Below are positions 1 through 64,000 of a stretch of 64,000 bases of DNA, piece after piece; position 1 is the stretch's first letter; each line of letters opens with the position of its first letter. The translations under genes were made by a program, and so were the position numbers. The stretch is from contig CANLBJ010000002.1 in assembly GCA_947488905.1 (NCBI GenBank), positions 620,001 to 684,000 of the forward strand, read 5' to 3'. The stretch comes from Ulvibacter algarum (GTDB taxonomy: Bacteria > Bacteroidota > Bacteroidia > Flavobacteriales > Flavobacteriaceae). The notes beneath the pieces are model-generated. The model saw nothing but the letters and a program-made list of their open reading frames with translations. It was not told the DNA's origin and made no database searches.

Positions 1-224
1 ATACTTATAATAGCGCATCAAAACGATTACTTAAAGTTTGTGGTAAAGTTCAATTTTCAAGCGATGATATTACAGAAATAATAAAACTTTTAAAGCACGA
101 TAAGAAAAACATCTCTGGCAAAGTATTATTTGTTTTACTAAAAGATATAGCGCAACCGCTTATAAACAAAAGGGTTGAGGATCATCTTATCTTAAAAAGT
201 TTTGACGCATATAAAAAGTTGTAA
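1..224 (+). CDS. aroB: 3-dehydroquinate synthase, C-terminal end (partial)
   Basis: An open frame enters at base 3 and ends at the TAA at 222-224, giving the last 73 residues. It includes LLKHDKKNISGKVLFVLL, which matches the C-terminal LMxxDKKN..GxVxFVLL block of AroB, the shikimate-pathway enzyme that converts DAHP to 3-dehydroquinate. The gene is cut by the window edge, so its catalytic core cannot be checked. The family is inferred from this tail alone, but the KHDKKN motif is quite specific. Chorismate synthase (aroC) lies about 45 kb away, so the pathway genes are scattered. Confidence 0.8.
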   Translation, partial: TYNSASKRLLKVCGKVQFSSDDITEIIKLLKHDKKNISGKVLFVLLKDIAQPLINKRVEDHLILKSFDAYKKL

Positions 225-294
225 TTTTTTTAAGGGAGCATACAACTAATTCATTTTTTTTATAGTTTCGTTAATACCAAACAACTATTCCATT

Positions 295-585
295 ATGAAA
301 CGTGTAATTGTAGATTATAAAAAATTAACTCCTGAGATTTTAACATTGCTTGTCGAGAGGTATCCTGATGGGTATGATGACTTAAACGTTATTACGTTTA
401 AAAATGCTAAAAATGAAACCATTGAAGCTGTAGAGGTAAAAACAGAAGATACTATTTACCTAGTAAAAGTAAGCTCAAGACTTGAAAATACCATGGCCAA
501 TTTTGACGAGGATGATTATGATGATGACAATTATGATGATCCAATTGTAGAATTACCTTCAAAAGCCATTAAAGATGAAGAATAA
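295..585 (+). CDS. small acidic conserved-type protein of unknown function
   Basis: This 96-residue protein has no signal peptide or membrane segment. Residues 1-65 look like a compact alpha/beta fold. The tail from about residue 70 is very acidic (DEDDYDDDNYDDP) and probably disordered. It follows aroB by 70 bases in the same direction and ends at a strong bidirectional terminator, so it could be the last gene of an aroB transcript. I do not recognise a named domain. The clean start, the terminator and normal amino-acid use argue that it is real. Confidence 0.7.
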   Translation: MKRVIVDYKKLTPEILTLLVERYPDGYDDLNVITFKNAKNETIEAVEVKTEDTIYLVKVSSRLENTMANFDEDDYDDDNYDDPIVELPSKAIKDEE

Positions 586-586
586 A

Positions 587-616
587 AAGAGAGAGGCAAT
601 TGCCTCTCTTTTTTTA
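587..616. terminator. bidirectional rho-independent terminator
   Basis: A near-perfect palindrome, GAGAGGCAATTGCCTCTC, at 591-608 is flanked by A residues on the left and a T run on the right. It lies between the convergent ends of the acidic protein (+) and the DinB protein (-), so it can serve both. Confidence 0.85.
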
Positions 617-635
617 TGATTATATTTTTTAAAAA

Positions 636-1139
636 TTAAAAATATCTTTCTTTAATAATTGCTACATGATGTATTTCATGACCTCTAGTAATAAAAGCGG
701 CGGCTCTAACAGATAAAGGACTATTACTAGCTCTACCCGTCTTTAGCATAGTAGTTTCATCACAAGTTTGTATAAATTGTATAGACGCTGTTCTCACTGC
801 TATATACTCTTTAATCAAACTATCCATTGTTCTAGCATTTGCATCACTATTTGCTACAAATTCATCTTGATCAAAACCCTCAAGATCTACATTATTTGAT
901 CTAGCTATCTGCATCGCTCTGTACATAAATACACGCTCACAGTCAATAAGGTGAAGTAAAACCTCTTTTGGAGTCCACTTACCTGGTTCATAACTAAACT
1001 CTTGTTTATCTTCTGGAAGATTTTCAAAAAAAACCGTTAACTCTAAAAGCCCCGAGGCTAATGCTCCAAGCACATCATCTGTTTTCACATTAGAAATATA
1101 CTGAGCATAATAAGCGCCGTATTCTGTGTCTTTTATCAT
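636..1139 (-). CDS. DinB family protein (putative metal-dependent hydrolase/transferase)
   Basis: A 167-residue DinB-like four-helix bundle. The likely metal triad is His63 (LLHLIDCERVF) with His154 and His158 (TRGHEIHHVA), the usual DinB/YfiT arrangement. Relatives include damage-inducible proteins and thiol-dependent transferases such as bacillithiol S-transferases. A bacillithiol role is conceivable because bshA is also in this window, but nothing in the sequence fixes the substrate. Its ATG overlaps the stop of the upstream Lrp-type gene (TAATG), implying translational coupling, so the regulator may control it. Confidence 0.85.
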   Translation of the reverse strand: MIKDTEYGAYYAQYISNVKTDDVLGALASGLLELTVFFENLPEDKQEFSYEPGKWTPKEVLLHLIDCERVFMYRAMQIARSNNVDLEGFDQDEFVANSDANARTMDSLIKEYIAVRTASIQFIQTCDETTMLKTGRASNSPLSVRAAAFITRGHEIHHVAIIKERYF

Positions 1140-1621
1140 TAATCTAGCGCGTTAAAGATAGAATGCATTAATCGTTTTTTGTCATTTATGCTTTCTTCAA
1201 GAGATATCATAGTCTCTGTACGAGTAACTCCGTCAATATCATCTATCTTGTAAATAATATCTTTAGCGTGACTTGTATTTTTTGCACGTATTTTACAGAA
1301 AATATTAAACTTTCCAGTAGTTACGTGAGCTACCGTTACAGAAGGAATCTCATTTATACGCTCTAAAACAAATTGTGTTTGAGAAGTTTTATTAAGAAAA
1401 ATACCCACGTATGCGATAAAAGAGTAGCCTAATTTTTTATAATCTAATTTAAGTGAACTACCTGTAATGATACCCGCTTCTTCCATTTTCTTCACTCTTA
1501 CATGCACAGTACCCGCAGAGATGTCTAATTTTTTTGCTATATCTGTAAAAGGTGTTCTTGTATTATCAATAAGCATATCTAGTATGCTGTGATCAGTATC
1601 GTCTAATTTAAACTTTGCCAT
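1139..1621 (-). CDS. Lrp/AsnC family transcriptional regulator
   Basis: 160 residues with an N-terminal winged helix-turn-helix (about residues 6-55; LDDTDHSILDMLIDNTRTPFTDIAKKL pattern, recognition helix near SAGTVHVRVKKM) and a C-terminal RAM/AsnC ligand-binding domain (about 70-145). Such proteins form dimers to octamers and usually sense amino acids. It is the first gene of a two-gene unit with the overlapping DinB gene. A TATTTTTG-type -7 box lies just upstream at 1644-1651. The effector and regulon cannot be told from sequence. Confidence 0.92.
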   Translation of the reverse strand: MAKFKLDDTDHSILDMLIDNTRTPFTDIAKKLDISAGTVHVRVKKMEEAGIITGSSLKLDYKKLGYSFIAYVGIFLNKTSQTQFVLERINEIPSVTVAHVTTGKFNIFCKIRAKNTSHAKDIIYKIDDIDGVTRTETMISLEESINDKKRLMHSIFNALD

Positions 1622-1643
1622 AAGTAATATCTATATTTTTGAG

Positions 1644-1651
1644 CAAAAATA
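1644..1651 (-). promoter_or_regulatory. candidate -7 box for the Lrp/DinB unit
   Basis: On the minus strand this reads TATTTTTG, matching the Bacteroidota TANNTTTG -7 consensus, 22 bases before the ATG. No TTG was seen at the usual -33 spacing, so support is partial. Confidence 0.4.
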
Positions 1652-1660
1652 GCAGATATT

Positions 1661-2794
1661 TTATGATATTCTCAGTGTTAATTCAATTTCCTTAGTTTTA
1701 TTATATGCTTTTTTAATATTTTCGTTAAACGACAAGTTTTTTGTGTTGTTAAATACTATAACATCACCCTCACAAGAAATTTCTCTATGACCTTTTAATT
1801 TTGAGTCTAACTCTAATATTGTAGGTACAAATTCTATTTTCTCATTTTTTAATACCTCTATATATTGAATTGCTATATTTTGAGTTTTACTTGAGTTTTC
1901 TAGTAGCACATCACGCAAAACAATATCACAAAAACTCTTATCATTCTCTGGTATAGATTGATAACTGCTATTTGGGGTTTTATTTTTTCTTTCTGAAATA
2001 TTAAACAAGACTAAAAGTGCTTTAAATATAAGACCTCGAGTAATTTCTCGTTGATAATCCTTAGAAAAGTGACCTGCCTCAAATAGAATTGTAGGCACAC
2101 CAAGATTAGTAAATGTATCTCCCACACAGTTTATATTAAAACCATCATCATACCTCCCTATTTGCCCCGGAATCTCTTCATCTAAGGCATCAAACATTCT
2201 AGATATATGTTTCATTGCAATCGTGCGAGTATTATTAACTGTTCGCTCTTTATCTGCTGCAGGAGCTAAAAAAGAAACTGTAGCTGTTTTTTTAGAAGAT
2301 ATGCCATAAATAGTACGCTGGTCGTGTAAATTAAGACACAAGTCTGGCTTTACTATATTAAAAGCAGCACGTAGCGCTTTACTTTCTTTTTGAGACAATT
2401 GTTGAGCATCTCTGTTTAAATCTACACCATTTGCATTTACTCTTGTATATGCAGCAGCACCATCAGGGTTAAGTATGGGTATAATATATAAAGTAAACTT
2501 GCTTAAAAAATCTGTCACCTCATTTTGATAGTCTTCTTTTTGTGCTACAAAAGCAAGTAAATCCATAACTGCTTTTGTCGTGGTACTTTCATTGCCATGC
2601 ATTTGTGACCAGGCTAGTACTTTTTCTGGACCACTGCCTAAAGTTACCATAGGAATATCAACTCCCTTTTCTGAACTACCAATCACAGATATATCAAAAA
2701 TATCTGAGTATGATTTTAATATAGGGAGTATATGATCTAGGGTAATATACCTACCAGATATTCTGTCTTCTTTAATATGAGTTTGACTTATCAA
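1661..2794 (-). CDS. M14 family zinc carboxypeptidase
   Basis: The protein carries the M14 zinc site: HGNE (ligands His and Glu), the DLNRD substrate loop, a third ligand His in LNLHDQR, and the catalytic Glu in ILFEAGHF. There is no signal peptide, so the enzyme is probably cytoplasmic, trimming C-terminal residues or hydrolysing amides. No ATG precedes the core. The longest frame begins with a TTG at 2854 that lies inside an operator palindrome, and its first 20 residues are translated operator DNA. I prefer the TTG at 2792-2794, which puts the GRYIT motif at the usual short distance from the start. The gene is divergent from an XRE regulator across four operator copies, so repression by that protein is likely. 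Confidence 0.85.
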   Translation of the reverse strand: MISQTHIKEDRISGRYITLDHILPILKSYSDIFDISVIGSSEKGVDIPMVTLGSGPEKVLAWSQMHGNESTTTKAVMDLLAFVAQKEDYQNEVTDFLSKFTLYIIPILNPDGAAAYTRVNANGVDLNRDAQQLSQKESKALRAAFNIVKPDLCLNLHDQRTIYGISSKKTATVSFLAPAADKERTVNNTRTIAMKHISRMFDALDEEIPGQIGRYDDGFNINCVGDTFTNLGVPTILFEAGHFSKDYQREITRGLIFKALLVLFNISERKNKTPNSSYQSIPENDKSFCDIVLRDVLLENSSKTQNIAIQYIEVLKNEKIEFVPTILELDSKLKGHREISCEGDVIVFNNTKNLSFNENIKKAYNKTKEIELTLRIS

Positions 2795-2812
2795 AATGTA
2801 TTCTATTTTAAG

Positions 2813-2828
2813 GTTTACAAATGTAAAT
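2813..2828. promoter_or_regulatory. operator copy 1, TTTACA-AA-TGTAAA palindrome
   Basis: GTTTACAAATGTAAAT, one of four copies of a 16-base palindrome between the divergent M14 peptidase and XRE regulator genes. It lies 18 bases upstream of the preferred peptidase start, a position suited to repression. Confidence 0.7.
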
Positions 2829-2836
2829 AATGTAAA

Positions 2837-2852
2837 GTTTACATTTGTAAAC
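2837..2852. promoter_or_regulatory. operator copy 2
   Basis: GTTTACATTTGTAAAC. Its centre is 24 bases from that of copy 1, a little over two helical turns. It overlaps the upstream TTG (2852-2854) of the peptidase frame, an argument against that start. Confidence 0.75.
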
Positions 2853-2871
2853 AAAAGAAATCAAACAACAC

Positions 2872-2887
2872 GTTTACATTTGTAAAC
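2872..2887. promoter_or_regulatory. operator copy 3
   Basis: GTTTACATTTGTAAAC, identical to copy 2 and 35 bases from it, in the middle of the divergent intergenic region. Confidence 0.75.
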
Positions 2888-2994
2888 CAATTACTCTTTT
2901 TTAACTCAACATAGGCGGCTAAATATGTATAATGAAATTAGGCGGCTTTATTTCAGGTAGTTGAATACATTCTCTTCAAGTTTTAATTAAATAT

Positions 2995-3002
2995 TATTTT
3001 TG
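2995..3002 (+). promoter_or_regulatory. candidate -7 box for the XRE regulator
   Basis: TATTTTTG matches TANNTTTG. It is followed by a 12-base palindrome AACACTAGTGTT (3013-3024) and by operator copy 4, which would place an operator just downstream of the transcription start. No clear TTG was found at the usual -33 spacing. Confidence 0.45.
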
Positions 3003-3037
3003 TGTTATCAACAACACTAGTGTTATTTAGCACAATT

Positions 3038-3053
3038 ATTTACATTTGTAAAC
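3038..3053. promoter_or_regulatory. operator copy 4
   Basis: ATTTACATTTGTAAAC, one base off the perfect palindrome, 27 bases before the ATG of the XRE regulator. This position is suited to autoregulation. Confidence 0.7.
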
Positions 3054-3080
3054 GTTATTAAAAACACATAATATGTTACA

Positions 3081-3497
3081 ATGGTAAACAGTATAGAATT
3101 TGCTAAAAGAATAGAAAAAATACTCTCATATTATGGTATTTCTGCCACCGCTTTTGCTGTAGCAATAGACTTTAATCGCTCTACTATTTCGCATATTCTT
3201 TCTGGCAGAAACAAGCCAAGTTTAGAGTTTGTACTTAAAATTGTGGAGACTTATCCAGAGGTAGAATTGTATTGGTTATTAAATGGAAAGGGAAGCTTCC
3301 CTCCTGCTCAAGATTCAAGTATTACTATTTCCGAAGAAAAAATAGAAGAAGTTAAAAATGAAACCAAGCCTTCTGTCCAACAAAAGGTGAACATTGAGAA
3401 CTCATTACCTCCTATTTCTACAAAATCTAATGCTTCAAAAATTGACAGAATTGTTATTTTTTATACTGATGGTTCTTTTAAAGAATATTTACCTTAG
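3081..3497 (+). CDS. XRE-family helix-turn-helix transcriptional regulator
   Basis: 138 residues. Residues 5-66 form a Cro/CI-type helix-turn-helix (AFAVAIDFNRSTISHILSGRNKPSLEFVLKI in outline), followed by a typical ELYWLLNGKG segment. A low-complexity linker (about 75-118) leads to a short conserved-looking end, IDRIVIFYTDGSFKEYLP. It has no ligand domain. The four TTTACANNTGTAAA palindromes upstream, shared with the divergent M14 peptidase, suggest that it controls itself and the peptidase; this is inference from position. One copy of the window-wide CTTCGGAAAT motif lies inside the gene at 3327-3336. Confidence 0.88.
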   Translation: MVNSIEFAKRIEKILSYYGISATAFAVAIDFNRSTISHILSGRNKPSLEFVLKIVETYPEVELYWLLNGKGSFPPAQDSSITISEEKIEEVKNETKPSVQQKVNIENSLPPISTKSNASKIDRIVIFYTDGSFKEYLP

Positions 3498-3550
3498 AAG
3501 TGCTCTTGTCTTTGCTTAAAATTTCAGAAATTTGCTAGACTATATATATT

Positions 3551-3922
3551 ATGAAATTACTACTCCTTCTTAGCGTGTTATTACTTGTAAGTTGCTACCA
3601 ACCAGAACGTAATTGCGCTCATTTTAAAACGGGCACTTTTGAGTTTGAAACTCTTGTAGGCACAGAAATCTTAAAAACAACTTTTGTACGTAATGATTCT
3701 ATAGAAATTGATTACTTTAGAGGCAAAGCAGACACATCTTCTATAAGATGGCTTAATGACTGCGAGTTTATTGTCAAACACTTGAACCCTAAAAATATGG
3801 AAGAAAAGAAGACAATGCACATGAAGATATTAACCACAGACAATGACACATACCTATTTGAATACAACATTGTAGGCGATACCAGAAAAGAAAAAGGTAC
3901 TGCCAGAAAAATTGCTGAATAA
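3551..3922 (+). CDS. predicted lipoprotein of unknown function
   Basis: 123 residues with a lipoprotein signal peptide: hydrophobic stretch 3-13 and lipobox LVSC with Cys15. The rest is a small beta-rich domain with no motif I recognise. It stands 20 bases before the terC-like gene in the same direction, so it is probably co-transcribed with it. Similar small flavobacterial proteins are sometimes labelled topoisomerase; nothing here supports that. Confidence 0.75.
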   Translation: MKLLLLLSVLLLVSCYQPERNCAHFKTGTFEFETLVGTEILKTTFVRNDSIEIDYFRGKADTSSIRWLNDCEFIVKHLNPKNMEEKKTMHMKILTTDNDTYLFEYNIVGDTRKEKGTARKIAE

Positions 3923-3942
3923 ACTAACTAACTTTAAAACCT

Positions 3943-4764
3943 ATGTTTGAAATTTTAACATCACCAGATGCTCTGGTTGCCTTACTAACACTTACATTTC
4001 TTGAGATTGTACTAGGAGTTGATAATATAATTTTCATCTCTCTTGCGGCAAGTAAACTCCCAGAAGAACACCAAAAGAAAGCTACCAACATTGGTCTTTT
4101 TATGGCAATGATAATTAGAATAATATTATTATTTGGAATCTCTTGGTTAGTCGCTATGGAGGCACCTTTCTGGCATGTTAACCTTCCCTGGTTTAAAGTA
4201 GGTCTTAGCGGACAAGGACTTATATTACTAGCTGGTGGTTTATTTTTATTATATAAATCTGTTAGCGAAATTCACGAAAAAGTAGAAGATAAAGGTCACG
4301 ATGAGCGTGTGGTAGCAAAAGGAAGAAAAACAACACTAACAAAGGCAGTTATTCAAATTTGTTTAATCAACATCGTATTCTCTTTTGACTCTATCTTAAC
4401 AGCTGTTGGTATGACAAATGGAGTAGGTAATTCGCCTACAGATGCACTTATCATTATGGTTATTGCCGTAATAGTTTCTGTAGTTATAATGATGATTTTT
4501 GCTAACCCAGTAGGTCGTTTTGTTACCAAACACCCTACGGTACAATTGTTAGGACTTTCATTTTTAATATTAATTGGTTTTATGCTAATTGCAGAAGGAG
4601 CTCATTTATCACACTTAGAGATTTTTGGTTCTCAGGTAGGAGTTATCCCTAAAGGATATTTATATTTTACCATTGCTTTCTCTTTATTAATAGAGTTTAT
4701 CAATATGAAATACAGAAAAACAACAAGTACTATTGTATCTACCAACCCAGAAAACATAGATTAA
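3943..4764 (+). CDS. TerC family integral membrane protein
   Basis: 273 residues with about seven membrane segments. The family's acidic intramembrane motifs are present: EIVLGVDNIIF (residues 21-31) and FSFDS (146-150). TerC/Alx/YoaE-type proteins are linked to metal-ion (notably manganese) export during metallation of secreted proteins, and historically to tellurite resistance. The next gene encodes a TerB-like protein 2 bases downstream, a pairing that supports a shared role. The ATG at 3943 follows a lipoprotein gene closely. Confidence 0.92.
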   Translation: MFEILTSPDALVALLTLTFLEIVLGVDNIIFISLAASKLPEEHQKKATNIGLFMAMIIRIILLFGISWLVAMEAPFWHVNLPWFKVGLSGQGLILLAGGLFLLYKSVSEIHEKVEDKGHDERVVAKGRKTTLTKAVIQICLINIVFSFDSILTAVGMTNGVGNSPTDALIIMVIAVIVSVVIMMIFANPVGRFVTKHPTVQLLGLSFLILIGFMLIAEGAHLSHLEIFGSQVGVIPKGYLYFTIAFSLLIEFINMKYRKTTSTIVSTNPENID

Positions 4765-4766
4765 TC

Positions 4767-5114
4767 ATGAAAGACAATCAAAAGAATACAAGCGAAAACT
4801 GGAGCAAAGATGATCTACGTGTATATATCATGTTGTATTGCGCAAATGCAGATTTAGAGTTTACAGAAGAAGAGAAAGAATATATACAAGAAAAAACCCA
4901 AAACCCTAAATATAAAGAGATTAAAAGGGAATTTGATAATGACAACGATTATCAAGGGATGAATAAAATAACAGACGCTACTAAAAGATTAGGCTATAGT
5001 AAAGACCAAATTAATGATCTACTATCAGAACTTAAAGAATTGTTCTGGGTAGATGGAGAATTTGATATTATGGAACACGAAATCCTACATCACATTAAAC
5101 GTATGCTTAGTTAA
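4767..5114 (+). CDS. TerB-like helical protein
   Basis: 115 residues, all helical and highly charged, without signal peptide. The WSKDDLRVYIMLYCANADLEFTEEE segment and the later FWVDGEFDIMEHEILHHIKRML resemble the two repeated acidic helix-loop modules of TerB-fold proteins. The placement directly behind a TerC gene strengthens the assignment. In TerB-type folds the acidic loops may bind metal. The stop is one base before the trmL start. Confidence 0.65.
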   Translation: MKDNQKNTSENWSKDDLRVYIMLYCANADLEFTEEEKEYIQEKTQNPKYKEIKREFDNDNDYQGMNKITDATKRLGYSKDQINDLLSELKELFWVDGEFDIMEHEILHHIKRMLS

Positions 5115-5115
5115 T

Positions 5116-5574
5116 ATGCCCCTTCACATTGTATTAGTAGAGCCAGAGATACCTAACAATACAGGAAACATAGGGCGATTAAGTCTCGCAACAGGATCTC
5201 ACCTTCACTTAGTTAAGCCATTTGGGTTTGAGATTAGTGACAGTAGATTAAAACGTGCAGGCTTAGATTACTGGAAACATATAGAACTCACCATCTATGA
5301 TTCTATAGATGAATTTTATGAGAAGAACAATCATAGAGATATGGTTCTTATGAGTAGTCACGGCACAAAATCTGTGTGGGACATACCTTTTAAAGATGGC
5401 ATGATGTTATTATTTGGTAAAGAGTCTAGCGGACTTTCATCAAATATAATAGACAAACATCCAGGTCACATTTATAAAATACCGTTACACAGCAATCACA
5501 TACGTAGCATAAATATTGCAAATGCCGTGAGTGTCACTGTTTATGAAGGCTTAAGACAGCTTACCATAAAATAA
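5116..5574 (+). CDS. trmL: tRNA (cytidine/uridine-34 2'-O)-methyltransferase
   Basis: 152 residues from the ATG at 5116 (MPLHIVLVEPEIPNNTGNIGR). The frame can be extended to 5053, but that reads through the TerB-like gene in another frame. It shows the SPOUT knot motifs: N-terminal PEIPNNTGNIGRL, middle LLFGKESSGLS, and C-terminal IPLHSNHIRSINIANAVSV. TrmL methylates the ribose of the wobble base in tRNA-Leu isoacceptors. Length and motifs agree with the family. It ends the lipoprotein-TerC-TerB run. Confidence 0.93.
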   Translation: MPLHIVLVEPEIPNNTGNIGRLSLATGSHLHLVKPFGFEISDSRLKRAGLDYWKHIELTIYDSIDEFYEKNNHRDMVLMSSHGTKSVWDIPFKDGMMLLFGKESSGLSSNIIDKHPGHIYKIPLHSNHIRSINIANAVSVTVYEGLRQLTIK

Positions 5575-5631
5575 TACAACAAGTGCTTCAGAAACTTTAA
5601 AGGGTGCACAATACCTAATTATATCAAATAA

Positions 5632-6447
5632 ATGAACGAACAAGAATTTTGGCAAGAGCGCTACGATGAGGATAAAACTGGTTGGGATTTAGGTAAAATC
5701 TCTACACCAATAAAGGAGTACGTAGACCAACTAACAGATACCTCAATTCGTATTTTGATTCCTGGAGCAGGTAACGCCTATGAAGCAGAATACCTGTGGA
5801 ACAAAGGGTTTAAAAACGTTTTTATACTTGATATAGCAACAACACCTCTTCAAAACTTTAAAAAACGAATCACAGACTTTCCAGAAGAACAACTTATAAA
5901 TCAAGATTTCTTTAAACACAAAGAAAGCTATGATCTCATAATTGAACAAACATTTTTTTGCTCCTTCCCTCCTATTAAAATGAACAGAACAAAGTACGCT
6001 ACAAAGATGGCGTCACTTTTAAAAGAAAACGGAAAAATAGCTGGAGTATTTTTTGATTTCCCTTTGACAGATAATATTGAAAAAAGGCCTTTTGGAGGTA
6101 GTTTAAAAGAATACCGTACTTATTTTCAGCCCTATTTTAGCTTAAACGTTTTTGAACGTTGCCACAACTCTAACGCAGATAGAATGGATAAAGAGCTGTT
6201 TGCTATTCTACAAAAGAAAAAACCAGCTATTAAACAAGCTAATAACCCACTACACGGTGTTAAGTTAAAAGACATCTTAGAAGAACTAATCTTAGAAGAA
6301 GGATGGGAAAAAATGGCAAATACCTGCCGTATCAATTGTTTTTACAGTAATCCCACATTAAAATCTAGTCTTACTTTTCTTCGGAAACATGAATGGGCAA
6401 GAGAAAAAGTAGAAAAATATTATTTGAGGGTCAGAAAAAAGAAATAG
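5632..6447 (+). CDS. TPMT-like SAM methyltransferase fused to a VF530 (DUF2132) domain
   Basis: 271 residues in two parts. Residues 1-195 form a thiopurine-methyltransferase-like class I fold: FWQERY..KTGWDLG start, SAM-binding ILIPGAGNAYE at 41-51, and IIEQTFFCSFPP at about 103-114. Residues 206-266 match the VF530/DUF2132 domain (LHGVKLKDILEELI, IRINCF-type strand, LKSSLTFLRKHEWAREKVEKYY), a small domain proposed to bind nucleic acid and often a stand-alone protein. The fusion is continuous, with a short Lys-rich linker (195-205). The substrate is unknown. TPMT-like bacterial enzymes can act on thiols, selenium or tellurium compounds. Confidence 0.85.
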   Translation: MNEQEFWQERYDEDKTGWDLGKISTPIKEYVDQLTDTSIRILIPGAGNAYEAEYLWNKGFKNVFILDIATTPLQNFKKRITDFPEEQLINQDFFKHKESYDLIIEQTFFCSFPPIKMNRTKYATKMASLLKENGKIAGVFFDFPLTDNIEKRPFGGSLKEYRTYFQPYFSLNVFERCHNSNADRMDKELFAILQKKKPAIKQANNPLHGVKLKDILEELILEEGWEKMANTCRINCFYSNPTLKSSLTFLRKHEWAREKVEKYYLRVRKKK

Positions 6448-6523
6448 CATTTACTTGTTTAAAAAATACAGAATTGTTTAAAAGAGATTATCACAATCCA
6501 AATTAAGTAACCACCTTTGCACA

Positions 6524-6904
6524 ATGACAGAATTAGAATTTTTACAGACAGAAATCTTTAAAGGGTTAACAAACCTTAATAAGAAAGCAACAGAAGCAAA
6601 AGAATACAAATTTGATGAAGCAGATTTTGCAAAAGTACTTGAACGCGCTGAGTATAACGGTTTAGGATTATACAGCATCACCTCTTGGCTAAAGCGTACC
6701 ACCTTTGGTACTATTACACACGAAGATCAATCTAAGAAAGCTACAGATGCTCGCTGGTATAACCGCGCTTACATTACTATGAAAAAACGTCAAGAAGGCT
6801 TAACATTTGCTGCAGACTTTAAGGTACCTGCAAAAATGATGGCGCGTCTTAATCCTGTTGAGATTACTAAATATGAAGAAACAGTATCATCTGAAGAAGA
6901 ATAG
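6524..6904 (+). CDS. conserved-type cytoplasmic protein of unknown function
   Basis: 126 residues, soluble and Lys/Glu-rich with many Tyr, and an acidic end (EETVSSEEE). No signal peptide, membrane segment or domain that I recognise. A putative -7-like CACCTTTG lies close upstream. The gene is convergent with mscL, with only 2 bases between stops, and I see no terminator hairpin between them. Confidence 0.65.
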   Translation: MTELEFLQTEIFKGLTNLNKKATEAKEYKFDEADFAKVLERAEYNGLGLYSITSWLKRTTFGTITHEDQSKKATDARWYNRAYITMKKRQEGLTFAADFKVPAKMMARLNPVEITKYEETVSSEEE

Positions 6905-6906
6905 AC

Positions 6907-7335
6907 TTACTTTAACGATTGTAATAAAGTATTCTGCTCCTTCATTAATGTTTCGATATTAGATAAGAGCTCTATATTTTTAGGAGTTTCTACGGTTTTA
7001 TTTTTAGGATCTTCAGACTTCTTCTTAAAACGATTTATAAATTTGATCACAAGAAATATAGTGAGCGCAATGATTGTAAAATCAATCAAAGCTTCAATAA
7101 GTTCTCCGTACCCTATTGCCACTTCTTTAGCATCTCCTACAGCGTCTTTTAAAACATATTTACGTTCTGCCATATTTACATCATCTGTGAGCATAGACAG
7201 TGGTGGCATCACAACTTTTTTAACTAAAGTGTTTACTACATTATTAAAGGCCGTTCCTATAATAATCCCGACTGCCATATCAATCATGTTCCCTTTTATG
7301 GCAAAGTCTTTAAATTCTTGAATAAAGCTTTTCAT
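6907..7335 (-). CDS. mscL: large-conductance mechanosensitive channel
   Basis: 142 residues. The start FIQEFKDFAIKGNMIDMAVGIIIGTAFNNVVNTLVKK pattern is the MscL N-terminal helix and TM1; TM2 is at about 77-101 (IDFTIIALTIFLVIKFINRF), followed by a cytoplasmic helix (SNIETLMKEQNTLLQSL). MscL is a homopentameric inner-membrane safety valve opened by hypo-osmotic shock. A small-conductance MscS gene is also in the window (41946-42758). Its length is normal for the family. Confidence 0.95.
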   Translation of the reverse strand: MKSFIQEFKDFAIKGNMIDMAVGIIIGTAFNNVVNTLVKKVVMPPLSMLTDDVNMAERKYVLKDAVGDAKEVAIGYGELIEALIDFTIIALTIFLVIKFINRFKKKSEDPKNKTVETPKNIELLSNIETLMKEQNTLLQSLK

Positions 7336-7364
7336 ATTATTTAAAATTTCAGAAGTTAAAAATA

Positions 7365-7940
7365 TTAGTTACGGATAATCCAAGAAGCACCAGAACTGGC
7401 ATTATCTAAAGGCTCAATGATAGTTTGCAGAAACTTCAAGTCTTTAGTTAGATTGTAATGAAAACTACCCGTTACCACTGTATACATCAATAAAACGATT
7501 GCATAGGGTAATAAAGAGGCCCAATTAAAATCGCCTTCGTAAAAGACATCATTCATTTTTGTAACAAATAAATATGTTGACAAATAGCCCCAAACCGGCA
7601 CTAATAGTATCAATAACAAATTAAGTCTTATCTTGACTTTTACTACTGTATTCTGGTTTGAGCCACTAAGCTCACCAATAACTACTGAAGATTTATAATT
7701 TTTCTTTTTATTGCTAATTCTATTTATTTTAAATCCAGTTAGTGTTACTGCGCCTTCATATAACTTAGTAGCTTCATTAGAAGCAAATAGACCTTTAGCC
7801 CTAAACATACGCGAAGGCTCTGTCCTACTTTTAATTCTACCTAAAATCTCATCTTTACTCAGCGCAGATTTATAGGTATGTGAAAAATAAGGGATTAAAT
7901 AATCCTTGAAGGTACGTACTGGTATATTAGCTTTTTTCAT
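7365..7940 (-). CDS. predicted membrane protein with cytoplasmic N-terminal domain
   Basis: 191 residues. A basic, soluble region (1-100) with a beta-rich middle precedes two membrane segments at about 106-126 and 140-160. The C-terminus is short. I do not recognise a family. Its ATG overlaps the parC stop codon (TAATG), so it is translationally coupled to topoisomerase IV subunit A. That linkage may be only operon convenience. Confidence 0.65.
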   Translation of the reverse strand: MKKANIPVRTFKDYLIPYFSHTYKSALSKDEILGRIKSRTEPSRMFRAKGLFASNEATKLYEGAVTLTGFKINRISNKKKNYKSSVVIGELSGSNQNTVVKVKIRLNLLLILLVPVWGYLSTYLFVTKMNDVFYEGDFNWASLLPYAIVLLMYTVVTGSFHYNLTKDLKFLQTIIEPLDNASSGASWIIRN

Positions 7941-10696
7941 TAAAACAATGTTGCCTGCCCGTCTTCATCTATCTGTGGGTTATCATCCTCATCATTGTCC
8001 TTATTTTCTAAAGATGGTTTTACTACTGGTATCTCTTTATTAGAATCTGTTGTATCAGCTTCATCTGCTCCTTCTTGTTTAATACCTGTTTCTTCAACAA
8101 CTTGATTCTTTTCACTAGGAGTCTCAACTTCTGGCTCATAAGCTAAAGATGGTAATGTGTTTATCTCATTCACTTTATCTTTAGTTAATTGATTACCCAT
8201 AGCGCCTATTCCTTTAATTGAAATAAACTCCTCAATATTTAACTCTAGGTTCTCTTGACGATCGTGTCCTCTCTTTTTTGCAAAGACAATCTCTGCCATA
8301 GGACGATAGTCTGTATACACACCTTCTAGGTAAGATTTTGGGTGCTCTGTAATAATTAGTTCATCTCTCTCAGGGTTGTCAATCAAGAAACGCTTTACAT
8401 AGAAAAGCTCTTTCTCACCTTCCCAGTAAATAGCAGATATAGGTTTTTTAGGTTCCCATTTCTCTAAAACAATCATGTCTTCGTCAAAATGAAGTGTTAC
8501 TTCTGGAATAAGTGTTTTTATTAATCCTTTTTGGTTAATAATCAACAATCTATCTTCACTTGTAAACTCACCTAATAACTCTCCACGACCATCTACATTA
8601 AGTCTTTGTACTGTATCATCAAACCAAATTTTACGAGGCTTTAAAGTAGAAAGGCCCTTCTCTTTAAGTTCAATTCGTTTTAAAGGATACTTTGTGACTA
8701 AGTTTCCTTTAGACGCACGTCCTTTTACTCTAATGTCACTAAAATCTAAATCCCATTTCAGCTTTTTAATACTACCACTTTGACGTAAAAGTACAGTCAC
8801 TAACTCTGCCTCTCCATTAGGGTTTGCTGTAAAATAATATACTTTAGATCCTTTATTGCCGTTTGTGAGATCGTATTCTTTATCTCTCGTTACAGATGTT
8901 ACTGCAAAACGTTTTACATAAGTAGGACCTTTAGGACCATCTTTATAAATCATATTATAAATAGTACGCTTGTCTTTCTTTTTAAAGACAGCCACGTGCA
9001 CGATCCCTTTACCTATAAAAGCTTTAGAATCTACTTTTGTTACCATCATTTTACCGTCTTCAGTAAAAGCAATAATATCATCTATATCACTACAGTCTGT
9101 CACGTATTCATCACGTTTTAAACTAGTACCAATAAATCCTTCTTCACGATTTACATAAAGCTTAGTATTTCTAATAACTACTTTTGAAGCTATAATATCA
9201 TCAAATATTTTTATCTCTGCTTTACGCTCTTTTCCTTCCCCATAATCTTTACGTAAACGTGTAAAATAATCAATAGCATAAGTTATTAAGTTAGCTAAGT
9301 GATGCTTTACTTCAGCAATGCTATCTTCAAGTGAATCAATCTTTTGCTGTGCTTTATCAATATCAAATTTTGAAATACGCTTGATTCTAATTTCAGTCAA
9401 CCGTACAATATCTTCTTCTGTAACGGCACGCTTTAAATGCTTAGTATGTGGCTTTAATCCTTTATCAATTGCCTGGATTACTCCTTCCCAAGTTTCTTCT
9501 TCTTCTATGTCACGATAGATTCTATTTTCTATAAAAATACGTTCTAAACTAGCGTAATGCCACTGTTCTTCAAACTCGTTGAGTTGTATTTCTAATTCAC
9601 TTTTTAATAAATGAACCGTGCGATCTGTAGATCTTTTTAGCATTTCAGTAACACCTACAAATAAAGGCTTATTATCTTCTATGACACAGGCTAATGGCGA
9701 GATAGATGTCTCACAATTAGTAAAAGCATACAGTGCATCAATGGTTTTGTCTGGCGATAAACCAGAGGCTATATGGATCATTATCTCAACATCTGCCGCA
9801 GTGTTATCTTCTATCTTTTTAATCTTGATTTTCCCTTTGTCATTTGCTTTAAGGATAGAATCAATTAAAGAACTTGTGTTGGTACCAAAAGGAATCTCTC
9901 TAATTACCAGTGTATTCTTGTCGTGTTGCAAAATACGCGCACGACTTTTAATCTTTCCGCCTCTTAACCCATCATTATAGTCTGTCACATCTAACATCCC
10001 TCCTGTTGGAAAATCTGGAAACAACGTAAAACGTTTGCCTTGCAAATACTTTACACTAGCATCAATAAGCTCTAAAAAATTATGAGGTAACACCTTTGTA
10101 GAAAGCCCTACTGCAATACCTTCTGCTCCTTGCGCTAATAATAACGGGAACATTACCGGAAGATTTATAGGCTCTTTACGTCGACCATCATAACTAGCTT
10201 GCCACTTGGTTATCTTTGGGTTATAAACAACATCTAAACCAAACTTAGAAATACGTGCCTCTATATATCTAGACGCCGCAGCTCTATCACCTGTTAAAAT
10301 ATTACCCCAGTTTCCTTGCGTATCAATCAACAAATCTTTCTGGCCTATTTGCACCATGGCATCTGCAATACTCGCATCACCGTGTGGGTGATACTGCATG
10401 GTGTGACCCACAATATTTGCTACTTTATTGTAGCGCCCATCATCAAGATCTTTCATAGAGTGCATAATACGACGTTGCACCGGCTTAAAACCATCTTCTA
10501 TGGCAGGCACGGCACGCTCTAGTATTACATAGCTCGCATAATCTAAAAACCACTCGCGGTACATCCCTGAAACACGGGTAATAGATTCAGTTTCTTCCAC
10601 TTCTTCTATGTCACCACCTTCAAGTTCCTCGTGATTAATATCTTGAGGGTCTAAAGATTCTTCTTCGTTCTGGTTATTTGAGTTTTCTTCACTCAT
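7940..10696 (-). CDS. parC: DNA topoisomerase IV subunit A
   Basis: 918 residues. The breakage-reunion core includes YHPHGDASIADAM (102-114) and the catalytic tyrosine Tyr144 in AAASRYIEARI. A GyrA-type C-terminal beta-propeller region follows, then a long acidic low-complexity tail (about 835-918). ParC with ParE unlinks daughter chromosomes. The Bacteroidota-style tail and the neighbourhood with parE support ParC over GyrA. It is co-directional with parE but separated from it by a DUF1016 nuclease gene. It overlaps the next gene by one base. Confidence 0.95.
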   Translation of the reverse strand: MSEENSNNQNEEESLDPQDINHEELEGGDIEEVEETESITRVSGMYREWFLDYASYVILERAVPAIEDGFKPVQRRIMHSMKDLDDGRYNKVANIVGHTMQYHPHGDASIADAMVQIGQKDLLIDTQGNWGNILTGDRAAASRYIEARISKFGLDVVYNPKITKWQASYDGRRKEPINLPVMFPLLLAQGAEGIAVGLSTKVLPHNFLELIDASVKYLQGKRFTLFPDFPTGGMLDVTDYNDGLRGGKIKSRARILQHDKNTLVIREIPFGTNTSSLIDSILKANDKGKIKIKKIEDNTAADVEIMIHIASGLSPDKTIDALYAFTNCETSISPLACVIEDNKPLFVGVTEMLKRSTDRTVHLLKSELEIQLNEFEEQWHYASLERIFIENRIYRDIEEEETWEGVIQAIDKGLKPHTKHLKRAVTEEDIVRLTEIRIKRISKFDIDKAQQKIDSLEDSIAEVKHHLANLITYAIDYFTRLRKDYGEGKERKAEIKIFDDIIASKVVIRNTKLYVNREEGFIGTSLKRDEYVTDCSDIDDIIAFTEDGKMMVTKVDSKAFIGKGIVHVAVFKKKDKRTIYNMIYKDGPKGPTYVKRFAVTSVTRDKEYDLTNGNKGSKVYYFTANPNGEAELVTVLLRQSGSIKKLKWDLDFSDIRVKGRASKGNLVTKYPLKRIELKEKGLSTLKPRKIWFDDTVQRLNVDGRGELLGEFTSEDRLLIINQKGLIKTLIPEVTLHFDEDMIVLEKWEPKKPISAIYWEGEKELFYVKRFLIDNPERDELIITEHPKSYLEGVYTDYRPMAEIVFAKKRGHDRQENLELNIEEFISIKGIGAMGNQLTKDKVNEINTLPSLAYEPEVETPSEKNQVVEETGIKQEGADEADTTDSNKEIPVVKPSLENKDNDEDDNPQIDEDGQATLF

Positions 10697-10715
10697 TATT
10701 AGTCTTTTGTATTTT

Positions 10716-11819
10716 TTATACTGAAATATTCTGTCTGTTGATAATTGACTTTAAATCTTCTTTACTAGGTAAAACTGTTTGATATTTACTCGCAAATATC
10801 TGTTCATTGTTTTCTGGTAAAGTATATTCTACAACAGATTCTCTTTTATTTTTGCACAGCACAATCCCTATCGTGTTGTTTTCATCTTCTAATTTTAGTT
10901 CTCTATCATAATAATTAACATACATCTGCATTTGACCTAAATCTTGATGTTTAAGCTCTCCTATTTTTAAGTCAATTAAAACAAAGCATTTTAAAATTCT
11001 ATTATAAAAAACTAAATCAATTCTAAAATGTGTATCGTCTAATGATATTCTTTTTTGTCTTGCAACAAACGTAAAACCATTGCCTAACTCGAGTAAAAAA
11101 TGCTCCAGTTTATTAATTATTTCTTGTTCTAAATCGTTTTCAGAATATGCCGTAAGCTCTGGCAGCCCTAAGAATTCTAATATATAAGGATCCTTAATAA
11201 CATCTTGAGGCTTTTTTATAACGTGCCCTTTTTCTGAAAGCTTTTGTACTTCTTTTTTATCTCTACTTAATACGAGCCTCGTGTAAAGTGCAGAATCGTA
11301 TTGTCTATTTAACTCTCTAACACTCCAATTGTTTTTCTGCGATTCTATTTCATAAAACTGTCTTTCTGCCACATCATCTATGCGCATTAATTTTAAATAA
11401 TGCGACCAACTTAGTAGAAATTGATGCTTTTTTAAGTTGTCTTCAGAAATCGGCAACACTGTTGCCGATTTTGATAATGGCAATTGGTCAGACACTGTCT
11501 GGCTTTTGTTTAAAGAAAGGTTAGACACTGTCTGCCCTTTTCCGTAAATTAAATACAGATTACGCATTTGCTTGAGGTTTGTAACAGAGAAACCTTTACC
11601 AAACTCCTTAGTCAATACTTTTGAAAGTCCTTTTAAAATGGCTTTACCATACTCAGCTCTTTCTTCTCCACCCTGCTGTTCTTCAACGAGCAATCTCCCA
11701 ATTTCAAAATAAGTCAATACCATCGTCTGGTTTACAGTGCGTAAAACCTGACTTTTTGCAGATTGTAATAAAGTTACAACCTGAGCGTATAGTTCTTTAT
11801 TTGAAGTGGTTATTGGCAA
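10716..11819 (-). CDS. DUF1016 (YhcG-type) PD-(D/E)XK nuclease domain protein
   Basis: 367 residues. An N-terminal DUF1016_N helical domain (about 8-95; NQTMVLTYFEIGRLLVEEQQGG, EFGKGFSVTNLKQMRNLY) and a middle LSWSHYLKLMRIDD block lead to a C-terminal restriction-like nuclease with Asp268 (FRIDLVFYN), Asp283-Leu-Lys285 (VLIDLKIGEL) and Gln298. Residues 96-118 are an in-frame repeat of about 11 residues (QTVSNLSLNKS / QTVSDQLPLSKS). The start is TTG at 11817-11819; no ATG fits. Such genes often travel with restriction or defence islands, but here it lies alone between parE and parC, suggesting insertion. The true role is unknown. Confidence 0.88.
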   Translation of the reverse strand: MPITTSNKELYAQVVTLLQSAKSQVLRTVNQTMVLTYFEIGRLLVEEQQGGEERAEYGKAILKGLSKVLTKEFGKGFSVTNLKQMRNLYLIYGKGQTVSNLSLNKSQTVSDQLPLSKSATVLPISEDNLKKHQFLLSWSHYLKLMRIDDVAERQFYEIESQKNNWSVRELNRQYDSALYTRLVLSRDKKEVQKLSEKGHVIKKPQDVIKDPYILEFLGLPELTAYSENDLEQEIINKLEHFLLELGNGFTFVARQKRISLDDTHFRIDLVFYNRILKCFVLIDLKIGELKHQDLGQMQMYVNYYDRELKLEDENNTIGIVLCKNKRESVVEYTLPENNEQIFASKYQTVLPSKEDLKSIINRQNISV

Positions 11820-11850
11820 AAATTTGATTTTAAAACTTTAATTCACTTAT

Positions 11851-11880
11851 TACTGCTACTGCTACTGCTACTGCTACTGA
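11851..11880. repeat. hexanucleotide microsatellite (TACTGC)n
   Basis: Four exact TACTGC units followed by TACTGA, 30 bases, in the 72-base gap between the parE stop and the DUF1016 gene. The tract lies 32 bases upstream of the TTG start of the nuclease gene, within promoter or leader range. Length changes by slippage could alter its expression. Confidence 0.9.
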
Positions 11881-11891
11881 AAACTAAAAAA

Positions 11892-13742
11892 CTATTCTTC
11901 AACCGTGTCCAACTCCACCTTCAAATTCTCAATAATAAACTCTTGTCTATCTGGGGTATTTTTCCCCATATAAAATTTCAGTAGTTCTTCTATGCTCATT
12001 TGCTTGTCTAGCATCACTGGGTCAAGACGAATATCTTCACCAATAAAATGCACAAACTCATCTGGGCTAATCTCACCAAGTCCCTTAAATCGGGTGATTT
12101 CTGGTTTAGGTTTTAGCTCTTCCATCGCGTTACGGCGTTCTTCTTCGCTGTAGCAATAAATTGTTTTCTTTTTGTTACGCACCCTAAACAAAGGGGTTTG
12201 CAAAATATACAAATGCCCTTCTTTTATCACTTCTGGGAAAAACTGTAAAAAGAATGTAATTAATAATAACCTAATGTGCATACCATCAACATCGGCATCT
12301 GTTGCGATCACAATGTTATTATAACGTAAATCTTCTATAGATTCTTCAATGTTTAATGCGGCTTGCAATAGATTAAACTCTTCGTTTTCGTAAACAATCT
12401 TTTTTGTAAGACCATAACAGTTTAAGGGTTTTCCTTTAAGACTAAAAACGGCTTGTGTGTTTACATCTCTACTCTTGGTAATACTACCACTTGCAGAGTC
12501 TCCCTCTGTAATAAATAATGTAGACTCTAGATTGCGTTCTTTTTTAGTATCACCAAGGTGTACTCTGCAATCACGTAATTTTTTATTGTGTAAGTTCGCT
12601 TTTTTTGCACGGTCTTTGGCTAATTTTCTAATACCAGAGAGTTCTTTACGTTCACGCTCTGCCGTTAAAATCTTACGCTGTATTAGTTCTGCTACAGGAG
12701 GGTTTTTATGTAAGAAGTTGTCAAGATTAGTTTTAACAAAATCGTTAATATAGGTCCTTACCGTTGGCAACTCGCCACCCATGTCTGTAGAACCAAGTTT
12801 TGTTTTTGTTTGACTCTCAAAAACAGGCTCCATCACTTTAATGCTTATGGCACTTACTATAGATTTTCTAATATCACTAGAGTCATAGTTTTTACCGTAA
12901 AACTCTCTTATTGTTTTTACTAAACTCTCTCTATATGCTGCAAGGTGTGTACCTCCCTGTGTGGTGTTTTGTCCGTTTACAAAACTGTGATATTCTTCAC
13001 TATATTGAGTTTTACTGTGTGTAATAGCAACTTCAATATCATCGCCTCTTAAATGAATTACAGGATACAACATGTCTTCTTGAGCCATATTATCTTCTAG
13101 TAAATCTCTTAAACCATTTTCACTCAAAAACTTTTCGCCATTAAAATCTATAGTAAGACCTGGGTTTAAGTACACATAGTACCGTAGCATTTTTTCTACA
13201 TACTCATTACGGTACTTATAGTTTTTAAAGATTACTTCATCTGGAATAAAGGTAACTTTTGTCCCTTTACGTTTGCTACTTTGTTCAACACCGCTTTCCT
13301 CTTTTAACTCTCCTTGGGAGAACTCTGCAAACTTGCTTTGATTATCTCTGTGAGATTCTACTTTAAAAAATGAAGATAAAGCATTCACTGCTTTTGTACC
13401 CACACCATTTAAACCTACAGATTTTTTAAAGGCACGAGAATCATATTTTCCTCCCGTATTCATTTTACTCACAACATCTACTACTTTACCTAACGGAATA
13501 CCACGACCAAAGTCACGTACCTTCACCACTTTATCCTTAATACGAATTTCTATGGTTCTACCAGCGCCCATGACAAACTCATCAATACTATTATCAAGTA
13601 CTTCTTTAAGTAAAATATAGATCCCATCATCTGCAGAAGATCCATCTCCTAATTTTCCAATATACATCCCAGGACGCATACGTATATGCTCTTTCCAATC
13701 GAGCGATCTAATATTATCTTCGGTATATTTAGTATCTGACAT
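11892..13742 (-). CDS. parE: DNA topoisomerase IV subunit B
   Basis: 616 residues. The GHKL ATPase domain has the Mg-ATP motif [10 protein letters not shown] (Glu47, Asn51), DFGRGIP and [14 protein letters not shown]; a transducer domain and a TOPRIM domain follow, with ITEGDSASG (411-419) and the DADVDG metal site (482-487). The end QEFIIENL is typical of ParE/GyrB. It is the ATPase partner of ParC. Length matches the Bacteroidota form. parE is expected directly before parC; here a nuclease gene intervenes. Confidence 0.95.
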
Positions 13743-13916
13743 AAAACGTGTGAATAGTTGTTAAATATAAGGGTTCACGCACAATTGTGGAATATTTCCA
13801 AAGCAAAGTAATTAACAATTAGCAGGTGTCAATTGTTAGTAATTATTTCTGAAATATCAAGGGGGTAAAATTGGCTAAATAAATCAAAAAATGCCATAGT
13901 TTTAAGCAAAAAAAAA

Positions 13917-13941
13917 AGCCCAATCGCAATGCGATTGGGCT
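13917..13941. terminator. rho-independent terminator after the cold-shock gene
   Basis: Stem AGCCCAATCGC / GCGATTGGGCT with loop AAT, preceded by a run of A (T run in the minus-strand transcript) and followed by an A-rich stretch. It lies 25 bases beyond the stop of the cold-shock gene. Confidence 0.88.
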
Positions 13942-13965
13942 TGTAAAAAAATATGGGGATGCTAA

Positions 13966-14157
13966 TTAAACGATTCTCACGTTTACAGCGTTCATTCCTT
14001 TGTTTCCTTCTTTTAATTCGAACTCAACTTCGTCACCTTCTTTAATCTCATCGATTAATCCAGAAATGTGTACAAAGTGATCTTTTTCAACTCCTTCTTC
14101 TGTGATAAATCCAAAACCTTTAGTGTCGTTGAAAAATTTTACTGTTCCTTTACTCAT
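13966..14157 (-). CDS. cold shock protein (CspA family)
   Basis: 63 residues from the ATG at 14157 (MSKGTVKFFNDTKGFGFI); the frame extends 10 codons further but only through AT-rich leader. RNP1 (KGFGFI) and RNP2-like (DHFVHIS) motifs are intact, so it should bind single-stranded nucleic acid and act as an RNA chaperone. The leader of over 200 bases up to the previous terminator leaves room for a structured 5' UTR, as is common for csp genes. A second, extended cold-shock-domain gene is upstream on the same strand. Confidence 0.93.
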   Translation of the reverse strand: MSKGTVKFFNDTKGFGFITEEGVEKDHFVHISGLIDEIKEGDEVEFELKEGNKGMNAVNVRIV

Positions 14158-14339
14158 TGTATTATAATTTAATTTATTAATAATCAATAGATTACAAATA
14201 CAATGCCAAGAATGTTTATTAATTTATTATTCTTATAGCATCCTATAGTCACATATGTAATATTTAAGAAACAATAAAAAAAACCGACACCTACTATTTA
14301 TATAGATTTAGATAATTTATTAAAAAAAATCAACACAAA

Positions 14340-14389
14340 AAGGACAATACAAGAAGAATATTACTTCTTGTATTGTCCTTTATTTTTTT
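14340..14389. terminator. rho-independent terminator after the extended cold-shock-domain gene
   Basis: A 17-base perfect stem (AAGGACAATACAAGAAG / CTTCTTGTATTGTCCTT) with a 7-base loop lies 14 bases beyond the stop of the gene at 14403-14864. A residues flank it on one side and a T run on the other. Confidence 0.88.
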
Positions 14390-14402
14390 AAAAAGTTATT
14401 TA

Positions 14403-14864
14403 CTATTTTACTAGTGTCACTTTTACGGCATTCATTCCTCTTTGTCCTTTTTCAAGTTCAAAAGAAACTAAATTCCCTTCAGTGATATCGTCTTTAAGAC
14501 CACTCACGTGACAAAAGTATTTCTGCTTGTCTGCTCCATCTATAATAAACCCAAATCCTTTAGAAGAATCGTAAAAATCTACGGTTCCTGTTCTAACTGG
14601 ATCAAATTTATCTTCTCCTGTATCTTCAGATTTAGGGATTCCCAGAATAATATCTTCTGCTTCAATCTCTATTTTAAGATCTGGATCTGGTGGAGTATCT
14701 ACTAAGTTACCCATATGGTCCACATATGCAAATTCAATTCCGCTGCTTCCGCTAGCTTCTCTTTCTGCCTTGCGAGCATCCATTTTCTTCTTCTTGTCTT
14801 CACGCTTTTTTAAGCGTTTCTTTTCTTTTTCGTTTTTACTAAAAGTTTGTTGTGATTTTGCCAT
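14403..14864 (-). CDS. cold-shock-domain protein with Lys-rich N-terminal extension
   Basis: 153 residues. Residues 1-40 are extremely basic (NEKEKKRLKKREDKKKKMDARKAER), probably helical and nucleic-acid binding. A linker (40-88) contains acidic patches. The C-terminal cold-shock domain (about 90-153) has KGFGFI and YFCHVSGLKDD and ends with GMNAVKV, like the neighbouring Csp. It is probably an RNA-binding protein acting at the ribosome or on mRNA structure. The extended form is common in Bacteroidota. It is flanked by its own terminator. Confidence 0.88.
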   Translation of the reverse strand: MAKSQQTFSKNEKEKKRLKKREDKKKKMDARKAEREASGSSGIEFAYVDHMGNLVDTPPDPDLKIEIEAEDIILGIPKSEDTGEDKFDPVRTGTVDFYDSSKGFGFIIDGADKQKYFCHVSGLKDDITEGNLVSFELEKGQRGMNAVKVTLVK

Positions 14865-14984
14865 TAATGCTTTTAAAAATTATTTTGCCCCAATATATGT
14901 TTTTAATCTAAAAAAAGCAATTAAAGTTGAAATATTAACTGATTTTTATCAAAAAAAAATACTTCAAGGCTATTTTTGCCCTAT

Positions 14985-15857
14985 TTAAGCTAGCATTTCT
15001 AGCTTGTAGCCTACCCCATGTATATTTACTATCTTTAAAGTAGTGTCGCTTTTTAGTTTCTTTCGTAGTTTAGAGATATATGTATCTAGACTTCTACCCA
15101 CCACTACACCTTGATCTTCCCATACTTGTTTTTCTAGAGATTCTCGTTTTACAATCTGGTTAACGTTACTCACTAGTATTTCTAGTAATTCACATTCTTT
15201 TTTTGATAAAGGTATTTCGGTTGCTGCTTTTACTAGTTTATTTTGATCTGGATAAAAATTAAAACTACCTATTATCTTACCATTATCAATTACATGGTTT
15301 GACTCTTCATTATGTGCAGAATATCTACTGTAAAAAACAAAGGCTAGAAAAGCTAAAACTAAAAAAACTAAGAAATAAAATAATGGTTTACGTGCACCAT
15401 TAACAGGTACTTCATTGAGGTAAGTAAACTGAATGTTAAAACAATTTTCTGGTAATAAACGCCCACCACAAGGGATAATATCTTCTTCTTTAGGCCCAGA
15501 CAAAAGATAGCTATAGCCTATTTCTCCATCATCACATCTTACTACTTCTACCTTATATTGATTAGGTAATTTTACTTTTGCAATGTTTACTTTAACAGCT
15601 TCTTGTAAATCTTTGGGGTCAAATTTTATAGGTTTTTCAAAAGAAAGGTGATATTCATTTTGCGACATCTGCACCACAGGCATTACTAATGAGGTGCTAT
15701 CGTTTTGTGACAACAACAACTCATTACCCACAGCTCTTAAAACTAACTTTGTCTTGCTTGATATATCATTTTGACCACTCTCCGGATGACAAGAAAAGCA
15801 AAGTAAAAGAAGTACTGCTGAAATTTTAAAAACGTAAAACCTTTTATTTTTTAACAT
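14985..15857 (-). CDS. membrane-anchored winged-helix regulator (inverted ToxR-like topology)
   Basis: 290 residues from the ATG at 15857; a longer frame to 15929 adds 24 unlikely residues. An N-terminal export signal with lipobox-like LLCFSC (Cys23) leads to an extracytoplasmic beta-rich domain (about 30-155, four Cys of which Cys108, Cys130 and Cys139 lie close to the membrane). One membrane helix (158-176) follows, then a cytoplasmic OmpR/PhoB-type winged helix (about 197-288; PLSKKECELLEILVSN, GRSLDTYISKLRKKL, GVGYKLE). CadC/ToxR proteins have the opposite order, DNA-binding domain first. It probably transduces an envelope signal directly to DNA. Targets are unknown; the small membrane gene upstream is a candidate partner. 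Confidence 0.82.
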   Translation of the reverse strand: MLKNKRFYVFKISAVLLLLCFSCHPESGQNDISSKTKLVLRAVGNELLLSQNDSTSLVMPVVQMSQNEYHLSFEKPIKFDPKDLQEAVKVNIAKVKLPNQYKVEVVRCDDGEIGYSYLLSGPKEEDIIPCGGRLLPENCFNIQFTYLNEVPVNGARKPLFYFLVFLVLAFLAFVFYSRYSAHNEESNHVIDNGKIIGSFNFYPDQNKLVKAATEIPLSKKECELLEILVSNVNQIVKRESLEKQVWEDQGVVVGRSLDTYISKLRKKLKSDTTLKIVNIHGVGYKLEMLA

Positions 15858-15975
15858 TATGACTGCAAAGAACAAGGATTTTAGTGACATTTTATAAGTG
15901 TTGACAGTTCTTTTACATTCTTTTGACATATTAAACCTTATAGTTTCAGGTAGAAGTCAAAACAAAAGTGATTTC

Positions 15976-16149
15976 CTATTTATTGTTTCTATTTTGTTTC
16001 CTGTAAAGAAAATAAAAGATAAGAATCGCTATAGGGCATATAATATAAACTATCAACTCAAAAGGATTTGAGAGGTCTAGTGTATTTGCATCACCAGGAT
16101 TAGGGGTTGATGTAGGTGATTGTAATAAAGTAATAAGTAAGGTTTTCAT
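15976..16149 (-). CDS. 57-residue single-pass membrane protein
   Basis: I read this short frame directly: ATG at 16147-16149, TAG at 15976-15978. A short hydrophobic start (MKTLLITLLQ) and a Pro/Thr-rich segment are followed by NPFELIVYIICPIAILIFYF, a clear membrane helix, and a basic end (YRKQNRNNK). This layout is that of small inner-membrane proteins common in flavobacteria, often missed or mislabelled. It lies upstream of the membrane winged-helix gene on the same strand with a 118-base gap. Function unknown. Confidence 0.65.
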   Translation of the reverse strand: MKTLLITLLQSPTSTPNPGDANTLDLSNPFELIVYIICPIAILIFYFLYRKQNRNNK

Positions 16150-16336
16150 TAACTATTTTTAAATGGTGTATAAAGATACTTGATTCTTATCAATCATTAA
16201 TGCATAAAACCTAAGACAACTCATTTATAGCTTTTTATAAAATGAATTAATATTTACAAAACCTTCATATTTCAGAAGTTATAATACAGGAGTTAAAATC
16301 AAATGCTATTTTTTTCTTAAAGCGTCTCTTTTTTCT

Positions 16337-16366
16337 TTGAATTCATTAAATAGGTTCGTATCTTTA
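16337..16366 (+). promoter_or_regulatory. Bacteroidota-type promoter for the hibernation factor gene
   Basis: TTG at 16337-16339, a 19-base spacer, then TATCTTTA at 16359-16366, against the consensus TTG-N(17-23)-TANNTTTG; only the last base differs. The ATG follows 25 bases later. Confidence 0.6.
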
Positions 16367-16391
16367 AATACGAATTTTAAATTATACCTAT

Positions 16392-16694
16392 ATGAATATC
16401 AACTTCGAATATAAAGATGTAGCAGCAAGCAAAAGGCTTGAGCAGTTAGCAACAGAAAAATTAGAGAAACTAGAAAATAAATATGACTTTATCGTTGCAG
16501 CAGATGTTTATTTTAAAAGCGAAAATACAAGTGGAAAAGATACAGGTAAAGTAGTCGAGATAAGACTTAATGTTCCTGGTACTACTCTATTCTCATCAAC
16601 AAACAGCACTTCTTTTGAAGCTTCTATCGCAAAAGCAGTAAGTGAAGTTCAAGGACAAGTACAAAAGCGAAAAGAAAAAATGCAGGCGCATTAA
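16392..16694 (+). CDS. raiA: ribosome hibernation promoting factor / ribosome-associated inhibitor A
   Basis: 100 residues, the short HPF/YfiA-type beta-alpha fold without the long dimerisation domain. It starts MNINFEYKDVAASKRLEQLATEKLEKL and ends with a basic tail (VQKRKEKMQAH). Such proteins bind the 30S decoding site and shut down idle ribosomes in stationary phase or stress. A good promoter lies upstream and a terminator downstream, so it is monocistronic. Confidence 0.9.
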   Translation: MNINFEYKDVAASKRLEQLATEKLEKLENKYDFIVAADVYFKSENTSGKDTGKVVEIRLNVPGTTLFSSTNSTSFEASIAKAVSEVQGQVQKRKEKMQAH

Positions 16695-16715
16695 TCTTTC
16701 AATAAATAACTAAAT

Positions 16716-16756
16716 AAAGCCAGTATAAAACAATTGTATGTTTTTATACTGGCTTT
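16716..16756. terminator. bidirectional terminator between raiA and rlmI
   Basis: A 15-base stem AAAGCCAGTATAAAA / TTTTATACTGGCTTT with an 11-base loop between convergent gene ends. It should end both raiA (+) and the long minus-strand operon that finishes with the methyltransferase. Confidence 0.88.
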
Positions 16757-16762
16757 GTTCTT

Positions 16763-17977
16763 TTAAGAAAAGGTATAATACCCACACTTTAAATAAGCTC
16801 CTTCAGGAAATCCAATAGGGTGATCTGTGTCGTGAAAGGTTTTATCCTTAAATTCAAAATACCTACCACTAGCTTTTAAAGTCTCTGTGTTGATTTGAAA
16901 AAACTCATCTGCAGTAATCCTAGAACTACAAGAAGCTAATACCAACAATCCTTTTTTTGCAACCAGCTGCGCTCCCAACCTAGCTAACTGAGCATATTTC
17001 TTTTTTGCAACTACAATTTCTCTTTTACTTTTCGCAAAACTTGGCGGATCTATAACCACTACATCATATTGCTTTCCTTCTTTAATTAAGCGCTCTAACT
17101 CGTCAAAAGCATCTCCAGCAATTGTAAAGTGTTTTCCTTTATGTTTATTTAATCTTCCATTATCTTTAGCTACTTCTAGCGCTTGTGCACTTATATCAAG
17201 GCTTGTAACCTCTGTAGCTCCTTTTGCCAAAGCATGTATAGAAAACCCGCCGGCATAACTAAACACATCTAGCATCGTTTTTCCCTTACTCAATCTACCT
17301 ACTCGTCTTCTATTTTCGCGATGGTCTAAGAAATACCCTGTTTTATGACCTTTAATTACGTGTGCAGAAAATTTAACACCGTGCTCTATAAACTGAACCA
17401 CCTCACTTTTTAAAACCCCATAAAGCACCTCACCATCTACCAATCTTGCTTTATTAGTTTGCAATCCTCTACTTAAACGCAACACTAAGGTGTCACAACC
17501 AGATATCTCTAATAACTTCGGAAATATCATGTGAATGAAAGGAAACCATATTTCATTATAAATTTTCACAACCAAAACTGACGCGTATACGTCTGCTATT
17601 AATCCCGGAAAGCCATCATTCTCCCCAAAGAGTAATCGATAACTATTAGTATTTGTATCTAAAAGATCAGAACGTAATTTAAATGCAGCATCTATTTTAT
17701 TTGAAAAATAAGCTTCATCTAATTTTGCACCACCGCCAAAGTGCAACATCTTAATCCTAATAGGAGAATCTGGATCATATAACCCCACTCCCATTGGTTT
17801 ATTAGTTGTGCGATTAAAAATTATAGAAATATCTCCGGCATTTCCTTCTTTGTTGATTTTCTCAACGCTGTCAGAAAACAACCAAGGATGCCTTGATTTT
17901 ACAGAGCGTTCACCTTTGTTAGTGAGTTTAACCGCTAAAATTTGCGGTTGTATTTCGGGTAGTGATTTGTTGAACAA
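16763..17977 (-). CDS. rlmI: RlmI-type class I SAM-dependent rRNA (cytosine-C5) methyltransferase
   Basis: 404 residues. An N-terminal PUA-like RNA-binding domain (about 14-95; RHPWLFSDSVEKI) and the RlmI/RlmK-type methyltransferase core follow: GYFLDHRENRRRV, SAM motif LDVFSYAGGFSIHAL, VTSLDISAQALE, and VVVIDPPSFAKSK near residue 310. Close relatives methylate 23S rRNA C1962. It is the last gene of the long minus-strand run, 4 bases after the acyl carrier protein, but is probably unrelated to polyketide synthesis. A CTTCGGAAAT copy lies inside at 17516-17525. Confidence 0.88.
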   Translation of the reverse strand: MFNKSLPEIQPQILAVKLTNKGERSVKSRHPWLFSDSVEKINKEGNAGDISIIFNRTTNKPMGVGLYDPDSPIRIKMLHFGGGAKLDEAYFSNKIDAAFKLRSDLLDTNTNSYRLLFGENDGFPGLIADVYASVLVVKIYNEIWFPFIHMIFPKLLEISGCDTLVLRLSRGLQTNKARLVDGEVLYGVLKSEVVQFIEHGVKFSAHVIKGHKTGYFLDHRENRRRVGRLSKGKTMLDVFSYAGGFSIHALAKGATEVTSLDISAQALEVAKDNGRLNKHKGKHFTIAGDAFDELERLIKEGKQYDVVVIDPPSFAKSKREIVVAKKKYAQLARLGAQLVAKKGLLVLASCSSRITADEFFQINTETLKASGRYFEFKDKTFHDTDHPIGFPEGAYLKCGYYTFS

Positions 17978-17981
17978 AATA

Positions 17982-18230
17982 TTAAGCGATTTTTTTTTGA
18001 ATAATAGCTACGGCATCATTTAAGGTGCGTAAACTCTCCATGTCTGCATTGTCAAACTCTACATCAAACGCATCTTCCACATCAAGCACCACATCTACTA
18101 AATGAGCAGAATTGATATTTAACTCTCGTGTTAAATCACTTGTGGGTGTAATAGCACTCTCGTTAACATCTTCTGGCAAATATGTTTTTACAATAGGGAC
18201 TAACTTTGCATATATATCTTCTGTTGTCAT
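17982..18230 (-). CDS. acyl carrier protein of the type III PKS operon
   Basis: 82 residues from the ATG at 18230 (MTTEDIYAKLVPIVKTYL); the frame can extend to 18281 but would overlap the ketosynthase. The attachment region ELNINSAHLVDVVLDVEDAFDVEF has a serine in NSAHLV where standard ACPs have DSL, so it should carry 4'-phosphopantetheine. It is distinct from a housekeeping AcpP and sits directly behind the ketosynthase, so it probably tethers the growing acyl chain of this pathway. Confidence 0.85.
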   Translation of the reverse strand: MTTEDIYAKLVPIVKTYLPEDVNESAITPTSDLTRELNINSAHLVDVVLDVEDAFDVEFDNADMESLRTLNDAVAIIQKKIA

Positions 18231-18252
18231 TCTATTAATTTGTATTACTTGA

Positions 18253-19512
18253 TTAATATTTTTTAAAGATAACACAGGCATTTACATCCCCAAAACCAAA
18301 ACTAGCTTTTGCTATAATATTTAAAGGTGTGTTCACCATTTTTCTTGGTATACAATTTTCAGAAACTAACGCAACCACCTCATTATGAATAACATCACAA
18401 TTTACATTAGGGAAAACAAAATTATTATCTAACTGCAACAAAGCGCTAACAATCTCAATACTACCGCTTGCAGCTAAACAATGCCCGGTCATTCCTTTTA
18501 AAGAATTTATATAAGGAAAGTCCTTGCCTTTTCTATCAAGCGCCAAACACCAATTTTCAATTTCAACAGGATCTTTAACCGTAGCTGTAAGATGACCGTT
18601 TATATAATCAATCTCATTTTTGTTAATATTAGAATCTTTAAGTGCAGCAATAATACATTTCTGTACTGCCTCACTGTTAGGCGCAGTCATACTACCACCA
18701 TTGCGTTGACCTCCACTATTAACTGCTCCACCTAAAACTTCACCATATATTTTTGCACCTCTTGCAAGTGCACTTTCTAGTGATTCTAGGACAACCGCTC
18801 CTGCTCCGCTTCCGGGTATAAAGCCACTTGCAGCCTCACTTAATGGTCCTGCAGTTTTCTCTGGTTCTTGATTATGTTTGTAACTTGTAACTTTCATAGC
18901 GTCAAAACCTCCCCAAATATAAGGACCACCATCACTAGTACTACCACATAACATTTGAGAGGCTTTTCCAGCTTTTATGCGTTCATAACCTAATAAAACT
19001 GCCTCTGTACCAGTAGCACAAGCAGAAGAATTAGTGGTAACCATATTTGCAGCACCCGTCATTCCGCCTAGATAAGCACTTACGCCACTCGCCATTGTTT
19101 GAGGCACAGAAGTACTCCCCAATCGTCTTACTTTGCCTTCGTCAATTTTATAAATAGATTCTCTAAATTTTGCGACACTCGTCGTTCCTGCACCCATAAT
19201 AATGCCTAACTCGTACAGTGCCTCTTCTCCACCTACATTGATATTGGCGTCTTTAAGCGCATCCATTCCTGCAATCACACCATATAAAATGCCATTACTA
19301 TCAAAGTTTCTTAATTGTAGTTCTGTAAAATACTCACGTTTTTTTTCTTCGGAAATTTCAGGAATACCACCTAATTGGCAAGAGAAGTTTAACGACTCTA
19401 ATTCTGGAAAATGAGCAATACCAGACCGTCCATTTTTTAACGATTCTGTAAACTCTGAAACACTTGTTCCGTTAGGGGCACAAACACCAAGTCCTGTTAT
19501 TACTACTCTCAT
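18253..19512 (-). CDS. beta-ketoacyl-ACP synthase (FabF-like) of the PKS operon
   Basis: 419 residues with thiolase fold. Catalytic residues are all present: Cys165 (TNSSACATGTEAV), His307 (NGHLTATVKDP, in place of the usual NAHGT), Lys339 and His344 (LKGMTGHCLAASGS). It therefore should condense malonyl-ACP with an acyl chain. Neighbours (ACP, dehydratase, reductase) indicate a dedicated acyl-chain line separate from primary fatty-acid synthesis. The altered sequence around His307 is a hint of divergent substrate use. One CTTCGGAAAT copy lies at 19347-19356. Confidence 0.9.
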   Translation of the reverse strand: MRVVITGLGVCAPNGTSVSEFTESLKNGRSGIAHFPELESLNFSCQLGGIPEISEEKKREYFTELQLRNFDSNGILYGVIAGMDALKDANINVGGEEALYELGIIMGAGTTSVAKFRESIYKIDEGKVRRLGSTSVPQTMASGVSAYLGGMTGAANMVTTNSSACATGTEAVLLGYERIKAGKASQMLCGSTSDGGPYIWGGFDAMKVTSYKHNQEPEKTAGPLSEAASGFIPGSGAGAVVLESLESALARGAKIYGEVLGGAVNSGGQRNGGSMTAPNSEAVQKCIIAALKDSNINKNEIDYINGHLTATVKDPVEIENWCLALDRKGKDFPYINSLKGMTGHCLAASGSIEIVSALLQLDNNFVFPNVNCDVIHNEVVALVSENCIPRKMVNTPLNIIAKASFGFGDVNACVIFKKY

Positions 19513-19595
19513 ATATATATTTGTTGTTGCTCAATTTTACAAAAGACTAACTAAACCCTCCCTGAAAGGAGACAATCTGTTTATAAGCTTCGATT

Positions 19596-20027
19596 TTAAA
19601 GCGTCTTCATCATCCCACTCATCTCTCCTATTGCGACAACTTCTCCTTTATTATTAGTCATTCTCACCTTACATTTCAGCTTTCCAAATCTAAAGTACAT
19701 TTTTTCTGAAATCACTGTTACTCGTTCACCCGGAAATACAGGCAAATAGTAATCTGCATGCATCGTGGTAAATGCAATTTTTATTTCCGAAGTGATTGGT
19801 GCAGACAAATAAATACCTAAGCATACCAACCCTATTTGCGCCATGCACTCTGATAGAATAACACCTGGCGTTACTGGGTTATCTTTAAAATGCCCTTCAT
19901 AAAAAAAGGAATCTGTTTTAAAAGTATAATCTCCTTTTGCACCATCTTTAGTTACAGACTCTAAAGAATCTACAAATAGAAACGGTTCTGAATATGGTAG
20001 TAAAGCTATAATTTCTTTATTAGTCAT
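19596..20027 (-). CDS. 3-hydroxyacyl-ACP dehydratase (FabZ-like hotdog fold)
   Basis: 143 residues. It starts with the FabZ-type LLPYSEPFLFVDSL and carries the active-site His46 (YEGHFKDNPVTPGV) and Glu60 (LSECMAQ). It should remove water from 3-hydroxyacyl-ACP. It lies 83 bases before the ketosynthase and 5 bases after the SDR gene. FabZ length is normal. A reverse-strand CTTCGGAAAT copy lies at 19783-19792. Confidence 0.88.
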   Translation of the reverse strand: MTNKEIIALLPYSEPFLFVDSLESVTKDGAKGDYTFKTDSFFYEGHFKDNPVTPGVILSECMAQIGLVCLGIYLSAPITSEIKIAFTTMHADYYLPVFPGERVTVISEKMYFRFGKLKCKVRMTNNKGEVVAIGEMSGMMKTL

Positions 20028-20032
20028 AATTC

Positions 20033-20800
20033 TTATCTTAATGACTCACCACCATCTACTTTAATAACATTACCATTAATCCAACTAGATTCAGGCAATG
20101 TCAACATGTACACAGCATTTGCCACATCTTTAGGTACTGTTAGTCTTTTAAATGGATTTCTTTTCTTTGCCATTGTAGCTAGTTGCTCACTCCCGGGAAT
20201 CATGGCAAAAGAAGCTGTTTGTGTAATTCCAGCCTGAATACAGTTGCTCCTTATTCCTAAAGGCGCTAGCTCTACTGCCATTTGTTTCATTAAAGCCTCA
20301 AGTGTTGCCTTTGCTGCAGAAACCGCTCCATATCCTTCCCATATTTTTTGATTGCCTTCACTTGTAAATGCCATATTACTAACCCGTTCTGCAAATACAT
20401 CTTGTTTAATACAAGCCCTAACCCATTGCCACCAGCTTGTACCCATTGCATGAATAGTAATATCAAGGTCAGCTTTACTCAATACTTCAGTTTCAGATAT
20501 CATAGGCTTTAAACTTCCTTTTGCTACACTATGGACTACTACAGAAATTGATTTTTTATGAAATTGTGAGAGTATCTCCTCTATAACCTCTTCTTTTAAG
20601 GCGTCTTTATTAAACGCTTGAACAGTTACACCATTTGCTCGCATTAACTCAAAGGCATTTTCATTTTTTTCTGTATTACTCTTTCTGTCACGATAGACTA
20701 TGCAGAGGTTAAAACCTTTGCTTGCTAGCTTGTGTGCCGTTGCTAGCCCTAGCCCACTGCTACCACCTATAATTAATGCTGTAATTTGTTTAGTGCTCAT
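20033..20800 (-). CDS. SDR oxidoreductase, FabL-like enoyl-ACP reductase candidate
   Basis: 255 residues with Rossmann motif GGSSGLGLA (12-20). The catalytic pair is Tyr157 and Lys164 in YGAVSAAKATLEAL, i.e. Tyr-x6-Lys, the spacing of FabI/FabL enoyl reductases rather than the Tyr-x3-Lys of FabG ketoreductases. It ends KVDGGESLR, as in FabL. I therefore call it a probable NAD(P)H enoyl-ACP reductase. If correct, the operon contains no ketoreductase of its own. Confidence 0.8.
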   Translation of the reverse strand: MSTKQITALIIGGSSGLGLATAHKLASKGFNLCIVYRDRKSNTEKNENAFELMRANGVTVQAFNKDALKEEVIEEILSQFHKKSISVVVHSVAKGSLKPMISETEVLSKADLDITIHAMGTSWWQWVRACIKQDVFAERVSNMAFTSEGNQKIWEGYGAVSAAKATLEALMKQMAVELAPLGIRSNCIQAGITQTASFAMIPGSEQLATMAKKRNPFKRLTVPKDVANAVYMLTLPESSWINGNVIKVDGGESLR

Positions 20801-20803
20801 TGA

Positions 20804-21499
20804 TTAACATTCTCCGGTTACTGGATCACAGGTTTCTCCATTAGCAATTGCCTTTATAGGTGCTAATTTATTGAACGTTTCAAGAAAAACACTGCTAGGT
20901 TGCGCACCACTGATTCCAAATTTATTATTAATGATAAAAAAAGGAACGCCAGTAACACCTATTGATTGCGAATGAGCAATCTGTTCTTTTACTTTTTTAG
21001 CAATTGTATCATTTGCAATAATCTGATCTACTTTATCAGCATCCCAATTAAAATCTGCTAGTATTTTGTACAATACTTGGTTATCATTTAGTGGATTTAA
21101 ATCTACAAAATAAGCCTTTAAAAAGCGTTCTTTTAATTGGCCTTTAAAACCTTCTTGTCCTGCAACTTGTAGTAATTGATGTAAATGCAGCGTATTTACA
21201 GAAGTCCATTTTTCACTAAAATCAAATTCAATCCCAACTTCTTTTCCTACTGCGGTAAGATGATCTGTCATCTCTCTAACTTTATCTATGCTCCCAAATT
21301 TGTTTACTAAATATTCATCTCTTGAAAATCCGTCTTTGGGCATATTAGGGTCTAATTGATATGGATGCCAATGCACCTCTATTTCTGCACCTTTCCATTG
21401 TTTTATAGCCTCTTCTAATCTTCTTTTACCTACATAGCACCAAGGGCAAGCCACATCTGACACTACATCTATCGTTATCTTCTCTAAACTCATAGTCAA
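20804..21499 (-). CDS. DsbA-family oxidoreductase, FrnE-like
   Basis: 231 residues. A thioredoxin-fold CxxC, Cys18-Pro-Trp-Cys21 (DVACPWCYVGKRRLEEA), lies at the N-terminus and the cis-proline loop reads GVTGVPFF. There is no signal peptide, so it is cytoplasmic, as in the FrnE subgroup, named after a gene in the frenolicin polyketide cluster. It ends with two further cysteines (CDPVTGEC). Its position inside a PKS operon fits that precedent, but the substrate is unknown. Confidence 0.88.
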   Translation of the reverse strand: MTMSLEKITIDVVSDVACPWCYVGKRRLEEAIKQWKGAEIEVHWHPYQLDPNMPKDGFSRDEYLVNKFGSIDKVREMTDHLTAVGKEVGIEFDFSEKWTSVNTLHLHQLLQVAGQEGFKGQLKERFLKAYFVDLNPLNDNQVLYKILADFNWDADKVDQIIANDTIAKKVKEQIAHSQSIGVTGVPFFIINNKFGISGAQPSSVFLETFNKLAPIKAIANGETCDPVTGEC

Positions 21500-21509
21500 T
21501 TCTTAATTT

Positions 21510-22562
21510 TTAAAATTCTATCAAAATTCTTTGTGCAGAAAATCCTGGACCAAAACTCAGCATTAACCCCAACTCTCCTTTTTTTGGTTTCTTATCCATA
21601 AAACGTTCTAAAACATAAAGTACGGTTGCACTACTCATATTACCATACAACCGTAAGGTTTCTTTAGTGTCGTCTATATTCTTGCCAAGAACACCAAAGA
21701 GATCTTCAACCGTTTGCACAATCTTCTTCCCACCGGGATGAAATATTAAATGATCAACATCATCAATTGTCTTTCCGTTCTTTTCTAAAAAAGGATGCAC
21801 AATAGTCGGAAAATGTTCTGTTATTTTTTCTGGCACTCCTTTGTCTAAAATCATTTGAAGCCCTGTGTTTACTAGCTTAAAACCCATCATATCTGTAGCA
21901 TCATAAAAATGATACATCGCGTGGTCTAAAATTTTTGGCCCTTTACTTTCTTCTTCCGAAGATAATAATACACAGGCCGCTCCATCACCAAAAATAGCTG
22001 CACTCACCACATTTGCCATAGAGTAATCATCTAATTGAAAAGTTGCAGAAGGTGATTCTATAGCAATAACTGCGGCCTTTTTGTTTGGGTTAGCTCTTAA
22101 AAAATTGTCTGCGTAAATCATACCACTTACACCTGCAGCACAACCCATCTCTGTTACCGGTAGTCGCACTACGTCTTGTTTGAGCCCTAATTCATTGATT
22201 ATAAAGGCATCTACAGACGGTATCATTATCCCGGTACAACTTACTGTAATAATAAAATCTATGTCTTTTGCATCCCAATTTGCTTTTTCAAGCGCGTTTT
22301 TAAGCACTTGCGACCCCATTTTTTTTACTTCTCTACTATAAATATCGTTGCGTTCTTCAAATGTGGTATTTAAAAACACTTCTGTGGGTTCCATCATAGA
22401 GTAGCGTTTATCTACTCCTGCACCTTCAAATATTTTAATGACTTTTCTTTTAAATCGAGAGTCTTGACCTTCCATCCAGGCTTCTACAAAAGGTAATATT
22501 TCTTTTGTTTCTCGAGAATATTGGGGTAATTGTTTTGCAACTGCTGCTATTGTTACGCTCAT
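21510..22562 (-). CDS. type III polyketide synthase (chalcone/stilbene synthase family)
   Basis: 350 residues. The catalytic triad is visible: Cys141 (TEMGCAAGV), His275 (LIFHPGGKKI) and Asn308 (RLYGNMSSATVL). The end GLMLSFGPGFSAQRILIEF is the family GFGPG loop. Such homodimers extend a CoA or ACP-bound starter with malonyl units and cyclise it to pyrones, resorcinols or similar. Neighbouring genes suggest that the starter is a long acyl chain made by the operon's own ACP line. The product cannot be deduced from sequence. Confidence 0.94.
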   Translation of the reverse strand: MSVTIAAVAKQLPQYSRETKEILPFVEAWMEGQDSRFKRKVIKIFEGAGVDKRYSMMEPTEVFLNTTFEERNDIYSREVKKMGSQVLKNALEKANWDAKDIDFIITVSCTGIMIPSVDAFIINELGLKQDVVRLPVTEMGCAAGVSGMIYADNFLRANPNKKAAVIAIESPSATFQLDDYSMANVVSAAIFGDGAACVLLSSEEESKGPKILDHAMYHFYDATDMMGFKLVNTGLQMILDKGVPEKITEHFPTIVHPFLEKNGKTIDDVDHLIFHPGGKKIVQTVEDLFGVLGKNIDDTKETLRLYGNMSSATVLYVLERFMDKKPKKGELGLMLSFGPGFSAQRILIEF

Positions 22563-22569
22563 ATATTTA

Positions 22570-23286
22570 TTACTTATTTTTAAAAACCAACCATTGCCAT
22601 CTAAAAGCCCATTTTGACTTTATTTGACTATTTGTGTTTTTTATTTCTTCGGAAATTTTCTTGACATCTCTCCTTACAAATGATCTTGCTACTGATACTA
22701 AACCATCAAACCTGGCTATCTTAGATTTCATAAACACAGCAGAGAAGGCTTTAAACAGTACAAATGCCGTCTTGCTTCTTTGTAAATCATTAATGACAAT
22801 ACCTACTTTAGTCTTGCTTGATATATTATTAAGTAATTCTATTATTTGCTCCTCTTTAAAATGATGTAAAAACAGTGTGCACAAAGCAATATCTGCTGCC
22901 GGAAGCTCTTGTTTATCAAAAACATTACTTTGCTTAAAGGTACAATGTTTTAAATTACTGCAATTAATTTTTGCTCTCTCAATGATGTGCACATTTGCAT
23001 CTACCCCAATTAGTTTATAATTCCAATTGTTTTTTTCTAAAAATGATGCACATAATAATAAGAAAGCCCCATCACCACAACCATAATCTACTATTGTCAC
23101 TAATGTATTTTTGCTACAATAAGCGAGCATTTTTTCTAGACCATTAATGGTTATTTGATTACCTCCTAGGTATTTATTTACAGTTTCAAGATCTTTTAAC
23201 ACCTCTTGCAAAGGCGCTCCTTGCAGAGCAAAGTCATCCATTAATTCTTCTTGATTAGATCGCTTATGTTTAGAAAAATAAATCAT
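22570..23286 (-). CDS. class I SAM-dependent methyltransferase of the PKS operon
   Basis: 238 residues. The SAM motif TIVDYGCGDGAFLLL lies at about 63-77, with IGVDANVHIIERA and a Leu-rich post-motif region LCTLFLHHF. It probably methylates the polyketide ring (O- or C-) or a chain intermediate. It overlaps the upstream FAD gene by 4 bases and stands 7 bases before the PKS gene, so it is tightly coupled. A CTTCGGAAAT copy is at 22647-22656. Confidence 0.85.
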   Translation of the reverse strand: MIYFSKHKRSNQEELMDDFALQGAPLQEVLKDLETVNKYLGGNQITINGLEKMLAYCSKNTLVTIVDYGCGDGAFLLLCASFLEKNNWNYKLIGVDANVHIIERAKINCSNLKHCTFKQSNVFDKQELPAADIALCTLFLHHFKEEQIIELLNNISSKTKVGIVINDLQRSKTAFVLFKAFSAVFMKSKIARFDGLVSVARSFVRRDVKKISEEIKNTNSQIKSKWAFRWQWLVFKNK

Positions 23287-24422
23287 ACCAGTTCTTTACC
23301 GTGGGTTTTTTTTATAATTGCTGGCACTATGCCAGGAAACAGTTTTGCCGCCTGTAAACTTACCCTTGTGGCCGTAGGATTTAATAATAAACGCTGTATA
23401 CTTCTACCTGTTTGCAGCCTAGATTTAAAGGTGTTATTCCAGCTATCTGTATATTGTTTCTCTATATGTAGTCTATTTTTTTCTTGAGAAATATCTTGAT
23501 TAATTAAAATTTCAGAAACAATTTTTGCACTGTGTATCGCCATTGCCATCCCGTTGCCTGCTAGTGGGTGTATCATACCTGCACTGTCACCTATCATCAG
23601 TATATGGTGACTCACTGGTTCTTTTTCTTCAAAAGAAATCTGACTTATAGTTAATGGTTTTTCCCAGATACAATTACCTTCTTCAAAAACACGTTTTAAA
23701 TGCCTATTCTTACTCATTACTTCTTTCTGAAATATGCTGATATCGCCTACTTGTTTAAAAGATTTAAAACTAGTTAAATAGCATACGTTTACAAGTCCGT
23801 TTTCTACTTGCGACACCCCACAATACCCACCTTTAAAATTATGTAATGCCACAAGATCTTCTGGCACATCTAACTTATAGTGAGCCTTAACACCTAACCA
23901 AGGAGATTTTTTATTAATAAATGAACGCTTTAACCGTATGTCAAGATTACTTCTTTTACCGAAAGCTCCTAACACGTATTTAGCAGTGTAGCTTGCTCCT
24001 AACTTTGTTTGAATCTGGAACATTTTGGCGAAAGCCAAATCTGTTTTAAAATCAATAGAGACTACAGTATCTTCTATGGTGTCGCAACACGTTTTAACTT
24101 TATCAAATAATATTTTATCTAATGTAAATCTACTAATCCCAAAACCACCTAATGGCAGTGAAGCTTTAATGAGACTACTGTTGTGCGTACTCATCTCAAA
24201 TCTTTTTATCTTTTTTGCACCATACTTAATTGGATCTATACCTAAGGTCATTAAATATGGTAATACTTCATTTGAAATATACTCGCCGCAAACCTTATGG
24301 CTTGGGTAAGATTGCTTTTCTATCAACAAAACTCGATACTGATTGCCTAGATGTATTGCAGCACAAAGACCTGCAAGGCCACCACCAACAATAGCAATAT
24401 CATAAGAAGTATTATTGTTCAT
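23283..24422 (-). CDS. FAD-dependent oxidoreductase (geranylgeranyl-reductase/monooxygenase-like)
   Basis: 379 residues. The dinucleotide site DIAIVGGGLAGLCAAIHLG lies at residues 6-24 and the second FAD motif at HHILMIGDSAGMIHPLAGNGMAMA. The VCGEYIS segment near residue 45 is seen in geranylgeranyl-reductase-type and related tailoring flavoproteins. It is the first gene of the PKS operon and probably reduces or hydroxylates the polyketide. Its start is only 28 bases from the terminator of the upstream ompA gene, leaving little room for a separate promoter. Confidence 0.87.
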   Translation of the reverse strand: MNNNTSYDIAIVGGGLAGLCAAIHLGNQYRVLLIEKQSYPSHKVCGEYISNEVLPYLMTLGIDPIKYGAKKIKRFEMSTHNSSLIKASLPLGGFGISRFTLDKILFDKVKTCCDTIEDTVVSIDFKTDLAFAKMFQIQTKLGASYTAKYVLGAFGKRSNLDIRLKRSFINKKSPWLGVKAHYKLDVPEDLVALHNFKGGYCGVSQVENGLVNVCYLTSFKSFKQVGDISIFQKEVMSKNRHLKRVFEEGNCIWEKPLTISQISFEEKEPVSHHILMIGDSAGMIHPLAGNGMAMAIHSAKIVSEILINQDISQEKNRLHIEKQYTDSWNNTFKSRLQTGRSIQRLLLNPTATRVSLQAAKLFPGIVPAIIKKTHGKELV

Positions 24423-24453
24423 TTTTTAAAGTTCGGGAGGATTAGGCACAAAA

Positions 24454-24489
24454 AAAAATCCTTGAAGTTAAATAACTCCAAGGATTTTT
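24454..24489 (-). terminator. terminator after the ompA/lipocalin unit
   Basis: Stem AAAAATCCTTGAAGTTA / TAACTCCAAGGATTTTT with one mismatch and a 2-base loop in DNA terms, A-rich on the left (U run in the minus-strand transcript). It lies just beyond the OmpA stop and just upstream of the PKS operon. Confidence 0.8.
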
Positions 24490-24507
24490 TAAATTACTTA
24501 AAAAGAA

Positions 24508-25215
24508 TTAGTTACCCGCTTCTTTTTCAGCATCCATTTTCATTTTTTCGTTAGGTACAATAACGATATTTACACGTCTATTCTCCGCTCTTCCTTCTGG
24601 AGTAGCATTATCTCCTACTGGAGTTTGCTCACCATACCAGTTAGTTGTAAAACGACTGCTGCTTAAACCTTTAGCTCCTGTAAAGTAACTTGTTACAGAT
24701 TGCGCTCTACGCTGAGATAATAACATATTGTTCTCATCACTACCTACACTATCTGTATGCCCTACAACTAATACATCTGTGTCAACATACTCTCTTAATA
24801 CATTTGTAAGCTTATCTAGGTTTACTTGTGATGCTGCGTTGATATTGTATTTTGCTGTATCAAAATAAACACCACTGTTTTCATCAAATGTGATTACAAT
24901 GTTGTCTTCAACACGCTCAACTTTTGCTCCAGGAATTTCTTCTTCAATTTTCTGAGCTTGCTTGTCCATTTTATTACCTATTAAAACACCAGCACCACCA
25001 CCAACAACTCCACCAATAACAGCTCCTAATTCACCATTACCACCTTTACCTACGTTGTTACCTAAAATTGCTCCAAGAACAGCTCCAGCTCCAGCACCTA
25101 TTACAGCACCTTTTTGCTTATTATTAGCGTTCTGAGTAGCTTCACAGCTTGAAAAACTAACTATTAAAGTTAGCGCCATTGCTATAATCCCTATATTTTT
25201 TATAATCTTTTTCAT
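24508..25215 (-). CDS. OmpA family lipoprotein with glycine-zipper segment
   Basis: 235 residues. The lipobox SFSSC gives Cys24. A glycine-zipper region (about 36-82, repeated GAGAG/GGVVGGG) is followed by an OmpA-type peptidoglycan-binding domain (about 115-222; VLVVGHTDSVGSDENNMLLSQRRAQSV, ENRRVNIVI). This YiaD-like layout anchors the outer membrane to murein. The ATG overlaps the stop of the lipocalin-like gene by one base, so the two are coupled. Confidence 0.9.
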   Translation of the reverse strand: MKKIIKNIGIIAMALTLIVSFSSCEATQNANNKQKGAVIGAGAGAVLGAILGNNVGKGGNGELGAVIGGVVGGGAGVLIGNKMDKQAQKIEEEIPGAKVERVEDNIVITFDENSGVYFDTAKYNINAASQVNLDKLTNVLREYVDTDVLVVGHTDSVGSDENNMLLSQRRAQSVTSYFTGAKGLSSSRFTTNWYGEQTPVGDNATPEGRAENRRVNIVIVPNEKMKMDAEKEAGN

Positions 25216-25694
25216 TATTCTACTGTTTTAATAAAATTCATACTAATTGTTAGTGGACTACCACTTGCATCTACTGTTTGTTCCCACTGCATGTTTGTGT
25301 CACTTAATTGAGACAAACGCAATCTAAAACCTGCATTAATTTCAGACTTCCCTTTAGCATCTGTAGGCTTTAACAAGAAATCATAATACCCAGTGTCTGC
25401 GTCTACTTCTTGTATTGTAAAAATAAAATTGCGTTCACCTACAGCACATCCGCCATCGTTGATAGTATACATACCAGAATTGTTATTTGGTATAAAACGC
25501 CAAGTACTATTCTCAAAACATTCTTTTGAGGCATCGTTTAATAATGTAGTATTAAATGTCCCTGCTTCGCTGTAAGAAATATTACTGAGCGTCCAGTTAC
25601 CTTTAATTACTTTTTTAGATTGAATCACTGTTTTAGGAACCCCGCAAGAAGCGATGAAACCAACAACCACAGCAAGTAGAAGAAATTTTTTCAT
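25215..25694 (-). CDS. lipocalin-like lipoprotein
   Basis: 159 residues with lipoprotein signal (lipobox IASC, Cys17). The mature part is a beta-barrel-like domain beginning KGNWTLSNISY, a lipocalin-type GxW start, and two cysteines (ECFENSTW, GGCAVG) could pair. It probably binds a hydrophobic ligand or serves a structural role at the outer membrane. It is first gene of the unit with ompA and has a good -7 box upstream. Confidence 0.8.
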   Translation of the reverse strand: MKKFLLLAVVVGFIASCGVPKTVIQSKKVIKGNWTLSNISYSEAGTFNTTLLNDASKECFENSTWRFIPNNNSGMYTINDGGCAVGERNFIFTIQEVDADTGYYDFLLKPTDAKGKSEINAGFRLRLSQLSDTNMQWEQTVDASGSPLTISMNFIKTVE

Positions 25695-25722
25695 TTGATG
25701 TTAATTAAGTTAGTATTTAATA

Positions 25723-25730
25723 CAAAGATA
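25723..25730 (-). promoter_or_regulatory. candidate -7 box for the lipocalin/ompA unit
   Basis: Minus-strand TATCTTTG matches TANNTTTG exactly, 28 bases before the ATG. No TTG at ideal -33 spacing was seen. Confidence 0.5.
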
Positions 25731-25790
25731 CGACACGATATATTCAATATAAGTGAAGTTATGCAAAGTTTAACTGAGAATGTTAAATTT

Positions 25791-27794
25791 TTAATAAGCA
25801 AGTAAGTCATTTAAAGCACTCTCAAACTTATTTTTAGACAAATATTGATCTTCAAGATTCTTAGCGAAAGGAATAGGAGTCTCAAGACTCGCAACACGCT
25901 TAATAGGTGCATCTAACGACTCAAAACAATGCTCACTTACTAAAGCACTAATATCACTTGCCATACCGCCAAACATAGAGTCTTCTTGTAAAATAATCAA
26001 TTTTCCAGTCTTTCTTACAGAAGAATAAATTGCTTCTGTATCTAAAGGTGATAATGTTCTTAAATCTATAAGATCTGCAGAAATATCTTGTCCTTCTAGC
26101 GTATCAATTGCCCAATGAACTCCAGCTCCGTAGGTTACAATAGTTACATCGTTTCCTTCTTGAAGCAATGCTGCTTTACCTAAAGGAATTGTAAAATAAT
26201 CTGTGGGCACGTCTTGTCTTATTCTTCTATATAAGGCTTTGTGTTCAAAAAACAACACAGGGTTAGGGTCTTCAATTGAAGAGGCTATTAAACCTTTTGC
26301 ATCATAAGGAAATGCTGGATATACCACTTTTAAACCTGGTGTATGTGTAAACCAAGCCTCATTAGTCTGGCTATGAAAAGGACCTGCCTCTACACCACCA
26401 CCACAAGGCATACGTATTACAACGTCTGCTTTTTGATTCCAGCGGTAATGTGATTTTGCTAGATAATTTACTATTGGATTAAAACCAGAAGTTGCAAAAT
26501 CTGCAAATTGCATTTCCATAATGGCTTTATATCCGTTAATAGAAAGCCCCATTGCCGCAGAAACTATTGCTGACTCACAAATAGGTGTATTTCTAACTCT
26601 AGCGTGACCAAAGGCTTCTAAAAACCCTTCGGTGATTTTAAATACGCCTCCATATTCGGCGATATCTTGACCCATAATTACTGTGGTATCATCACGCTCC
26701 ATACTCTGTTTTAATCCTTGAGATATCGCATCTATAAGTCGCAACTCTTCAGTTTCATTATTCGGTTTAGATTCTTGATATACAAATGATTCGTACACAT
26801 CATCTAATTCTTTACTTTCAGTAGACTCGATTAAACTTTCATTAAATGCTAAATCTAGATTTGCATCAATTTCAATTTTAATATCAGCCTTCCATTCTTC
26901 TATTAACGTTTCAGAAATAAGTCCTTCATTTAAAAGGTATGATTCAAAATTAAGTAATGGATCTTTCTCACTCCAAGTGTCTAATAAAGCATCTGGAACA
27001 TACTTAGTTCCACTCGCTTCTTCGTGACCACGCATTCTAAATGTCTTGAACTCTAGTAATACTGGACGCGGATTTTTGCGCATATCTTCTACAAGTGCTT
27101 TTACTTTTGTGTACACTTCTAGAATGTTATTACCTTCTATTATATGAGACTCCATCCCGTAGCCTTTGCCACGATCTGCTAGATTCTCACAATTGTATTG
27201 TTCTTTTGTTGGTGTAGAAAGTCCGTACCCGTTGTTTTCTATACAGAAAAGCACAGGTAAATCCCATACAGACGCTACGTTTAGTGCTTCATGAATATCA
27301 CCTTCACTTGTTCCGCCTTCACCTGTAAAAACGGCGCAGACATGATTGTTCTTTTTTAGAAGATTTCCGAGGGCAATACCATCTGCTACACCAAATTGAG
27401 GGCCTAGATGTGATATCATACCCACAATATTAAACTCTTGTGTACCAAAGTGAAAACTACGGTCTCTACCTTTTGTAAAACCACTGGCTTTACCCTGCCA
27501 TTGTGAGAATAATCTATAAAGCGGTATCTCTCTAGTTGTAAACACCCCAAGGTTACGGTGCATAGGTAAAATGTACTCTTCTTTATCTAATACAGAAGTA
27601 ATACCAACAGAAATAGCCTCTTGGCCAATACCACTAAACCATTTAGAGATTTTTCCTTGTCTCAATAAAATTAGCATTTTCTCCTCTATCATACGAGGTT
27701 TAAGCATAGATTTATAAAGATCTACTAATACTTGATCACTTAAATTGCTGCGATCGTACTTATAATATATTTTAGTTTTAACCATTGTGGCCAT
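25791..27794 (-). CDS. 2-oxoacid dehydrogenase E1, fused alpha and beta subunits (branched-chain type)
   Basis: 667 residues. Residues 1-330 are an E1-alpha thiamine-diphosphate domain (TGEGGTSEGDIHEA at 157-170 and ENNGYGLS near 186); residues 345-667 are an E1-beta domain with transketolase-type pyrimidine-binding and C-terminal parts (IMGQDIAEYGGVFKITEGF, IIMQ-like LIILQEDSMFGGMASDIS). The enzyme decarboxylates branched-chain 2-oxoacids and transfers the acyl group to lipoyl-E2, supplying precursors of iso-fatty acids typical of Bacteroidota. No E2 or E3 is adjacent. The fusion is usual for this phylum. Confidence 0.92.
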   Translation of the reverse strand: MATMVKTKIYYKYDRSNLSDQVLVDLYKSMLKPRMIEEKMLILLRQGKISKWFSGIGQEAISVGITSVLDKEEYILPMHRNLGVFTTREIPLYRLFSQWQGKASGFTKGRDRSFHFGTQEFNIVGMISHLGPQFGVADGIALGNLLKKNNHVCAVFTGEGGTSEGDIHEALNVASVWDLPVLFCIENNGYGLSTPTKEQYNCENLADRGKGYGMESHIIEGNNILEVYTKVKALVEDMRKNPRPVLLEFKTFRMRGHEEASGTKYVPDALLDTWSEKDPLLNFESYLLNEGLISETLIEEWKADIKIEIDANLDLAFNESLIESTESKELDDVYESFVYQESKPNNETEELRLIDAISQGLKQSMERDDTTVIMGQDIAEYGGVFKITEGFLEAFGHARVRNTPICESAIVSAAMGLSINGYKAIMEMQFADFATSGFNPIVNYLAKSHYRWNQKADVVIRMPCGGGVEAGPFHSQTNEAWFTHTPGLKVVYPAFPYDAKGLIASSIEDPNPVLFFEHKALYRRIRQDVPTDYFTIPLGKAALLQEGNDVTIVTYGAGVHWAIDTLEGQDISADLIDLRTLSPLDTEAIYSSVRKTGKLIILQEDSMFGGMASDISALVSEHCFESLDAPIKRVASLETPIPFAKNLEDQYLSKNKFESALNDLLAY

Positions 27795-27823
27795 TTTCGT
27801 TTTTAACAGAACTAGTTGAATAT

Positions 27824-27831
27824 CAAAAGTA
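27824..27831 (-). promoter_or_regulatory. candidate -7 box for the E1 gene
   Basis: Minus-strand TACTTTTG matches TANNTTTG, 29 bases before the ATG; no clear TTG at -33 spacing. Confidence 0.5.
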
Positions 27832-27875
27832 GAAAAAAAGGTAGTGGTTATATGTAAAAAAACACTTTTTTTTGA

Positions 27876-27885
27876 CTTCGGAAAT
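27876..27885 (+). repeat. intergenic copy of the CTTCGGAAAT motif
   Basis: An exact copy of the dispersed 10-mer, between the divergent E1 and dioxygenase promoters. See the finding on this motif for the whole set. Confidence 0.85.
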
Positions 27886-27900
27886 ACGCCTTGTTTTCCC

Positions 27901-27908
27901 TATATTTG
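27901..27908 (+). promoter_or_regulatory. candidate -7 box for the dioxygenase gene
   Basis: TATATTTG, an exact TANNTTTG match, 19 bases before the ATG at 27928. A TTG at 27872-27874 is somewhat far (26-base spacer). Confidence 0.55.
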
Positions 27909-27927
27909 TACTATTAAAGAATAAATT

Positions 27928-28878
27928 ATGACAAATATACCAAGTGTAAATTTAGCCGACTTTTTAAGCGATGACCCAAAGCGCAAGCAAAAATTTGTAG
28001 ATGAGATAGGAACAGCTTATGAAGATATTGGTTTTGTATCCTTAAAAAATCACTTTTTAAGCGACGACCTTGTTACGGATTTATATAAAGAGATTAAAGC
28101 ATTTTTTGCACTAGACGTTGATGCTAAGCGCAAATATGAAATTGAAGGCCTAGGTGGTCAACGTGGCTATGTTAGCTTTGGGAAAGAGCACGCTAAAGGA
28201 AAAAAGGAAGGCGATTTAAAAGAGTTCTGGCATTTTGGGCAAGAACCAACCGCAGATGCAAACCTTCCTGAAGAATATCCTGCAAATGTAAATGTTGAAG
28301 AGCTACCAGACTTTAACAAAACAGGAATGGAAGCTTATAGAATGTTAGAGAAGACTGGAATTTATGTACTTCGTGCCTTAGCACTTTATATAGGTGTTGA
28401 TGAGCATTATTTTGACCACTGGGCAGCAAACGGAAATAGCATTTTACGACCTATACACTACCCACCTATTACTTCACCTCCAGAAGGTGCAGTGCGTGCA
28501 GGGGCTCACGGTGACATTAACTTAATTACATTATTAATGGGAGCGTCTACAGGAGGTCTTCAAGTTTTAACTACAGATGGCGAGTGGGTAGATGCTATAC
28601 CACAAGAAGATGAGCTAGTAATAAATGTAGGTGATATGTTAGAACGCCATACAAATAACAAGTTACGCTCTACTATACACAGAGTTGTAAACCCACCAAA
28701 AGATCAATGGGGAAACCCACGTTACAGTATTCCATTCTTTATGCACCCTCGTGGAGATATGAAATTAAATTGTATGCCAGAATGTGTTGATGAAGAACAC
28801 CCAAAAGCTTTTGAAGATATTACAGCTGGAGACTTTTTGCACCAACGATTAGTTGAGATTGGGCTTATAAAGAAATAA
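27928..28878 (+). CDS. 2-oxoglutarate/Fe(II)-dependent dioxygenase, isopenicillin N synthase family
   Basis: 316 residues. A DIOX_N-type start (IPSVNLADFLSDD) and jelly-roll core hold the iron triad His194-x-Asp196 (AHGDINL) and His251 (STIHRVVNP), with the RYS oxoglutarate-binding motif at 265-267. It probably hydroxylates or desaturates a small molecule. The family is common in Bacteroidota and is not evidence of antibiotic synthesis. A small membrane gene follows 4 bases later. Confidence 0.9.
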   Translation: MTNIPSVNLADFLSDDPKRKQKFVDEIGTAYEDIGFVSLKNHFLSDDLVTDLYKEIKAFFALDVDAKRKYEIEGLGGQRGYVSFGKEHAKGKKEGDLKEFWHFGQEPTADANLPEEYPANVNVEELPDFNKTGMEAYRMLEKTGIYVLRALALYIGVDEHYFDHWAANGNSILRPIHYPPITSPPEGAVRAGAHGDINLITLLMGASTGGLQVLTTDGEWVDAIPQEDELVINVGDMLERHTNNKLRSTIHRVVNPPKDQWGNPRYSIPFFMHPRGDMKLNCMPECVDEEHPKAFEDITAGDFLHQRLVEIGLIKK

Positions 28879-28882
28879 GTAA

Positions 28883-29311
28883 ATGAATATAAAATTTAAG
28901 AAGAAAAGACTATTTATCAATTTACTACTAGGTATTGTATGGCTTGGTCTGGGTTTTTCTAATATCATCTCAGATGAAGACGTAAGATGGAGCAATTATC
29001 TTTATTTTCTTGCAGGAGTCTTGTATACAATTCATTTTTTATATGACTATTTTAAACAATATTTAACCATAGAGGATGGAACCATCATAAAAAACAAACT
29101 TTACGGATGGAAAAACAAGATTAATTTAGATGAAATAACCTCGATTAAAGCTTTTGCTGGAGATTACACTTTGATTTCAGCTACAAATGAATTTAAAATA
29201 AATAGCGCATTAATTGACCCAGAGTCACTAATTGATTTAACTACTATATTAAGTAAAATTGATCTACCTGCAGACAAAACTCCCTTTAATAAAGAAGAGG
29301 CTGCTGCTTAA
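28883..29311 (+). CDS. small membrane protein with PH-like C-terminal region
   Basis: 142 residues. Two membrane helices (about 9-29 and 38-58) lead to a beta-rich cytoplasmic part (YLTIEDGTIIKNKLYGWKNKINLDEITSIKAF) that looks like a bacterial pleckstrin-homology-like domain. It is 4 bases behind the dioxygenase gene and co-directional. No function can be named. Confidence 0.65.
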   Translation: MNIKFKKKRLFINLLLGIVWLGLGFSNIISDEDVRWSNYLYFLAGVLYTIHFLYDYFKQYLTIEDGTIIKNKLYGWKNKINLDEITSIKAFAGDYTLISATNEFKINSALIDPESLIDLTTILSKIDLPADKTPFNKEEAAA

Positions 29312-29379
29312 TGCTTGAATAGAAAAAATCAGGTTCTGTAAGAATCTAATAAAACTCAAATCAATACCCACACTTAAAA

Positions 29380-29709
29380 ATGGACCTAAAAGACCAACTT
29401 AAAAACCTCTTTCCAGAACACGAAGAGAAAGAAGTACCTAAGCAAGAAGATACTAGTGGCGGGATTTGGCTACAAGATGACCCACTTATCTGTAAATATG
29501 AAAAGCGCAAAGGAAAGCCTATCACAATTATAGAAGGATACACTGGTGCTGACAGTGATTTTAAACAACTAGCAAAAGAGATTAAGCAAATGCTTAGTGT
29601 AGGTGGTAGTTTTAAAAATGAACAGATTATTATTCAGGGGGATTATCGAGATCGCATTATGGCTTTTCTGCAAAAGAAAGGATTTAAGACTAAGAGAGTT
29701 GGTGGATGA
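29380..29709 (+). CDS. SUI1/eIF1-like translation factor (YciH family)
   Basis: 109 residues. The C-terminal two thirds match the SUI1 fold: KRKGKPITIIEGYTGAD, LAKEIKQMLSVGGSFKN and IIIQGDYRDRIMAFLQKKGFKTKRVGG. Bacterial YciH-type proteins affect start-codon fidelity and translation under stress. The N-terminal 35 residues are a charged, probably flexible extension. It lies in a loose + strand run and is probably independent. Confidence 0.88.
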   Translation: MDLKDQLKNLFPEHEEKEVPKQEDTSGGIWLQDDPLICKYEKRKGKPITIIEGYTGADSDFKQLAKEIKQMLSVGGSFKNEQIIIQGDYRDRIMAFLQKKGFKTKRVGG

Positions 29710-29794
29710 TTCTAATGTTGAGTAGCACAAAACAATAGCAACTGTGTTATTAATTTACATTACCAGAGACTACTCTTAAAACTTAAATAGGTAA

Positions 29795-30940
29795 ATGAAA
29801 TCCTTGAGGTTAAAAAAAATCATAAAACGCATAATGATAACAATTATATTTATTGTTGGGGTTATAGTAATAGGCTATTTGCTGTTTACTAACTTCTACC
29901 CTAGTTTTGGCGGTGATGTTTCTAAAGACCGGCAATTAGCTTACAAAAAGTCATTGCAATATGATAATGGTAAATTTAACAACACTAAAGCTGTCCCTAA
30001 AACGCTAAGTTTTACAGAAAACATAAGCCTAGCATATACATTTTTCACAACAAAAGTACCCAACGGGCGGCCACAGAAAGACCTGAAATCGCAAAAGATT
30101 GATTCTATAAATGTAGCAAACTATAAAGGTCCTGCAAGAATGATATGGTTTGGGCATTCTTCATTTTTATTACAAATTAACGGAAAAACCATATTATTAG
30201 ACCCTATGTTTAGTGAAGTGGCCGCTCCACTTCCTTTTTTAGGCGGCAATCGTTTTAATAAAGAATACCCGATAGATGTTTCTAAACTCAATGAAATAGA
30301 TGCCGTCATTTTTTCGCACGATCATTATGACCATTTAGACTATGAATCTATTTTAAAGATTAAAGACAAAACGAAACACTTTTATACACCACTAGGAGTT
30401 GGTGCTCACTTAGAGGCTTGGGGAGTCCCATCTAAAAACATAACAGAATTAGACTGGTGGCAAGAAGTAAAACTAGACAAACTAACATTAGCCTGTACTC
30501 CTGCTCAACATTTTTCTGGAAGAAAATTAAATAATGCTCAAAGTACTTTATGGAGTTCTTGGGTAATCAAAACTAAAGATGAGAACATTTTTTTTAGTGG
30601 CGATAGCGGTTATGCTCCTCACTTCAAAGAGATAGGAGAAAAATACGGTCCTTTTGATTTAGCATTAATGGAGTGTGGTCAATACAATGAAATGTGGTCA
30701 GACATACATATGATGCCAGAAGAAACAGCACAAGCAGGATTAGACGTAAAAGCAAAAAAAATAATGCCTATTCATTGGGCTGGGTTTAAATTAGCATTAC
30801 ACGAGTGGACAGACCCAATAACACGTGTTAAAGCAAAAGCTACAGAACTTAATCTAGAAGTCATTACTCCTAAAATAGGAGAAGAAATCATTGTAACAGA
30901 TTCTATAAACACCTTTAATAACTGGTGGAAAGATCTTTAA
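29795..30940 (+). CDS. membrane-anchored metallo-beta-lactamase-fold hydrolase (NAPE-PLD/UlaG-like)
   Basis: 381 residues. One N-terminal membrane helix (about 12-31) exports or anchors the enzyme. The MBL domain shows GHSSFLLQINGKTILLDPMF, the zinc motif HDHYDHLD (His175, Asp176, His177, Asp179, His180), FFSGDSGY and HWAGFKLALHEW. The pattern resembles NAPE-PLD-like lipid phosphodiesterases. The substrate in this bacterium is unknown. It stands 17 bases before a nucleoside phosphorylase gene. Confidence 0.87.
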   Translation: MKSLRLKKIIKRIMITIIFIVGVIVIGYLLFTNFYPSFGGDVSKDRQLAYKKSLQYDNGKFNNTKAVPKTLSFTENISLAYTFFTTKVPNGRPQKDLKSQKIDSINVANYKGPARMIWFGHSSFLLQINGKTILLDPMFSEVAAPLPFLGGNRFNKEYPIDVSKLNEIDAVIFSHDHYDHLDYESILKIKDKTKHFYTPLGVGAHLEAWGVPSKNITELDWWQEVKLDKLTLACTPAQHFSGRKLNNAQSTLWSSWVIKTKDENIFFSGDSGYAPHFKEIGEKYGPFDLALMECGQYNEMWSDIHMMPEETAQAGLDVKAKKIMPIHWAGFKLALHEWTDPITRVKAKATELNLEVITPKIGEEIIVTDSINTFNNWWKDL

Positions 30941-30957
30941 TATAAATCATTACTAAT

Positions 30958-31842
30958 TTGAATATACAAGAAAAAATAGCTTCTAGTGAACTAATTCTTA
31001 ATGATGACGGTTCTATTTATCACCTTTGCTTAAAACCAGGTGAGATTGCAGATACTATAATTACAGTAGGTGATCCTGAGCGCGTAGAAGATGTAACAAG
31101 ACATTTTGACACAATAGAAGTCAAAGCACAAAAGCGTGAGTTTAAAACCATTACTGGCGTTTATAAAGGTAAAAGATTAACCGTAATCTCTACCGGTATT
31201 GGTACAGATAACATTGACATTGTGTTTAATGAGCTTGATGCTTTAGTAAATATTGATTTTAAAAATCGCCTTGTTAAAGACAAACATACACCACTCACCT
31301 TTATACGTATTGGTACAAGTGGGTCTATACAGTCTGAGATTCCTATTAATAGTTTTTTAATTTCTGAAATAGCTGTTGGGTTTGATAATCTGCTTCATTT
31401 TTATGATAACACAAATTTTCTTGACCTTCCTTTTTCCGAAGCACTAAAAAAACACACTAACTGGAGTACTCAAAAATCTGACCCCTATGTCGTTAAAGCA
31501 GATGAGTCTTTAGTATCACATTTCAACACTAAAGATTTTGTAAAAGGCATAACGGCTACAAATGTTGGTTTTTACGGGCCACAAGGACGTAAATTAAGAT
31601 TAGCTTTACAAGATGACTCATTAAATAACAAGTTGCAATCGTTTATATTTCAGAATCAAAAAATAACTAATCTTGAGATGGAAACCTCTGGTATTTATGG
31701 AATTGCAAAATTATTAGGACATCGCGCTATTAGCCTCAATGCTATTTTAGCAAACAGAGCAAACGGGACATTTAGTGATTCACCAAAAAAGTCTGTAAAT
31801 TTGCTCATTGAAAAGACATTAGAAAAAATACAAACGCTATAA
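30958..31842 (+). CDS. nucleoside phosphorylase (uridine-phosphorylase type)
   Basis: 294 residues starting with TTG at 30958; no ATG fits and an upstream stop is at 30943. The PNP/UDP fold shows TIITVGDPERVEDV, FIRIGTSGSIQ and NLEMETSGIYGIAKLLGH, the last being the ribose/base-binding MET motif. It should cleave uridine or related nucleosides with phosphate. The flavobacterial form is longer than E. coli Udp (about 253). Confidence 0.85.
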   Translation: MNIQEKIASSELILNDDGSIYHLCLKPGEIADTIITVGDPERVEDVTRHFDTIEVKAQKREFKTITGVYKGKRLTVISTGIGTDNIDIVFNELDALVNIDFKNRLVKDKHTPLTFIRIGTSGSIQSEIPINSFLISEIAVGFDNLLHFYDNTNFLDLPFSEALKKHTNWSTQKSDPYVVKADESLVSHFNTKDFVKGITATNVGFYGPQGRKLRLALQDDSLNNKLQSFIFQNQKITNLEMETSGIYGIAKLLGHRAISLNAILANRANGTFSDSPKKSVNLLIEKTLEKIQTL

Positions 31843-31875
31843 GTATAATAGCATTCTTACTTTGCGTCATTGCAT

Positions 31876-32730
31876 ATGAAAAATTTTAAAATTGGCGGTG
31901 TGCCAGAACACTTTAACCTCCCTTGGTATTTAACCTTGAGAGATAAAGAATATCACGAAGAGAATATCAATTTAAGATGGACAGACTATCCTGGAGGAAC
32001 TGGACAGATGTGCAAAGCCTTGCGTGATAAAGAGATAGACATGGCAGTAATTCTTACCGAAGGAATTGTACGTGATATCATTAATGGTAACGAATGTAAA
32101 ATTGTACAAGTATTTGTAAAAACGCCTTTAATATGGGGTATTCACGTTGCAGATAATAGCAATTATAAAACTATAGAAGATATAAAAGGTACTAAAGCCG
32201 CTATTAGCAGGTTTGGTTCTGGCTCCCATTTAATGGCATATGTAAATGCTGAACAGCAAGGTTGGGATACAGAAAAAGATCTTGATTTTGAAGTTATTAA
32301 AAATCTTGATGGCGCCCTAGAGGCATTACCACAAGGACGTGGTGATTATTTTATGTGGGAGAAGTTTATGACCAAGCCTCACGTAGACAATGGTCCATTA
32401 AATATTATAGGCGAATGCCCTACTCCTTGGCCTTGTTTTGTGATAGCAGTACGTAATGAGGTTTTAGAAAAAGAACCAGATGCAATAAAAGCCATTGTAG
32501 ATATCATTAACAATACTACAATTGAGTTTAAAGAAATCCCTAGTATTGATCATATGATCTCTAATAGGTATGGTATTGAGATAGAAGATGTACAACAGTG
32601 GTTATCTTTAACAGAGTGGAGTCAAGATCAACTAACAGAGAATCAATTAGAAAAAATACAGAAAAAATTACTTCAGCTAGACTTGATTAAGAATACTGTT
32701 ACTAGTGAGCAGATTCTTCAAGATTTATAA
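31876..32730 (+). CDS. orphan periplasmic-binding-fold protein without signal peptide
   Basis: 284 residues from the ATG at 31876 (an ATG two codons earlier is also possible). The fold is type II binding-protein-like (NMT1/SsuA group): KIGGVPEHFNLPWYL, LRWTDYPGGTGQMCKALRDKEIDMAVI, GTKAAISRFGSGSHLMAYV. There is no export signal and no ABC permease or ATPase nearby, so it is unlikely to be a normal transporter subunit. Cytoplasmic members of this fold can be enzymes or sensors. It follows the nucleoside phosphorylase by about 30 bases. Confidence 0.75.
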   Translation: MKNFKIGGVPEHFNLPWYLTLRDKEYHEENINLRWTDYPGGTGQMCKALRDKEIDMAVILTEGIVRDIINGNECKIVQVFVKTPLIWGIHVADNSNYKTIEDIKGTKAAISRFGSGSHLMAYVNAEQQGWDTEKDLDFEVIKNLDGALEALPQGRGDYFMWEKFMTKPHVDNGPLNIIGECPTPWPCFVIAVRNEVLEKEPDAIKAIVDIINNTTIEFKEIPSIDHMISNRYGIEIEDVQQWLSLTEWSQDQLTENQLEKIQKKLLQLDLIKNTVTSEQILQDL

Positions 32731-32828
32731 AAATGTAATACTAAGCTCAGACTGAAAATAATAATATTATTACATATTAACGCAACCTTTTAAATAATGC
32801 TTCATCTTAGTAATGTAATCTTACTATT

Positions 32829-32930
32829 ATGACAACATTTTTTATAATTCTTGGAGGGCTTTTAGTAACCAACTTCTTATTATTACACTTTAGCTGTAAT
32901 GATCCAGAAATGCCAAGTCACGACGAGTAG
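32829..32930 (+). CDS. possible 33-residue membrane protein
   Basis: A short frame I read directly: ATG at 32829, TAG at 32928-32930. It encodes a single hydrophobic helix (TTFFIILGGLLVTNFLLLHF) and a short polar tail (SCNDPEMPSHDE). It lies in the 266-base gap between the binding-fold protein and ung. The clean membrane-helix pattern suggests a real small protein, but no relative or promoter supports it. Confidence 0.5.
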   Translation: MTTFFIILGGLLVTNFLLLHFSCNDPEMPSHDE

Positions 32931-32996
32931 TCACTGCATTTTTATAACTTCTGAAATATTCTGTGTTCAAACACGGTCTATTTCATTGCTATTAGC

Positions 32997-33662
32997 TCAC
33001 CATTTAATGGGAGCTTTTTCTTTTTTAAGCAAATACTCATTTGTTTCTTTAAAATGACTGTTACCAAACCAAAATCCCCTGTTAGCACTTAAAGGCGAAG
33101 GATGACCACTAGTTAAAACCAAATGTTTATCAGTATCCACCTTTCTACCTTTTTTCTTTGCATAACCACCCCATAATAAGAAAACAACCCCTTCTCGTTT
33201 TTCAGAAATTTTAGAGATTACAGCATCTGTAAATTGCTCCCAACCCTTCTTTTGATGACTTCCAGCACTATGAGCTTTTACAGTTAATGTGACATTTAAT
33301 AATAAAACACCTTGTTGTGCCCACCTTTCTAGATTTCCAGAAACAGGAATATCAATATCTAATTGTTCTTTTAATTCTTTAAAAATATTTTTTAACGATG
33401 GTGGGTGCGCAATACCATCTGCCACAGAAAAACACAAACCATTTGCTTGTCCCTCTCCATGATAAGGGTCCTGCCCTATTATCACTACTTTAACTTCATT
33501 AAACGGGGTGTGGTTAAGTGCAGAGAATATTTCAGAAGCAGGTGGATAACACTTAGTATTTTTATACTCAGATTGCACAAAACTAGTCAAGTCTTTAAAG
33601 TAATCTTTTTTAAACTCTGTGGCTAATTGTTCCTGCCAGCTCTTCTCGATATTTAAATGCAT
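32997..33662 (-). CDS. ung: uracil-DNA glycosylase
   Basis: 221 residues. The family-1 motifs are intact: GQDPYHGEGQANGLCFS with catalytic Asp65, the LLNVTLTV block, and HPSPLSA with His187 in the DNA-intercalation loop. It removes uracil from DNA in base-excision repair. Length matches Ung. It is divergent from mutS2 with 91 bases between starts, so both repair genes share a promoter region. Confidence 0.96.
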   Translation of the reverse strand: MHLNIEKSWQEQLATEFKKDYFKDLTSFVQSEYKNTKCYPPASEIFSALNHTPFNEVKVVIIGQDPYHGEGQANGLCFSVADGIAHPPSLKNIFKELKEQLDIDIPVSGNLERWAQQGVLLLNVTLTVKAHSAGSHQKKGWEQFTDAVISKISEKREGVVFLLWGGYAKKKGRKVDTDKHLVLTSGHPSPLSANRGFWFGNSHFKETNEYLLKKEKAPIKW

Positions 33663-33753
33663 ATTGCGTATTTTTGTGTAAAATTAGCAAAAAAGAGTAA
33701 GTAGTAATTTTATTTTTTACGTAAACGGGAAATCTCGATTTGACTAGCTGACT

Positions 33754-35913
33754 ATGATAAGAATTGACAATAAAACATTACAAGATTTAGAATTCCCGAT
33801 GGTACTTGACCACGTGGCGCAGCATAGCATCACAACATTAGGCGGAGAGGCTGTTCGCGCTCTAAGACCCTTTGAAGATAGTACAGCTATCAAGCCATCA
33901 CTATTAAGAGTAAAAGAGTTTACAGCATCTTTTGGGAGTGACTCCCCTATTCCTAATCACGGGTTTGAGGCCATCCTTAAAGAATTACAATTGTTTGAAA
34001 TAGAAAACAGTGTTCTTGAAGCTTCTGGTTTTAGAAGAATACTTTCTGTTACAGAAACCACAAAAGACCTTTTAAAATTCTTTAAAAAATTTGAAGAGTT
34101 TTACATTGCCCTTCAAGACTTTTCTGAAGACGTTAACTACCTGCCTCTCATCTCTGAAGTTATTCATCGCATCTTTGATAAATATGGAGAAGTAAAAGAT
34201 GATGCCTCTTTAGAGTTAGCAATAATTAGAAGAAGATTAGTTTCTGTAAAAAGCCAAATTAACTCTTCATTTACAAAAGCCTTAACTCGCTACTCTGGTG
34301 CAGATTATCTTGACGAAATAAGAGAATCTATAGTTGATAATAGACGCGTACTCGCCGTAAAAGCTATGTACCGCAAAAAAGTAAAAGGAACCGTACTTGG
34401 CTCAAGCAAAACTGGAAGCATAACTTATATAGAACCTCAAGAAACACATGAGTTTACTACAGAGTTGAGTAACCTGGTCTATGAAGAACGCGAAGAAGTT
34501 AAAAAGATTTTAAAGCAACTAACAGAGCAAATAAGACCCTATAAAGAACTACTCGCCAGCTATCAAGAATACCTGATAACCATAGACACTATTTATGCGC
34601 GAGCACGTTATGCAGTAGAGATTGACGCTTCTCTTCCTTTAATTTCTGAAGGAAAAGCACTGTCCCTTGTAAATGCGTATCACCCTATATTACTAGCTGC
34701 AAATAAAAAACGGAAAGAGAAAACACACCCGCAATCTATTTCTTTGCACCCTACAAAGCGTATTATTGTTATTTCTGGACCTAATGCAGGTGGTAAAAGT
34801 ATCACATTAAAAACAGTAGGATTGCTACAAGTAATGCTGCAAAGCGGCCTTCTTGTACCTGTAGACTCTAGCAGTGAGTTTTGCTTCTTTGATCGTGTGT
34901 TAACAGACATTGGTGATAACCAGTCTATAGAAAATCACTTAAGCACTTATAGCTATCGTTTAAAAAAAATGAATCAATTTCTTCGGAAATGTAATAGCAA
35001 CACCCTATTTCTTATAGATGAGTTTGGAACAGGAAGTGATCCAGAATTAGGTGGCGCTCTTGCCGAAACATTCTTAGAGGTATTTTATGAACGTGAAGCC
35101 TTTGGGATAATCACAACGCACTATGCTAATTTAAAGTTACTGGCTAATGAATTACCAGAGGCCATAAACGCAAATATGCTTTTTGACAGTAAGACCTTAG
35201 AGCCCTTATATAAATTACACTTAGGAGAAGCCGGAAGCTCATTTACCTTTGAGGTAGCACAAAAAAACGGAATTCCTTTTAGCTTGATTAACAAGTCTAA
35301 AAAGAAAGTAGAGCGTGGTAAAATTCGTTTTGATAAGACCATTGCAAACTTGCAAAAAGAGAGAGCAAAAGTTAGAAAAACCACAGAGACATTAGAGACT
35401 TCTGCCCAGAAAGCTCTAGAAGAAAGTAAGCAATTAGAGCAAGTGAACGCAAAGGTGCAATCTAAACTTGAAAGCTATCAAGAGCTTTATGACTCTAACC
35501 AAAAGATTATTAGCCTTGGTAAAAAGTTTGATGGTATTGCAGAGAAATTTCATAATAACAAGCAGAAAAAAGCGATGATGGATGAGCTATTTAAGCTCGT
35601 GATGACAGAGAATAGCAAACGTAAAAAGATTGCCCCAAAACAGAAAAAGGTAGAAAAACAGAAGAAGCACAAAATAAAACAAGAGGTAGAACAAAAAGTT
35701 GCCGTAATACGTAAAGAGAAAAAGAAAGAAAAGATAAAAGCTGCTAAACTCCCACCTAAACCTAACGTTGTTTTAAAAGTAGGCGATCGAGTACGTATGA
35801 TAGACGGTCGTGCTATAGGTACGATTGATAAATTTGAGAAGCAAAAAGCTTTTGTAAATTACGGGATGTTTATCTCTCAAGTTAATATTACAGAACTGGA
35901 AAAAGTTTCTTAA
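33754..35913 (+). CDS. mutS2: MutS2-family ATPase lacking the Smr nuclease domain
   Basis: 719 residues. Core and clamp regions precede the MutS ATPase (Walker A GPNAGGKS at 342-349; FLIDEFGTGSDPELGGALAE Walker B/signature; ITTHYANLK). A long coiled coil (about 525-665, Lys/Glu-rich) and a short KOW-like end (VLKVGDRVRMIDGRAIGTIDKF) follow. Typical MutS2 of about 780 residues ends with an Smr endonuclease domain; none is present here. MutS2 acts on recombination intermediates or collided ribosomes. A CTTCGGAAAT copy is at 34981-34990. The next gene overlaps the stop (TAATG). Confidence 0.9.
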   Translation: MIRIDNKTLQDLEFPMVLDHVAQHSITTLGGEAVRALRPFEDSTAIKPSLLRVKEFTASFGSDSPIPNHGFEAILKELQLFEIENSVLEASGFRRILSVTETTKDLLKFFKKFEEFYIALQDFSEDVNYLPLISEVIHRIFDKYGEVKDDASLELAIIRRRLVSVKSQINSSFTKALTRYSGADYLDEIRESIVDNRRVLAVKAMYRKKVKGTVLGSSKTGSITYIEPQETHEFTTELSNLVYEEREEVKKILKQLTEQIRPYKELLASYQEYLITIDTIYARARYAVEIDASLPLISEGKALSLVNAYHPILLAANKKRKEKTHPQSISLHPTKRIIVISGPNAGGKSITLKTVGLLQVMLQSGLLVPVDSSSEFCFFDRVLTDIGDNQSIENHLSTYSYRLKKMNQFLRKCNSNTLFLIDEFGTGSDPELGGALAETFLEVFYEREAFGIITTHYANLKLLANELPEAINANMLFDSKTLEPLYKLHLGEAGSSFTFEVAQKNGIPFSLINKSKKKVERGKIRFDKTIANLQKERAKVRKTTETLETSAQKALEESKQLEQVNAKVQSKLESYQELYDSNQKIISLGKKFDGIAEKFHNNKQKKAMMDELFKLVMTENSKRKKIAPKQKKVEKQKKHKIKQEVEQKVAVIRKEKKKEKIKAAKLPPKPNVVLKVGDRVRMIDGRAIGTIDKFEKQKAFVNYGMFISQVNITELEKVS

Positions 35914-36320
35914 TGAATCAAGATAACTCACATAGCATCATTCTCTTTGATGGCGTTTGCAATCTTTGCAATAGTTCAATTAATTTTGTTATTAAAAGAG
36001 ATAAAGACAATAGTTTTAAGTTTGCTACATTACAAGAAGAACCAGGTGTCTCTCTTCTGAAACGTTATAATATTGACACCTTTAACACAGATTCAATCAT
36101 ATTAATTGAAAATGGAAAAGCATATGTAAAATCTACCGCTGCGCTGCGTGTTGCTAAAAAACTATCTGGAGGATGGCCATTATTATATGCATTTATTATT
36201 ATACCAGCTTTTATAAGAAACTGGGGGTATGACTATATAGCTAAAAACAGATACAAATGGTATGGTAAAAAAGATAGCTGTATGATACCAACGCCAGAAT
36301 TAAAAGCTAAATTTTTATAG
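35913..36320 (+). CDS. DCC-family thiol-disulfide oxidoreductase-like protein (DUF393)
   Basis: 135 residues. The N-terminal DGVCNLCNSS motif (Cys16, Cys19) gives the DxxCxxC signature of DUF393/YuxK, a thioredoxin-related fold. A hydrophobic segment (LLYAFIIIPAFIRNWGYDYI) suggests membrane association. Its start overlaps the mutS2 stop by one base. The role is unknown; the family is widespread in Bacteroidota. Confidence 0.88.
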   Translation: MNQDNSHSIILFDGVCNLCNSSINFVIKRDKDNSFKFATLQEEPGVSLLKRYNIDTFNTDSIILIENGKAYVKSTAALRVAKKLSGGWPLLYAFIIIPAFIRNWGYDYIAKNRYKWYGKKDSCMIPTPELKAKFL

Positions 36321-36429
36321 CCTCACTCAAAAGTAGCTTTTACCATCGCTTCTCATCACTTCGCTAATTTTACATTTATTGGACGATAGGTTCTTTTTAG
36401 GTTTGTTTCAAACTTAAAATAACCATCAC

Positions 36430-38535
36430 ATGAAAAATCTGTACTTATTATTTTTTATCCTTCCTTCACTCCTATTTGCGAACGAAGTAAAACCAAAAGC
36501 ATCTACAATTAAAAATGTTACCGTATTTCTAGAAGGAGCTTCTATAGAACGAACAGCAAACTTTAATGTAACCCCAGGCGAAAACATACTCGTTTTTAAT
36601 AACCTGTCGCCAGATATTGATGAGAGTAGTATTCAGTTTTCTGGGCTTAAAAACACATCTGTGCTATCGTTATCTTTTGACGTTAATTACCTAGAAAAGA
36701 AAGCGCTGTCTAAAGAATATTTGGGTTTTAAAAATAAAATAGATTCGTTAAACCTTGCTATCGTTTATATAGACAATAAAATTTCTGGTTTTAATGAAGA
36801 GATGAATTTACTCTCTAATAATAGAAAACTAAGTAGTGATACTTCAGATTTAAATGTAGAAAAGGTAAAAACACTTACCACCTATTATCGCAATCGCTTT
36901 ACCGAGATAAAAAATGAATTGCAAAAGCTCAGTCTTCAAAAAGTTAAAATTTCAGAAGACATTAGAGATTATGGCAACGAGATGCTCAAACTACAAGATA
37001 GTAAGGAAGAAGAACGAGGCGAGATTACTTTAAAACTTGATGCGCCAAGCGCGTCAAACTTAGGATTGACGTTTACTTATAATATTAAAAATGCAGGATG
37101 GTTTCCTTTGTATGACGTGCGTGCAACAGATATTAATAGTCCTGTTAGTTTTAGTTATAAAGCAAATGTATATCAACAAAGTGGTACTGACTGGGATGAT
37201 GTAAACATAGTTTTGTCTACGGGAGATCCAACTACAAATAATGAAAAGCCAAATCTTGAAAGTAAGTGGCTACGATTTATGAGCCCAAATTATAGAGCAA
37301 ATAAAGCTGTAGGAAATACGTCTGTAAAGTACAACCCACAAGTGGGAACTGTTAGTGGCTATGTTTATGATGACCAGGGACTCCCATTACCAGGAGCAAA
37401 TGTGATTTTAAAAGGAACATCAAACGGGACGCAAACAGATTTTGATGGTAGATATTCTATAAATGCCTCAGGAGCAAGAGATTTACAGTTTAGTTATGTA
37501 GGTTTTGAATCTCAAGAATTACCCATAAGCGCAAGTACTGTAAATGTTACACTTGAGGCAGGAGCTGCACTTGATGAGGTAGTAATTGCTGGTTACAGCA
37601 GATCTTCTCGAAGTATTGAAAGAACACTACAAGGTAAAGCTGCTGGCGTACAAGTAACCGCTGCAAACGGAAAGCCGGGTCAAGGATCTTTTGTTCGTAT
37701 AAGAGGAACGGGAAGCTTATCTGCAGGTTCAAAACCACTTCTCTATATAGTTGATGGTGAAGAAATTGATGAAAAAAATCTTGATGAAATTGATAATGAC
37801 TGGATAAAAGATATTAAAATGCTTACTAAATCTTTTGAAACTGCAAAATACGGATCAAAAGGTAGAAACGGAGTTGTGCTTATTACACTTAGAAATAAAA
37901 CAGCCTCTGGTAACTTTAAAGAAGAAGGAATTACAAATACAACCTTCGAAATTAAAAAGAAGTACACTATCAAATCTAATCAAGACATTACAGTAATAGA
38001 GGTTGACAAGTTTGAGTTTCCTGCTACCTTTAAACATTATGCGGCACCAGAACTTAACGAGAATGTATTTTTAACAGCAAATATTACTGGATGGGAAAAA
38101 TATGATCTTCTTTATGGAGAAGCCAACATCTATTTTAATGGTGCTTATGCTGGCAAAACCATAATTAACCCGCTAGCTACAGAAGAAGAACTTGAGCTTT
38201 CTATGGGGGTTGACCCCAACGTTATTATAACACGTAAAAAAATAGATAACTTTAAAAGTAAATCGTTTTTAGGGGCTAATAGAATTGTATCTAAAGAATA
38301 TGAAATCAAAGTAAAAAACACCAAACAGAGCGCTATCACTTTACTAATTGAAGACAGAATACCAGTGTCTCAAAACAAAGAGATTAAAGTTGACGACCTA
38401 GAATATGGTGATGCAGAGTTTGATGAAGAAAAAGGAATTTTAAAATGGAATATTACACTTGGCGCTAATGAGGACACCGCAAAGCGCTTATCTTATGTGG
38501 TAAAATATCCTAAGTATAAGACGGTTAATTTGTAG
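36430..38535 (+). CDS. MuiA-like DUF4140/DUF4139 protein with inserted SusC-type plug
   Basis: 701 residues with signal peptide (about 1-17). Residues 25-125 are DUF4140-like, followed by a coiled coil (about 95-190) and the start of DUF4139 (FTYNIKNAGWFPLYDVRA). Residues about 305-492 are foreign to that fold: a CarboxypepD_reg beta-sandwich (VSGYVYDDQGLPLPGANV) and a TonB-receptor plug (ALDEVVIAGYSRSSRSIER, GKPGQGSFVRIRGTGSL). DUF4139 then resumes to the end. There is no TonB-dependent beta-barrel, so it cannot be a transporter. It is probably an envelope protein in which the plug has become a binding module. Confidence 0.85.
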   Translation: MKNLYLLFFILPSLLFANEVKPKASTIKNVTVFLEGASIERTANFNVTPGENILVFNNLSPDIDESSIQFSGLKNTSVLSLSFDVNYLEKKALSKEYLGFKNKIDSLNLAIVYIDNKISGFNEEMNLLSNNRKLSSDTSDLNVEKVKTLTTYYRNRFTEIKNELQKLSLQKVKISEDIRDYGNEMLKLQDSKEEERGEITLKLDAPSASNLGLTFTYNIKNAGWFPLYDVRATDINSPVSFSYKANVYQQSGTDWDDVNIVLSTGDPTTNNEKPNLESKWLRFMSPNYRANKAVGNTSVKYNPQVGTVSGYVYDDQGLPLPGANVILKGTSNGTQTDFDGRYSINASGARDLQFSYVGFESQELPISASTVNVTLEAGAALDEVVIAGYSRSSRSIERTLQGKAAGVQVTAANGKPGQGSFVRIRGTGSLSAGSKPLLYIVDGEEIDEKNLDEIDNDWIKDIKMLTKSFETAKYGSKGRNGVVLITLRNKTASGNFKEEGITNTTFEIKKKYTIKSNQDITVIEVDKFEFPATFKHYAAPELNENVFLTANITGWEKYDLLYGEANIYFNGAYAGKTIINPLATEEELELSMGVDPNVIITRKKIDNFKSKSFLGANRIVSKEYEIKVKNTKQSAITLLIEDRIPVSQNKEIKVDDLEYGDAEFDEEKGILKWNITLGANEDTAKRLSYVVKYPKYKTVNL

Positions 38536-38545
38536 CCATTATCTG

Positions 38546-38603
38546 GTTGAGCGCAGTCGAAAACTATTTAATAAAAGCGTACAGTTCTCGACTACACTCA
38601 AAC
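38546..38603. repeat. dispersed TTCGACT..CGCTCA-type intergenic hairpin
   Basis: Imperfect inverted repeat: left arm GTTGAGCGCAGTCGAAAAC (38546-38564) and right arm GTTCTCGACTACACTCAAAC (38584-38603). It lies between convergent genes. The core resembles the well-known TTCGACTGCGCTCA repeats common in intergenic regions of flavobacteria; the right arm has drifted. It may act as terminator or processing site. Confidence 0.75.
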
Positions 38604-38616
38604 AGACAACTATTAA

Positions 38617-39783
38617 TTATTTCAAATTCTTTAAAATAAAATCAAGCTTAGGGTTTATGTTTTCATTCTGTTTAAAAGCAAAATTTTCATATCTATTTTC
38701 TTTTGCTATACCCTGGTCCATCCATTTATTTACTATGTGAGCGTGCTCTATTGAAACCTTACCCGCTAATAGTGGGTTAAGGTTTTCTTTATTAAAGTAG
38801 GCGTCATATACTTTTTTAAGCCCTGTGAGATATGTGTAATCTTTTGTGAAACCACCACCACGATGCGCTCTTAAAGTTATATTATATGCCTCTTCTCTAT
38901 TCAATTTATATTGATTGTGAAGTACATCAAAAGTGTCACAAAAATTAAAACCACGTCTTATACTATCTGTAGCAATAACTCTATAAGCTAATTCTTTTAA
39001 TCTATGTAACGTAAGGCAACCACTCATATACTCACTAAAAACAGCAAGACCTTCTTGGGTTTCTACATTTTTAGGAAACCCATTATGAAATATTTTTAAA
39101 GGTTGATCTAGTCCGTTATAAGTGGTTACAAGATGTACGCCTATTTCGTGATTTGCGAGTACCTTAAGCTGGTTTGCACTATAGCGGTGATTCTTTTTTA
39201 AGATGAGTGTTCGCGTATTATTTTGCACCATTGCAGCAGCAGCAATCTTAGTAGATAATTTAACTTCTAATTTAAAGTTGTATTGTTTTACAAATTCTTC
39301 AAAATAAGCAGCGGCCTCATCCACGCTATACATTGGGATCATCTCTTTTTCGTCAAAGTGCTCATCACTAAAATGAAGAATAAATTTAGCGTTCTCAACA
39401 TCTTTTTCTGTAGGTGTCCCAAAAGATTTTAAAGCATTATAATAAAATTTACGTCCCTGCCCTATGGTCTCAATACACTGTATTAAACCACTATAATCAT
39501 ATATCACATCACGATAAAAAGTACGCGACTCTTCATCTTTTATACTATCTATGTCTTGAGAAAAAAGCTGTTGTTGTATGCTATGAGCATTAAAATCAAT
39601 CTTACGATACTTAAATGACGGATTGACATTATATTTAGAAGAGAAAAAATTACGTTTTTCCTGTTCTATATTTGTTGGGTTTATATAATTGAGTAACTCA
39701 ATTTTTACAACCATCTTATTAAGATTATCATCTATTTTAAAAAGACAAGGTTGGTTTTGAGTCATTGGGTTTTCAATTTTCAT
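38617..39783 (-). CDS. DUF1704 (QEGLA-motif) zinc metallopeptidase-like protein
   Basis: 388 residues. The metal site is His212-Glu213-x3-His217 (NHEIGVHLV) with Glu244 in the name-giving TQEGLAVFSEYM motif. This family was long called flavohemoglobin expression-modulating; the animal tyrosine carboxypeptidase MATCAP belongs to it, so C-terminal peptidase activity is plausible. It is the last gene of a three-gene run with an ATP-grasp ligase and an N-formylglutamate amidohydrolase-like gene. There is no signal peptide, so it is cytoplasmic. Confidence 0.88.
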   Translation of the reverse strand: MKIENPMTQNQPCLFKIDDNLNKMVVKIELLNYINPTNIEQEKRNFFSSKYNVNPSFKYRKIDFNAHSIQQQLFSQDIDSIKDEESRTFYRDVIYDYSGLIQCIETIGQGRKFYYNALKSFGTPTEKDVENAKFILHFSDEHFDEKEMIPMYSVDEAAAYFEEFVKQYNFKLEVKLSTKIAAAAMVQNNTRTLILKKNHRYSANQLKVLANHEIGVHLVTTYNGLDQPLKIFHNGFPKNVETQEGLAVFSEYMSGCLTLHRLKELAYRVIATDSIRRGFNFCDTFDVLHNQYKLNREEAYNITLRAHRGGGFTKDYTYLTGLKKVYDAYFNKENLNPLLAGKVSIEHAHIVNKWMDQGIAKENRYENFAFKQNENINPKLDFILKNLK

Positions 39784-39845
39784 TAAGTAATATTTTTATG
39801 ATGTCACGCAAACAAGAATAATTATTTTTACTTCAGAAATAATAA

Positions 39846-40676
39846 CTATTTATTAAATGCACTATTAAATGAAGCTGCGTGCTCTTTCATTTTAACTTGT
39901 AACTGTTGCTCTATGGCATGAACAACTTCGGGAAACAAAATTTCTTGGTACTCGTCACAGTAAATCTTTTTAAACTCTGTCGCTAACACTAGCGTTTGCT
40001 TAAAATGTTTAGTAATAAATTTTAAAAAATAACCGTTTCCTTGAAAGGTGTCGTTGATTTTTGAAGTAGCGTCTATGCCATGAGGCAGTACTAATTGTGA
40101 CAGACTTTCTCGCCACGATTCTGCAAAAACACCATACTTTTTATTATCAATATTTGAGGTGCCAAGGTTTATCACAGGTACTTCTCTATCCCATCGTTTC
40201 CAGTTGTAGCTATGCATATCATACACAATCACGTGGCCAAATTTTTCTTCTAGTTTTGTCAGTAATGCATGAACCACAACATAAAACGTTGCGTGCTTAT
40301 CTAAACTTAAAGTATGTTGCTCTTCTGTTAACGGGGATTCCCAGAGTTGTTTACCCCAAGCATCTTCATAAATTGCATTTTCGGGATCTCTATTTAGGTC
40401 ATATTCAAAACGGCTGTCGCAACCTGCAATCACAATTGGGTGTGTATTGACCATCTCTTTAGTGCAAGGATCTTCTTCAAACCAGCGATCGTATTCTGTG
40501 TGTAAACAATTGTCCCACAGCTCTTTTCTAAACTGGTGGCCGTCGTGCACTGCGCCACATAAATAAGGAACGTACTCGTCAATTTTAAGTGTAAAAGAAT
40601 AATCATCTGTTACAGCTTCAAAAATCTCTTCGTTCTGTATTTTTTCTATTATTTCTGAAACAGGAAGTCTTTCCAT
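39846..40676 (-). CDS. N-formylglutamate amidohydrolase family protein
   Basis: 276 residues. Family features are LCGAVHDGHQFRKEL, ETRF-like CDSRFEYDLNRDPENAIY, and YDMHSYNWKRW with likely zinc ligands. Classical members release formate from N-formylglutamate in histidine breakdown, but no hut genes are near. In this operon it more likely hydrolyses an amide of a gamma-linked or C-terminally modified peptide. That role is inference from neighbours. It lies 62 bases before the DUF1704 gene. Confidence 0.87.
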   Translation of the reverse strand: MERLPVSEIIEKIQNEEIFEAVTDDYSFTLKIDEYVPYLCGAVHDGHQFRKELWDNCLHTEYDRWFEEDPCTKEMVNTHPIVIAGCDSRFEYDLNRDPENAIYEDAWGKQLWESPLTEEQHTLSLDKHATFYVVVHALLTKLEEKFGHVIVYDMHSYNWKRWDREVPVINLGTSNIDNKKYGVFAESWRESLSQLVLPHGIDATSKINDTFQGNGYFLKFITKHFKQTLVLATEFKKIYCDEYQEILFPEVVHAIEQQLQVKMKEHAASFNSAFNK

Positions 40677-40813
40677 TTCTGTCTTTTATTGTTAATTTCT
40701 GAAATTTAAAAACTTGAAAACATCTCATTTATTTGTTAATAGCACAAATATCAAATCTGTCAAATTTTCGCGTAAGCAAAACCTACATAGTAACGTTTTT
40801 AAATTTGACTATT

Positions 40814-41842
40814 CTAGGCGTCTTTAACATGTTTGCGCAACTTTGTTCTACGCTCAAAAGCATTAACGCGTTCTTGCACTTTATCTTCTACAAAGTCTAT
40901 TATTTTTTCTTGTAATCTGGTTTTGTATACTTTATTAATATAAGTAACACCACCGGGAGACATTACATTTACTTCTACAAGCATACCTCCTATTACATCT
41001 ATACCACAAAAATATAATCCATCTTTAACTAGCTTAGGACCTATGCGACGACATAATTCTTTTTCTTGTTTAGTGAGCGTATGCTTTTGTACACTACCTC
41101 CTGCACTTACATTACTCCTATGGTCTTCTTCACCTGGCACACGTTTCATAGCTCCTATGGGTTGCCCATTAAGTAGCAGTATTCTCACATCGCCTTGGTC
41201 TGCTCCTTCTATGTAATCTTGTAAAATCACATAATTAGAGGTTCCGTCTGCATTGTCTATATAAAAATCAAGTAAAGAGTTGATACTTAACATTGCGCGT
41301 TTCTCAATAAGGATCACTCCAGAACCCCCAAAACCGTTAAGGGGTTTTAAAATCATTTTATCTGGCCCTTCTTTAATTATCTTTTTTAGATAAACTTTGT
41401 TTTTAGTAACGTGTGTTCTGGGTATGTAATCGTTTTTAGGATCTTCAAATACTGCTGTATACAGTTTATTGTTTGCACGACGTATACCGTCTAGATCATT
41501 CATTATAAACACATCATCTTTTACGCTATCTAAAAAGTTGAGCATTATCATATCTAAAGGAGGGTTGCTTCTTAAAATAATAACGTCAAAGCCAGCCAAT
41601 GGTAGCATCTCATCATAAAAATCTGCTTTTTTATGAAAAGATTTGAGATTGCTTGGCACTTTATCCATACGTCTTAAGCATCGTGAAAAAGCAAATGCTT
41701 CACTATCACGGATGGTCAAATTTGCAGGTGTGGTTACAGCTACGCCGTAGCCTCTTTTTGCAAACTCATTAATTAGAGCAAGTGTCGTGTCGTTTTCTGG
41801 GTCTATTTCTTCCCACGGGTACATTATAAAGCAAACATTCAT
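40814..41842 (-). CDS. glutathione-synthetase-like ATP-grasp ligase
   Basis: 342 residues from the ATG at 41842 (MNVCFIMYPWEEIDPENDTT); the frame runs to 42052 but the extra 70 residues lack family character. ATP-grasp features: DKMILKPLNGFGGSGVILIEKR, DYIEGADQGDVRILLLNG, and VEVNVMSPGGVTYINK. It resembles GshB but no gamma-glutamylcysteine ligase is present, and the host encodes bacillithiol synthesis (bshA). A ligase adding an amino acid to an unknown peptide or metabolite is therefore likely. It is the first gene of the triad. Confidence 0.87.
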   Translation of the reverse strand: MNVCFIMYPWEEIDPENDTTLALINEFAKRGYGVAVTTPANLTIRDSEAFAFSRCLRRMDKVPSNLKSFHKKADFYDEMLPLAGFDVIILRSNPPLDMIMLNFLDSVKDDVFIMNDLDGIRRANNKLYTAVFEDPKNDYIPRTHVTKNKVYLKKIIKEGPDKMILKPLNGFGGSGVILIEKRAMLSINSLLDFYIDNADGTSNYVILQDYIEGADQGDVRILLLNGQPIGAMKRVPGEEDHRSNVSAGGSVQKHTLTKQEKELCRRIGPKLVKDGLYFCGIDVIGGMLVEVNVMSPGGVTYINKVYKTRLQEKIIDFVEDKVQERVNAFERRTKLRKHVKDA

Positions 41843-41917
41843 TATAAAGTCTATTTTGTTTTCTACAAATAACGTAATTTTTAGTTTAAAAACATGCCGA
41901 AAAGTTAAGCGTATACC

Positions 41918-41925
41918 TATTTTTG
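41918..41925 (+). promoter_or_regulatory. candidate -7 box for mscS
   Basis: TATTTTTG matches TANNTTTG, 20 bases before the ATG at 41946. No TTG at ideal -33 spacing. Confidence 0.5.
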
Positions 41926-41945
41926 TGGAAATTAAAAACAAAAAT

Positions 41946-42758
41946 ATGGATATACAAGCTTGGACAGAAAAAGGAATTGATTTTATTGCAGAATACGGAC
42001 CAAAAATAATTGGTGCTATTCTTATATGGATTGTTGGTTCTTGGATAATCAAGAAAATTATTGGTGCGGTAGATAAATTAATGGCTAAAAAAGATTACGA
42101 TCCAAGCCTACAAAAGTTTTTAGGAAACCTAATAGGTTGGGGACTTAAAATACTATTGATATTAGCAATCTTAGCAAAACTAGGTGTAGAGACTACATCA
42201 TTTGCTGCTATTATTGCAGCAGCTGGTCTTGCAGTTGGTCTTGCTTTACAAGGTTCTTTAGCAAATTTTGCTGGTGGAGTTTTAATAATGATTTTTAAGC
42301 CTTTTAAAATTGGTGATTTAATTGAAGGTCAAGGTGAGTTAGGTAACGTTGTAGATATTGACTTATTTACTACAAAAATTACTACACCTCAAAATAAGCT
42401 TGTTATAATACCTAATGGTGCTTTATCTAATGGAAATATAACTAACTACTCTGAAAATGGAATTTTAAAAGTATTTCATACTATAGGTGTTAGTTATGAT
42501 GCAGATATCAAGAAAACTAAAGAAGTATTAATGAGTGTACTTACTGCTCAAGACAAGGTATTAAAAGACCCTGCTCCTATGGTAGAGGTTAGCGCTCTAG
42601 GAGAAAGCTCTGTAGATTTTGCTGTACGTCCAGCTTGTAAAACAGAAGATTACTGGGATGTTTATTTTGCAACTTTAGAGAATGCTAAAAACGCATTAGA
42701 TGCTGCAGGTATTGAAATTCCTTACCCACACAGTGTTGAGATACAAAAGGAAGGTTAA
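41946..42758 (+). CDS. mscS: small-conductance mechanosensitive channel
   Basis: 270 residues from the ATG at 41946; the longer frame to 41787 overlaps the divergent ligase gene and lacks homology. Three membrane helices (about 14-36, 60-80, 85-108) include the pore helix with Ala/Gly repeats (AAIIAAAGLAVGLALQGSLANFAGGV). A MscS beta domain (FKIGDLIEGQGELGNVVDIDLFTTKI, PNGALSNGNITNYS) and alpha/beta cage follow. It opens on hypo-osmotic stress. A strong terminator follows. Confidence 0.94.
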   Translation: MDIQAWTEKGIDFIAEYGPKIIGAILIWIVGSWIIKKIIGAVDKLMAKKDYDPSLQKFLGNLIGWGLKILLILAILAKLGVETTSFAAIIAAAGLAVGLALQGSLANFAGGVLIMIFKPFKIGDLIEGQGELGNVVDIDLFTTKITTPQNKLVIIPNGALSNGNITNYSENGILKVFHTIGVSYDADIKKTKEVLMSVLTAQDKVLKDPAPMVEVSALGESSVDFAVRPACKTEDYWDVYFATLENAKNALDAAGIEIPYPHSVEIQKEG

Positions 42759-42780
42759 TACCTCTCTTTTTCTAAAAAAA

Positions 42781-42817
42781 AACGGTCGTCTATTAAAATA
42801 GACGACCGTTTTTTTTA
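42781..42817. terminator. bidirectional terminator between mscS and the Calx-beta-like gene
   Basis: A 14-base perfect stem AACGGTCGTCTATT / AATAGACGACCGTT with a 2-base spacer, A run before and T run after, between convergent genes. Confidence 0.93.
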
Positions 42818-42838
42818 TGTAATTATTTCAGAGAATAT

Positions 42839-44005
42839 TTAATCAAAAAAACCACGTATAATTAAATCATCTCCAACTCCTTCAAACCCTCCTGTACCAC
42901 TGGCATTAATATTACCATAAAAATAAAACCTAAAAGTAACTAAACCAGTTTGACCACTAATCCCAGAAGAGGTTAAATCTATTGTTTGATTTGAAGTGTT
43001 TAATCCAGTGAATGTTTCTATATCTGATGCAAAACCATCTAAACTGCTTCTTAAGGTTGCAGTAGAAGGACCAGTAGCCGACTTATCATAGTTAAATTCT
43101 ATTTCAGTCAATGTTATACTACCAGTTGTAGGAGCAATAGTAAATTGGAAATAATCATTATTTGTTATTGCGTTTGTTAAATTAGATTCAGTAAAATTAT
43201 TTGCATTAAATCTATCTGCATTTCCCGAAGCTTGAATACCTGTACCTCTCGTAATTATTGCATTAGTAATGTTTGTAGCTACCATTGTAGCGTTTACAGA
43301 AACTTCACTACCAATATTACCACCAAAGTCCCAATTAGCAAGATCCACCTGTACATTAGCAGAATCATTGTCAGTTATTGTTAATGTGTCGCTATTTGCT
43401 ATACCTACTGATGCAAGTGTACCCCCCGTTACAGTAGTTATCTCTAATGTAAAACTTTCAGCACTCTCAGCAAAATTATCATCTAGTACACTGTAAAGGT
43501 CTGTTGCTGTAAAAAGAGAAGTATTTGCAGGAATTATAAATGTTTGTGGTCCAGTTTCTAAAACATCAACATATCCTTCAGTTATTGAAACTGTTACAGT
43601 TACACTATTAGTTGTAGAAGGATTTGTAACTACAAAATTAAAATCTAATGCTCCAACATTTTCTAAAACAGTTTGATTTAGTGGATCAAATTCTACTAAA
43701 GAGGTAGAAACCACTGGCATGCAAAAAACGTTTTCCCAAGACAAACTAATACCATTGTAGATTTGTAAACAGCGCTGAGATCCTTCTTGCAGATAAATGA
43801 GTAACCCATCATCAGAGGCTGTAACTGGTATATTGCTACGTTGAGCTATATTTACTTTAGGAGGCATGAAACCACCATATACATTAGTGTCTATTTGACT
43901 GTCTACATGTAATATCGACGCCGGACTAGGATTAGTAGTACCTATACCTACTTGTCCAAAACTAACAAATGGCAGTATTAATAATAAAAGTAAAAAATGT
44001 TTCAT
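42839..44005 (-). CDS. secreted Calx-beta-like domain protein
   Basis: 388 residues. Signal peptide (about 1-17, ending SFG-QVGIG). The mature start GIGTTNPSPASILHVDS is a motif widespread at the start of secreted Bacteroidota proteins. Residues about 100-215 are Calx-beta/DUF11-like (VSITEGYVDVLETGPQTF, NFAESAESFTLEITTV, LTITDNDSA). The rest (about 218-388) is an Asn/Thr/Ser-rich beta-sandwich ending GDDLIIRGFFD. No type IX sorting tail is present. It is probably a surface or extracellular adhesion-type protein. Confidence 0.75.
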   Translation of the reverse strand: MKHFLLLLLILPFVSFGQVGIGTTNPSPASILHVDSQIDTNVYGGFMPPKVNIAQRSNIPVTASDDGLLIYLQEGSQRCLQIYNGISLSWENVFCMPVVSTSLVEFDPLNQTVLENVGALDFNFVVTNPSTTNSVTVTVSITEGYVDVLETGPQTFIIPANTSLFTATDLYSVLDDNFAESAESFTLEITTVTGGTLASVGIANSDTLTITDNDSANVQVDLANWDFGGNIGSEVSVNATMVATNITNAIITRGTGIQASGNADRFNANNFTESNLTNAITNNDYFQFTIAPTTGSITLTEIEFNYDKSATGPSTATLRSSLDGFASDIETFTGLNTSNQTIDLTSSGISGQTGLVTFRFYFYGNINASGTGGFEGVGDDLIIRGFFD

Positions 44006-44116
44006 AACTATGTTTTTGATGACATAGCTAAATAGTTAATCTTCAGTAAATTTGGGATAGTAAAGCTAACCTATTTTTTTACGTATTACAAGTCAAAATG
44101 ATAAATTAACCAAGGC

Positions 44117-45418
44117 TTAACCTGCATAATTATCATCCCAATCCTTAACGTGTGGTTCTCCTAGTTTTCCCTGAGATTGAGCTACCATCATTGAGACAGC
44201 ACCATCACCCGTCACATTTACCACCGTACGACACATATCTAAAGGTCTATCTACAGCAAAAATTAATGCAAGCCCTGCTTCTGGTATTCCTGCTTGCGCT
44301 AATACAATCACTAGCATAACCATACCTGCTCCAGGCACAGCTGCAGAACCTATTGAAGCTAATGTTGCCGTAGCAACAATACCTAGTTGTGTTGAGAATG
44401 AAAGATCCATACCAAAAGCTTGTGCTATAAAAACAGCCGCAACAGCTTGATATAAACTTGTACCATCCATATTGATAGTAGCTCCTATAGGCAATACAAA
44501 ACTAGATACTTCTTTTTTAACACCTATATGCTCTTCCACTCTTTCCATTGTAACAGGAAGCGTTGCTGCACTACTACTTGTAGAGAATGCTAATAGTTGG
44601 GCTGGTCCCATTCCGTTTAAGAAAAAACGTGGTGACTTTTTTGTAAATACCCAAACCAGTAATAAATAGACACCAATCATTAAGGCTAGTCCTAAAATAA
44701 CACAAAAAGCATACATACCTAAAGCTGCAAATAAGTCTGCACTGGGAGCTTCAACTACTAATGCAGCTAATAATGCAAACACACCATAAGGCGCGGCGAG
44801 CATAATAAGATCAATCATTTTAAGTATAACTTCATTAAAACCATCAATAAAAGCTTTTACAGGTGCAGCTGTTTTTTCTGGAATTAATATCATACCAATT
44901 CCAAAGAATATTGCAAAGAATATAACTTGTAACATATTTCTGTTACTAGAAGAAGCGCCTATAATATTATCTGGTACTATATCAACTAAAGCTTGTAAAG
45001 GGCCTGCTTCTTTTTGCATCTTAGCAGCTTCTTGCCTTTTTTCTGCTTCGCCACCATAAGCCAGAACTAGCTCATCTCTTGTCTCATCACTAATAGAACC
45101 TCCTGGTTTTACAATATTAACTACCGTTAGGCCTATAGAAACTGCAATAATTGTGGTGAGTACATAGGTTACAATTGTTCTAAAACCCATTTTAGATAGA
45201 CTACTAATGTCTTTCAAATCTGAGACTCCTTTAATTAAAGATGCTAAGATTAACGGTACAGCTATCAACTTTAAAGACTTAATAAATATAGTCCCAAAAG
45301 GTTTTATCCAATCTCCTATAAAATCTGACCCCCAAGCAAAATTGGTTAATACTAAGGCAAAAATTACCCCAAATGCCATTCCTAATAAAATTTGCCAGTG
45401 TAATGCTAATTTTTTCAT
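44117..45418 (-). CDS. dicarboxylate/amino acid:cation symporter (DAACS/SLC1 family)
   Basis: 433 residues with eight membrane helices and two hairpins. Signature motifs: SFGTI-like FGTIFIKSLKLIAVPLI, serine-rich AFSTSSSAATLPVT (HP1), and INMDGTSLYQ (TM7, NMDGT). Near the end RPLDMCRTVVNVTGD contains the TM8 substrate residues (Asp and Arg). It imports glutamate/aspartate or C4-dicarboxylates with Na+ or H+. Possible single gene; there is no obvious partner. Confidence 0.92.
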   Translation of the reverse strand: MKKLALHWQILLGMAFGVIFALVLTNFAWGSDFIGDWIKPFGTIFIKSLKLIAVPLILASLIKGVSDLKDISSLSKMGFRTIVTYVLTTIIAVSIGLTVVNIVKPGGSISDETRDELVLAYGGEAEKRQEAAKMQKEAGPLQALVDIVPDNIIGASSSNRNMLQVIFFAIFFGIGMILIPEKTAAPVKAFIDGFNEVILKMIDLIMLAAPYGVFALLAALVVEAPSADLFAALGMYAFCVILGLALMIGVYLLLVWVFTKKSPRFFLNGMGPAQLLAFSTSSSAATLPVTMERVEEHIGVKKEVSSFVLPIGATINMDGTSLYQAVAAVFIAQAFGMDLSFSTQLGIVATATLASIGSAAVPGAGMVMLVIVLAQAGIPEAGLALIFAVDRPLDMCRTVVNVTGDGAVSMMVAQSQGKLGEPHVKDWDDNYAG

Positions 45419-45447
45419 CTATCTGTGTCTGTTATTTTCTAAATATA

Positions 45448-46512
45448 TTAAATTTTTGAAATCTTGTTTGCTAGCCAATAATCTGCAATAACAAGCGCAG
45501 CCATTGCCTCTACTATAGGTACAGCTCTTGGCACTACACAAGGGTCATGACGACCTTTACCTTGCATCTTTACAACATTACCATCACTATCTATGGTTTC
45601 TTGAAATTGCATAATTGTAGCAACAGGCTTAAATGCTACCCTAAAATAGATATCCATCCCATTACTTATGCCCCCTTGTATACCTCCAGAAAGGTTTGAC
45701 TTTGTTGTGCCATCTGGATTAATAGAATCATTGTGTTCACTCCCTTTCATTTTAGTACCACAAAACCCACTACCATATTCAAATCCTTTTACGGCATTGA
45801 TTGACAACATTGCTTTACCAAGTTCTGCGTGAAGCTTATCAAAAACAGGTTCTCCAAGACCTACAGGTACATTTTTAATCACACAAGTCACCGTCCCTCC
45901 TATGGTATCTCCTTCTTTTTTAATTTCTTTAATTCTAGAAATCATCTTTTCTGCAGTTGCCAAGTCTGGACAACGAACGGCTGTGTCTTCGGTTTTACTA
46001 AAATCTAAATCTTGATACGGTTTATCTATATAAATATCACCTACAGATGATACAAAAGCATTACAAGTAATACCCTTTAATAACTGTTTTGCAATAGCTC
46101 CTGCAGCTACACGACTTGCTGTTTCTCTTGCAGAAGATCGTCCTCCTCCCCTGTAATCACGAACACCATATTTTTTATCATAGGTATAATCTGCGTGGCT
46201 AGGGCGATACACATCTTTTATGTGACTGTAATCTTTTGATTTCTGGTTTGTATTCTCAATCACAAAACCAATAGAAGTTCCTGTAGTAACACCTTCAAAA
46301 ATTCCGCTCAAAAAACGAACTTCATCTTCTTCCTTACGTTGTGTAACTATTGTAGATTGTCCTGGTTTTCTGCGTTGCATCTCTTGGTTAATGGCTTCAA
46401 AATCAATTGCTAATCCTGCTGGACAGCCATCAATAATGCCTCCTATTGCTTCGCCATGCGACTCGCCAAAAGTGGTTAATTTAAAGATATTTCCGAAGCT
46501 ATTACCTGCCAT
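45448..46512 (-). CDS. aroC: chorismate synthase
   Basis: 354 residues from the ATG at 46512 ([24 protein letters not shown]); the frame continues to 46590 but only through leader. Motifs: GESHG (FMN/EPSP site), the [16 protein letters not shown] loop, [19 protein letters not shown], and [20 protein letters not shown]. It makes chorismate from EPSP, the last shared step of aromatic synthesis. It contains a CTTCGGAAAT copy at 46489-46498, 14 bases into the gene. Confidence 0.96.
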
Positions 46513-46605
46513 ATGCTGCTTTCTACTTGTGTTTTTTTGATATTTAACAATATTATAAAAAAAGCTACAGTTGCCCCGCATTAAAGCCATTTAATTTGGG
46601 AATGA

Positions 46606-46613
46606 TATATTTG
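46606..46613 (+). promoter_or_regulatory. candidate -7 box for the lipoprotein gene
   Basis: TATATTTG, an exact TANNTTTG match, 16 bases before the ATG at 46630; no ideal -33 TTG. Confidence 0.5.
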
Positions 46614-46629
46614 CAAAAAACAGAACCTA

Positions 46630-47430
46630 ATGAAAACTCCATATTTATTTTTGTTATTATTGACAGTAACTTTGTTTTCTTGCAATACAGATGACGCCTC
46701 TACAGATGATGCACAACAAAGAGTACCAGAGTTTTACCCTATTACCGCAAATACATACTGGACTTATAATAATCAAAATGAACAAGCGGGATCTTCTCGA
46801 GATTCTCTTTATGTCGCTAACGAGGAAACTCAAAACGGAAATCTTTATGTAAATCTAGATGCAAGAACTCCTGCGAGCGCTTTTATGACACAGTTTTTAT
46901 CTAATAATCTTATAAGAACTACAGAAACCCAATTATTTATTGACGGTACGCTAGGGTCGCCTATAGAAGGTTTACCTGACATCTCTTTACCTTTAAGCGA
47001 TTTAAAACTATACGATACTACCGTTGACATCAACGTTAACCCAGAGCTAGGCATAAGCACTGGTACTATTACTCAAGATATTATGGAAATCCCAATTACT
47101 ATAAATTATGGGATTACTAGCACAATGCTAGACACTCCAGAGACATCTACCCAAGAAACCCCTCAAGTAGCTTCACAACTTAGCGTTAGTATGGAAATCA
47201 TCGCTATGGTACCTGTTGGCCCTATTACAATTCCGTTTACAGTGATGCAAGCACAAGAAGTACTTGTGGCCACAAACATTTATACAGATGGTATAGGGCT
47301 TACAAGCTCTGCTGTTCTTATAGAATTTACTTTAGAAGATCTTAGTGCTGCTGGTGTTGAGCTACCTTTTCCAGAAAGCAACAGCACATTTAGTACTCAA
47401 GCTATAGACAATTATGCTATTGGTGAGTAA
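46630..47430 (+). CDS. predicted lipoprotein of unknown function
   Basis: 266 residues with lipoprotein signal (lipobox LFSC, Cys18) and an acidic Thr/Asp linker (NTDDASTDDAQQ). The mature domain starts EFYPITANTYWTYNN, a beginning often seen in flavobacterial surface lipoproteins. It is beta-rich and otherwise featureless to me. It has its own -7 box. Its last 14 bases overlap the end of the opposite-strand FAD dehydrogenase gene, so no terminator hairpin fits between them. Confidence 0.72.
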   Translation: MKTPYLFLLLLTVTLFSCNTDDASTDDAQQRVPEFYPITANTYWTYNNQNEQAGSSRDSLYVANEETQNGNLYVNLDARTPASAFMTQFLSNNLIRTTETQLFIDGTLGSPIEGLPDISLPLSDLKLYDTTVDINVNPELGISTGTITQDIMEIPITINYGITSTMLDTPETSTQETPQVASQLSVSMEIIAMVPVGPITIPFTVMQAQEVLVATNIYTDGIGLTSSAVLIEFTLEDLSAAGVELPFPESNSTFSTQAIDNYAIGE

Positions 47431-50335
47431 GTAAAGCCTGTCTTAAAATGGTTACAGGATGCAAAGCATCTCGCTGTGTGCCATCTTTAATTTGATGACG
47501 ACAACTTGTACCATTTGCAGCAATAATGGTTTCTTTAGAGGCTTTATTAACTGCAGGAAATAAACGCTGTCCACCTATCTTCATACTAATATCATAGTGT
47601 TCTTTTTCGTACCCAAAACTCCCTGCCATCCCGCAACAGCCTGCATTTATAATAGTTGGCGAGTAATGCTTCGGAAAGTTTAATATATCAAAAGTATGCT
47701 TTGTGTTGCTTAATGCCTTCTGGTGGCAATGCACATGTACTTTTATTGTTTTTGTTTCTTCAGAAAATTGATTGGTTTTAATCTTGCCATTTTTCATTTC
47801 ATTTGCCAAAAACTCTTCAATTAGATAAGTATTTGATGCTATATGCTTCGAGCTATCTCTATCTTCTGCCAACCTTAGATACTCATCCCTAAACCCTAAA
47901 ATTGCAGAGGGCTCTATCCCAACTAAAGGAATTTTATCTGAAACTAGATTTTTTAATGCCGAAATATTCTTGTCAATTTCTGTTTTAGCTTCATCAAGAA
48001 ACCCTTTTGAAATTAATGCTCTCGCACTATCTAAATGTGTAATTATCTTGACAGAATATCCTAATTCATCTAATAAATAAAAAGCATCTTGAGCGAGCGA
48101 AACATCTTGATAATTTGAAAACTCATCTACAAATAGAATGAGATTAAAATTTTTATCAGAAGACTGGTTTTTAATACTTTGATAATATTTATTAAAAGTT
48201 TTAATTGAATACTTAGGCACACTCCTTTTTGAGTGTACTCTACTCCATTTCTTAACTAATCCAGCAGTAAAAAAACCAGTAAGCAAGCCATTTGCAAGCC
48301 TTGGAAATTGCGCTGCTTTTTTTGCATATTGAGAACTAAAACCAAACAGTTTTGTGGCTCTAGAAGGCTTGTTGTTTTTTTGATATTGATATAAAAATTC
48401 TGTTTTTGCACTCGCCATGTCCACATTACTAGGACACTCTGTTGCACATGCTTTACAACTTATACAAAGATCAAATACTTCTTTCAATTCCTTAGAATCA
48501 AAAGCGTTTGCGCTAGTAGGATTAGTTAATACTTCTCGCAATACATTTGCTCTACCTCGTGTGGTATCTTTTTCATCCTTAGTGGCGTGATAACTTGGGC
48601 ACATTACCCCTGCAGACAATTCTGTTTTTCTACAATCTCCGCTACCGTTGCATTTTTCTGCTAACAATAACAAACCCTGTGAGTCACTAAAATCCATTTT
48701 AGTAAGCAAATCTGGCTGTTTGACATCACTTAAATAACGAAGGTTCTCATCCATTTTATAAGCATCTACAATCTTACCTGGATTAAAAATATTATTTGGA
48801 TCAAACGTTGATTTTATTTCTTTAAAAAGCTTGTAGTTTTTATCACCCAATAATAAAGGTATAAATTCTCCACGCACAATACCATCGCCGTGCTCTCCAG
48901 AAAAAGACCCTTTGTATTTTTTAACTAATAGAGCTACATCTGTAGTTATTTTTCTAAAATACGCTACATCTTCTCCTTTCTTTAAATTTAAGATAGGCCT
49001 CAAATGCAACTCGCCAGCACCAGCGTGTGCATAATACACAGCTTCTTGCTTATAACCTTTCATTAAAGCACTAAAGTCCTTAATATATTCTGGTAAATCT
49101 GACAATGCTACAGCTGTATCTTCTATACAAGCTACCGCTTTTCTATCACCCACCATATTGCCTAGTAAACCTAAACCTGCCTTGCGCAGCTCCATTGCCT
49201 TATTAATATCTTCACCTTGCAATACAGGGTATGCATAGGCCACGCCACTTTTAGACAAGCTATCTATTAAAGCCTTAGATTTTAATTCTACCTCATTTTT
49301 ACTAATATCTTTTAACTCTAAGAGTAAAATAGCTTTTGGGTTTCCCTCTACAAAAAAACGATAAGCATCATATTTTTTATTAGACTTGGTACAATTTAAA
49401 ATAGTGTCGTCTAGCATCTCGCAGGTATCTAAATCATGCGTCATGGCTACTACAACATCTTGCATGCAAGCATCAATAGAATCATAATGAGCCACTACCA
49501 TTCTTTCAAACGTGGGTGGTAAACTATCTAATTTTAAGGTAATCTCTGTTGTAAAGGCAAGTGTACCTTCGCTTCCTGCTAATAGGCTACAAAGATTAAA
49601 AGGTTCTTTTCCTTCAAATATGTCTGTATCTAATAATGAATCTAAGGCATAGCCAGTATTTCTACGATGTATCTCTTGCTTCGGAAATTGGGCTTTTATT
49701 TCTAATGCTACTTCAGGCTTTGAAAGCCTAGTTAATATTGTATTATAAATTTTACCCTCAAGCGTGTTGTCTTTTATTTTTTCTGAAATTTTCTCGTCTT
49801 TAATATTTCCGAAGAGAGCCTCATCACCATTAGACAATACCGTTTTTAAATTTAAAACCTTATCACGTGTAACACCATACTTAATACTAGTTGTACCGCT
49901 AGAGTTATTACCTACCATCCCTCCTATCATACATCTATTTGAGGTTGACGTATTAGGACCAAAGAATAGCCCAAAGGGTTTGAGGTACGTGTTAAGCTCA
50001 TCTCTAATAACCCCAGGTTGCACGGTTACGGTTTTATTTTTTTGATCAAAAGAAACAATCTTGTTAAAATATTTTGAAACATCTACTATGATCCCATCAC
50101 CCACGCATTGCCCTGCGAGTGAGGTTCCTGCAGTTCTAGGCACTAGTGATGTTTTATGGTCTGTAGCAAAGGCAATAAGTTGCTGTATTGCTCTCACAGT
50201 TTTAGGAAACGCGACTCCTTGTGGCATTCTTTTATAAACAGAAGCATCTGTTGCATATAACATTTTATGAAGCTCATCAAAATGAAAATCTCCTTCAAAT
50301 GTATCTCTAAAAGCCTCTAAAATCTGTTTTGTCAT
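47417..50335 (-). CDS. fused FAD-binding and Fe-S dehydrogenase (D-2-hydroxyacid type, YdiJ-like)
   Basis: 972 residues. Residues about 30-260 are a VAO/PCMH FAD-binding domain (PRTAGTSLAGQCVGDGIIVDVS), followed by FAD-oxidase C (ending HGDGIVRGEFIPLLLG). Residues about 545-640 carry [4Fe-4S] cysteines (KCNGSGDC, DLCISCKACATECPSNVDM). CCG-type motifs close the protein (HCHQKAL, AGCCGMAGSFG). It probably oxidises a D-2-hydroxy acid and passes electrons to quinone or another carrier. Copies of CTTCGGAAAT lie at 49679-49688 and 49805-49814. Confidence 0.88.
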   Translation of the reverse strand: MTKQILEAFRDTFEGDFHFDELHKMLYATDASVYKRMPQGVAFPKTVRAIQQLIAFATDHKTSLVPRTAGTSLAGQCVGDGIIVDVSKYFNKIVSFDQKNKTVTVQPGVIRDELNTYLKPFGLFFGPNTSTSNRCMIGGMVGNNSSGTTSIKYGVTRDKVLNLKTVLSNGDEALFGNIKDEKISEKIKDNTLEGKIYNTILTRLSKPEVALEIKAQFPKQEIHRRNTGYALDSLLDTDIFEGKEPFNLCSLLAGSEGTLAFTTEITLKLDSLPPTFERMVVAHYDSIDACMQDVVVAMTHDLDTCEMLDDTILNCTKSNKKYDAYRFFVEGNPKAILLLELKDISKNEVELKSKALIDSLSKSGVAYAYPVLQGEDINKAMELRKAGLGLLGNMVGDRKAVACIEDTAVALSDLPEYIKDFSALMKGYKQEAVYYAHAGAGELHLRPILNLKKGEDVAYFRKITTDVALLVKKYKGSFSGEHGDGIVRGEFIPLLLGDKNYKLFKEIKSTFDPNNIFNPGKIVDAYKMDENLRYLSDVKQPDLLTKMDFSDSQGLLLLAEKCNGSGDCRKTELSAGVMCPSYHATKDEKDTTRGRANVLREVLTNPTSANAFDSKELKEVFDLCISCKACATECPSNVDMASAKTEFLYQYQKNNKPSRATKLFGFSSQYAKKAAQFPRLANGLLTGFFTAGLVKKWSRVHSKRSVPKYSIKTFNKYYQSIKNQSSDKNFNLILFVDEFSNYQDVSLAQDAFYLLDELGYSVKIITHLDSARALISKGFLDEAKTEIDKNISALKNLVSDKIPLVGIEPSAILGFRDEYLRLAEDRDSSKHIASNTYLIEEFLANEMKNGKIKTNQFSEETKTIKVHVHCHQKALSNTKHTFDILNFPKHYSPTIINAGCCGMAGSFGYEKEHYDISMKIGGQRLFPAVNKASKETIIAANGTSCRHQIKDGTQRDALHPVTILRQALLTHQ

Positions 50336-50470
50336 GAAAGTATATTGAAGACTTTAAAAATAATAAAAAAATGTGTTAAAATGCCTGTAACATTTAGTAA
50401 ACGCTTAACATTTTTGCTTTAAGCTAAGCTGTAACTTTACCATCCAACAATATAAAAAACATAATTAATT

Positions 50471-50959
50471 ATGAAAAAATTATTAGTATTTGCATTAGTA
50501 GCTTTTGGGTTTGCGATACAAGCACAAGCACAGGAAATTTCTAAAAATGCTATTGGTCTTCGTTTAGGAGATAACGATGGTTTTGGTACAGAGATTAATT
50601 ATCAAAGAGGATTAAGCGATAACAACAGATTAGAATTTGGTCTTCAATTAAATGGCGATAGTAATGTAAACGTTTTAAAGTTAAGCGGCTTATACCAATG
50701 GGTTTGGAATATTGAAGGCGGTTTTAACTGGTATGCAGGTGCCGGTGGTGGTTTTGCTTTTGTAAACTTTGATGATGATAAATTTGAAGGAAATGATGAT
50801 GAAACAACTTTATTTTTAGCAGGTACAGCAGGTATAGAGTATAATTTTGATTTTCCTTTATTATTATCACTAGATGTAAGACCAGAATTTGGTTTTGGAG
50901 ATTATAGAGATGACCTAGGTTTTGATTTTGCTTTAGGCGTTAGATACCAGTTTAATTAA
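50471..50959 (+). CDS. small outer-membrane beta-barrel protein
   Basis: 162 residues. Signal peptide (about 1-20, AIQAQAQE). The mature part has alternating strands with aromatic ends (LRLGDNDGFGTEINYQRGL, YAGAGGGFAFVNF, LDVRPEFGFG) and ends in the C-terminal signature VRYQFN. It is predicted to form an eight-stranded barrel. It has a -7-like TAACTTTA (50432-50439) upstream and is followed by a strong terminator, so it is probably a monocistronic, well-expressed gene. Confidence 0.82.
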   Translation: MKKLLVFALVAFGFAIQAQAQEISKNAIGLRLGDNDGFGTEINYQRGLSDNNRLEFGLQLNGDSNVNVLKLSGLYQWVWNIEGGFNWYAGAGGGFAFVNFDDDKFEGNDDETTLFLAGTAGIEYNFDFPLLLSLDVRPEFGFGDYRDDLGFDFALGVRYQFN

Positions 50960-50975
50960 GCAAGTTATGTTAAAT

Positions 50976-51012
50976 AAAAAGCCCCTTACAGAATATCTGT
51001 AAGGGGCTTTTT
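50976..51012. terminator. bidirectional terminator between the barrel gene and bshA
   Basis: A 17-base perfect stem AAAAAGCCCCTTACAGA / TCTGTAAGGGGCTTTTT with a 3-base loop, between convergent genes. Confidence 0.95.
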
Positions 51013-51028
51013 AAGTTTAATAAATATA

Positions 51029-52165
51029 TTATTTAACTACTACTTTATCTATTGCTTGCTGATAAATATCTTCATAAAAAGGAACCACATTATCTGTATC
51101 AAACTTAGCAGCAGCCTTTTTTGCCTGCTTTTTAAACATAGCTAAAGTTTTATCATCTTTTAATATTTTTATAGCATTTGCTGCCATATCATCCACATCA
51201 CCTATATCACTTAAATAACCACTTACTCCGTCAATATTCACCTCTGACAGACCACCTGCATTAGATGATATTACAGGCACACCACAAGCCATAGCTTCTA
51301 GTGCCGCAAGACCAAAACTCTCCTTTTCTGAAGGTAAAATAAACAAGTCTGTAAAGCATAATATTTTGTTTACCTCGTTGCTATTACCTAAAAAGATTAC
51401 TTTTTGAGTTAGCCCTAAACTATCTACTAATTCTTGTGCCGGCTCTCTTTCTGGCCCTTCACCCACAATAAGTAACTTAGAGGAAATCTCATCTTGAATC
51501 TTAGCAAATACATTAACTATATCTATTAATCTTTTTACTGGTCTTAAATTACTCACGTGAGTTATAATTCTCTCTGTAGGTAAAGCCATTAGATCACGCT
51601 GACAATCTGTGTACGTATTCTCATGCTTTTTCATATCAATGAAGTTAGGGACTACATCAATTTCATTATTTATCGAAAAAAGGCGAAGAGTGTCTTTCTT
51701 TAAACTTTCAGAAACAGAAGTTACCTTGTCACTATTATTAATACTAAAGGTTACCGCTGGCTTATAATGAGGGTGATTACCTACAAGTGTAATATCTGTA
51801 CCGTGCAAAGTAGTTACCATTGGTATTAACACACCTTCATCTTCCAGTATTTTTTTTGCCATATAACCCGCATAAGCATGTGGTATTGCATAATGCACAT
51901 GCATTAGGTCTATACCATAATAACGCACCATATCTACCAGTTTACTTGATAGTGCTAACTCATAAGGCTGGTATTTAAATAAAGGGTATTGTGGTACTTG
52001 TACTTCATGAAAATAGATGTTAGGGCTTAAAAGATCTAACCGCACTGGTTGCTTGTAAGTAATAAAATGAACCTCATGACCTCTTTCTGCTAAGGCTACA
52101 CCAAGTTCTGTTGCTACTACACCACTCCCACCAAACGTAGGATAACACACCATTGCTATTTTCAT
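51029..52165 (-). CDS. bshA: N-acetyl-alpha-D-glucosaminyl L-malate synthase (bacillithiol synthesis)
   Basis: 378 residues, a GT4 glycosyltransferase with the BshA start MKIAMVCYPTFGGSGVVATELG, HVHYAIPHAYAGYMAKKIL, the UDP-sugar region ISNLRPVKRL and the GT-B motif EKESFGLAALEAMACGVPVI. It joins UDP-GlcNAc and L-malate in the first step of bacillithiol synthesis. No bshB or bshC is in the window. It is the last gene of a long minus-strand block and is followed by a strong terminator. Confidence 0.93.
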   Translation of the reverse strand: MKIAMVCYPTFGGSGVVATELGVALAERGHEVHFITYKQPVRLDLLSPNIYFHEVQVPQYPLFKYQPYELALSSKLVDMVRYYGIDLMHVHYAIPHAYAGYMAKKILEDEGVLIPMVTTLHGTDITLVGNHPHYKPAVTFSINNSDKVTSVSESLKKDTLRLFSINNEIDVVPNFIDMKKHENTYTDCQRDLMALPTERIITHVSNLRPVKRLIDIVNVFAKIQDEISSKLLIVGEGPEREPAQELVDSLGLTQKVIFLGNSNEVNKILCFTDLFILPSEKESFGLAALEAMACGVPVISSNAGGLSEVNIDGVSGYLSDIGDVDDMAANAIKILKDDKTLAMFKKQAKKAAAKFDTDNVVPFYEDIYQQAIDKVVVK

Positions 52166-52204
52166 ATAATTCTTATCGTGTTTTTCCTTTGCTAAAAATA
52201 TTAA

Positions 52205-52214
52205 CTTCGGAAAT
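52205..52214 (+). repeat. intergenic copy of the CTTCGGAAAT motif
   Basis: An exact copy in the short gap between the GH3/beta-lactamase gene and bshA. Confidence 0.85.
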
Positions 52215-52218
52215 TTTA

Positions 52219-55146
52219 TTAATATTTAACCTTTAAGGCTTCATAAATTACTTCTTGAATATTGCTTCTTAGATTACTACCTATAAGTTTTCTGTTTCCT
52301 GCATCTGGATAGGTACGGTTACTCATAAAAACATAAACAAGGTCTTGATCTGGGTCTGCCCAAGTAAAAGTTCCAGTAAAACCACTGTGGCCAAAACTGT
52401 TTAAAGATACACAACCACAAGTTGGTCCAGAATCTCCTAGTTGTGGTTTGTCGAAACCTACGCCACGCCTTACATTTTCTTCACAGAAATAACACGTATT
52501 AAACGCATCTATAGTTTCTGGCTTAAAGTATTGCTTATTTCCATAACTACCTTTCCATAGGTACATTTGCATTATTTTTGCTACATCATTAGTATTACTA
52601 AACAAGCCTGCGTGACCACCTACTCCACCAAGCATAGCTGCACCTTGATCATGTACATACCCTTGTACTACTTGTTGTCTAAAAACTTGATCATTCTCTG
52701 TAGGTATAATGGTAGATTTTGAAAATTTATCTAAAGGTAAATAAGTAGTATTGTTAGCCCCTAGAGATTCATAAATGTTTCTTTGCACTAGTGACTCTAA
52801 TGGAGTACCATAAAAGTCTTCTACATACTTTTTAAGCAAATAATAAGGTAAATCACTATACTTATAACCTTTTCTTGTTCTTAGTTCACTTTCTTTTATC
52901 TGTAAGTATATAGAATCTCGATATTCTCGTTTCATAAACAGGTTATTTGCTACGGGAACATCAAAATCTCCTTCTTTATTTTTTCTATACCATTTTGATG
53001 ATGGTTTTTTTGTGACACTATCAAGAGTGTTTACATAAAAAGGAATCCAAGCCTTTAACCTTGCTGTGTGCGTTAACATCTCTTGTAAAGTAATGTTTGC
53101 TTTGTCTGTGCCTTTATATTCTGGCAACATATCTTTTAGCTTTGTATCCATTGTTAAAATACCTCTATCATACATATCCATAATGATAGGGAGTGTTGCT
53201 AAAATTTTTGTTAATGATGCCACGTCATAATGATCGTCACTTGTAACCACGTCTTTTTCAGATTGGGTATGAAAACCAAAATTCTTATCATAAATCACTT
53301 TACCACTGCGAGCCACAAGTATCTGCATACCTGGAGCCATCTTCCCCCATAATCCTACTCTGGCAAGAGAATCTATTCTGTAATTTAATTTGTAACTATT
53401 TACTCCCACACTTTCTGGAGTACCGTATTGTAATCTTTTAATCAAACTCGTTTGTAAACCAGTTCCTGCAGGAATCTGCTCGTTTATACTTACAGGTAAT
53501 TTACCTTTTGATTGACGTGCACCAAAAATAATCTGAGCAGATAAAGACTGTGACATCTCGCTATTTTGATAAGACACCATAATAGTCTCAATCTCTGCCA
53601 TATTCTGTATTTGCAATAAAGCGTATGGACTTGTAAAGACATCAAGTATAACGTCATTAGCGATTGCTATTTCTTGTATCCATTGCAGTTCTTTTGCTGT
53701 AAACTTATAACTCTTCCAAGGGTTTGAGTTACTTTTATGAAAACCAATAATGACTTTGTCGTACCCTTTTAATTGTTTTAATAAAGCCGGGAGTTCTTTA
53801 TTATTAATGTGATCAATTCTATCATATTTCCGAAGTGCATCTAAGAAAGGCTGTCCAGAATCATCACCAAGGTTTACGTAAGCAAATTTTTTGTTTTTTA
53901 ATTCTTGAATAGGTAGATTGAGACTGTCATTCTTTACAACAGTGATTGCCGCCTCCATTGCACGCTCATAAAGTTCATCATCATATGGTGAGTTAAGTGT
54001 AGATACCAAACCATAAGGATTTACGGGTTGATAACGATGTAATCCTGCCTTAAATTTTGCAAATAAAATCTTCTTTACAGAGTGCGCTAAACGCTCTTCT
54101 GTGATCACTTCTTCGCGGTAAGCATTTACTAATAAGGCGTGCGCTTTTGGTATATCTTCAGAAATAAGCAAAACATCATTACCTGCTAAGAAAGCCGCAA
54201 GATCTATCTCGCCAGGGCTACTATAATTTGAAGCGCCTTTCATATTAAGAGCATCTGTAAAAATAAGACCGTTAAAGCCCAATTGTCCTTTAAGCATATC
54301 TGTCACTACATATTTTGAAAGACTAGAAGGAAATCCAGGACGATTATCTAAACTCGGAATATTAAGATGAGCTACCATCACACTGCTCAAACCGTCTTGA
54401 ATGAGCCTTCTGTAAGGGTATAATTCTACACTATCTATACGTTCTTTTGTAAAGTGAACCGTAGGCAATATTTTATGAGAATCTTGATCTGTATCCCCGT
54501 GACCAGGAAAATGTTTTGCATTTGCTATTATCCCAGCGCGTTGCATTCCTTTCATAAACGCAGATGCTTTCTCGCTTACGTTCTCCATATCTTCACCAAA
54601 AGAACGGTTACCAATAATTGGATTTTTTGGGTTGGTATTTATATCAACCACGGGAGCAAAATTAATGTGCATCCCCATACTTTTTGTGTGTCTACCTATG
54701 CGGTACCCAACTTCTTCTACTATTTTATTGTCTTGAATAGCACCCAAAGTCATATTATATGGATAAGCATATGTAGAGTCTAAACGCATTGCTAGCCCCC
54801 ATTCTGCATCCATGGCCACCATTAGTGGGTATTTTGCTGCGTTCTGATAATCGTTATTAAGTTTTGCTTGTCTTACAGGGCCTCCTTTTGAGAAAATAAT
54901 ACCACCTATATGTTGTTCTTTAATTAGGTTTAAAATTTTGTCTGTTTTCTCTTTTGGGTCACTAGAAAAAACATCTGCCATAAATAGTTGTCCTATTTTT
55001 TCTTGTACAGACATCTCGCCGTATATACTATCTACCCATTTTTGTTGATATGTGAGGGCATTTTTAACAATTAAAGGGTTTGCCTGTTGCGCAAACGAAG
55101 CGATTGAAGTAACTAAAAGTAAAGCTAAGGCAAGTATGTTTTTCAT
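52219..55146 (-). CDS. GH3 beta-N-acetylglucosaminidase (NagZ-like) fused to a serine beta-lactamase-like domain
   Basis: 975 residues. Signal peptide (about 1-19). A GH3 catalytic domain (about 35-370) has NagZ features: KHFPGHGDTDQDSH and LIFTDALNMKG. A GH3 C-terminal part (to about 570) is followed by a class C beta-lactamase/PBP4-like domain (about 585-970) with the SLTK (SxxK) motif in DVASLTKILA and HSGFTGT near the end. Such fusions occur in Bacteroidota and probably act in murein turnover in the periplasm. A CTTCGGAAAT copy is at 53826-53835. Confidence 0.92.
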   Translation of the reverse strand: MKNILALALLLVTSIASFAQQANPLIVKNALTYQQKWVDSIYGEMSVQEKIGQLFMADVFSSDPKEKTDKILNLIKEQHIGGIIFSKGGPVRQAKLNNDYQNAAKYPLMVAMDAEWGLAMRLDSTYAYPYNMTLGAIQDNKIVEEVGYRIGRHTKSMGMHINFAPVVDINTNPKNPIIGNRSFGEDMENVSEKASAFMKGMQRAGIIANAKHFPGHGDTDQDSHKILPTVHFTKERIDSVELYPYRRLIQDGLSSVMVAHLNIPSLDNRPGFPSSLSKYVVTDMLKGQLGFNGLIFTDALNMKGASNYSSPGEIDLAAFLAGNDVLLISEDIPKAHALLVNAYREEVITEERLAHSVKKILFAKFKAGLHRYQPVNPYGLVSTLNSPYDDELYERAMEAAITVVKNDSLNLPIQELKNKKFAYVNLGDDSGQPFLDALRKYDRIDHINNKELPALLKQLKGYDKVIIGFHKSNSNPWKSYKFTAKELQWIQEIAIANDVILDVFTSPYALLQIQNMAEIETIMVSYQNSEMSQSLSAQIIFGARQSKGKLPVSINEQIPAGTGLQTSLIKRLQYGTPESVGVNSYKLNYRIDSLARVGLWGKMAPGMQILVARSGKVIYDKNFGFHTQSEKDVVTSDDHYDVASLTKILATLPIIMDMYDRGILTMDTKLKDMLPEYKGTDKANITLQEMLTHTARLKAWIPFYVNTLDSVTKKPSSKWYRKNKEGDFDVPVANNLFMKREYRDSIYLQIKESELRTRKGYKYSDLPYYLLKKYVEDFYGTPLESLVQRNIYESLGANNTTYLPLDKFSKSTIIPTENDQVFRQQVVQGYVHDQGAAMLGGVGGHAGLFSNTNDVAKIMQMYLWKGSYGNKQYFKPETIDAFNTCYFCEENVRRGVGFDKPQLGDSGPTCGCVSLNSFGHSGFTGTFTWADPDQDLVYVFMSNRTYPDAGNRKLIGSNLRSNIQEVIYEALKVKY

Positions 55147-55246
55147 TGAATATGACAGGATTTAAAATAACAACGCAGAATAGCGACAAAAAGTGAGTAA
55201 AACTAGAAAAAGAATAACCGTTCTCTCTTACTAATACTTACAATAA

Positions 55247-55732
55247 CTATGCTAAAAAACGATTATGCCAACTCTCTGATGCTGGTACTTCCCAGTTTTC
55301 TAAGTACTCAGCTTTTGTGTTCACTAAGTTATTAAATACTACGGTATTCTTAGAAACAGACCTATTCTTTGCCATCTTTCTAAAATCTGTCAACGTTTTA
55401 TGAGCGATAAAATCTCCGTTATAAAATGTTACATTCATTTTATCCATCAAGTCAAGGTCAAATTCCTTTTCTAGTTCTTGTATAAAGTGAACAGAGGCAT
55501 CTATACTACAACCAGATGCAGAAGCGTTTGCTTGATTTAAACCAAACACAATAAAACGGCTATGCTTAACCTCAAAACCTGCTTCTAGGTTGGCACCATG
55601 TGCAGTCCATTGTGTTAGGAAAGTTTTAGTTTTTTCTTCGATTGCAGTTATTTCTTCATCAGAGAATTTACGGTTTGATTGATAAACCCAGATACGAGAA
55701 TCATCGGGAAGTGAATTAAAGTCTACTAACAT
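55247..55732 (-). CDS. conserved-type protein of unknown function
   Basis: 161 residues, soluble. RIWVYQSNRKFSDEEITAIEEKTKTFLTQWTAHG and a GCSIDASVHFIQELEKEFDLDLMDK segment suggest a small alpha/beta fold. Relatives are sometimes labelled ABC transporter ATPase, but there is no Walker A, Walker B or signature motif, so I do not use that label. It lies between the GH3 fusion and an Fe-S protein, co-directional with both. Confidence 0.7.
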   Translation of the reverse strand: MLVDFNSLPDDSRIWVYQSNRKFSDEEITAIEEKTKTFLTQWTAHGANLEAGFEVKHSRFIVFGLNQANASASGCSIDASVHFIQELEKEFDLDLMDKMNVTFYNGDFIAHKTLTDFRKMAKNRSVSKNTVVFNNLVNTKAEYLENWEVPASESWHNRFLA

Positions 55733-55809
55733 ATTCTTTTCTATTTGGGGTTATTACGCTGACAATCAAATTAAAAGTCAGATTCTTACAGAGAAATTCT
55801 CCGTTAATT

Positions 55810-56601
55810 TTATAAATCTGCTGCAGACGCAATCATTTCTGCTACATCCATTACTTCTATCTCGTCTTCTTTATTTTCTCCTTTTACACCGTCTGTCATC
55901 ATGGTATTACAAAAAGGACAACCAGCTGCTATTACTTCTGGTTTTACTTCTATAGCTTCTTGAGTACGCTCTATATTTATTTCTTTTGTACCAGGTTCTG
56001 CTTCTTTAAACATTTGAGCTCCACCAGCTCCACAGCATAATCCTTTGGTTTTACAACGTTTCATCTCTACAAGCTCTACTTCTAGTTTGCGTAGTAAATC
56101 TCTTGGTGCTTCATACTCTCCATTTGCACGCCCTAAATAACAAGGGTCATGAAAAGTAATTCGTTTTCCTTTAAACTTACCACCTTCTACTTTAAGGCGA
56201 CCTTCGTTCATTAAAGACTTTAAAAACTGTGTGTGGTGCATTACCTCATAGTTTCCGCCTAATTGTGGATACTCGTTTTGTATGGTATTAAAACAGTGTG
56301 GGCAAGCCGTCACTACTTTTTTTACCTCATAAGCATTCATCACCTCTATATTAGTAGCGGCTTGCATCTGGAATAAAAACTCATTACCAGCACGCTTTGC
56401 GGGATCTCCCGTACAGCTCTCTTCTGTTCCTAATACAGCGAAGTCTACGCCTGCATTATGTAATAACTTTACAAATGCTTTGGTAATTTTTTTTGCTCTA
56501 TCATCAAAACTACCAGCACAGCCTACCCAAAATAAAACTTCTGGTTGCTTGCCTTGGGCCATATACTCGGCCATTGTTGGGACTTTTATTGTTTCGCTCA
56601 T
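55810..56601 (-). CDS. Fe-S protein with two CCG domains (heterodisulfide-reductase subunit B/D-like)
   Basis: 263 residues. Two cysteine-rich CCG modules: VLFWVGCAGSFDDRA and VVTACPHCFNTIQNEYP, then FHDPCYLGRANGEYEAPRDLL and CKTKGLCCGAGGAQMF, ending AAGCPFCNTMMTDG. Such domains bind a noncubane [4Fe-4S] centre and transfer electrons in thiol-disulfide, lactate or quinone modules. The membrane Fe-S gene two places upstream is the natural partner. Confidence 0.88.
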   Translation of the reverse strand: MSETIKVPTMAEYMAQGKQPEVLFWVGCAGSFDDRAKKITKAFVKLLHNAGVDFAVLGTEESCTGDPAKRAGNEFLFQMQAATNIEVMNAYEVKKVVTACPHCFNTIQNEYPQLGGNYEVMHHTQFLKSLMNEGRLKVEGGKFKGKRITFHDPCYLGRANGEYEAPRDLLRKLEVELVEMKRCKTKGLCCGAGGAQMFKEAEPGTKEINIERTQEAIEVKPEVIAAGCPFCNTMMTDGVKGENKEDEIEVMDVAEMIASAADL

Positions 56602-56630
56602 ATTTAAATCTTAAAACGGATCTATTTTTC

Positions 56631-57065
56631 TTATTCTTCAAAAACCTGAATAGTCACTTCTTTATCTACAAGGTCAGTAAACTTTCCTTTGTAACGGGTT
56701 GCTTTTACTAGATGGTTGTCCACCCAATGATAATTTCCGCCGCGAGGCTTACCCATTAATAGACTGTGAAATTTAAAGCCATGTTTATTTAACCAATCTG
56801 TGGTTACTTTTCTGTGATCTTCTGTTCTTGAAGTAAAAAAACAGATTAAATGTCCTTGATCGTACCAGTTATTTAAGGTCTTTAAAGCATCTGGAAAAGG
56901 CTCGCAAGTAGCCATACGCTCTGGTTCTTCATTAGGTACGTCTTCTGTGATAGTACCATCAATATCTATCAAGTAATTTTTAACGCCTTCTGGCAATACC
57001 GGACTTACTGTTTCTCCTGCTTCTACTTTTGCGTGAAGTAAATTTTCTGCTTCTTCTTTGTTCAT
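56631..57065 (-). CDS. HAD-like phosphatase-type protein
   Basis: 144 residues. The HAD motif DIDGTI has Asp34 and Asp36; later FFTSRTEDHRKVTTDWLNKHG carries the motif II Thr/Ser and a basic residue, and HWVDNHLVKA may supply the acidic motif. The protein is compact, without a cap domain, as in LNS2/polynucleotide-kinase-like HADs. It is sometimes named phosphoheptose isomerase in annotations, which the sequence does not support. It sits between two Fe-S protein genes. Confidence 0.78.
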   Translation of the reverse strand: MNKEEAENLLHAKVEAGETVSPVLPEGVKNYLIDIDGTITEDVPNEEPERMATCEPFPDALKTLNNWYDQGHLICFFTSRTEDHRKVTTDWLNKHGFKFHSLLMGKPRGGNYHWVDNHLVKATRYKGKFTDLVDKEVTIQVFEE

Positions 57066-57107
57066 CTAATTCTATTCTAAAGTCAAAATATCAAAAATTG
57101 ACAATTA

Positions 57108-58415
57108 CTACTCATTTTTCCAGTTTAACCTGTCTTGCTGGTTAAAAGGCCAAGGTGCTCCGTTGTTTTCTATGTTTGTCATAGTAACGTTAAGCTCGTT
57201 TGGCGCAGCACTTTTCTCCATAACTAAGTATTGACGCATTTCCATAATAATAGATAATGGGTCTATACTTACTGGGCAAGCTTCTACACAGGCGTTACAA
57301 CTTGTACAAGCCCATAGTTCTTCTTCTGAAATATAATCTCCTAATAATTGTTTATTATCTGGTACAAAAACACCTTTGTTAGCATCTAAGTTTTTACCTA
57401 CTTCCTCGAGACGGTCACGTGTGTCCATCATTATTTTACGTGGCGATAATTTTTTACCTGTAATATTTGCTGGACATTCGCTAGTGCAACGACCACATTC
57501 TGTACAAGTGTAAGCGTTTAATAGCTGCACTTGTGTTAAATCCATCACATCACTGGCTCCAAACTTTGCTGGTACTGCTTGCTCCTCTCCTGCTGGTGGT
57601 GCTGCAAATGGATCTATGTTTGGATCCATCATCATCTTCACCTCTTTTGTTACTGCTTCGTTATTTTTAAACTGTCCTTTTGGTGTAACCCTTCCGAAGA
57701 AAACATTAGGGAAAGCTAACATAATATGTAAATGCTTTGAGAAATATAAGTAGTTTAAGAAAATAAGAATACCTGTTATATGTATCCACCAAGAAGCACG
57801 CTCTATAATATGTAGCGTCCCTTCTGAGGTTCCAGAAAACCAACTTGCAATATATTGTGAGATTACGTTTCCGTTATCCATTTCTTGAAAATGAACATCT
57901 GTAGCATTCATTATTAGAAACAATGACATTAGTACCATCTCAAAATAAAGGATGGCGTTACCATCATTTTTAGGCCAGCCTTTCATTTCGGGTGACATAA
58001 AACGTTTTAATTTTATGATGTTTCTTCTTATCCAGAAAACAATAACAGAAACTAATACCAATAAGGCTAATATTTCGAAAGTACCTATGAGCACCCCGTA
58101 AAAGCTACCTAAATAAGAAGAAAAAATACGGTGTGTACCAAAAAGGCCATCGATAATTATCTCAAGAACTTCTATATTTATAATAATAAAACCAAGGTAC
58201 ACAATAATGTGCATCGCTCCAGATACAGGGCGCACGACCATTTTTGACTGCCCTATTGCTATACGGCCCACATTTGCCCAGCGTTGCCCTTTATCTGAAA
58301 CAGATACGGGTAACCCAAGTTTAATGTTTCTAATAACTTTTTTAATGTTAAACGTGAAGTAACCAACTCCTACAATGAGAAGTAGTAAAAAGATAATGTT
58401 AGGTATATACTGCAT
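57108..58415 (-). CDS. membrane Fe-S electron-transfer protein (HdrC/NarI-like fusion)
   Basis: 435 residues. About five to six membrane helices in residues 1-240, with histidines that may bind haem, resemble the NarI/cytochrome b part. The cytoplasmic part contains two [4Fe-4S] clusters: CTECGRCTSECPANITG and CTSCNACVEACPVSI. With the CCG protein downstream it forms an Hdr-type pair that probably exchanges electrons between membrane quinone and a cytoplasmic donor. It is 3 bases from the MCE gene, so the operon is tight. Confidence 0.87.
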   Translation of the reverse strand: MQYIPNIIFLLLLIVGVGYFTFNIKKVIRNIKLGLPVSVSDKGQRWANVGRIAIGQSKMVVRPVSGAMHIIVYLGFIIINIEVLEIIIDGLFGTHRIFSSYLGSFYGVLIGTFEILALLVLVSVIVFWIRRNIIKLKRFMSPEMKGWPKNDGNAILYFEMVLMSLFLIMNATDVHFQEMDNGNVISQYIASWFSGTSEGTLHIIERASWWIHITGILIFLNYLYFSKHLHIMLAFPNVFFGRVTPKGQFKNNEAVTKEVKMMMDPNIDPFAAPPAGEEQAVPAKFGASDVMDLTQVQLLNAYTCTECGRCTSECPANITGKKLSPRKIMMDTRDRLEEVGKNLDANKGVFVPDNKQLLGDYISEEELWACTSCNACVEACPVSIDPLSIIMEMRQYLVMEKSAAPNELNVTMTNIENNGAPWPFNQQDRLNWKNE

Positions 58416-58418
58416 ATT

Positions 58419-59366
58419 TTATTTGTTAGGATCTTCTGGTTCTTCGTAGCCTTTATCACGTTTCCCGAAAAGAGAAAAGTGTACATAACGTTTAGGATGA
58501 AGTTTCATGTCTTGTAATAATTCTTCTAGTTGCTTAGAGGCACCTTCTAGATTATCGTACATTTTGTCATCTTTAAGTAGTTTACCAACGGTGCCTTCAC
58601 CATTGTCAATACTTGTCATGATTCCATTTAATTTTGAGATGGTCTCTTCCATTTCTCTCACCATCTCTCCTGTATTAATTTGAGCTAATGAGTCTGATAG
58701 TTTTGCGAAATTTTTTGAGGTAGTATCTAGATTTGAAATAGTAGAGCTTAATTTTTCTTTATTACCATCAAGAATTTCACCCATATTTTTAGAAATACTA
58801 ATAAAATTACTAGAAGTCTTGTTAAAATTGGCAATAGTTTGCTCTAGGTTTTCTCTAGAACGAGGATTAAGCACTTCTGTAAAAGATAATAGAAGTGTGT
58901 CTAGTGTAGATAATGTAGTGTTTACTTTTGCTTCAAGTGGGCCCAGTCTATCTGTAACCGCATCTAGCATCCCTTTCTCTATTATTCCAGGTAGTGTGTC
59001 TCCAGACTTTACAGCTGCACCAGAATAATCAGGAAAAACTCCTAAAGATTTTCCTCCCATAATACTGCTACTGTATATGCGCACGACACTTTTATCTGAA
59101 AAATCAAAGTCATTCTCTACATTAAACTCAACAACGAGTCTACCGCTTTTATCTTCAAACTCTATATCTGTCACCTTACCTACTACAAAGCCATTAATGG
59201 TTACAGGGGCAGATTTTGCTAATCCTTCAACGTTATCATATTTCACAAAAAACGTTCGGTTTTTTTCGAGCAAGTTAGTGCCTTGTAGATAACTATATCC
59301 AAAAATGAATAATAGTATAGCACAAATAGCTAAGATTCCTGTTTTTACTTCTCTAGATAGTTTCAA
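58419..59366 (-). CDS. MlaD/MCE-family lipid-transport protein
   Basis: 315 residues. An N-terminal membrane helix (about 9-27) and MCE domain (about 37-115; VKYDNVEGLAKSAPVTINGFVVGKVTDIEF) are followed by an amphipathic coiled region (about 140-285). It probably binds phospholipid in the periplasm as a hexameric ring. No MlaE/MlaF partner is next to it. The gene has a well-spaced promoter upstream and heads an operon with the Fe-S genes. Confidence 0.9.
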   Translation of the reverse strand: MKLSREVKTGILAICAILLFIFGYSYLQGTNLLEKNRTFFVKYDNVEGLAKSAPVTINGFVVGKVTDIEFEDKSGRLVVEFNVENDFDFSDKSVVRIYSSSIMGGKSLGVFPDYSGAAVKSGDTLPGIIEKGMLDAVTDRLGPLEAKVNTTLSTLDTLLLSFTEVLNPRSRENLEQTIANFNKTSSNFISISKNMGEILDGNKEKLSSTISNLDTTSKNFAKLSDSLAQINTGEMVREMEETISKLNGIMTSIDNGEGTVGKLLKDDKMYDNLEGASKQLEELLQDMKLHPKRYVHFSLFGKRDKGYEEPEDPNK

Positions 59367-59386
59367 GTTATTGCTTTTAATTCAAG

Positions 59387-59418
59387 CAAATTTAGTCATA
59401 AATGAGAAATAATTACAA
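59387..59418 (-). promoter_or_regulatory. Bacteroidota-type promoter for the MCE/Fe-S operon
   Basis: On the minus strand: TTG at 59416-59418, a 21-base spacer, then TAAATTTG at 59387-59394. Both boxes and the spacing fit the TTG-N(17-23)-TANNTTTG consensus. The box is 21 bases before the ATG. Confidence 0.65.
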
Positions 59419-59419
59419 C

Positions 59420-60562
59420 CTATTTATCTTGGGTTTTAAGAACTTTATCAAGATTTAACTTTTTACCATCTTTATAAGCCACAACAAAGCAAGTTGTATA
59501 CCCTTTTTCTTTAGCCTGAGTTTGCAATATTTTGATCTCATTGTAGTCTGAGGTATTTCCGTAGTAATACTTATATAAGCTTCCTGCTTGCACTCTGTCT
59601 ACTCCTTTTAACCCTTTAAAATTTTGAGATATTGTTTCTAGTTTATTACCAGATGCAGCAATTTGCACTCTAAAATCTATACCTCTATAAATTTTCTTTT
59701 CTGAAATTTTAATGGCTTCATCAATATCCTGTTCTGTGATTACTGGGTTCTGAAAATCATTTGTAGCAAGCTCAAGGTTCTTTTTATAACTAATAATACC
59801 ATTTGCAACCTGGGCTGCCATCTCTTTTCTTCCTTTCTTACTATTTATGTATTTACCTTCTGTATTGTTAGTTAAAAAACCTAGCTCTACAAGAACACTT
59901 GGCATATAACTGCTATGTAACACCCAGAAAGGGGCTTGTTTTACATTTCTGTTTTTACGCTTTAAGTTGTTTACAATATTGTTTTGTATTAAACCTGCTA
60001 GCATTATGCTCTGGTCTAGATATTCTTCTTGCATAATTGTAAGACCTATTAAAGACTCTGGCGAGTTTGGGTCAAAACCTGCATAAGATTCTTCATAATT
60101 TTCTTCTAGAAAAATCACTTCATTCTCCTTTTTTGCTGTCTCAAGGTTTTTTCCGGTTTTATCAATACCCATTACAAATGTCCCTACACCGTATGCTTGA
60201 GAGTGGTGAGAGTCGCAATGTATAGACACAAAAATGTCTGCATCTGCTTCATTTGCTATAGGACCACGCTCATATAATGTTTTAAAAACATCTGTTTTTC
60301 TTGTGTAAATTACTTTAAAATCTGGGTGAGCCTCTAGAAGTTTACCCACTTGCAGAGTTACATCAAGTACAATGTCTTTCTCATAAAAACCGTTACCTCT
60401 ATTACCGGGGTCTGTACCACCGTGCCCAGCATCGAGTACTACCACAAAAGGTTTTTGTGTTAATTTTGAAATAGTATCACTGCCAGATACGTCTTTAAAA
60501 GTAAAAGCTGTTAAAACAATTGAAAGGGCAAGTACTAAAAGAAGTGATAGTTTCGTTTTCAT
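59420..60562 (-). CDS. N-acetylmuramoyl-L-alanine amidase (Amidase_3) with SPOR-like tail
   Basis: 380 residues. Signal peptide (about 1-27). The zinc amidase domain contains VVLDAGHGGTDPG (His47), NGFYEKDIVLDV (Glu61), VSIHCDSHHSQ and VLVELGFLTN (catalytic Glu). The end (about 295-378; DFRVQIAASGNKLE, KYYYGNTSDYNEIKILQTQAKEKGYTTCFVVAY) looks like a SPOR domain binding denuded murein. It should act in septal cell-wall cleavage. It is divergent from lptD. Confidence 0.93.
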   Translation of the reverse strand: MKTKLSLLLVLALSIVLTAFTFKDVSGSDTISKLTQKPFVVVLDAGHGGTDPGNRGNGFYEKDIVLDVTLQVGKLLEAHPDFKVIYTRKTDVFKTLYERGPIANEADADIFVSIHCDSHHSQAYGVGTFVMGIDKTGKNLETAKKENEVIFLEENYEESYAGFDPNSPESLIGLTIMQEEYLDQSIMLAGLIQNNIVNNLKRKNRNVKQAPFWVLHSSYMPSVLVELGFLTNNTEGKYINSKKGRKEMAAQVANGIISYKKNLELATNDFQNPVITEQDIDEAIKISEKKIYRGIDFRVQIAASGNKLETISQNFKGLKGVDRVQAGSLYKYYYGNTSDYNEIKILQTQAKEKGYTTCFVVAYKDGKKLNLDKVLKTQDK

Positions 60563-60766
60563 AGGAATATAACGGAAGTTTAAAGTGCAATATTTTATAA
60601 GTTACATTATAATTTAAAGCCAAAAATTATGATTAATTTTGAACTTTCAATAACTGAGCCAAGATTAATCTGTTTTGATCTTTTAATGTAGTGACAAAGT
60701 AAAGAAATAATGTGATGCTCAGAAAATTTCAGAAACAAAAAAAAGTGCCTAAAACACTAAAAAATA

Positions 60767-63478
60767 GTGCAGACACCTAAGCAATTTTATTTTATTCTAT
60801 TCCTCTTACTCCAGTTGGGTGGTCTATCGCTATATGCACAAGACCCAATTAGAGAAGGTGAAATCAATTTACCTATAGAAGAAGAAAAACCTATTGTTTT
60901 ACCTTCTACTGAAGAGGGAAAAATAACCCCCACTACTCCAGAAAACAACACTAAAGTAACTGATACCATACGCCCAAAAGAAGATTTAAAACACATTATG
61001 GAGTATTATGGAGAAGACTATGTTTTTCTTGATAAGAAAAATAATCGTGCTTACCTATACAACAAAGCCTATGTAGTTTATGGTGACACACGTATTGAAG
61101 CCGGTGAGATTGTGATGGACTATAACACAAATGAAATTTATGCTCGTGGAATTGATAGCGCAGGTGTTTATATGCAAAAACCTGTCTTTGTTCAAGGTGC
61201 AAATGAGGTAAGACCAGACTCTTTACGCTTTAACAACGATACAGAAAAAGCTATAATTTATAATTCTAGAACCCAACAAAATGGTTTTAATGTAATTGCA
61301 GAGATTACAAAAAAACAAAATGACTCTGTTATATTCTTAAGAAATGTAAAGTTTACAACTTCAGAAAATATAGATGACCCTGAGTATTACTTTTATACTC
61401 GTAGAGCAAAATTTGTCCCTAATAAGAAGATTGTGACTGGGTTTACAAATATGTATATCGCAGATGTCCCTACCCCTATTGCTTTACCATTTGCTTATTT
61501 CCCACTAACAGAAGACCGGGCTTCTGGTTTTATCTTACCCTCTGTAGGTGATAATAGCAATGGCTTTTCACTACAAAATGGTGGTTATTATTTTGCATTA
61601 AGTGATTATATAGATCTTACTGCACAAGGAGATTACTCTACTAATGGTAGTTATGGTCTGCGAGCAGAGTCTAACTATGCTTTAAGATATAAGTTTGCAG
61701 GTAATATAAGTTTGCGATATGAAAACAATATAACAGGAGAAAGGGGTTTTGATGATTTTTCGCAAAGTGCTATTTACAATATACGCTGGTCTCACAGACA
61801 AGATGCTAAAGTAAATCCATCTTCACGTTTTTCTGCAAATGTAAATCTAGGTAGTAGTGTTTATTACCAGCAATCACAAAACCAAACTAATAATGCAAGC
61901 GCGCTTGTTAACACATTAAGCTCTTCTATATCTTACACAAAAACCTTTGACATAGAACCGCAAGTAAATATAAGTGTTGCTGCTACTCACTCTCAAAATA
62001 CGCAAACACAGGCTATAAATATGTCGCTACCTAACTTTAACGGTAGTGTGGCACGTATTTATCCTTTTGCACCAAAAATAGGTGCTAAAAAAGGGATTAT
62101 TGATAATATTAATGTGCAATACAATGTTACCGCAGAAAACAGAATAAGCACGGTAGACTCTCTGTTTTTTAAACCCGAAATGTTTAATAATGCACAAATA
62201 GGTGCAAGACACAGCATCCCTATTTCTACAAACTTTAAAATACTTGATTATTTAAGTGCCTCTATGAGTACTAATTATCAAGAAACTTGGTTATTAAAAA
62301 CAATAAGCAGACGTTATGACGCTCTCGCAGATGACGGTGAAGGCGCAGTAATAGAAGACACAATTCCTGGTTTTGACAGCTACAGAACGTATAATTTTTC
62401 TACCAGTTTAGGTACTACTGTTTACGGTACTTTTAATCGTGGTGAAGATAAAAAGATACAAGGTATTCGTCATGTAATGCGCCCCTCTATTAGCTATAAT
62501 ATAAACCCAGCTTTTGACAAATATTATGATGACTATGATATCATCACTCCAGCTACCGCAGATGAGGCTGCTTCTACAGAAACAATAGAATATTCAAGAT
62601 TTGAAAACACATTATACGGTGCTCCCGGAAAAACTTTTAGTAGTAGTATAGGACTATCATTAAGTAATACACTAGAGGCAAAAGTAAGGTCACGTGACAC
62701 AACGGCAACCGAAGCTAAAAAAGTAACAATACTTAATAACCTTAATTTTGCCACTGCATATAACATAGCAGGTGACTCATTAAACCTAAGCCCCTTAAAT
62801 ATAAGCGGTAGCATACCTATAGTAGAAAAGTTAGATATTAACTTTAGAGGTACATTAAACCCTTACGCTCTCGATAATAACAATGATATAGTTGATGTCT
62901 GGAACATTAATAATGGTGGTAGCCTTTTTAGACTAACAGATGCAAATTTTAGTCTTAATTACTCTTTTAGCAGCAAAGACATCTCTGGATCTAAAAAGAA
63001 TGATGAAATTCTAGAAAACGATACTTTTAGAAATGGTGGTAGACAAGATGATCTTTTTGGTGAGTCTACTAATCAAATAGACGGAAATATTTTTGAGCCA
63101 GACCAGCAGTCTGATTATAAAAACAAAGAGTTTTATAGCTTTAGTATTCCTTGGGATTTACGTCTTGCCTATACAATGACATACAGCAATAACAGTCGTC
63201 AAAACGAGATTTCATCTCAATCACTTATGTTTAGTTCAAACTTAGAGCTATCTCCTAGATGGCGTGTAGGTATGTCTTCTGGTTATGATTTTAAGAATAA
63301 AGGTGTGACTTTAACACAGTTTAGATTTCAGCGAGATCTAGAAAGCTGGCAAATGAGTTTTAACTGGACGCCTATAGGTAGCATAAATACTTCTTGGTAC
63401 TTCTTTATTGGTATAAAAAGTAATATTCTTAGTGATATCAAATATGATAAACGTAGAATACCAGACAGAAATCTGTAG
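60767..63478 (+). CDS. lptD: LPS-assembly protein LptD (OstA-like outer-membrane protein)
   Basis: 903 residues starting with GTG at 60767; no ATG fits and a stop lies at 60758. Signal peptide (about 1-24, ending SLYAQ). An OstA-type beta-jellyroll region (about 75-200; MDYNTNEIYARGID) accepts LPS, and a large C-terminal beta-barrel (about 230-903) inserts it in the outer leaflet. It forms the translocon with LptE. The barrel is tyrosine- and asparagine-rich, as in other Bacteroidota. The 204-base upstream gap to the divergent amidase holds no other gene. Confidence 0.9.
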   Translation: MQTPKQFYFILFLLLQLGGLSLYAQDPIREGEINLPIEEEKPIVLPSTEEGKITPTTPENNTKVTDTIRPKEDLKHIMEYYGEDYVFLDKKNNRAYLYNKAYVVYGDTRIEAGEIVMDYNTNEIYARGIDSAGVYMQKPVFVQGANEVRPDSLRFNNDTEKAIIYNSRTQQNGFNVIAEITKKQNDSVIFLRNVKFTTSENIDDPEYYFYTRRAKFVPNKKIVTGFTNMYIADVPTPIALPFAYFPLTEDRASGFILPSVGDNSNGFSLQNGGYYFALSDYIDLTAQGDYSTNGSYGLRAESNYALRYKFAGNISLRYENNITGERGFDDFSQSAIYNIRWSHRQDAKVNPSSRFSANVNLGSSVYYQQSQNQTNNASALVNTLSSSISYTKTFDIEPQVNISVAATHSQNTQTQAINMSLPNFNGSVARIYPFAPKIGAKKGIIDNINVQYNVTAENRISTVDSLFFKPEMFNNAQIGARHSIPISTNFKILDYLSASMSTNYQETWLLKTISRRYDALADDGEGAVIEDTIPGFDSYRTYNFSTSLGTTVYGTFNRGEDKKIQGIRHVMRPSISYNINPAFDKYYDDYDIITPATADEAASTETIEYSRFENTLYGAPGKTFSSSIGLSLSNTLEAKVRSRDTTATEAKKVTILNNLNFATAYNIAGDSLNLSPLNISGSIPIVEKLDINFRGTLNPYALDNNNDIVDVWNINNGGSLFRLTDANFSLNYSFSSKDISGSKKNDEILENDTFRNGGRQDDLFGESTNQIDGNIFEPDQQSDYKNKEFYSFSIPWDLRLAYTMTYSNNSRQNEISSQSLMFSSNLELSPRWRVGMSSGYDFKNKGVTLTQFRFQRDLESWQMSFNWTPIGSINTSWYFFIGIKSNILSDIKYDKRRIPDRNL

Positions 63479-63486
63479 GTTTTTTA

Positions 63487-63496
63487 CTTCGGAAAT
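63487..63496 (+). repeat. intergenic copy of the CTTCGGAAAT motif
   Basis: An exact copy in the 46-base gap between lptD and ridA. Confidence 0.85.
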
Positions 63497-63524
63497 TTTA
63501 AGATAATAACAATACTTATTTATT

Positions 63525-63905
63525 ATGAAAAAAATAATCACAACCCCAAACGCCCCTGCTCCTATTGGGCCTTATAATCAAGCTGTCTTAAATGGTGATA
63601 TGCTTTATACTTCTGGTCAGATTGCCATTGACCCTAAAACAGGAGAACTCTTTAAAGGAAGTATTGAAGAAGAAACAAAGCTTGTAATGGAAAATCTAAA
63701 AGCGGTTTTAACTGCTGCAGAGATGACTTTTGAAAACGTATTAAAGGCATCTATATTTGTAAAAGATATGGGGCAATTTGCAAATATCAACTCTGTTTAT
63801 GGCAAATATTTCAATGAAGATACAGCGCCTGCAAGAGAGACTGTAGAGGTTGCAAATTTACCTAAATATGTAAATGTAGAAATCTCTGTGATTGCGAGCC
63901 GTTAG
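63525..63905 (+). CDS. ridA: RidA family reactive intermediate deaminase
   Basis: 126 residues. RidA/YjgF motifs: NAPAPIGPYNQAV at the start, YTSGQIAIDPKTGEL, and the end ARETVEVANLPKYVNVEISVIA with the conserved Arg of the substrate site. The trimer hydrolyses 2-aminoacrylate and other enamines that damage pyridoxal-phosphate enzymes. It follows lptD by 46 bases and may be co-transcribed. Confidence 0.94.
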   Translation: MKKIITTPNAPAPIGPYNQAVLNGDMLYTSGQIAIDPKTGELFKGSIEEETKLVMENLKAVLTAAEMTFENVLKASIFVKDMGQFANINSVYGKYFNEDTAPARETVEVANLPKYVNVEISVIASR

Positions 63906-63976
63906 ATTTTATATTCTCGATTGTATATTGAGTTATGTAATTGCTACTAAATTGTTTGCCCAAGTTTGATAAATAT

Positions 63977-64000
63977 ATGAAACAACATCATTTTACAGGT
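63977..64000 (+). CDS. possible start of a further gene (cut by window end)
   Basis: An ATG at 63977 opens a frame (MKQHHFTG) that runs off the window. Only eight codons are visible, so it cannot be identified. Confidence 0.3.

Follow-up and report, generated by a model that had tools for sequence, protein, structure and literature searches.

The 10-mer CTTCGGAAAT, dispersed on both strands of the window (the whole 64,000-nucleotide stretch of DNA that was analysed), may well be an uptake-signal-like word of the Bacteroidota, lying at the core of a DNA signal that is recognised by its sequence. Among the candidates named in an earlier note on this DNA, a DNA-uptake word appears to be the best fit, with strand, frame, flank and turnover signatures that match those of the uptake signal sequences (USS) of Pasteurellaceae and the DNA uptake sequences (DUS) of Neisseriaceae. 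We infer an uptake step, a receptor and a drive: competent cells would preferentially bind and import word-bearing DNA, an outer-membrane receptor would read CTTC[G/A/T]GAAAT plus AT-rich flanks, and biased import followed by recombination would let copies accumulate where tolerated, in either orientation.

In the genome, which one protein places in the Flavobacteriaceae near Ulvibacter/Aequorivita, the word occurs 605 times (297 forward, 308 reverse), against 21 occurrences (8 + 13) of the reversed-word control, and a 924-kb sample holds 163 copies where 1.7 are expected (order-4 Markov model, word masked), bearing out the strong over-representation claimed in the earlier note. The 13 CTTCGGAAAT, four CTTCAGAAAT and six CTTCTGAAAT sites that it reported all lie where, and on the strand on which, it had placed them (Table 1), and C is absent at base 5 in the window, as it had said. 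The 13 exact copies compare with 0.11 expected under the masked order-4 model and 0.47 under the unmasked one; composition arithmetic (34.3% G+C) gives about 0.14 copies per 64 kb, within the 0.1-0.2 estimated earlier. Exact-copy density is 0.17 per kb. One-mismatch neighbours are scarce: the 27 other such words sum to 68 copies vs 85 exact ones, and in the window 21 of them have no copy and six occur once each. Mutation, codon or composition bias without any function could draw on the mild enrichment of TTCWGAA in several relatives, but this reading is refuted by the counts and keeps next to no probability; conservation of the main class in excess of control and orientation-dependent pairing of copies, both described below, also speak against it.

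Table 1. Copies of the main word, its A/T variants and the weak class in the window (G287 and G076 are congeners; a dot marks palindromic sites).
Site	Positions	Strand	Remark
TTTCWGAAAT, weak class	1990..1999	+	
CTTCGGAAAT	3327..3336	-	in ORF 3081-3497
ATTTCWGAAAT, palindromic, weak class	3521..3531	.	
CTTCTGAAAT	7346..7355	-	outside listed ORFs
CTTCAGAAAT	11441..11450	+	in ORF 10716-11819
ATTTCWGAAAT, palindromic, weak class	13845..13855	.	
CTTCTGAAAT	16269..16278	-	no ORF of at least 120 aa here
CTTCGGAAAT	17516..17525	+	
CTTCGGAAAT	19347..19356	+	identical in G287; CTTCTGAAAT in G076
TTTCWGAAAT, weak class	19703..19712	+	partner of 19783
CTTCGGAAAT	19783..19792	-	convergent with weak-class 19703 (80 bp)
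CTTCGGAAAT	22647..22656	+	aligned place in G076 is TTTCTGAAAT
TTTCWGAAAT, weak class	23509..23518	-	
TTTCWGAAAT, weak class	23724..23733	+	
TTTCWGAAAT, weak class	26909..26918	+	
CTTCGGAAAT	27876..27885	+	intergenic, divergent ORFs either side
ATTTCWGAAAT, palindromic, weak class	31360..31370	.	
CTTCTGAAAT	32948..32957	+	outside listed ORFs
TTTCWGAAAT, weak class	33200..33209	+	partner of 33529
CTTCTGAAAT	33529..33538	-	convergent with weak-class 33200 (329 bp)
CTTCAGAAAT	34642..34651	-	
CTTCGGAAAT	34981..34990	+	mutS2 gene; identical in G287 and G076
CTTCTGAAAT	36949..36958	-	
CTTCAGAAAT	39831..39840	+	intergenic, directly 3' of stop codon
TTTCWGAAAT, weak class	40651..40660	-	
ATTTCWGAAAT, palindromic, weak class	40695..40705	.	
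CTTCGGAAAT	46489..46498	-	chorismate synthase gene; identical in G076
CTTCGGAAAT	49679..49688	+	left convergent arm; identical in G287 and G076
TTTCWGAAAT, weak class	49780..49789	+	within 49679/49805 pair
CTTCGGAAAT	49805..49814	-	right arm, 126 bp; partner in G287 and G076 14 bp away, other frame
CTTCGGAAAT	52205..52214	+	intergenic, 3' of stop codon
CTTCGGAAAT	53826..53835	-	identical in G287
CTTCAGAAAT	54156..54165	+	CTTCGGAAAT in G076
CTTCTGAAAT	57323..57332	+	
TTTCWGAAAT, weak class	59698..59707	+	
TTTCWGAAAT, weak class	60726..60735	-	
CTTCGGAAAT	63487..63496	+	intergenic, 3' of stop codon of LptD-like gene

The A/T variant CTTCWGAAAT (CTTCAGAAAT, CTTCTGAAAT) has 272 copies genome-wide, and an additional enriched class, TTTCWGAAAT, has 371 + 332 matches (reversed control 60 + 46), a total of 703 in which palindromes are counted twice; in this class base 1 and base 5 depend on each other. 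TTTCGGAAAT has just 10 copies genome-wide, and in the sample set against the masked order-4 model one copy is seen vs 2.2 expected; an apparent “avoidance” of TTTCGGAAA (1 seen vs 10.3 expected) came from an inflated background. The word itself is a portion of a longer element: in the main class (n = 181), AT-rich tracts occupy -6..-1, +11..+15 and +22..+27, as judged beside a control word with just 17 copies. Both other classes carry the nearer flanks of the main word, including the +11..+15 tract (n = 82 and 172), and the +22..+27 tract is weaker in them. Base 0 is T in 0.38, A in 0.31, G in 0.23 and C in 0.08 of cases. The emphasis laid earlier on the interrupted palindrome TTC-N-GAA is justified in part only: main word and flanks are asymmetric, and orientation matters.

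The placement of the copies agrees with the earlier view that DNA rather than protein is constrained. In G000, 26 of 85 copies are noncoding, an approximately fourfold excess given that a crude ORF caller assigns 8.6% of the DNA to this category; in two congeners the figures are 22 of 51 and 10 of 24. Three exact copies in the window described as intergenic (27876, 52205, 63487) do lie outside ORFs of at least 120 aa. The genic copies of G000 (30 sense, 29 antisense) use all six frames, which excludes the codon-pair bias in one frame that had been raised as an explanation, and with both gene strands in use a codon or peptide cause is out. Intergenic densities are alike across gap types (tandem 0.97, divergent 0.91, convergent 0.91 per kb), disfavouring a promoter or terminator site. 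With local skew as a proxy for the leading strand, the strand richer in G carries 61 of 123 words, and 33 of 68 when only the 13 more strongly skewed pieces are counted, which disfavours a replication-oriented signal. Regular spacing is not supported, counts per 5 kb being Poisson-like (variance 2.1, mean 2.3).

Copies turn over between related genomes, with main-class conservation in excess of control: where the DNA aligns at 70-73% identity, 4 of 13, 4 of 15 and 3 of 16 copies are identical, vs 4-6% for control 10-mers in the same comparison. Outside the main class conservation is weak, with identical aligned places numbering 0 of 5 and 0 of 6 for CTTCWGAAAT, and 2 of 18 and 2 of 13 for TTTCWGAAAT; in the next genus none of five copies is kept. 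Across the family, 21 of 299 genomes (12 of 236 genera, tallied by eye) hold at least 60 copies of the word and at least three times as many as of the control, and in seven two-member genera both sampled members reach the word threshold. The core CTTCGGAA occurs with other flanks in several genera (samples of 76-464 kb, no tree), and cultured, non-pathogenic carriers include Ulvibacter litoralis DSM 16195, with flanks of its own, and an Aequorivita strain; in G025 and G220 no related word was found in samples of 76-464 kb. Gene content does not predict the word, since two candidate markers occur also in word-free relatives: ComEC is found in all seven genomes tested, including relatives without the word, and the Riemerella-type DUF5689 domain, useless as a predictor, is in 271 of 299 genomes, also where the word is scarce.

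Uptake signals, as the sources drawn on here describe them, come from Pasteurellaceae and Neisseriaceae. The closest likeness is to Pasteurellaceae USS (e.g., Hin-USS AAGTGCGGT), which are portrayed as having a core of 9-10 bases followed by less conserved AT-rich regions, and as numerous on either strand, with roughly one third of the copies intergenic and no orientation bias around the chromosome (PMC12616744, PMC1939737). Two such downstream regions are described, at a distance from the core of roughly two turns of the helix (PMC12616744), and for H. influenzae 65% of USS copies are put in ORFs, again with neither orientation favoured around the chromosome (PMC1939737). USS dialects are described as following phylogeny (PMC12616744, PMC1939737); here, related words are found in some sister genera. 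Unlike USS, the present word has an unrelated sequence, belongs to another phylum, has an AT tract upstream as well, has a lower exact-copy density and is accompanied by a second class with linked bases; convergent pairs separated by less than 350 bp, of which half are intragenic, also set it apart from USS as described. The DUS of Neisseriaceae are bound by the pilin ComP. Like the word, DUS are dispersed, in hundreds to thousands of copies, and inverted repeats of them are known; they are described as having dialects that differ from genus to genus, and they differ from the word in being a continuous motif of up to ~13 nt, in the account of PMC12616744.

The pairing of copies is oriented. 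Convergent pairs 60-120 bp apart number 16 vs 1.5 expected, with two pairs in “-+” and none in the same orientation; below 200 bp there are 26 convergent pairs vs 9.8 in orientation shuffles (0 of 3000 as high), and the excess holds in each of three genomes taken alone (p ≤ 0.0165). In a further 400 kb, added once the effect was known, seven convergent pairs lie 60-350 bp apart vs 1.7 expected (“-+” 0, same orientation 2). One-mismatch words (25 vs 8.3 expected) and the weak class (15 vs 6.2) likewise tend to be placed as convergent partners 60-350 bp downstream, and in the 49679/49805 pair one arm is conserved in the congeners. An overall excess of sites less than 200 bp apart (44 vs 20) is partly an artefact of palindromes counted twice. 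Pair excess at 350-1000 bp is not supported (13 vs 12.3 and 4 vs 3.8); other orientations were nevertheless scarce at this distance in the first pair count. Convergent pairing below 350 bp has so far been observed in this genus only, the bias not being seen in G284 (0 of 7) or L002-L015 (6 of 22), both small numbers. In the drive model as outlined in PMC1939737 a single site acts whatever its orientation; convergent pairing and scarce same-orientation neighbours are not predicted by it.

Because of this pairing, the nucleoid-protein site suggested earlier stays in play, although an uptake word fits better. In this main rival of the uptake reading, which is possible but distinctly less probable, a symmetric dimer of an intracellular nucleoid or chromosome-organising protein would bind the asymmetric word and link one convergent copy to the other; the loops so closed, up to ~350 bp long, would bend readily in their AT-rich inner flanks. 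The orientation and spacing of pairs, the shuffles, the repetition in the later 400 kb, the one-mismatch and weak-class partners, and the finding in two congeners of one arm conserved and its partner shifted by 14 bp into a different frame all argue for it; against it stand the Poisson-like counts, the absence of pair bias in the other genera, and the scarcity or absence of the word in most of the family sample, with variation between related genera, a patchiness odd for a core chromosome protein. A looping site would represent a new code of chromosome organisation, one whose orientation rule can be measured. Somewhat more doubtful still is a form of Bacteroidota self-recognition in which a convergent pair of asymmetric sites is the working unit, with a symmetric outer-membrane receptor and uptake from internal loops. 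Our guess is that through such a pair a receptor could grip the two legs of a DNA loop: it would clamp them around a loop of at most ~350 bp, AT-rich on its inner flanks, using machinery perhaps like that proposed for Riemerella, and uptake signals with a two-site code would then have been invented independently.

Other candidates fare worse. Chi sites are short, over-represented and clade-specific, and the known ones have a copy density similar to that of the word. A recombination hotspot of the Chi type, which AddAB or RecBCD would read in end repair, could claim density, clade-specificity and scarcity in one foreign island, but is improbable: strand bias is absent by the skew proxy, which disfavours this suggestion of the earlier note, and intergenic excess, AT-tract flanks and convergent pairs would be unexpected. 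For its packaging and methyltransferase words, nothing was found in favour of either. We give even less credence to a terminator of transcription, an RNA hairpin or a small mobile repeat (MITE/REP) that transposition has spread. Such an element would suit the intergenic excess and the inverted pairs; TTTC(TTCG)GAAA could give a UUCG tetraloop, and USS pairs are described as acting as terminators in H. influenzae (PMC5217627). The stem, however, requires T at base 0, too infrequent there for the tetraloop to be retained; “-+” pairs would form the same stem, yet show no excess; 13 of 26 convergent pairs below 200 bp lie within one gene; and density is similar in all gap types. Pair members match over merely ~15-50 bp, mostly word plus AT-rich flank (orthologous or overlapping pairs aside), which disfavours a MITE or REP. 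A hairpin, a shared repeat body and a preference for gene 3' ends, the traits of Rho-independent terminators, REPs and MITEs, were looked for and not found. The Flavobacteriaceae SOS (LexA-like) box is given as a GGA-N5-TCC palindrome, a different sequence (PMC8565304). Neither Rfam nor tRNA searches gave a match in the window. The earlier statement that no word of this sequence is described in the phylum agrees with searches of open-licence literature, in which the word as text gave, among the 20 matches listed of 65, unrelated titles only.

If the word is indeed an uptake signal, a further, independent origin in the Bacteroidota would put ideas about why these words evolve to a new test; it could explain the own-DNA preference of some flavobacteria and could supply a tag for the genetics of strains that are hard to transform. 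Natural transformation in Riemerella is reported to place competence in the group, with R. columbina favouring its own DNA (PMC7965970). A published k-mer count for Riemerella and F. johnsoniae, in the part drawn on here, gives A-rich top 10-mers and does not settle if any k-mer acts as a signal.

The word is nearly absent from one 36.5-kb island, a recent-looking defence island noticed as the holder of the longest word gap: it contains no exact and two weak copies, vs 6.7 and 15.4 expected (a single case). Eight gaps exceed 8 kb, and the four examined comprise this island and three with metabolic, housekeeping and adhesin-like genes.

All 23 sites reported in the earlier note (exact copies and A/T variants) are present in the window, in the places and on the strands it gave, and C at the fifth base is absent there, as it said; the remaining one-mismatch words number 27, of which 21 have no occurrence in the window and 6 a single one. 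The suspected excess of the word, CTTCGGAAAT, also holds against a Markov background: a 924-kb sample, which includes the window and makes up roughly 26% of the genome, contains 163 copies vs. 0.4-4.5 expected from word-masked models of orders 2 to 5; without masking, order 5 predicts 26, a figure inflated by the word's own contribution to the background. The whole 3.55-Mb genome (33 contigs) has 297 + 308 exact copies, vs. 8 + 13 of the reversed word. Genome-wide counts of CTTCGGAAAT, CTTCWGAAAT, and TTTCWGAAAT are 605, 272, and 703 (the last with perfect palindromes entered twice), reversed controls giving 21, 56, and 106. For TTTCGGAAAT there are only 10 copies genome-wide vs. 37 of its reversed control, and the word with G at base 5 therefore requires C at base 1. 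With palindromes merged, site density is about 0.42 per kb in 484 kb.

The classes were compared in 950.5 kb from three congeneric genomes (CTTCGGAAAT, n = 181; CTTCWGAAAT, n = 82; TTTCWGAAAT, n = 172). The main class is AT-rich in three tracts, at -6 to -1, +11 to +15, and +22 to +27. The favored bases are T at -2 (0.74), T at +12 (0.70), and A at +14 (0.64), and some excess of AT reaches +43. The first two tracts are common to both other classes, and the third is weaker in both. The control TAAAGNCTTC is a weak one, since it occurs only 17 times.

Neighboring words less than 350 bp apart are arranged convergently, with their AT-rich 3' sides facing, far more often than expected. Among 374 oriented CTTC[AGT]GAAAT words in 1410.5 kb, convergent neighbors 60-120 bp apart number 16 vs. 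1.5 expected (10.8x) and at 120-350 bp are about three times expectation; the opposite order has no excess at 60-350 bp, and same-orientation neighbors are rare up to about 1.5 kb. In orientation shuffles, the 26 convergent pairs below 200 bp (9.8 expected) and the 23 at 200-1000 bp (11.2 expected) were each matched by 0 of 3000; genome by genome, the shorter range gave 0 of 2000, p = 0.0115, and p = 0.0165, the longer range p = 0.003, 0.0045, and 0.72. The effect was noticed in about 1.01 Mb, and a further 400 kb, taken afterwards, showed it again, with 7 convergent (1.7 expected), 0 opposite, and 2 same-orientation neighbors at 60-350 bp. Convergent neighbors at 350-1000 bp show no excess (4 vs. 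3.8 in the later 400 kb, 13 vs. 12.3 in the earlier data), so that the excess is claimed only below 350 bp. Degenerate copies have a one-sided excess likewise; none was found for nine control words, several of them rare, or, in small numbers, for definable core words in other genera.

The 26 closest pairs include 11 that are intergenic, 13 within a single gene, and 2 mixed, and, orthologous or overlapping pairs aside, their sequences match one another over only about 15-50 bp. One arm of a pair in the window is fixed in three species, and its partner in the two congeners (G287 and G076) lies 14 bp off, in another reading frame; it seems that in this one case the pair rather than the position is kept.

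Individual copies fall in noncoding DNA in 26/85 (G000, the U. algarum genome), 22/51 (G287), and 10/24 (G076) cases, noncoding DNA being 8.6-10.4% of the total by a simple longest-ORF caller. Intergenic density is alike across tandem, divergent, and convergent gaps. Genic copies are evenly sense and antisense (30/29, 14/15, and 6/8, respectively), the locally G-rich strand carries 61 of 123 words and the gene-rich strand 58 of 123, and counts per 5 kb look Poisson (mean 2.3, variance 2.1, 96 bins). In aligned DNA of 70-73% identity, main-class copies are identical in 4/13 (G000 to G287), 4/15 (G000 to G076), and 3/16 (G287 to G076) cases, vs. 4.1-6.0% for control 10-mers of equal G+C count (flank identity 0.61-0.67). 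From G000, CTTCWGAAAT (0/5 and 0/6) and TTTCWGAAAT (2/18 and 2/13) are kept less well, and G284, from the next genus, retains none of 5 main-class copies. Most sites therefore turn over while density stays high.

What the word does can be approached through these properties, which match published descriptions of DNA uptake signals; an uptake signal is accordingly our likeliest reading, and we would give it about an even chance. The H. influenzae uptake sequence is described as lying 65% in ORFs, unbiased in orientation round the chromosome, with about 10% in inverted repeats (PMC1939737); AT-rich regions downstream and dialects are described as well (PMC12616744), as is a location bias within genes (PMC2346458), and here the first fifth of the gene holds 36 of 114 sense copies. 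Convergent pairing is the weak point of this reading, because a single H. influenzae site is reported to act in either orientation (PMC1939737). It may reflect a two-site receptor; it may also point to an intracellular looping protein as the true binder, which we consider unlikely. As to uptake machinery, the group does include competent bacteria: competence in Riemerella anatipestifer is reported to require ComEC, DprA, ComF, and RecA, together with four proteins that have no known counterparts, including one with DUF5689 and another predicted to be in the outer membrane (PMC8459023); ComEC was found in 7/7 genomes tested, word-bearing or not. R. columbina favors its own DNA, its authors leaving open a frequent k-mer as signal (PMC7965970). 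Among the matches listed from open-licence PMC papers, whether for the word itself, for Bacteroidetes/Flavobacteriaceae uptake sequences, for over-represented words, or for Bacteroidetes Chi, none describes it.

A threshold of 60 copies, combined with a threefold ratio to the control, is reached by 21/299 genomes of the family, from 12/236 genera (tallied by eye), and seven genera pass with both of their two sampled members; none of about 179 genomes outside the family (198 phylum genomes surveyed) reaches 60 copies. In a distant family (f15), 12/15 genomes have 27-56 copies, with 0-13 reversed controls (e.g., G317, G327, G416, G409, G477), perhaps from composition or another enriched word. 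A survey of 79 named loci (80 less one too short) found CTTCGGAAW in excess in Ulvibacter (17 vs. 1.3), Cochleicola (11 vs. 1.1), Aureitalea (11 vs. 1.5), six Aequorivita loci (3-9 vs. 0.6-1.1), Marinirhabdus, Subsaximicrobium, one Psychroserpens, and Ulvibacterium, with little or none in the Maribacter, Flavobacterium, and Winogradskyella loci. A pyruvate dehydrogenase protein encoded in the window matches a MAG contig best (91%); among named organisms, good matches (79-81% identity) come from Ulvibacter, Marinirhabdus, Cochleicola, and Aequorivita.

In the sample, eight gaps of more than 8 kb are free of all three classes. The longest of them belongs to a defense or mobile island encoding Fic and AbiEii-like AAA proteins, a Zot-like ATPase, an MmeI/Eco57I-like methylase, a further N6 methylase-like protein, and a serine recombinase. 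It has 0 exact copies vs. 6.7 expected, and 2 weak ones vs. 15.4 expected for all classes. Three further gaps (four of the eight, island included, were looked into) contain ordinary genes.

Positions of features (G000, U. algarum; G284, next genus)
Feature	Location	Strand	Remarks
Window	G000:C2, 620001-684000		
Convergent pair	window 49679/49805		
Word-poor island	G000:C3, ~80,000-116,473		loci L267, L264; abuts ftsZ; left end lies further out
DUF5689, doubled in tandem	G000:C1:178270-179733		one frame, 742 aa
DUF5689, doubled in tandem	G284:C8:28896-30347		one frame, 756 aa
PF08014 match	window 38617-39783	-	microtubule-associated tyrosine carboxypeptidase family, bacterial host; E 4.9e-98
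MuiA-family protein	window 36430-38535	+	internal stretch resembling part of SusC/RagA proteins

Strong DUF5689 matches are single in the remaining six genomes tested.

In k-mer discovery (76-464 kb per genome), CTTCGGAAAT is the top 10-mer in G000, G287, G076, and, narrowly, G284; CTTCGGAA or TTCWGAA is among the leading words in three other sampled genomes (G254, G241, G198) and neither is in G025 or G220. Further words are enriched in G241 (L158-L164): TTCTGCGGAA (14 vs. 0.8), TTCTTCGGAA (18 vs. 1.7), and CAAAAATGGCA (14 vs. 0.6), which may be dialect forms or different elements. G025 (L175-L181) has several 10- and 11-mers at about 7-9 copies each, such as GGCCTCTCTA and CGACACCGAG, perhaps pieces of one longer repeat. 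A second enriched string in the 464-kb G000 sample, GAGCGCAGTCGA (10 copies), is unrelated to the word and looks like a short dispersed repeat.
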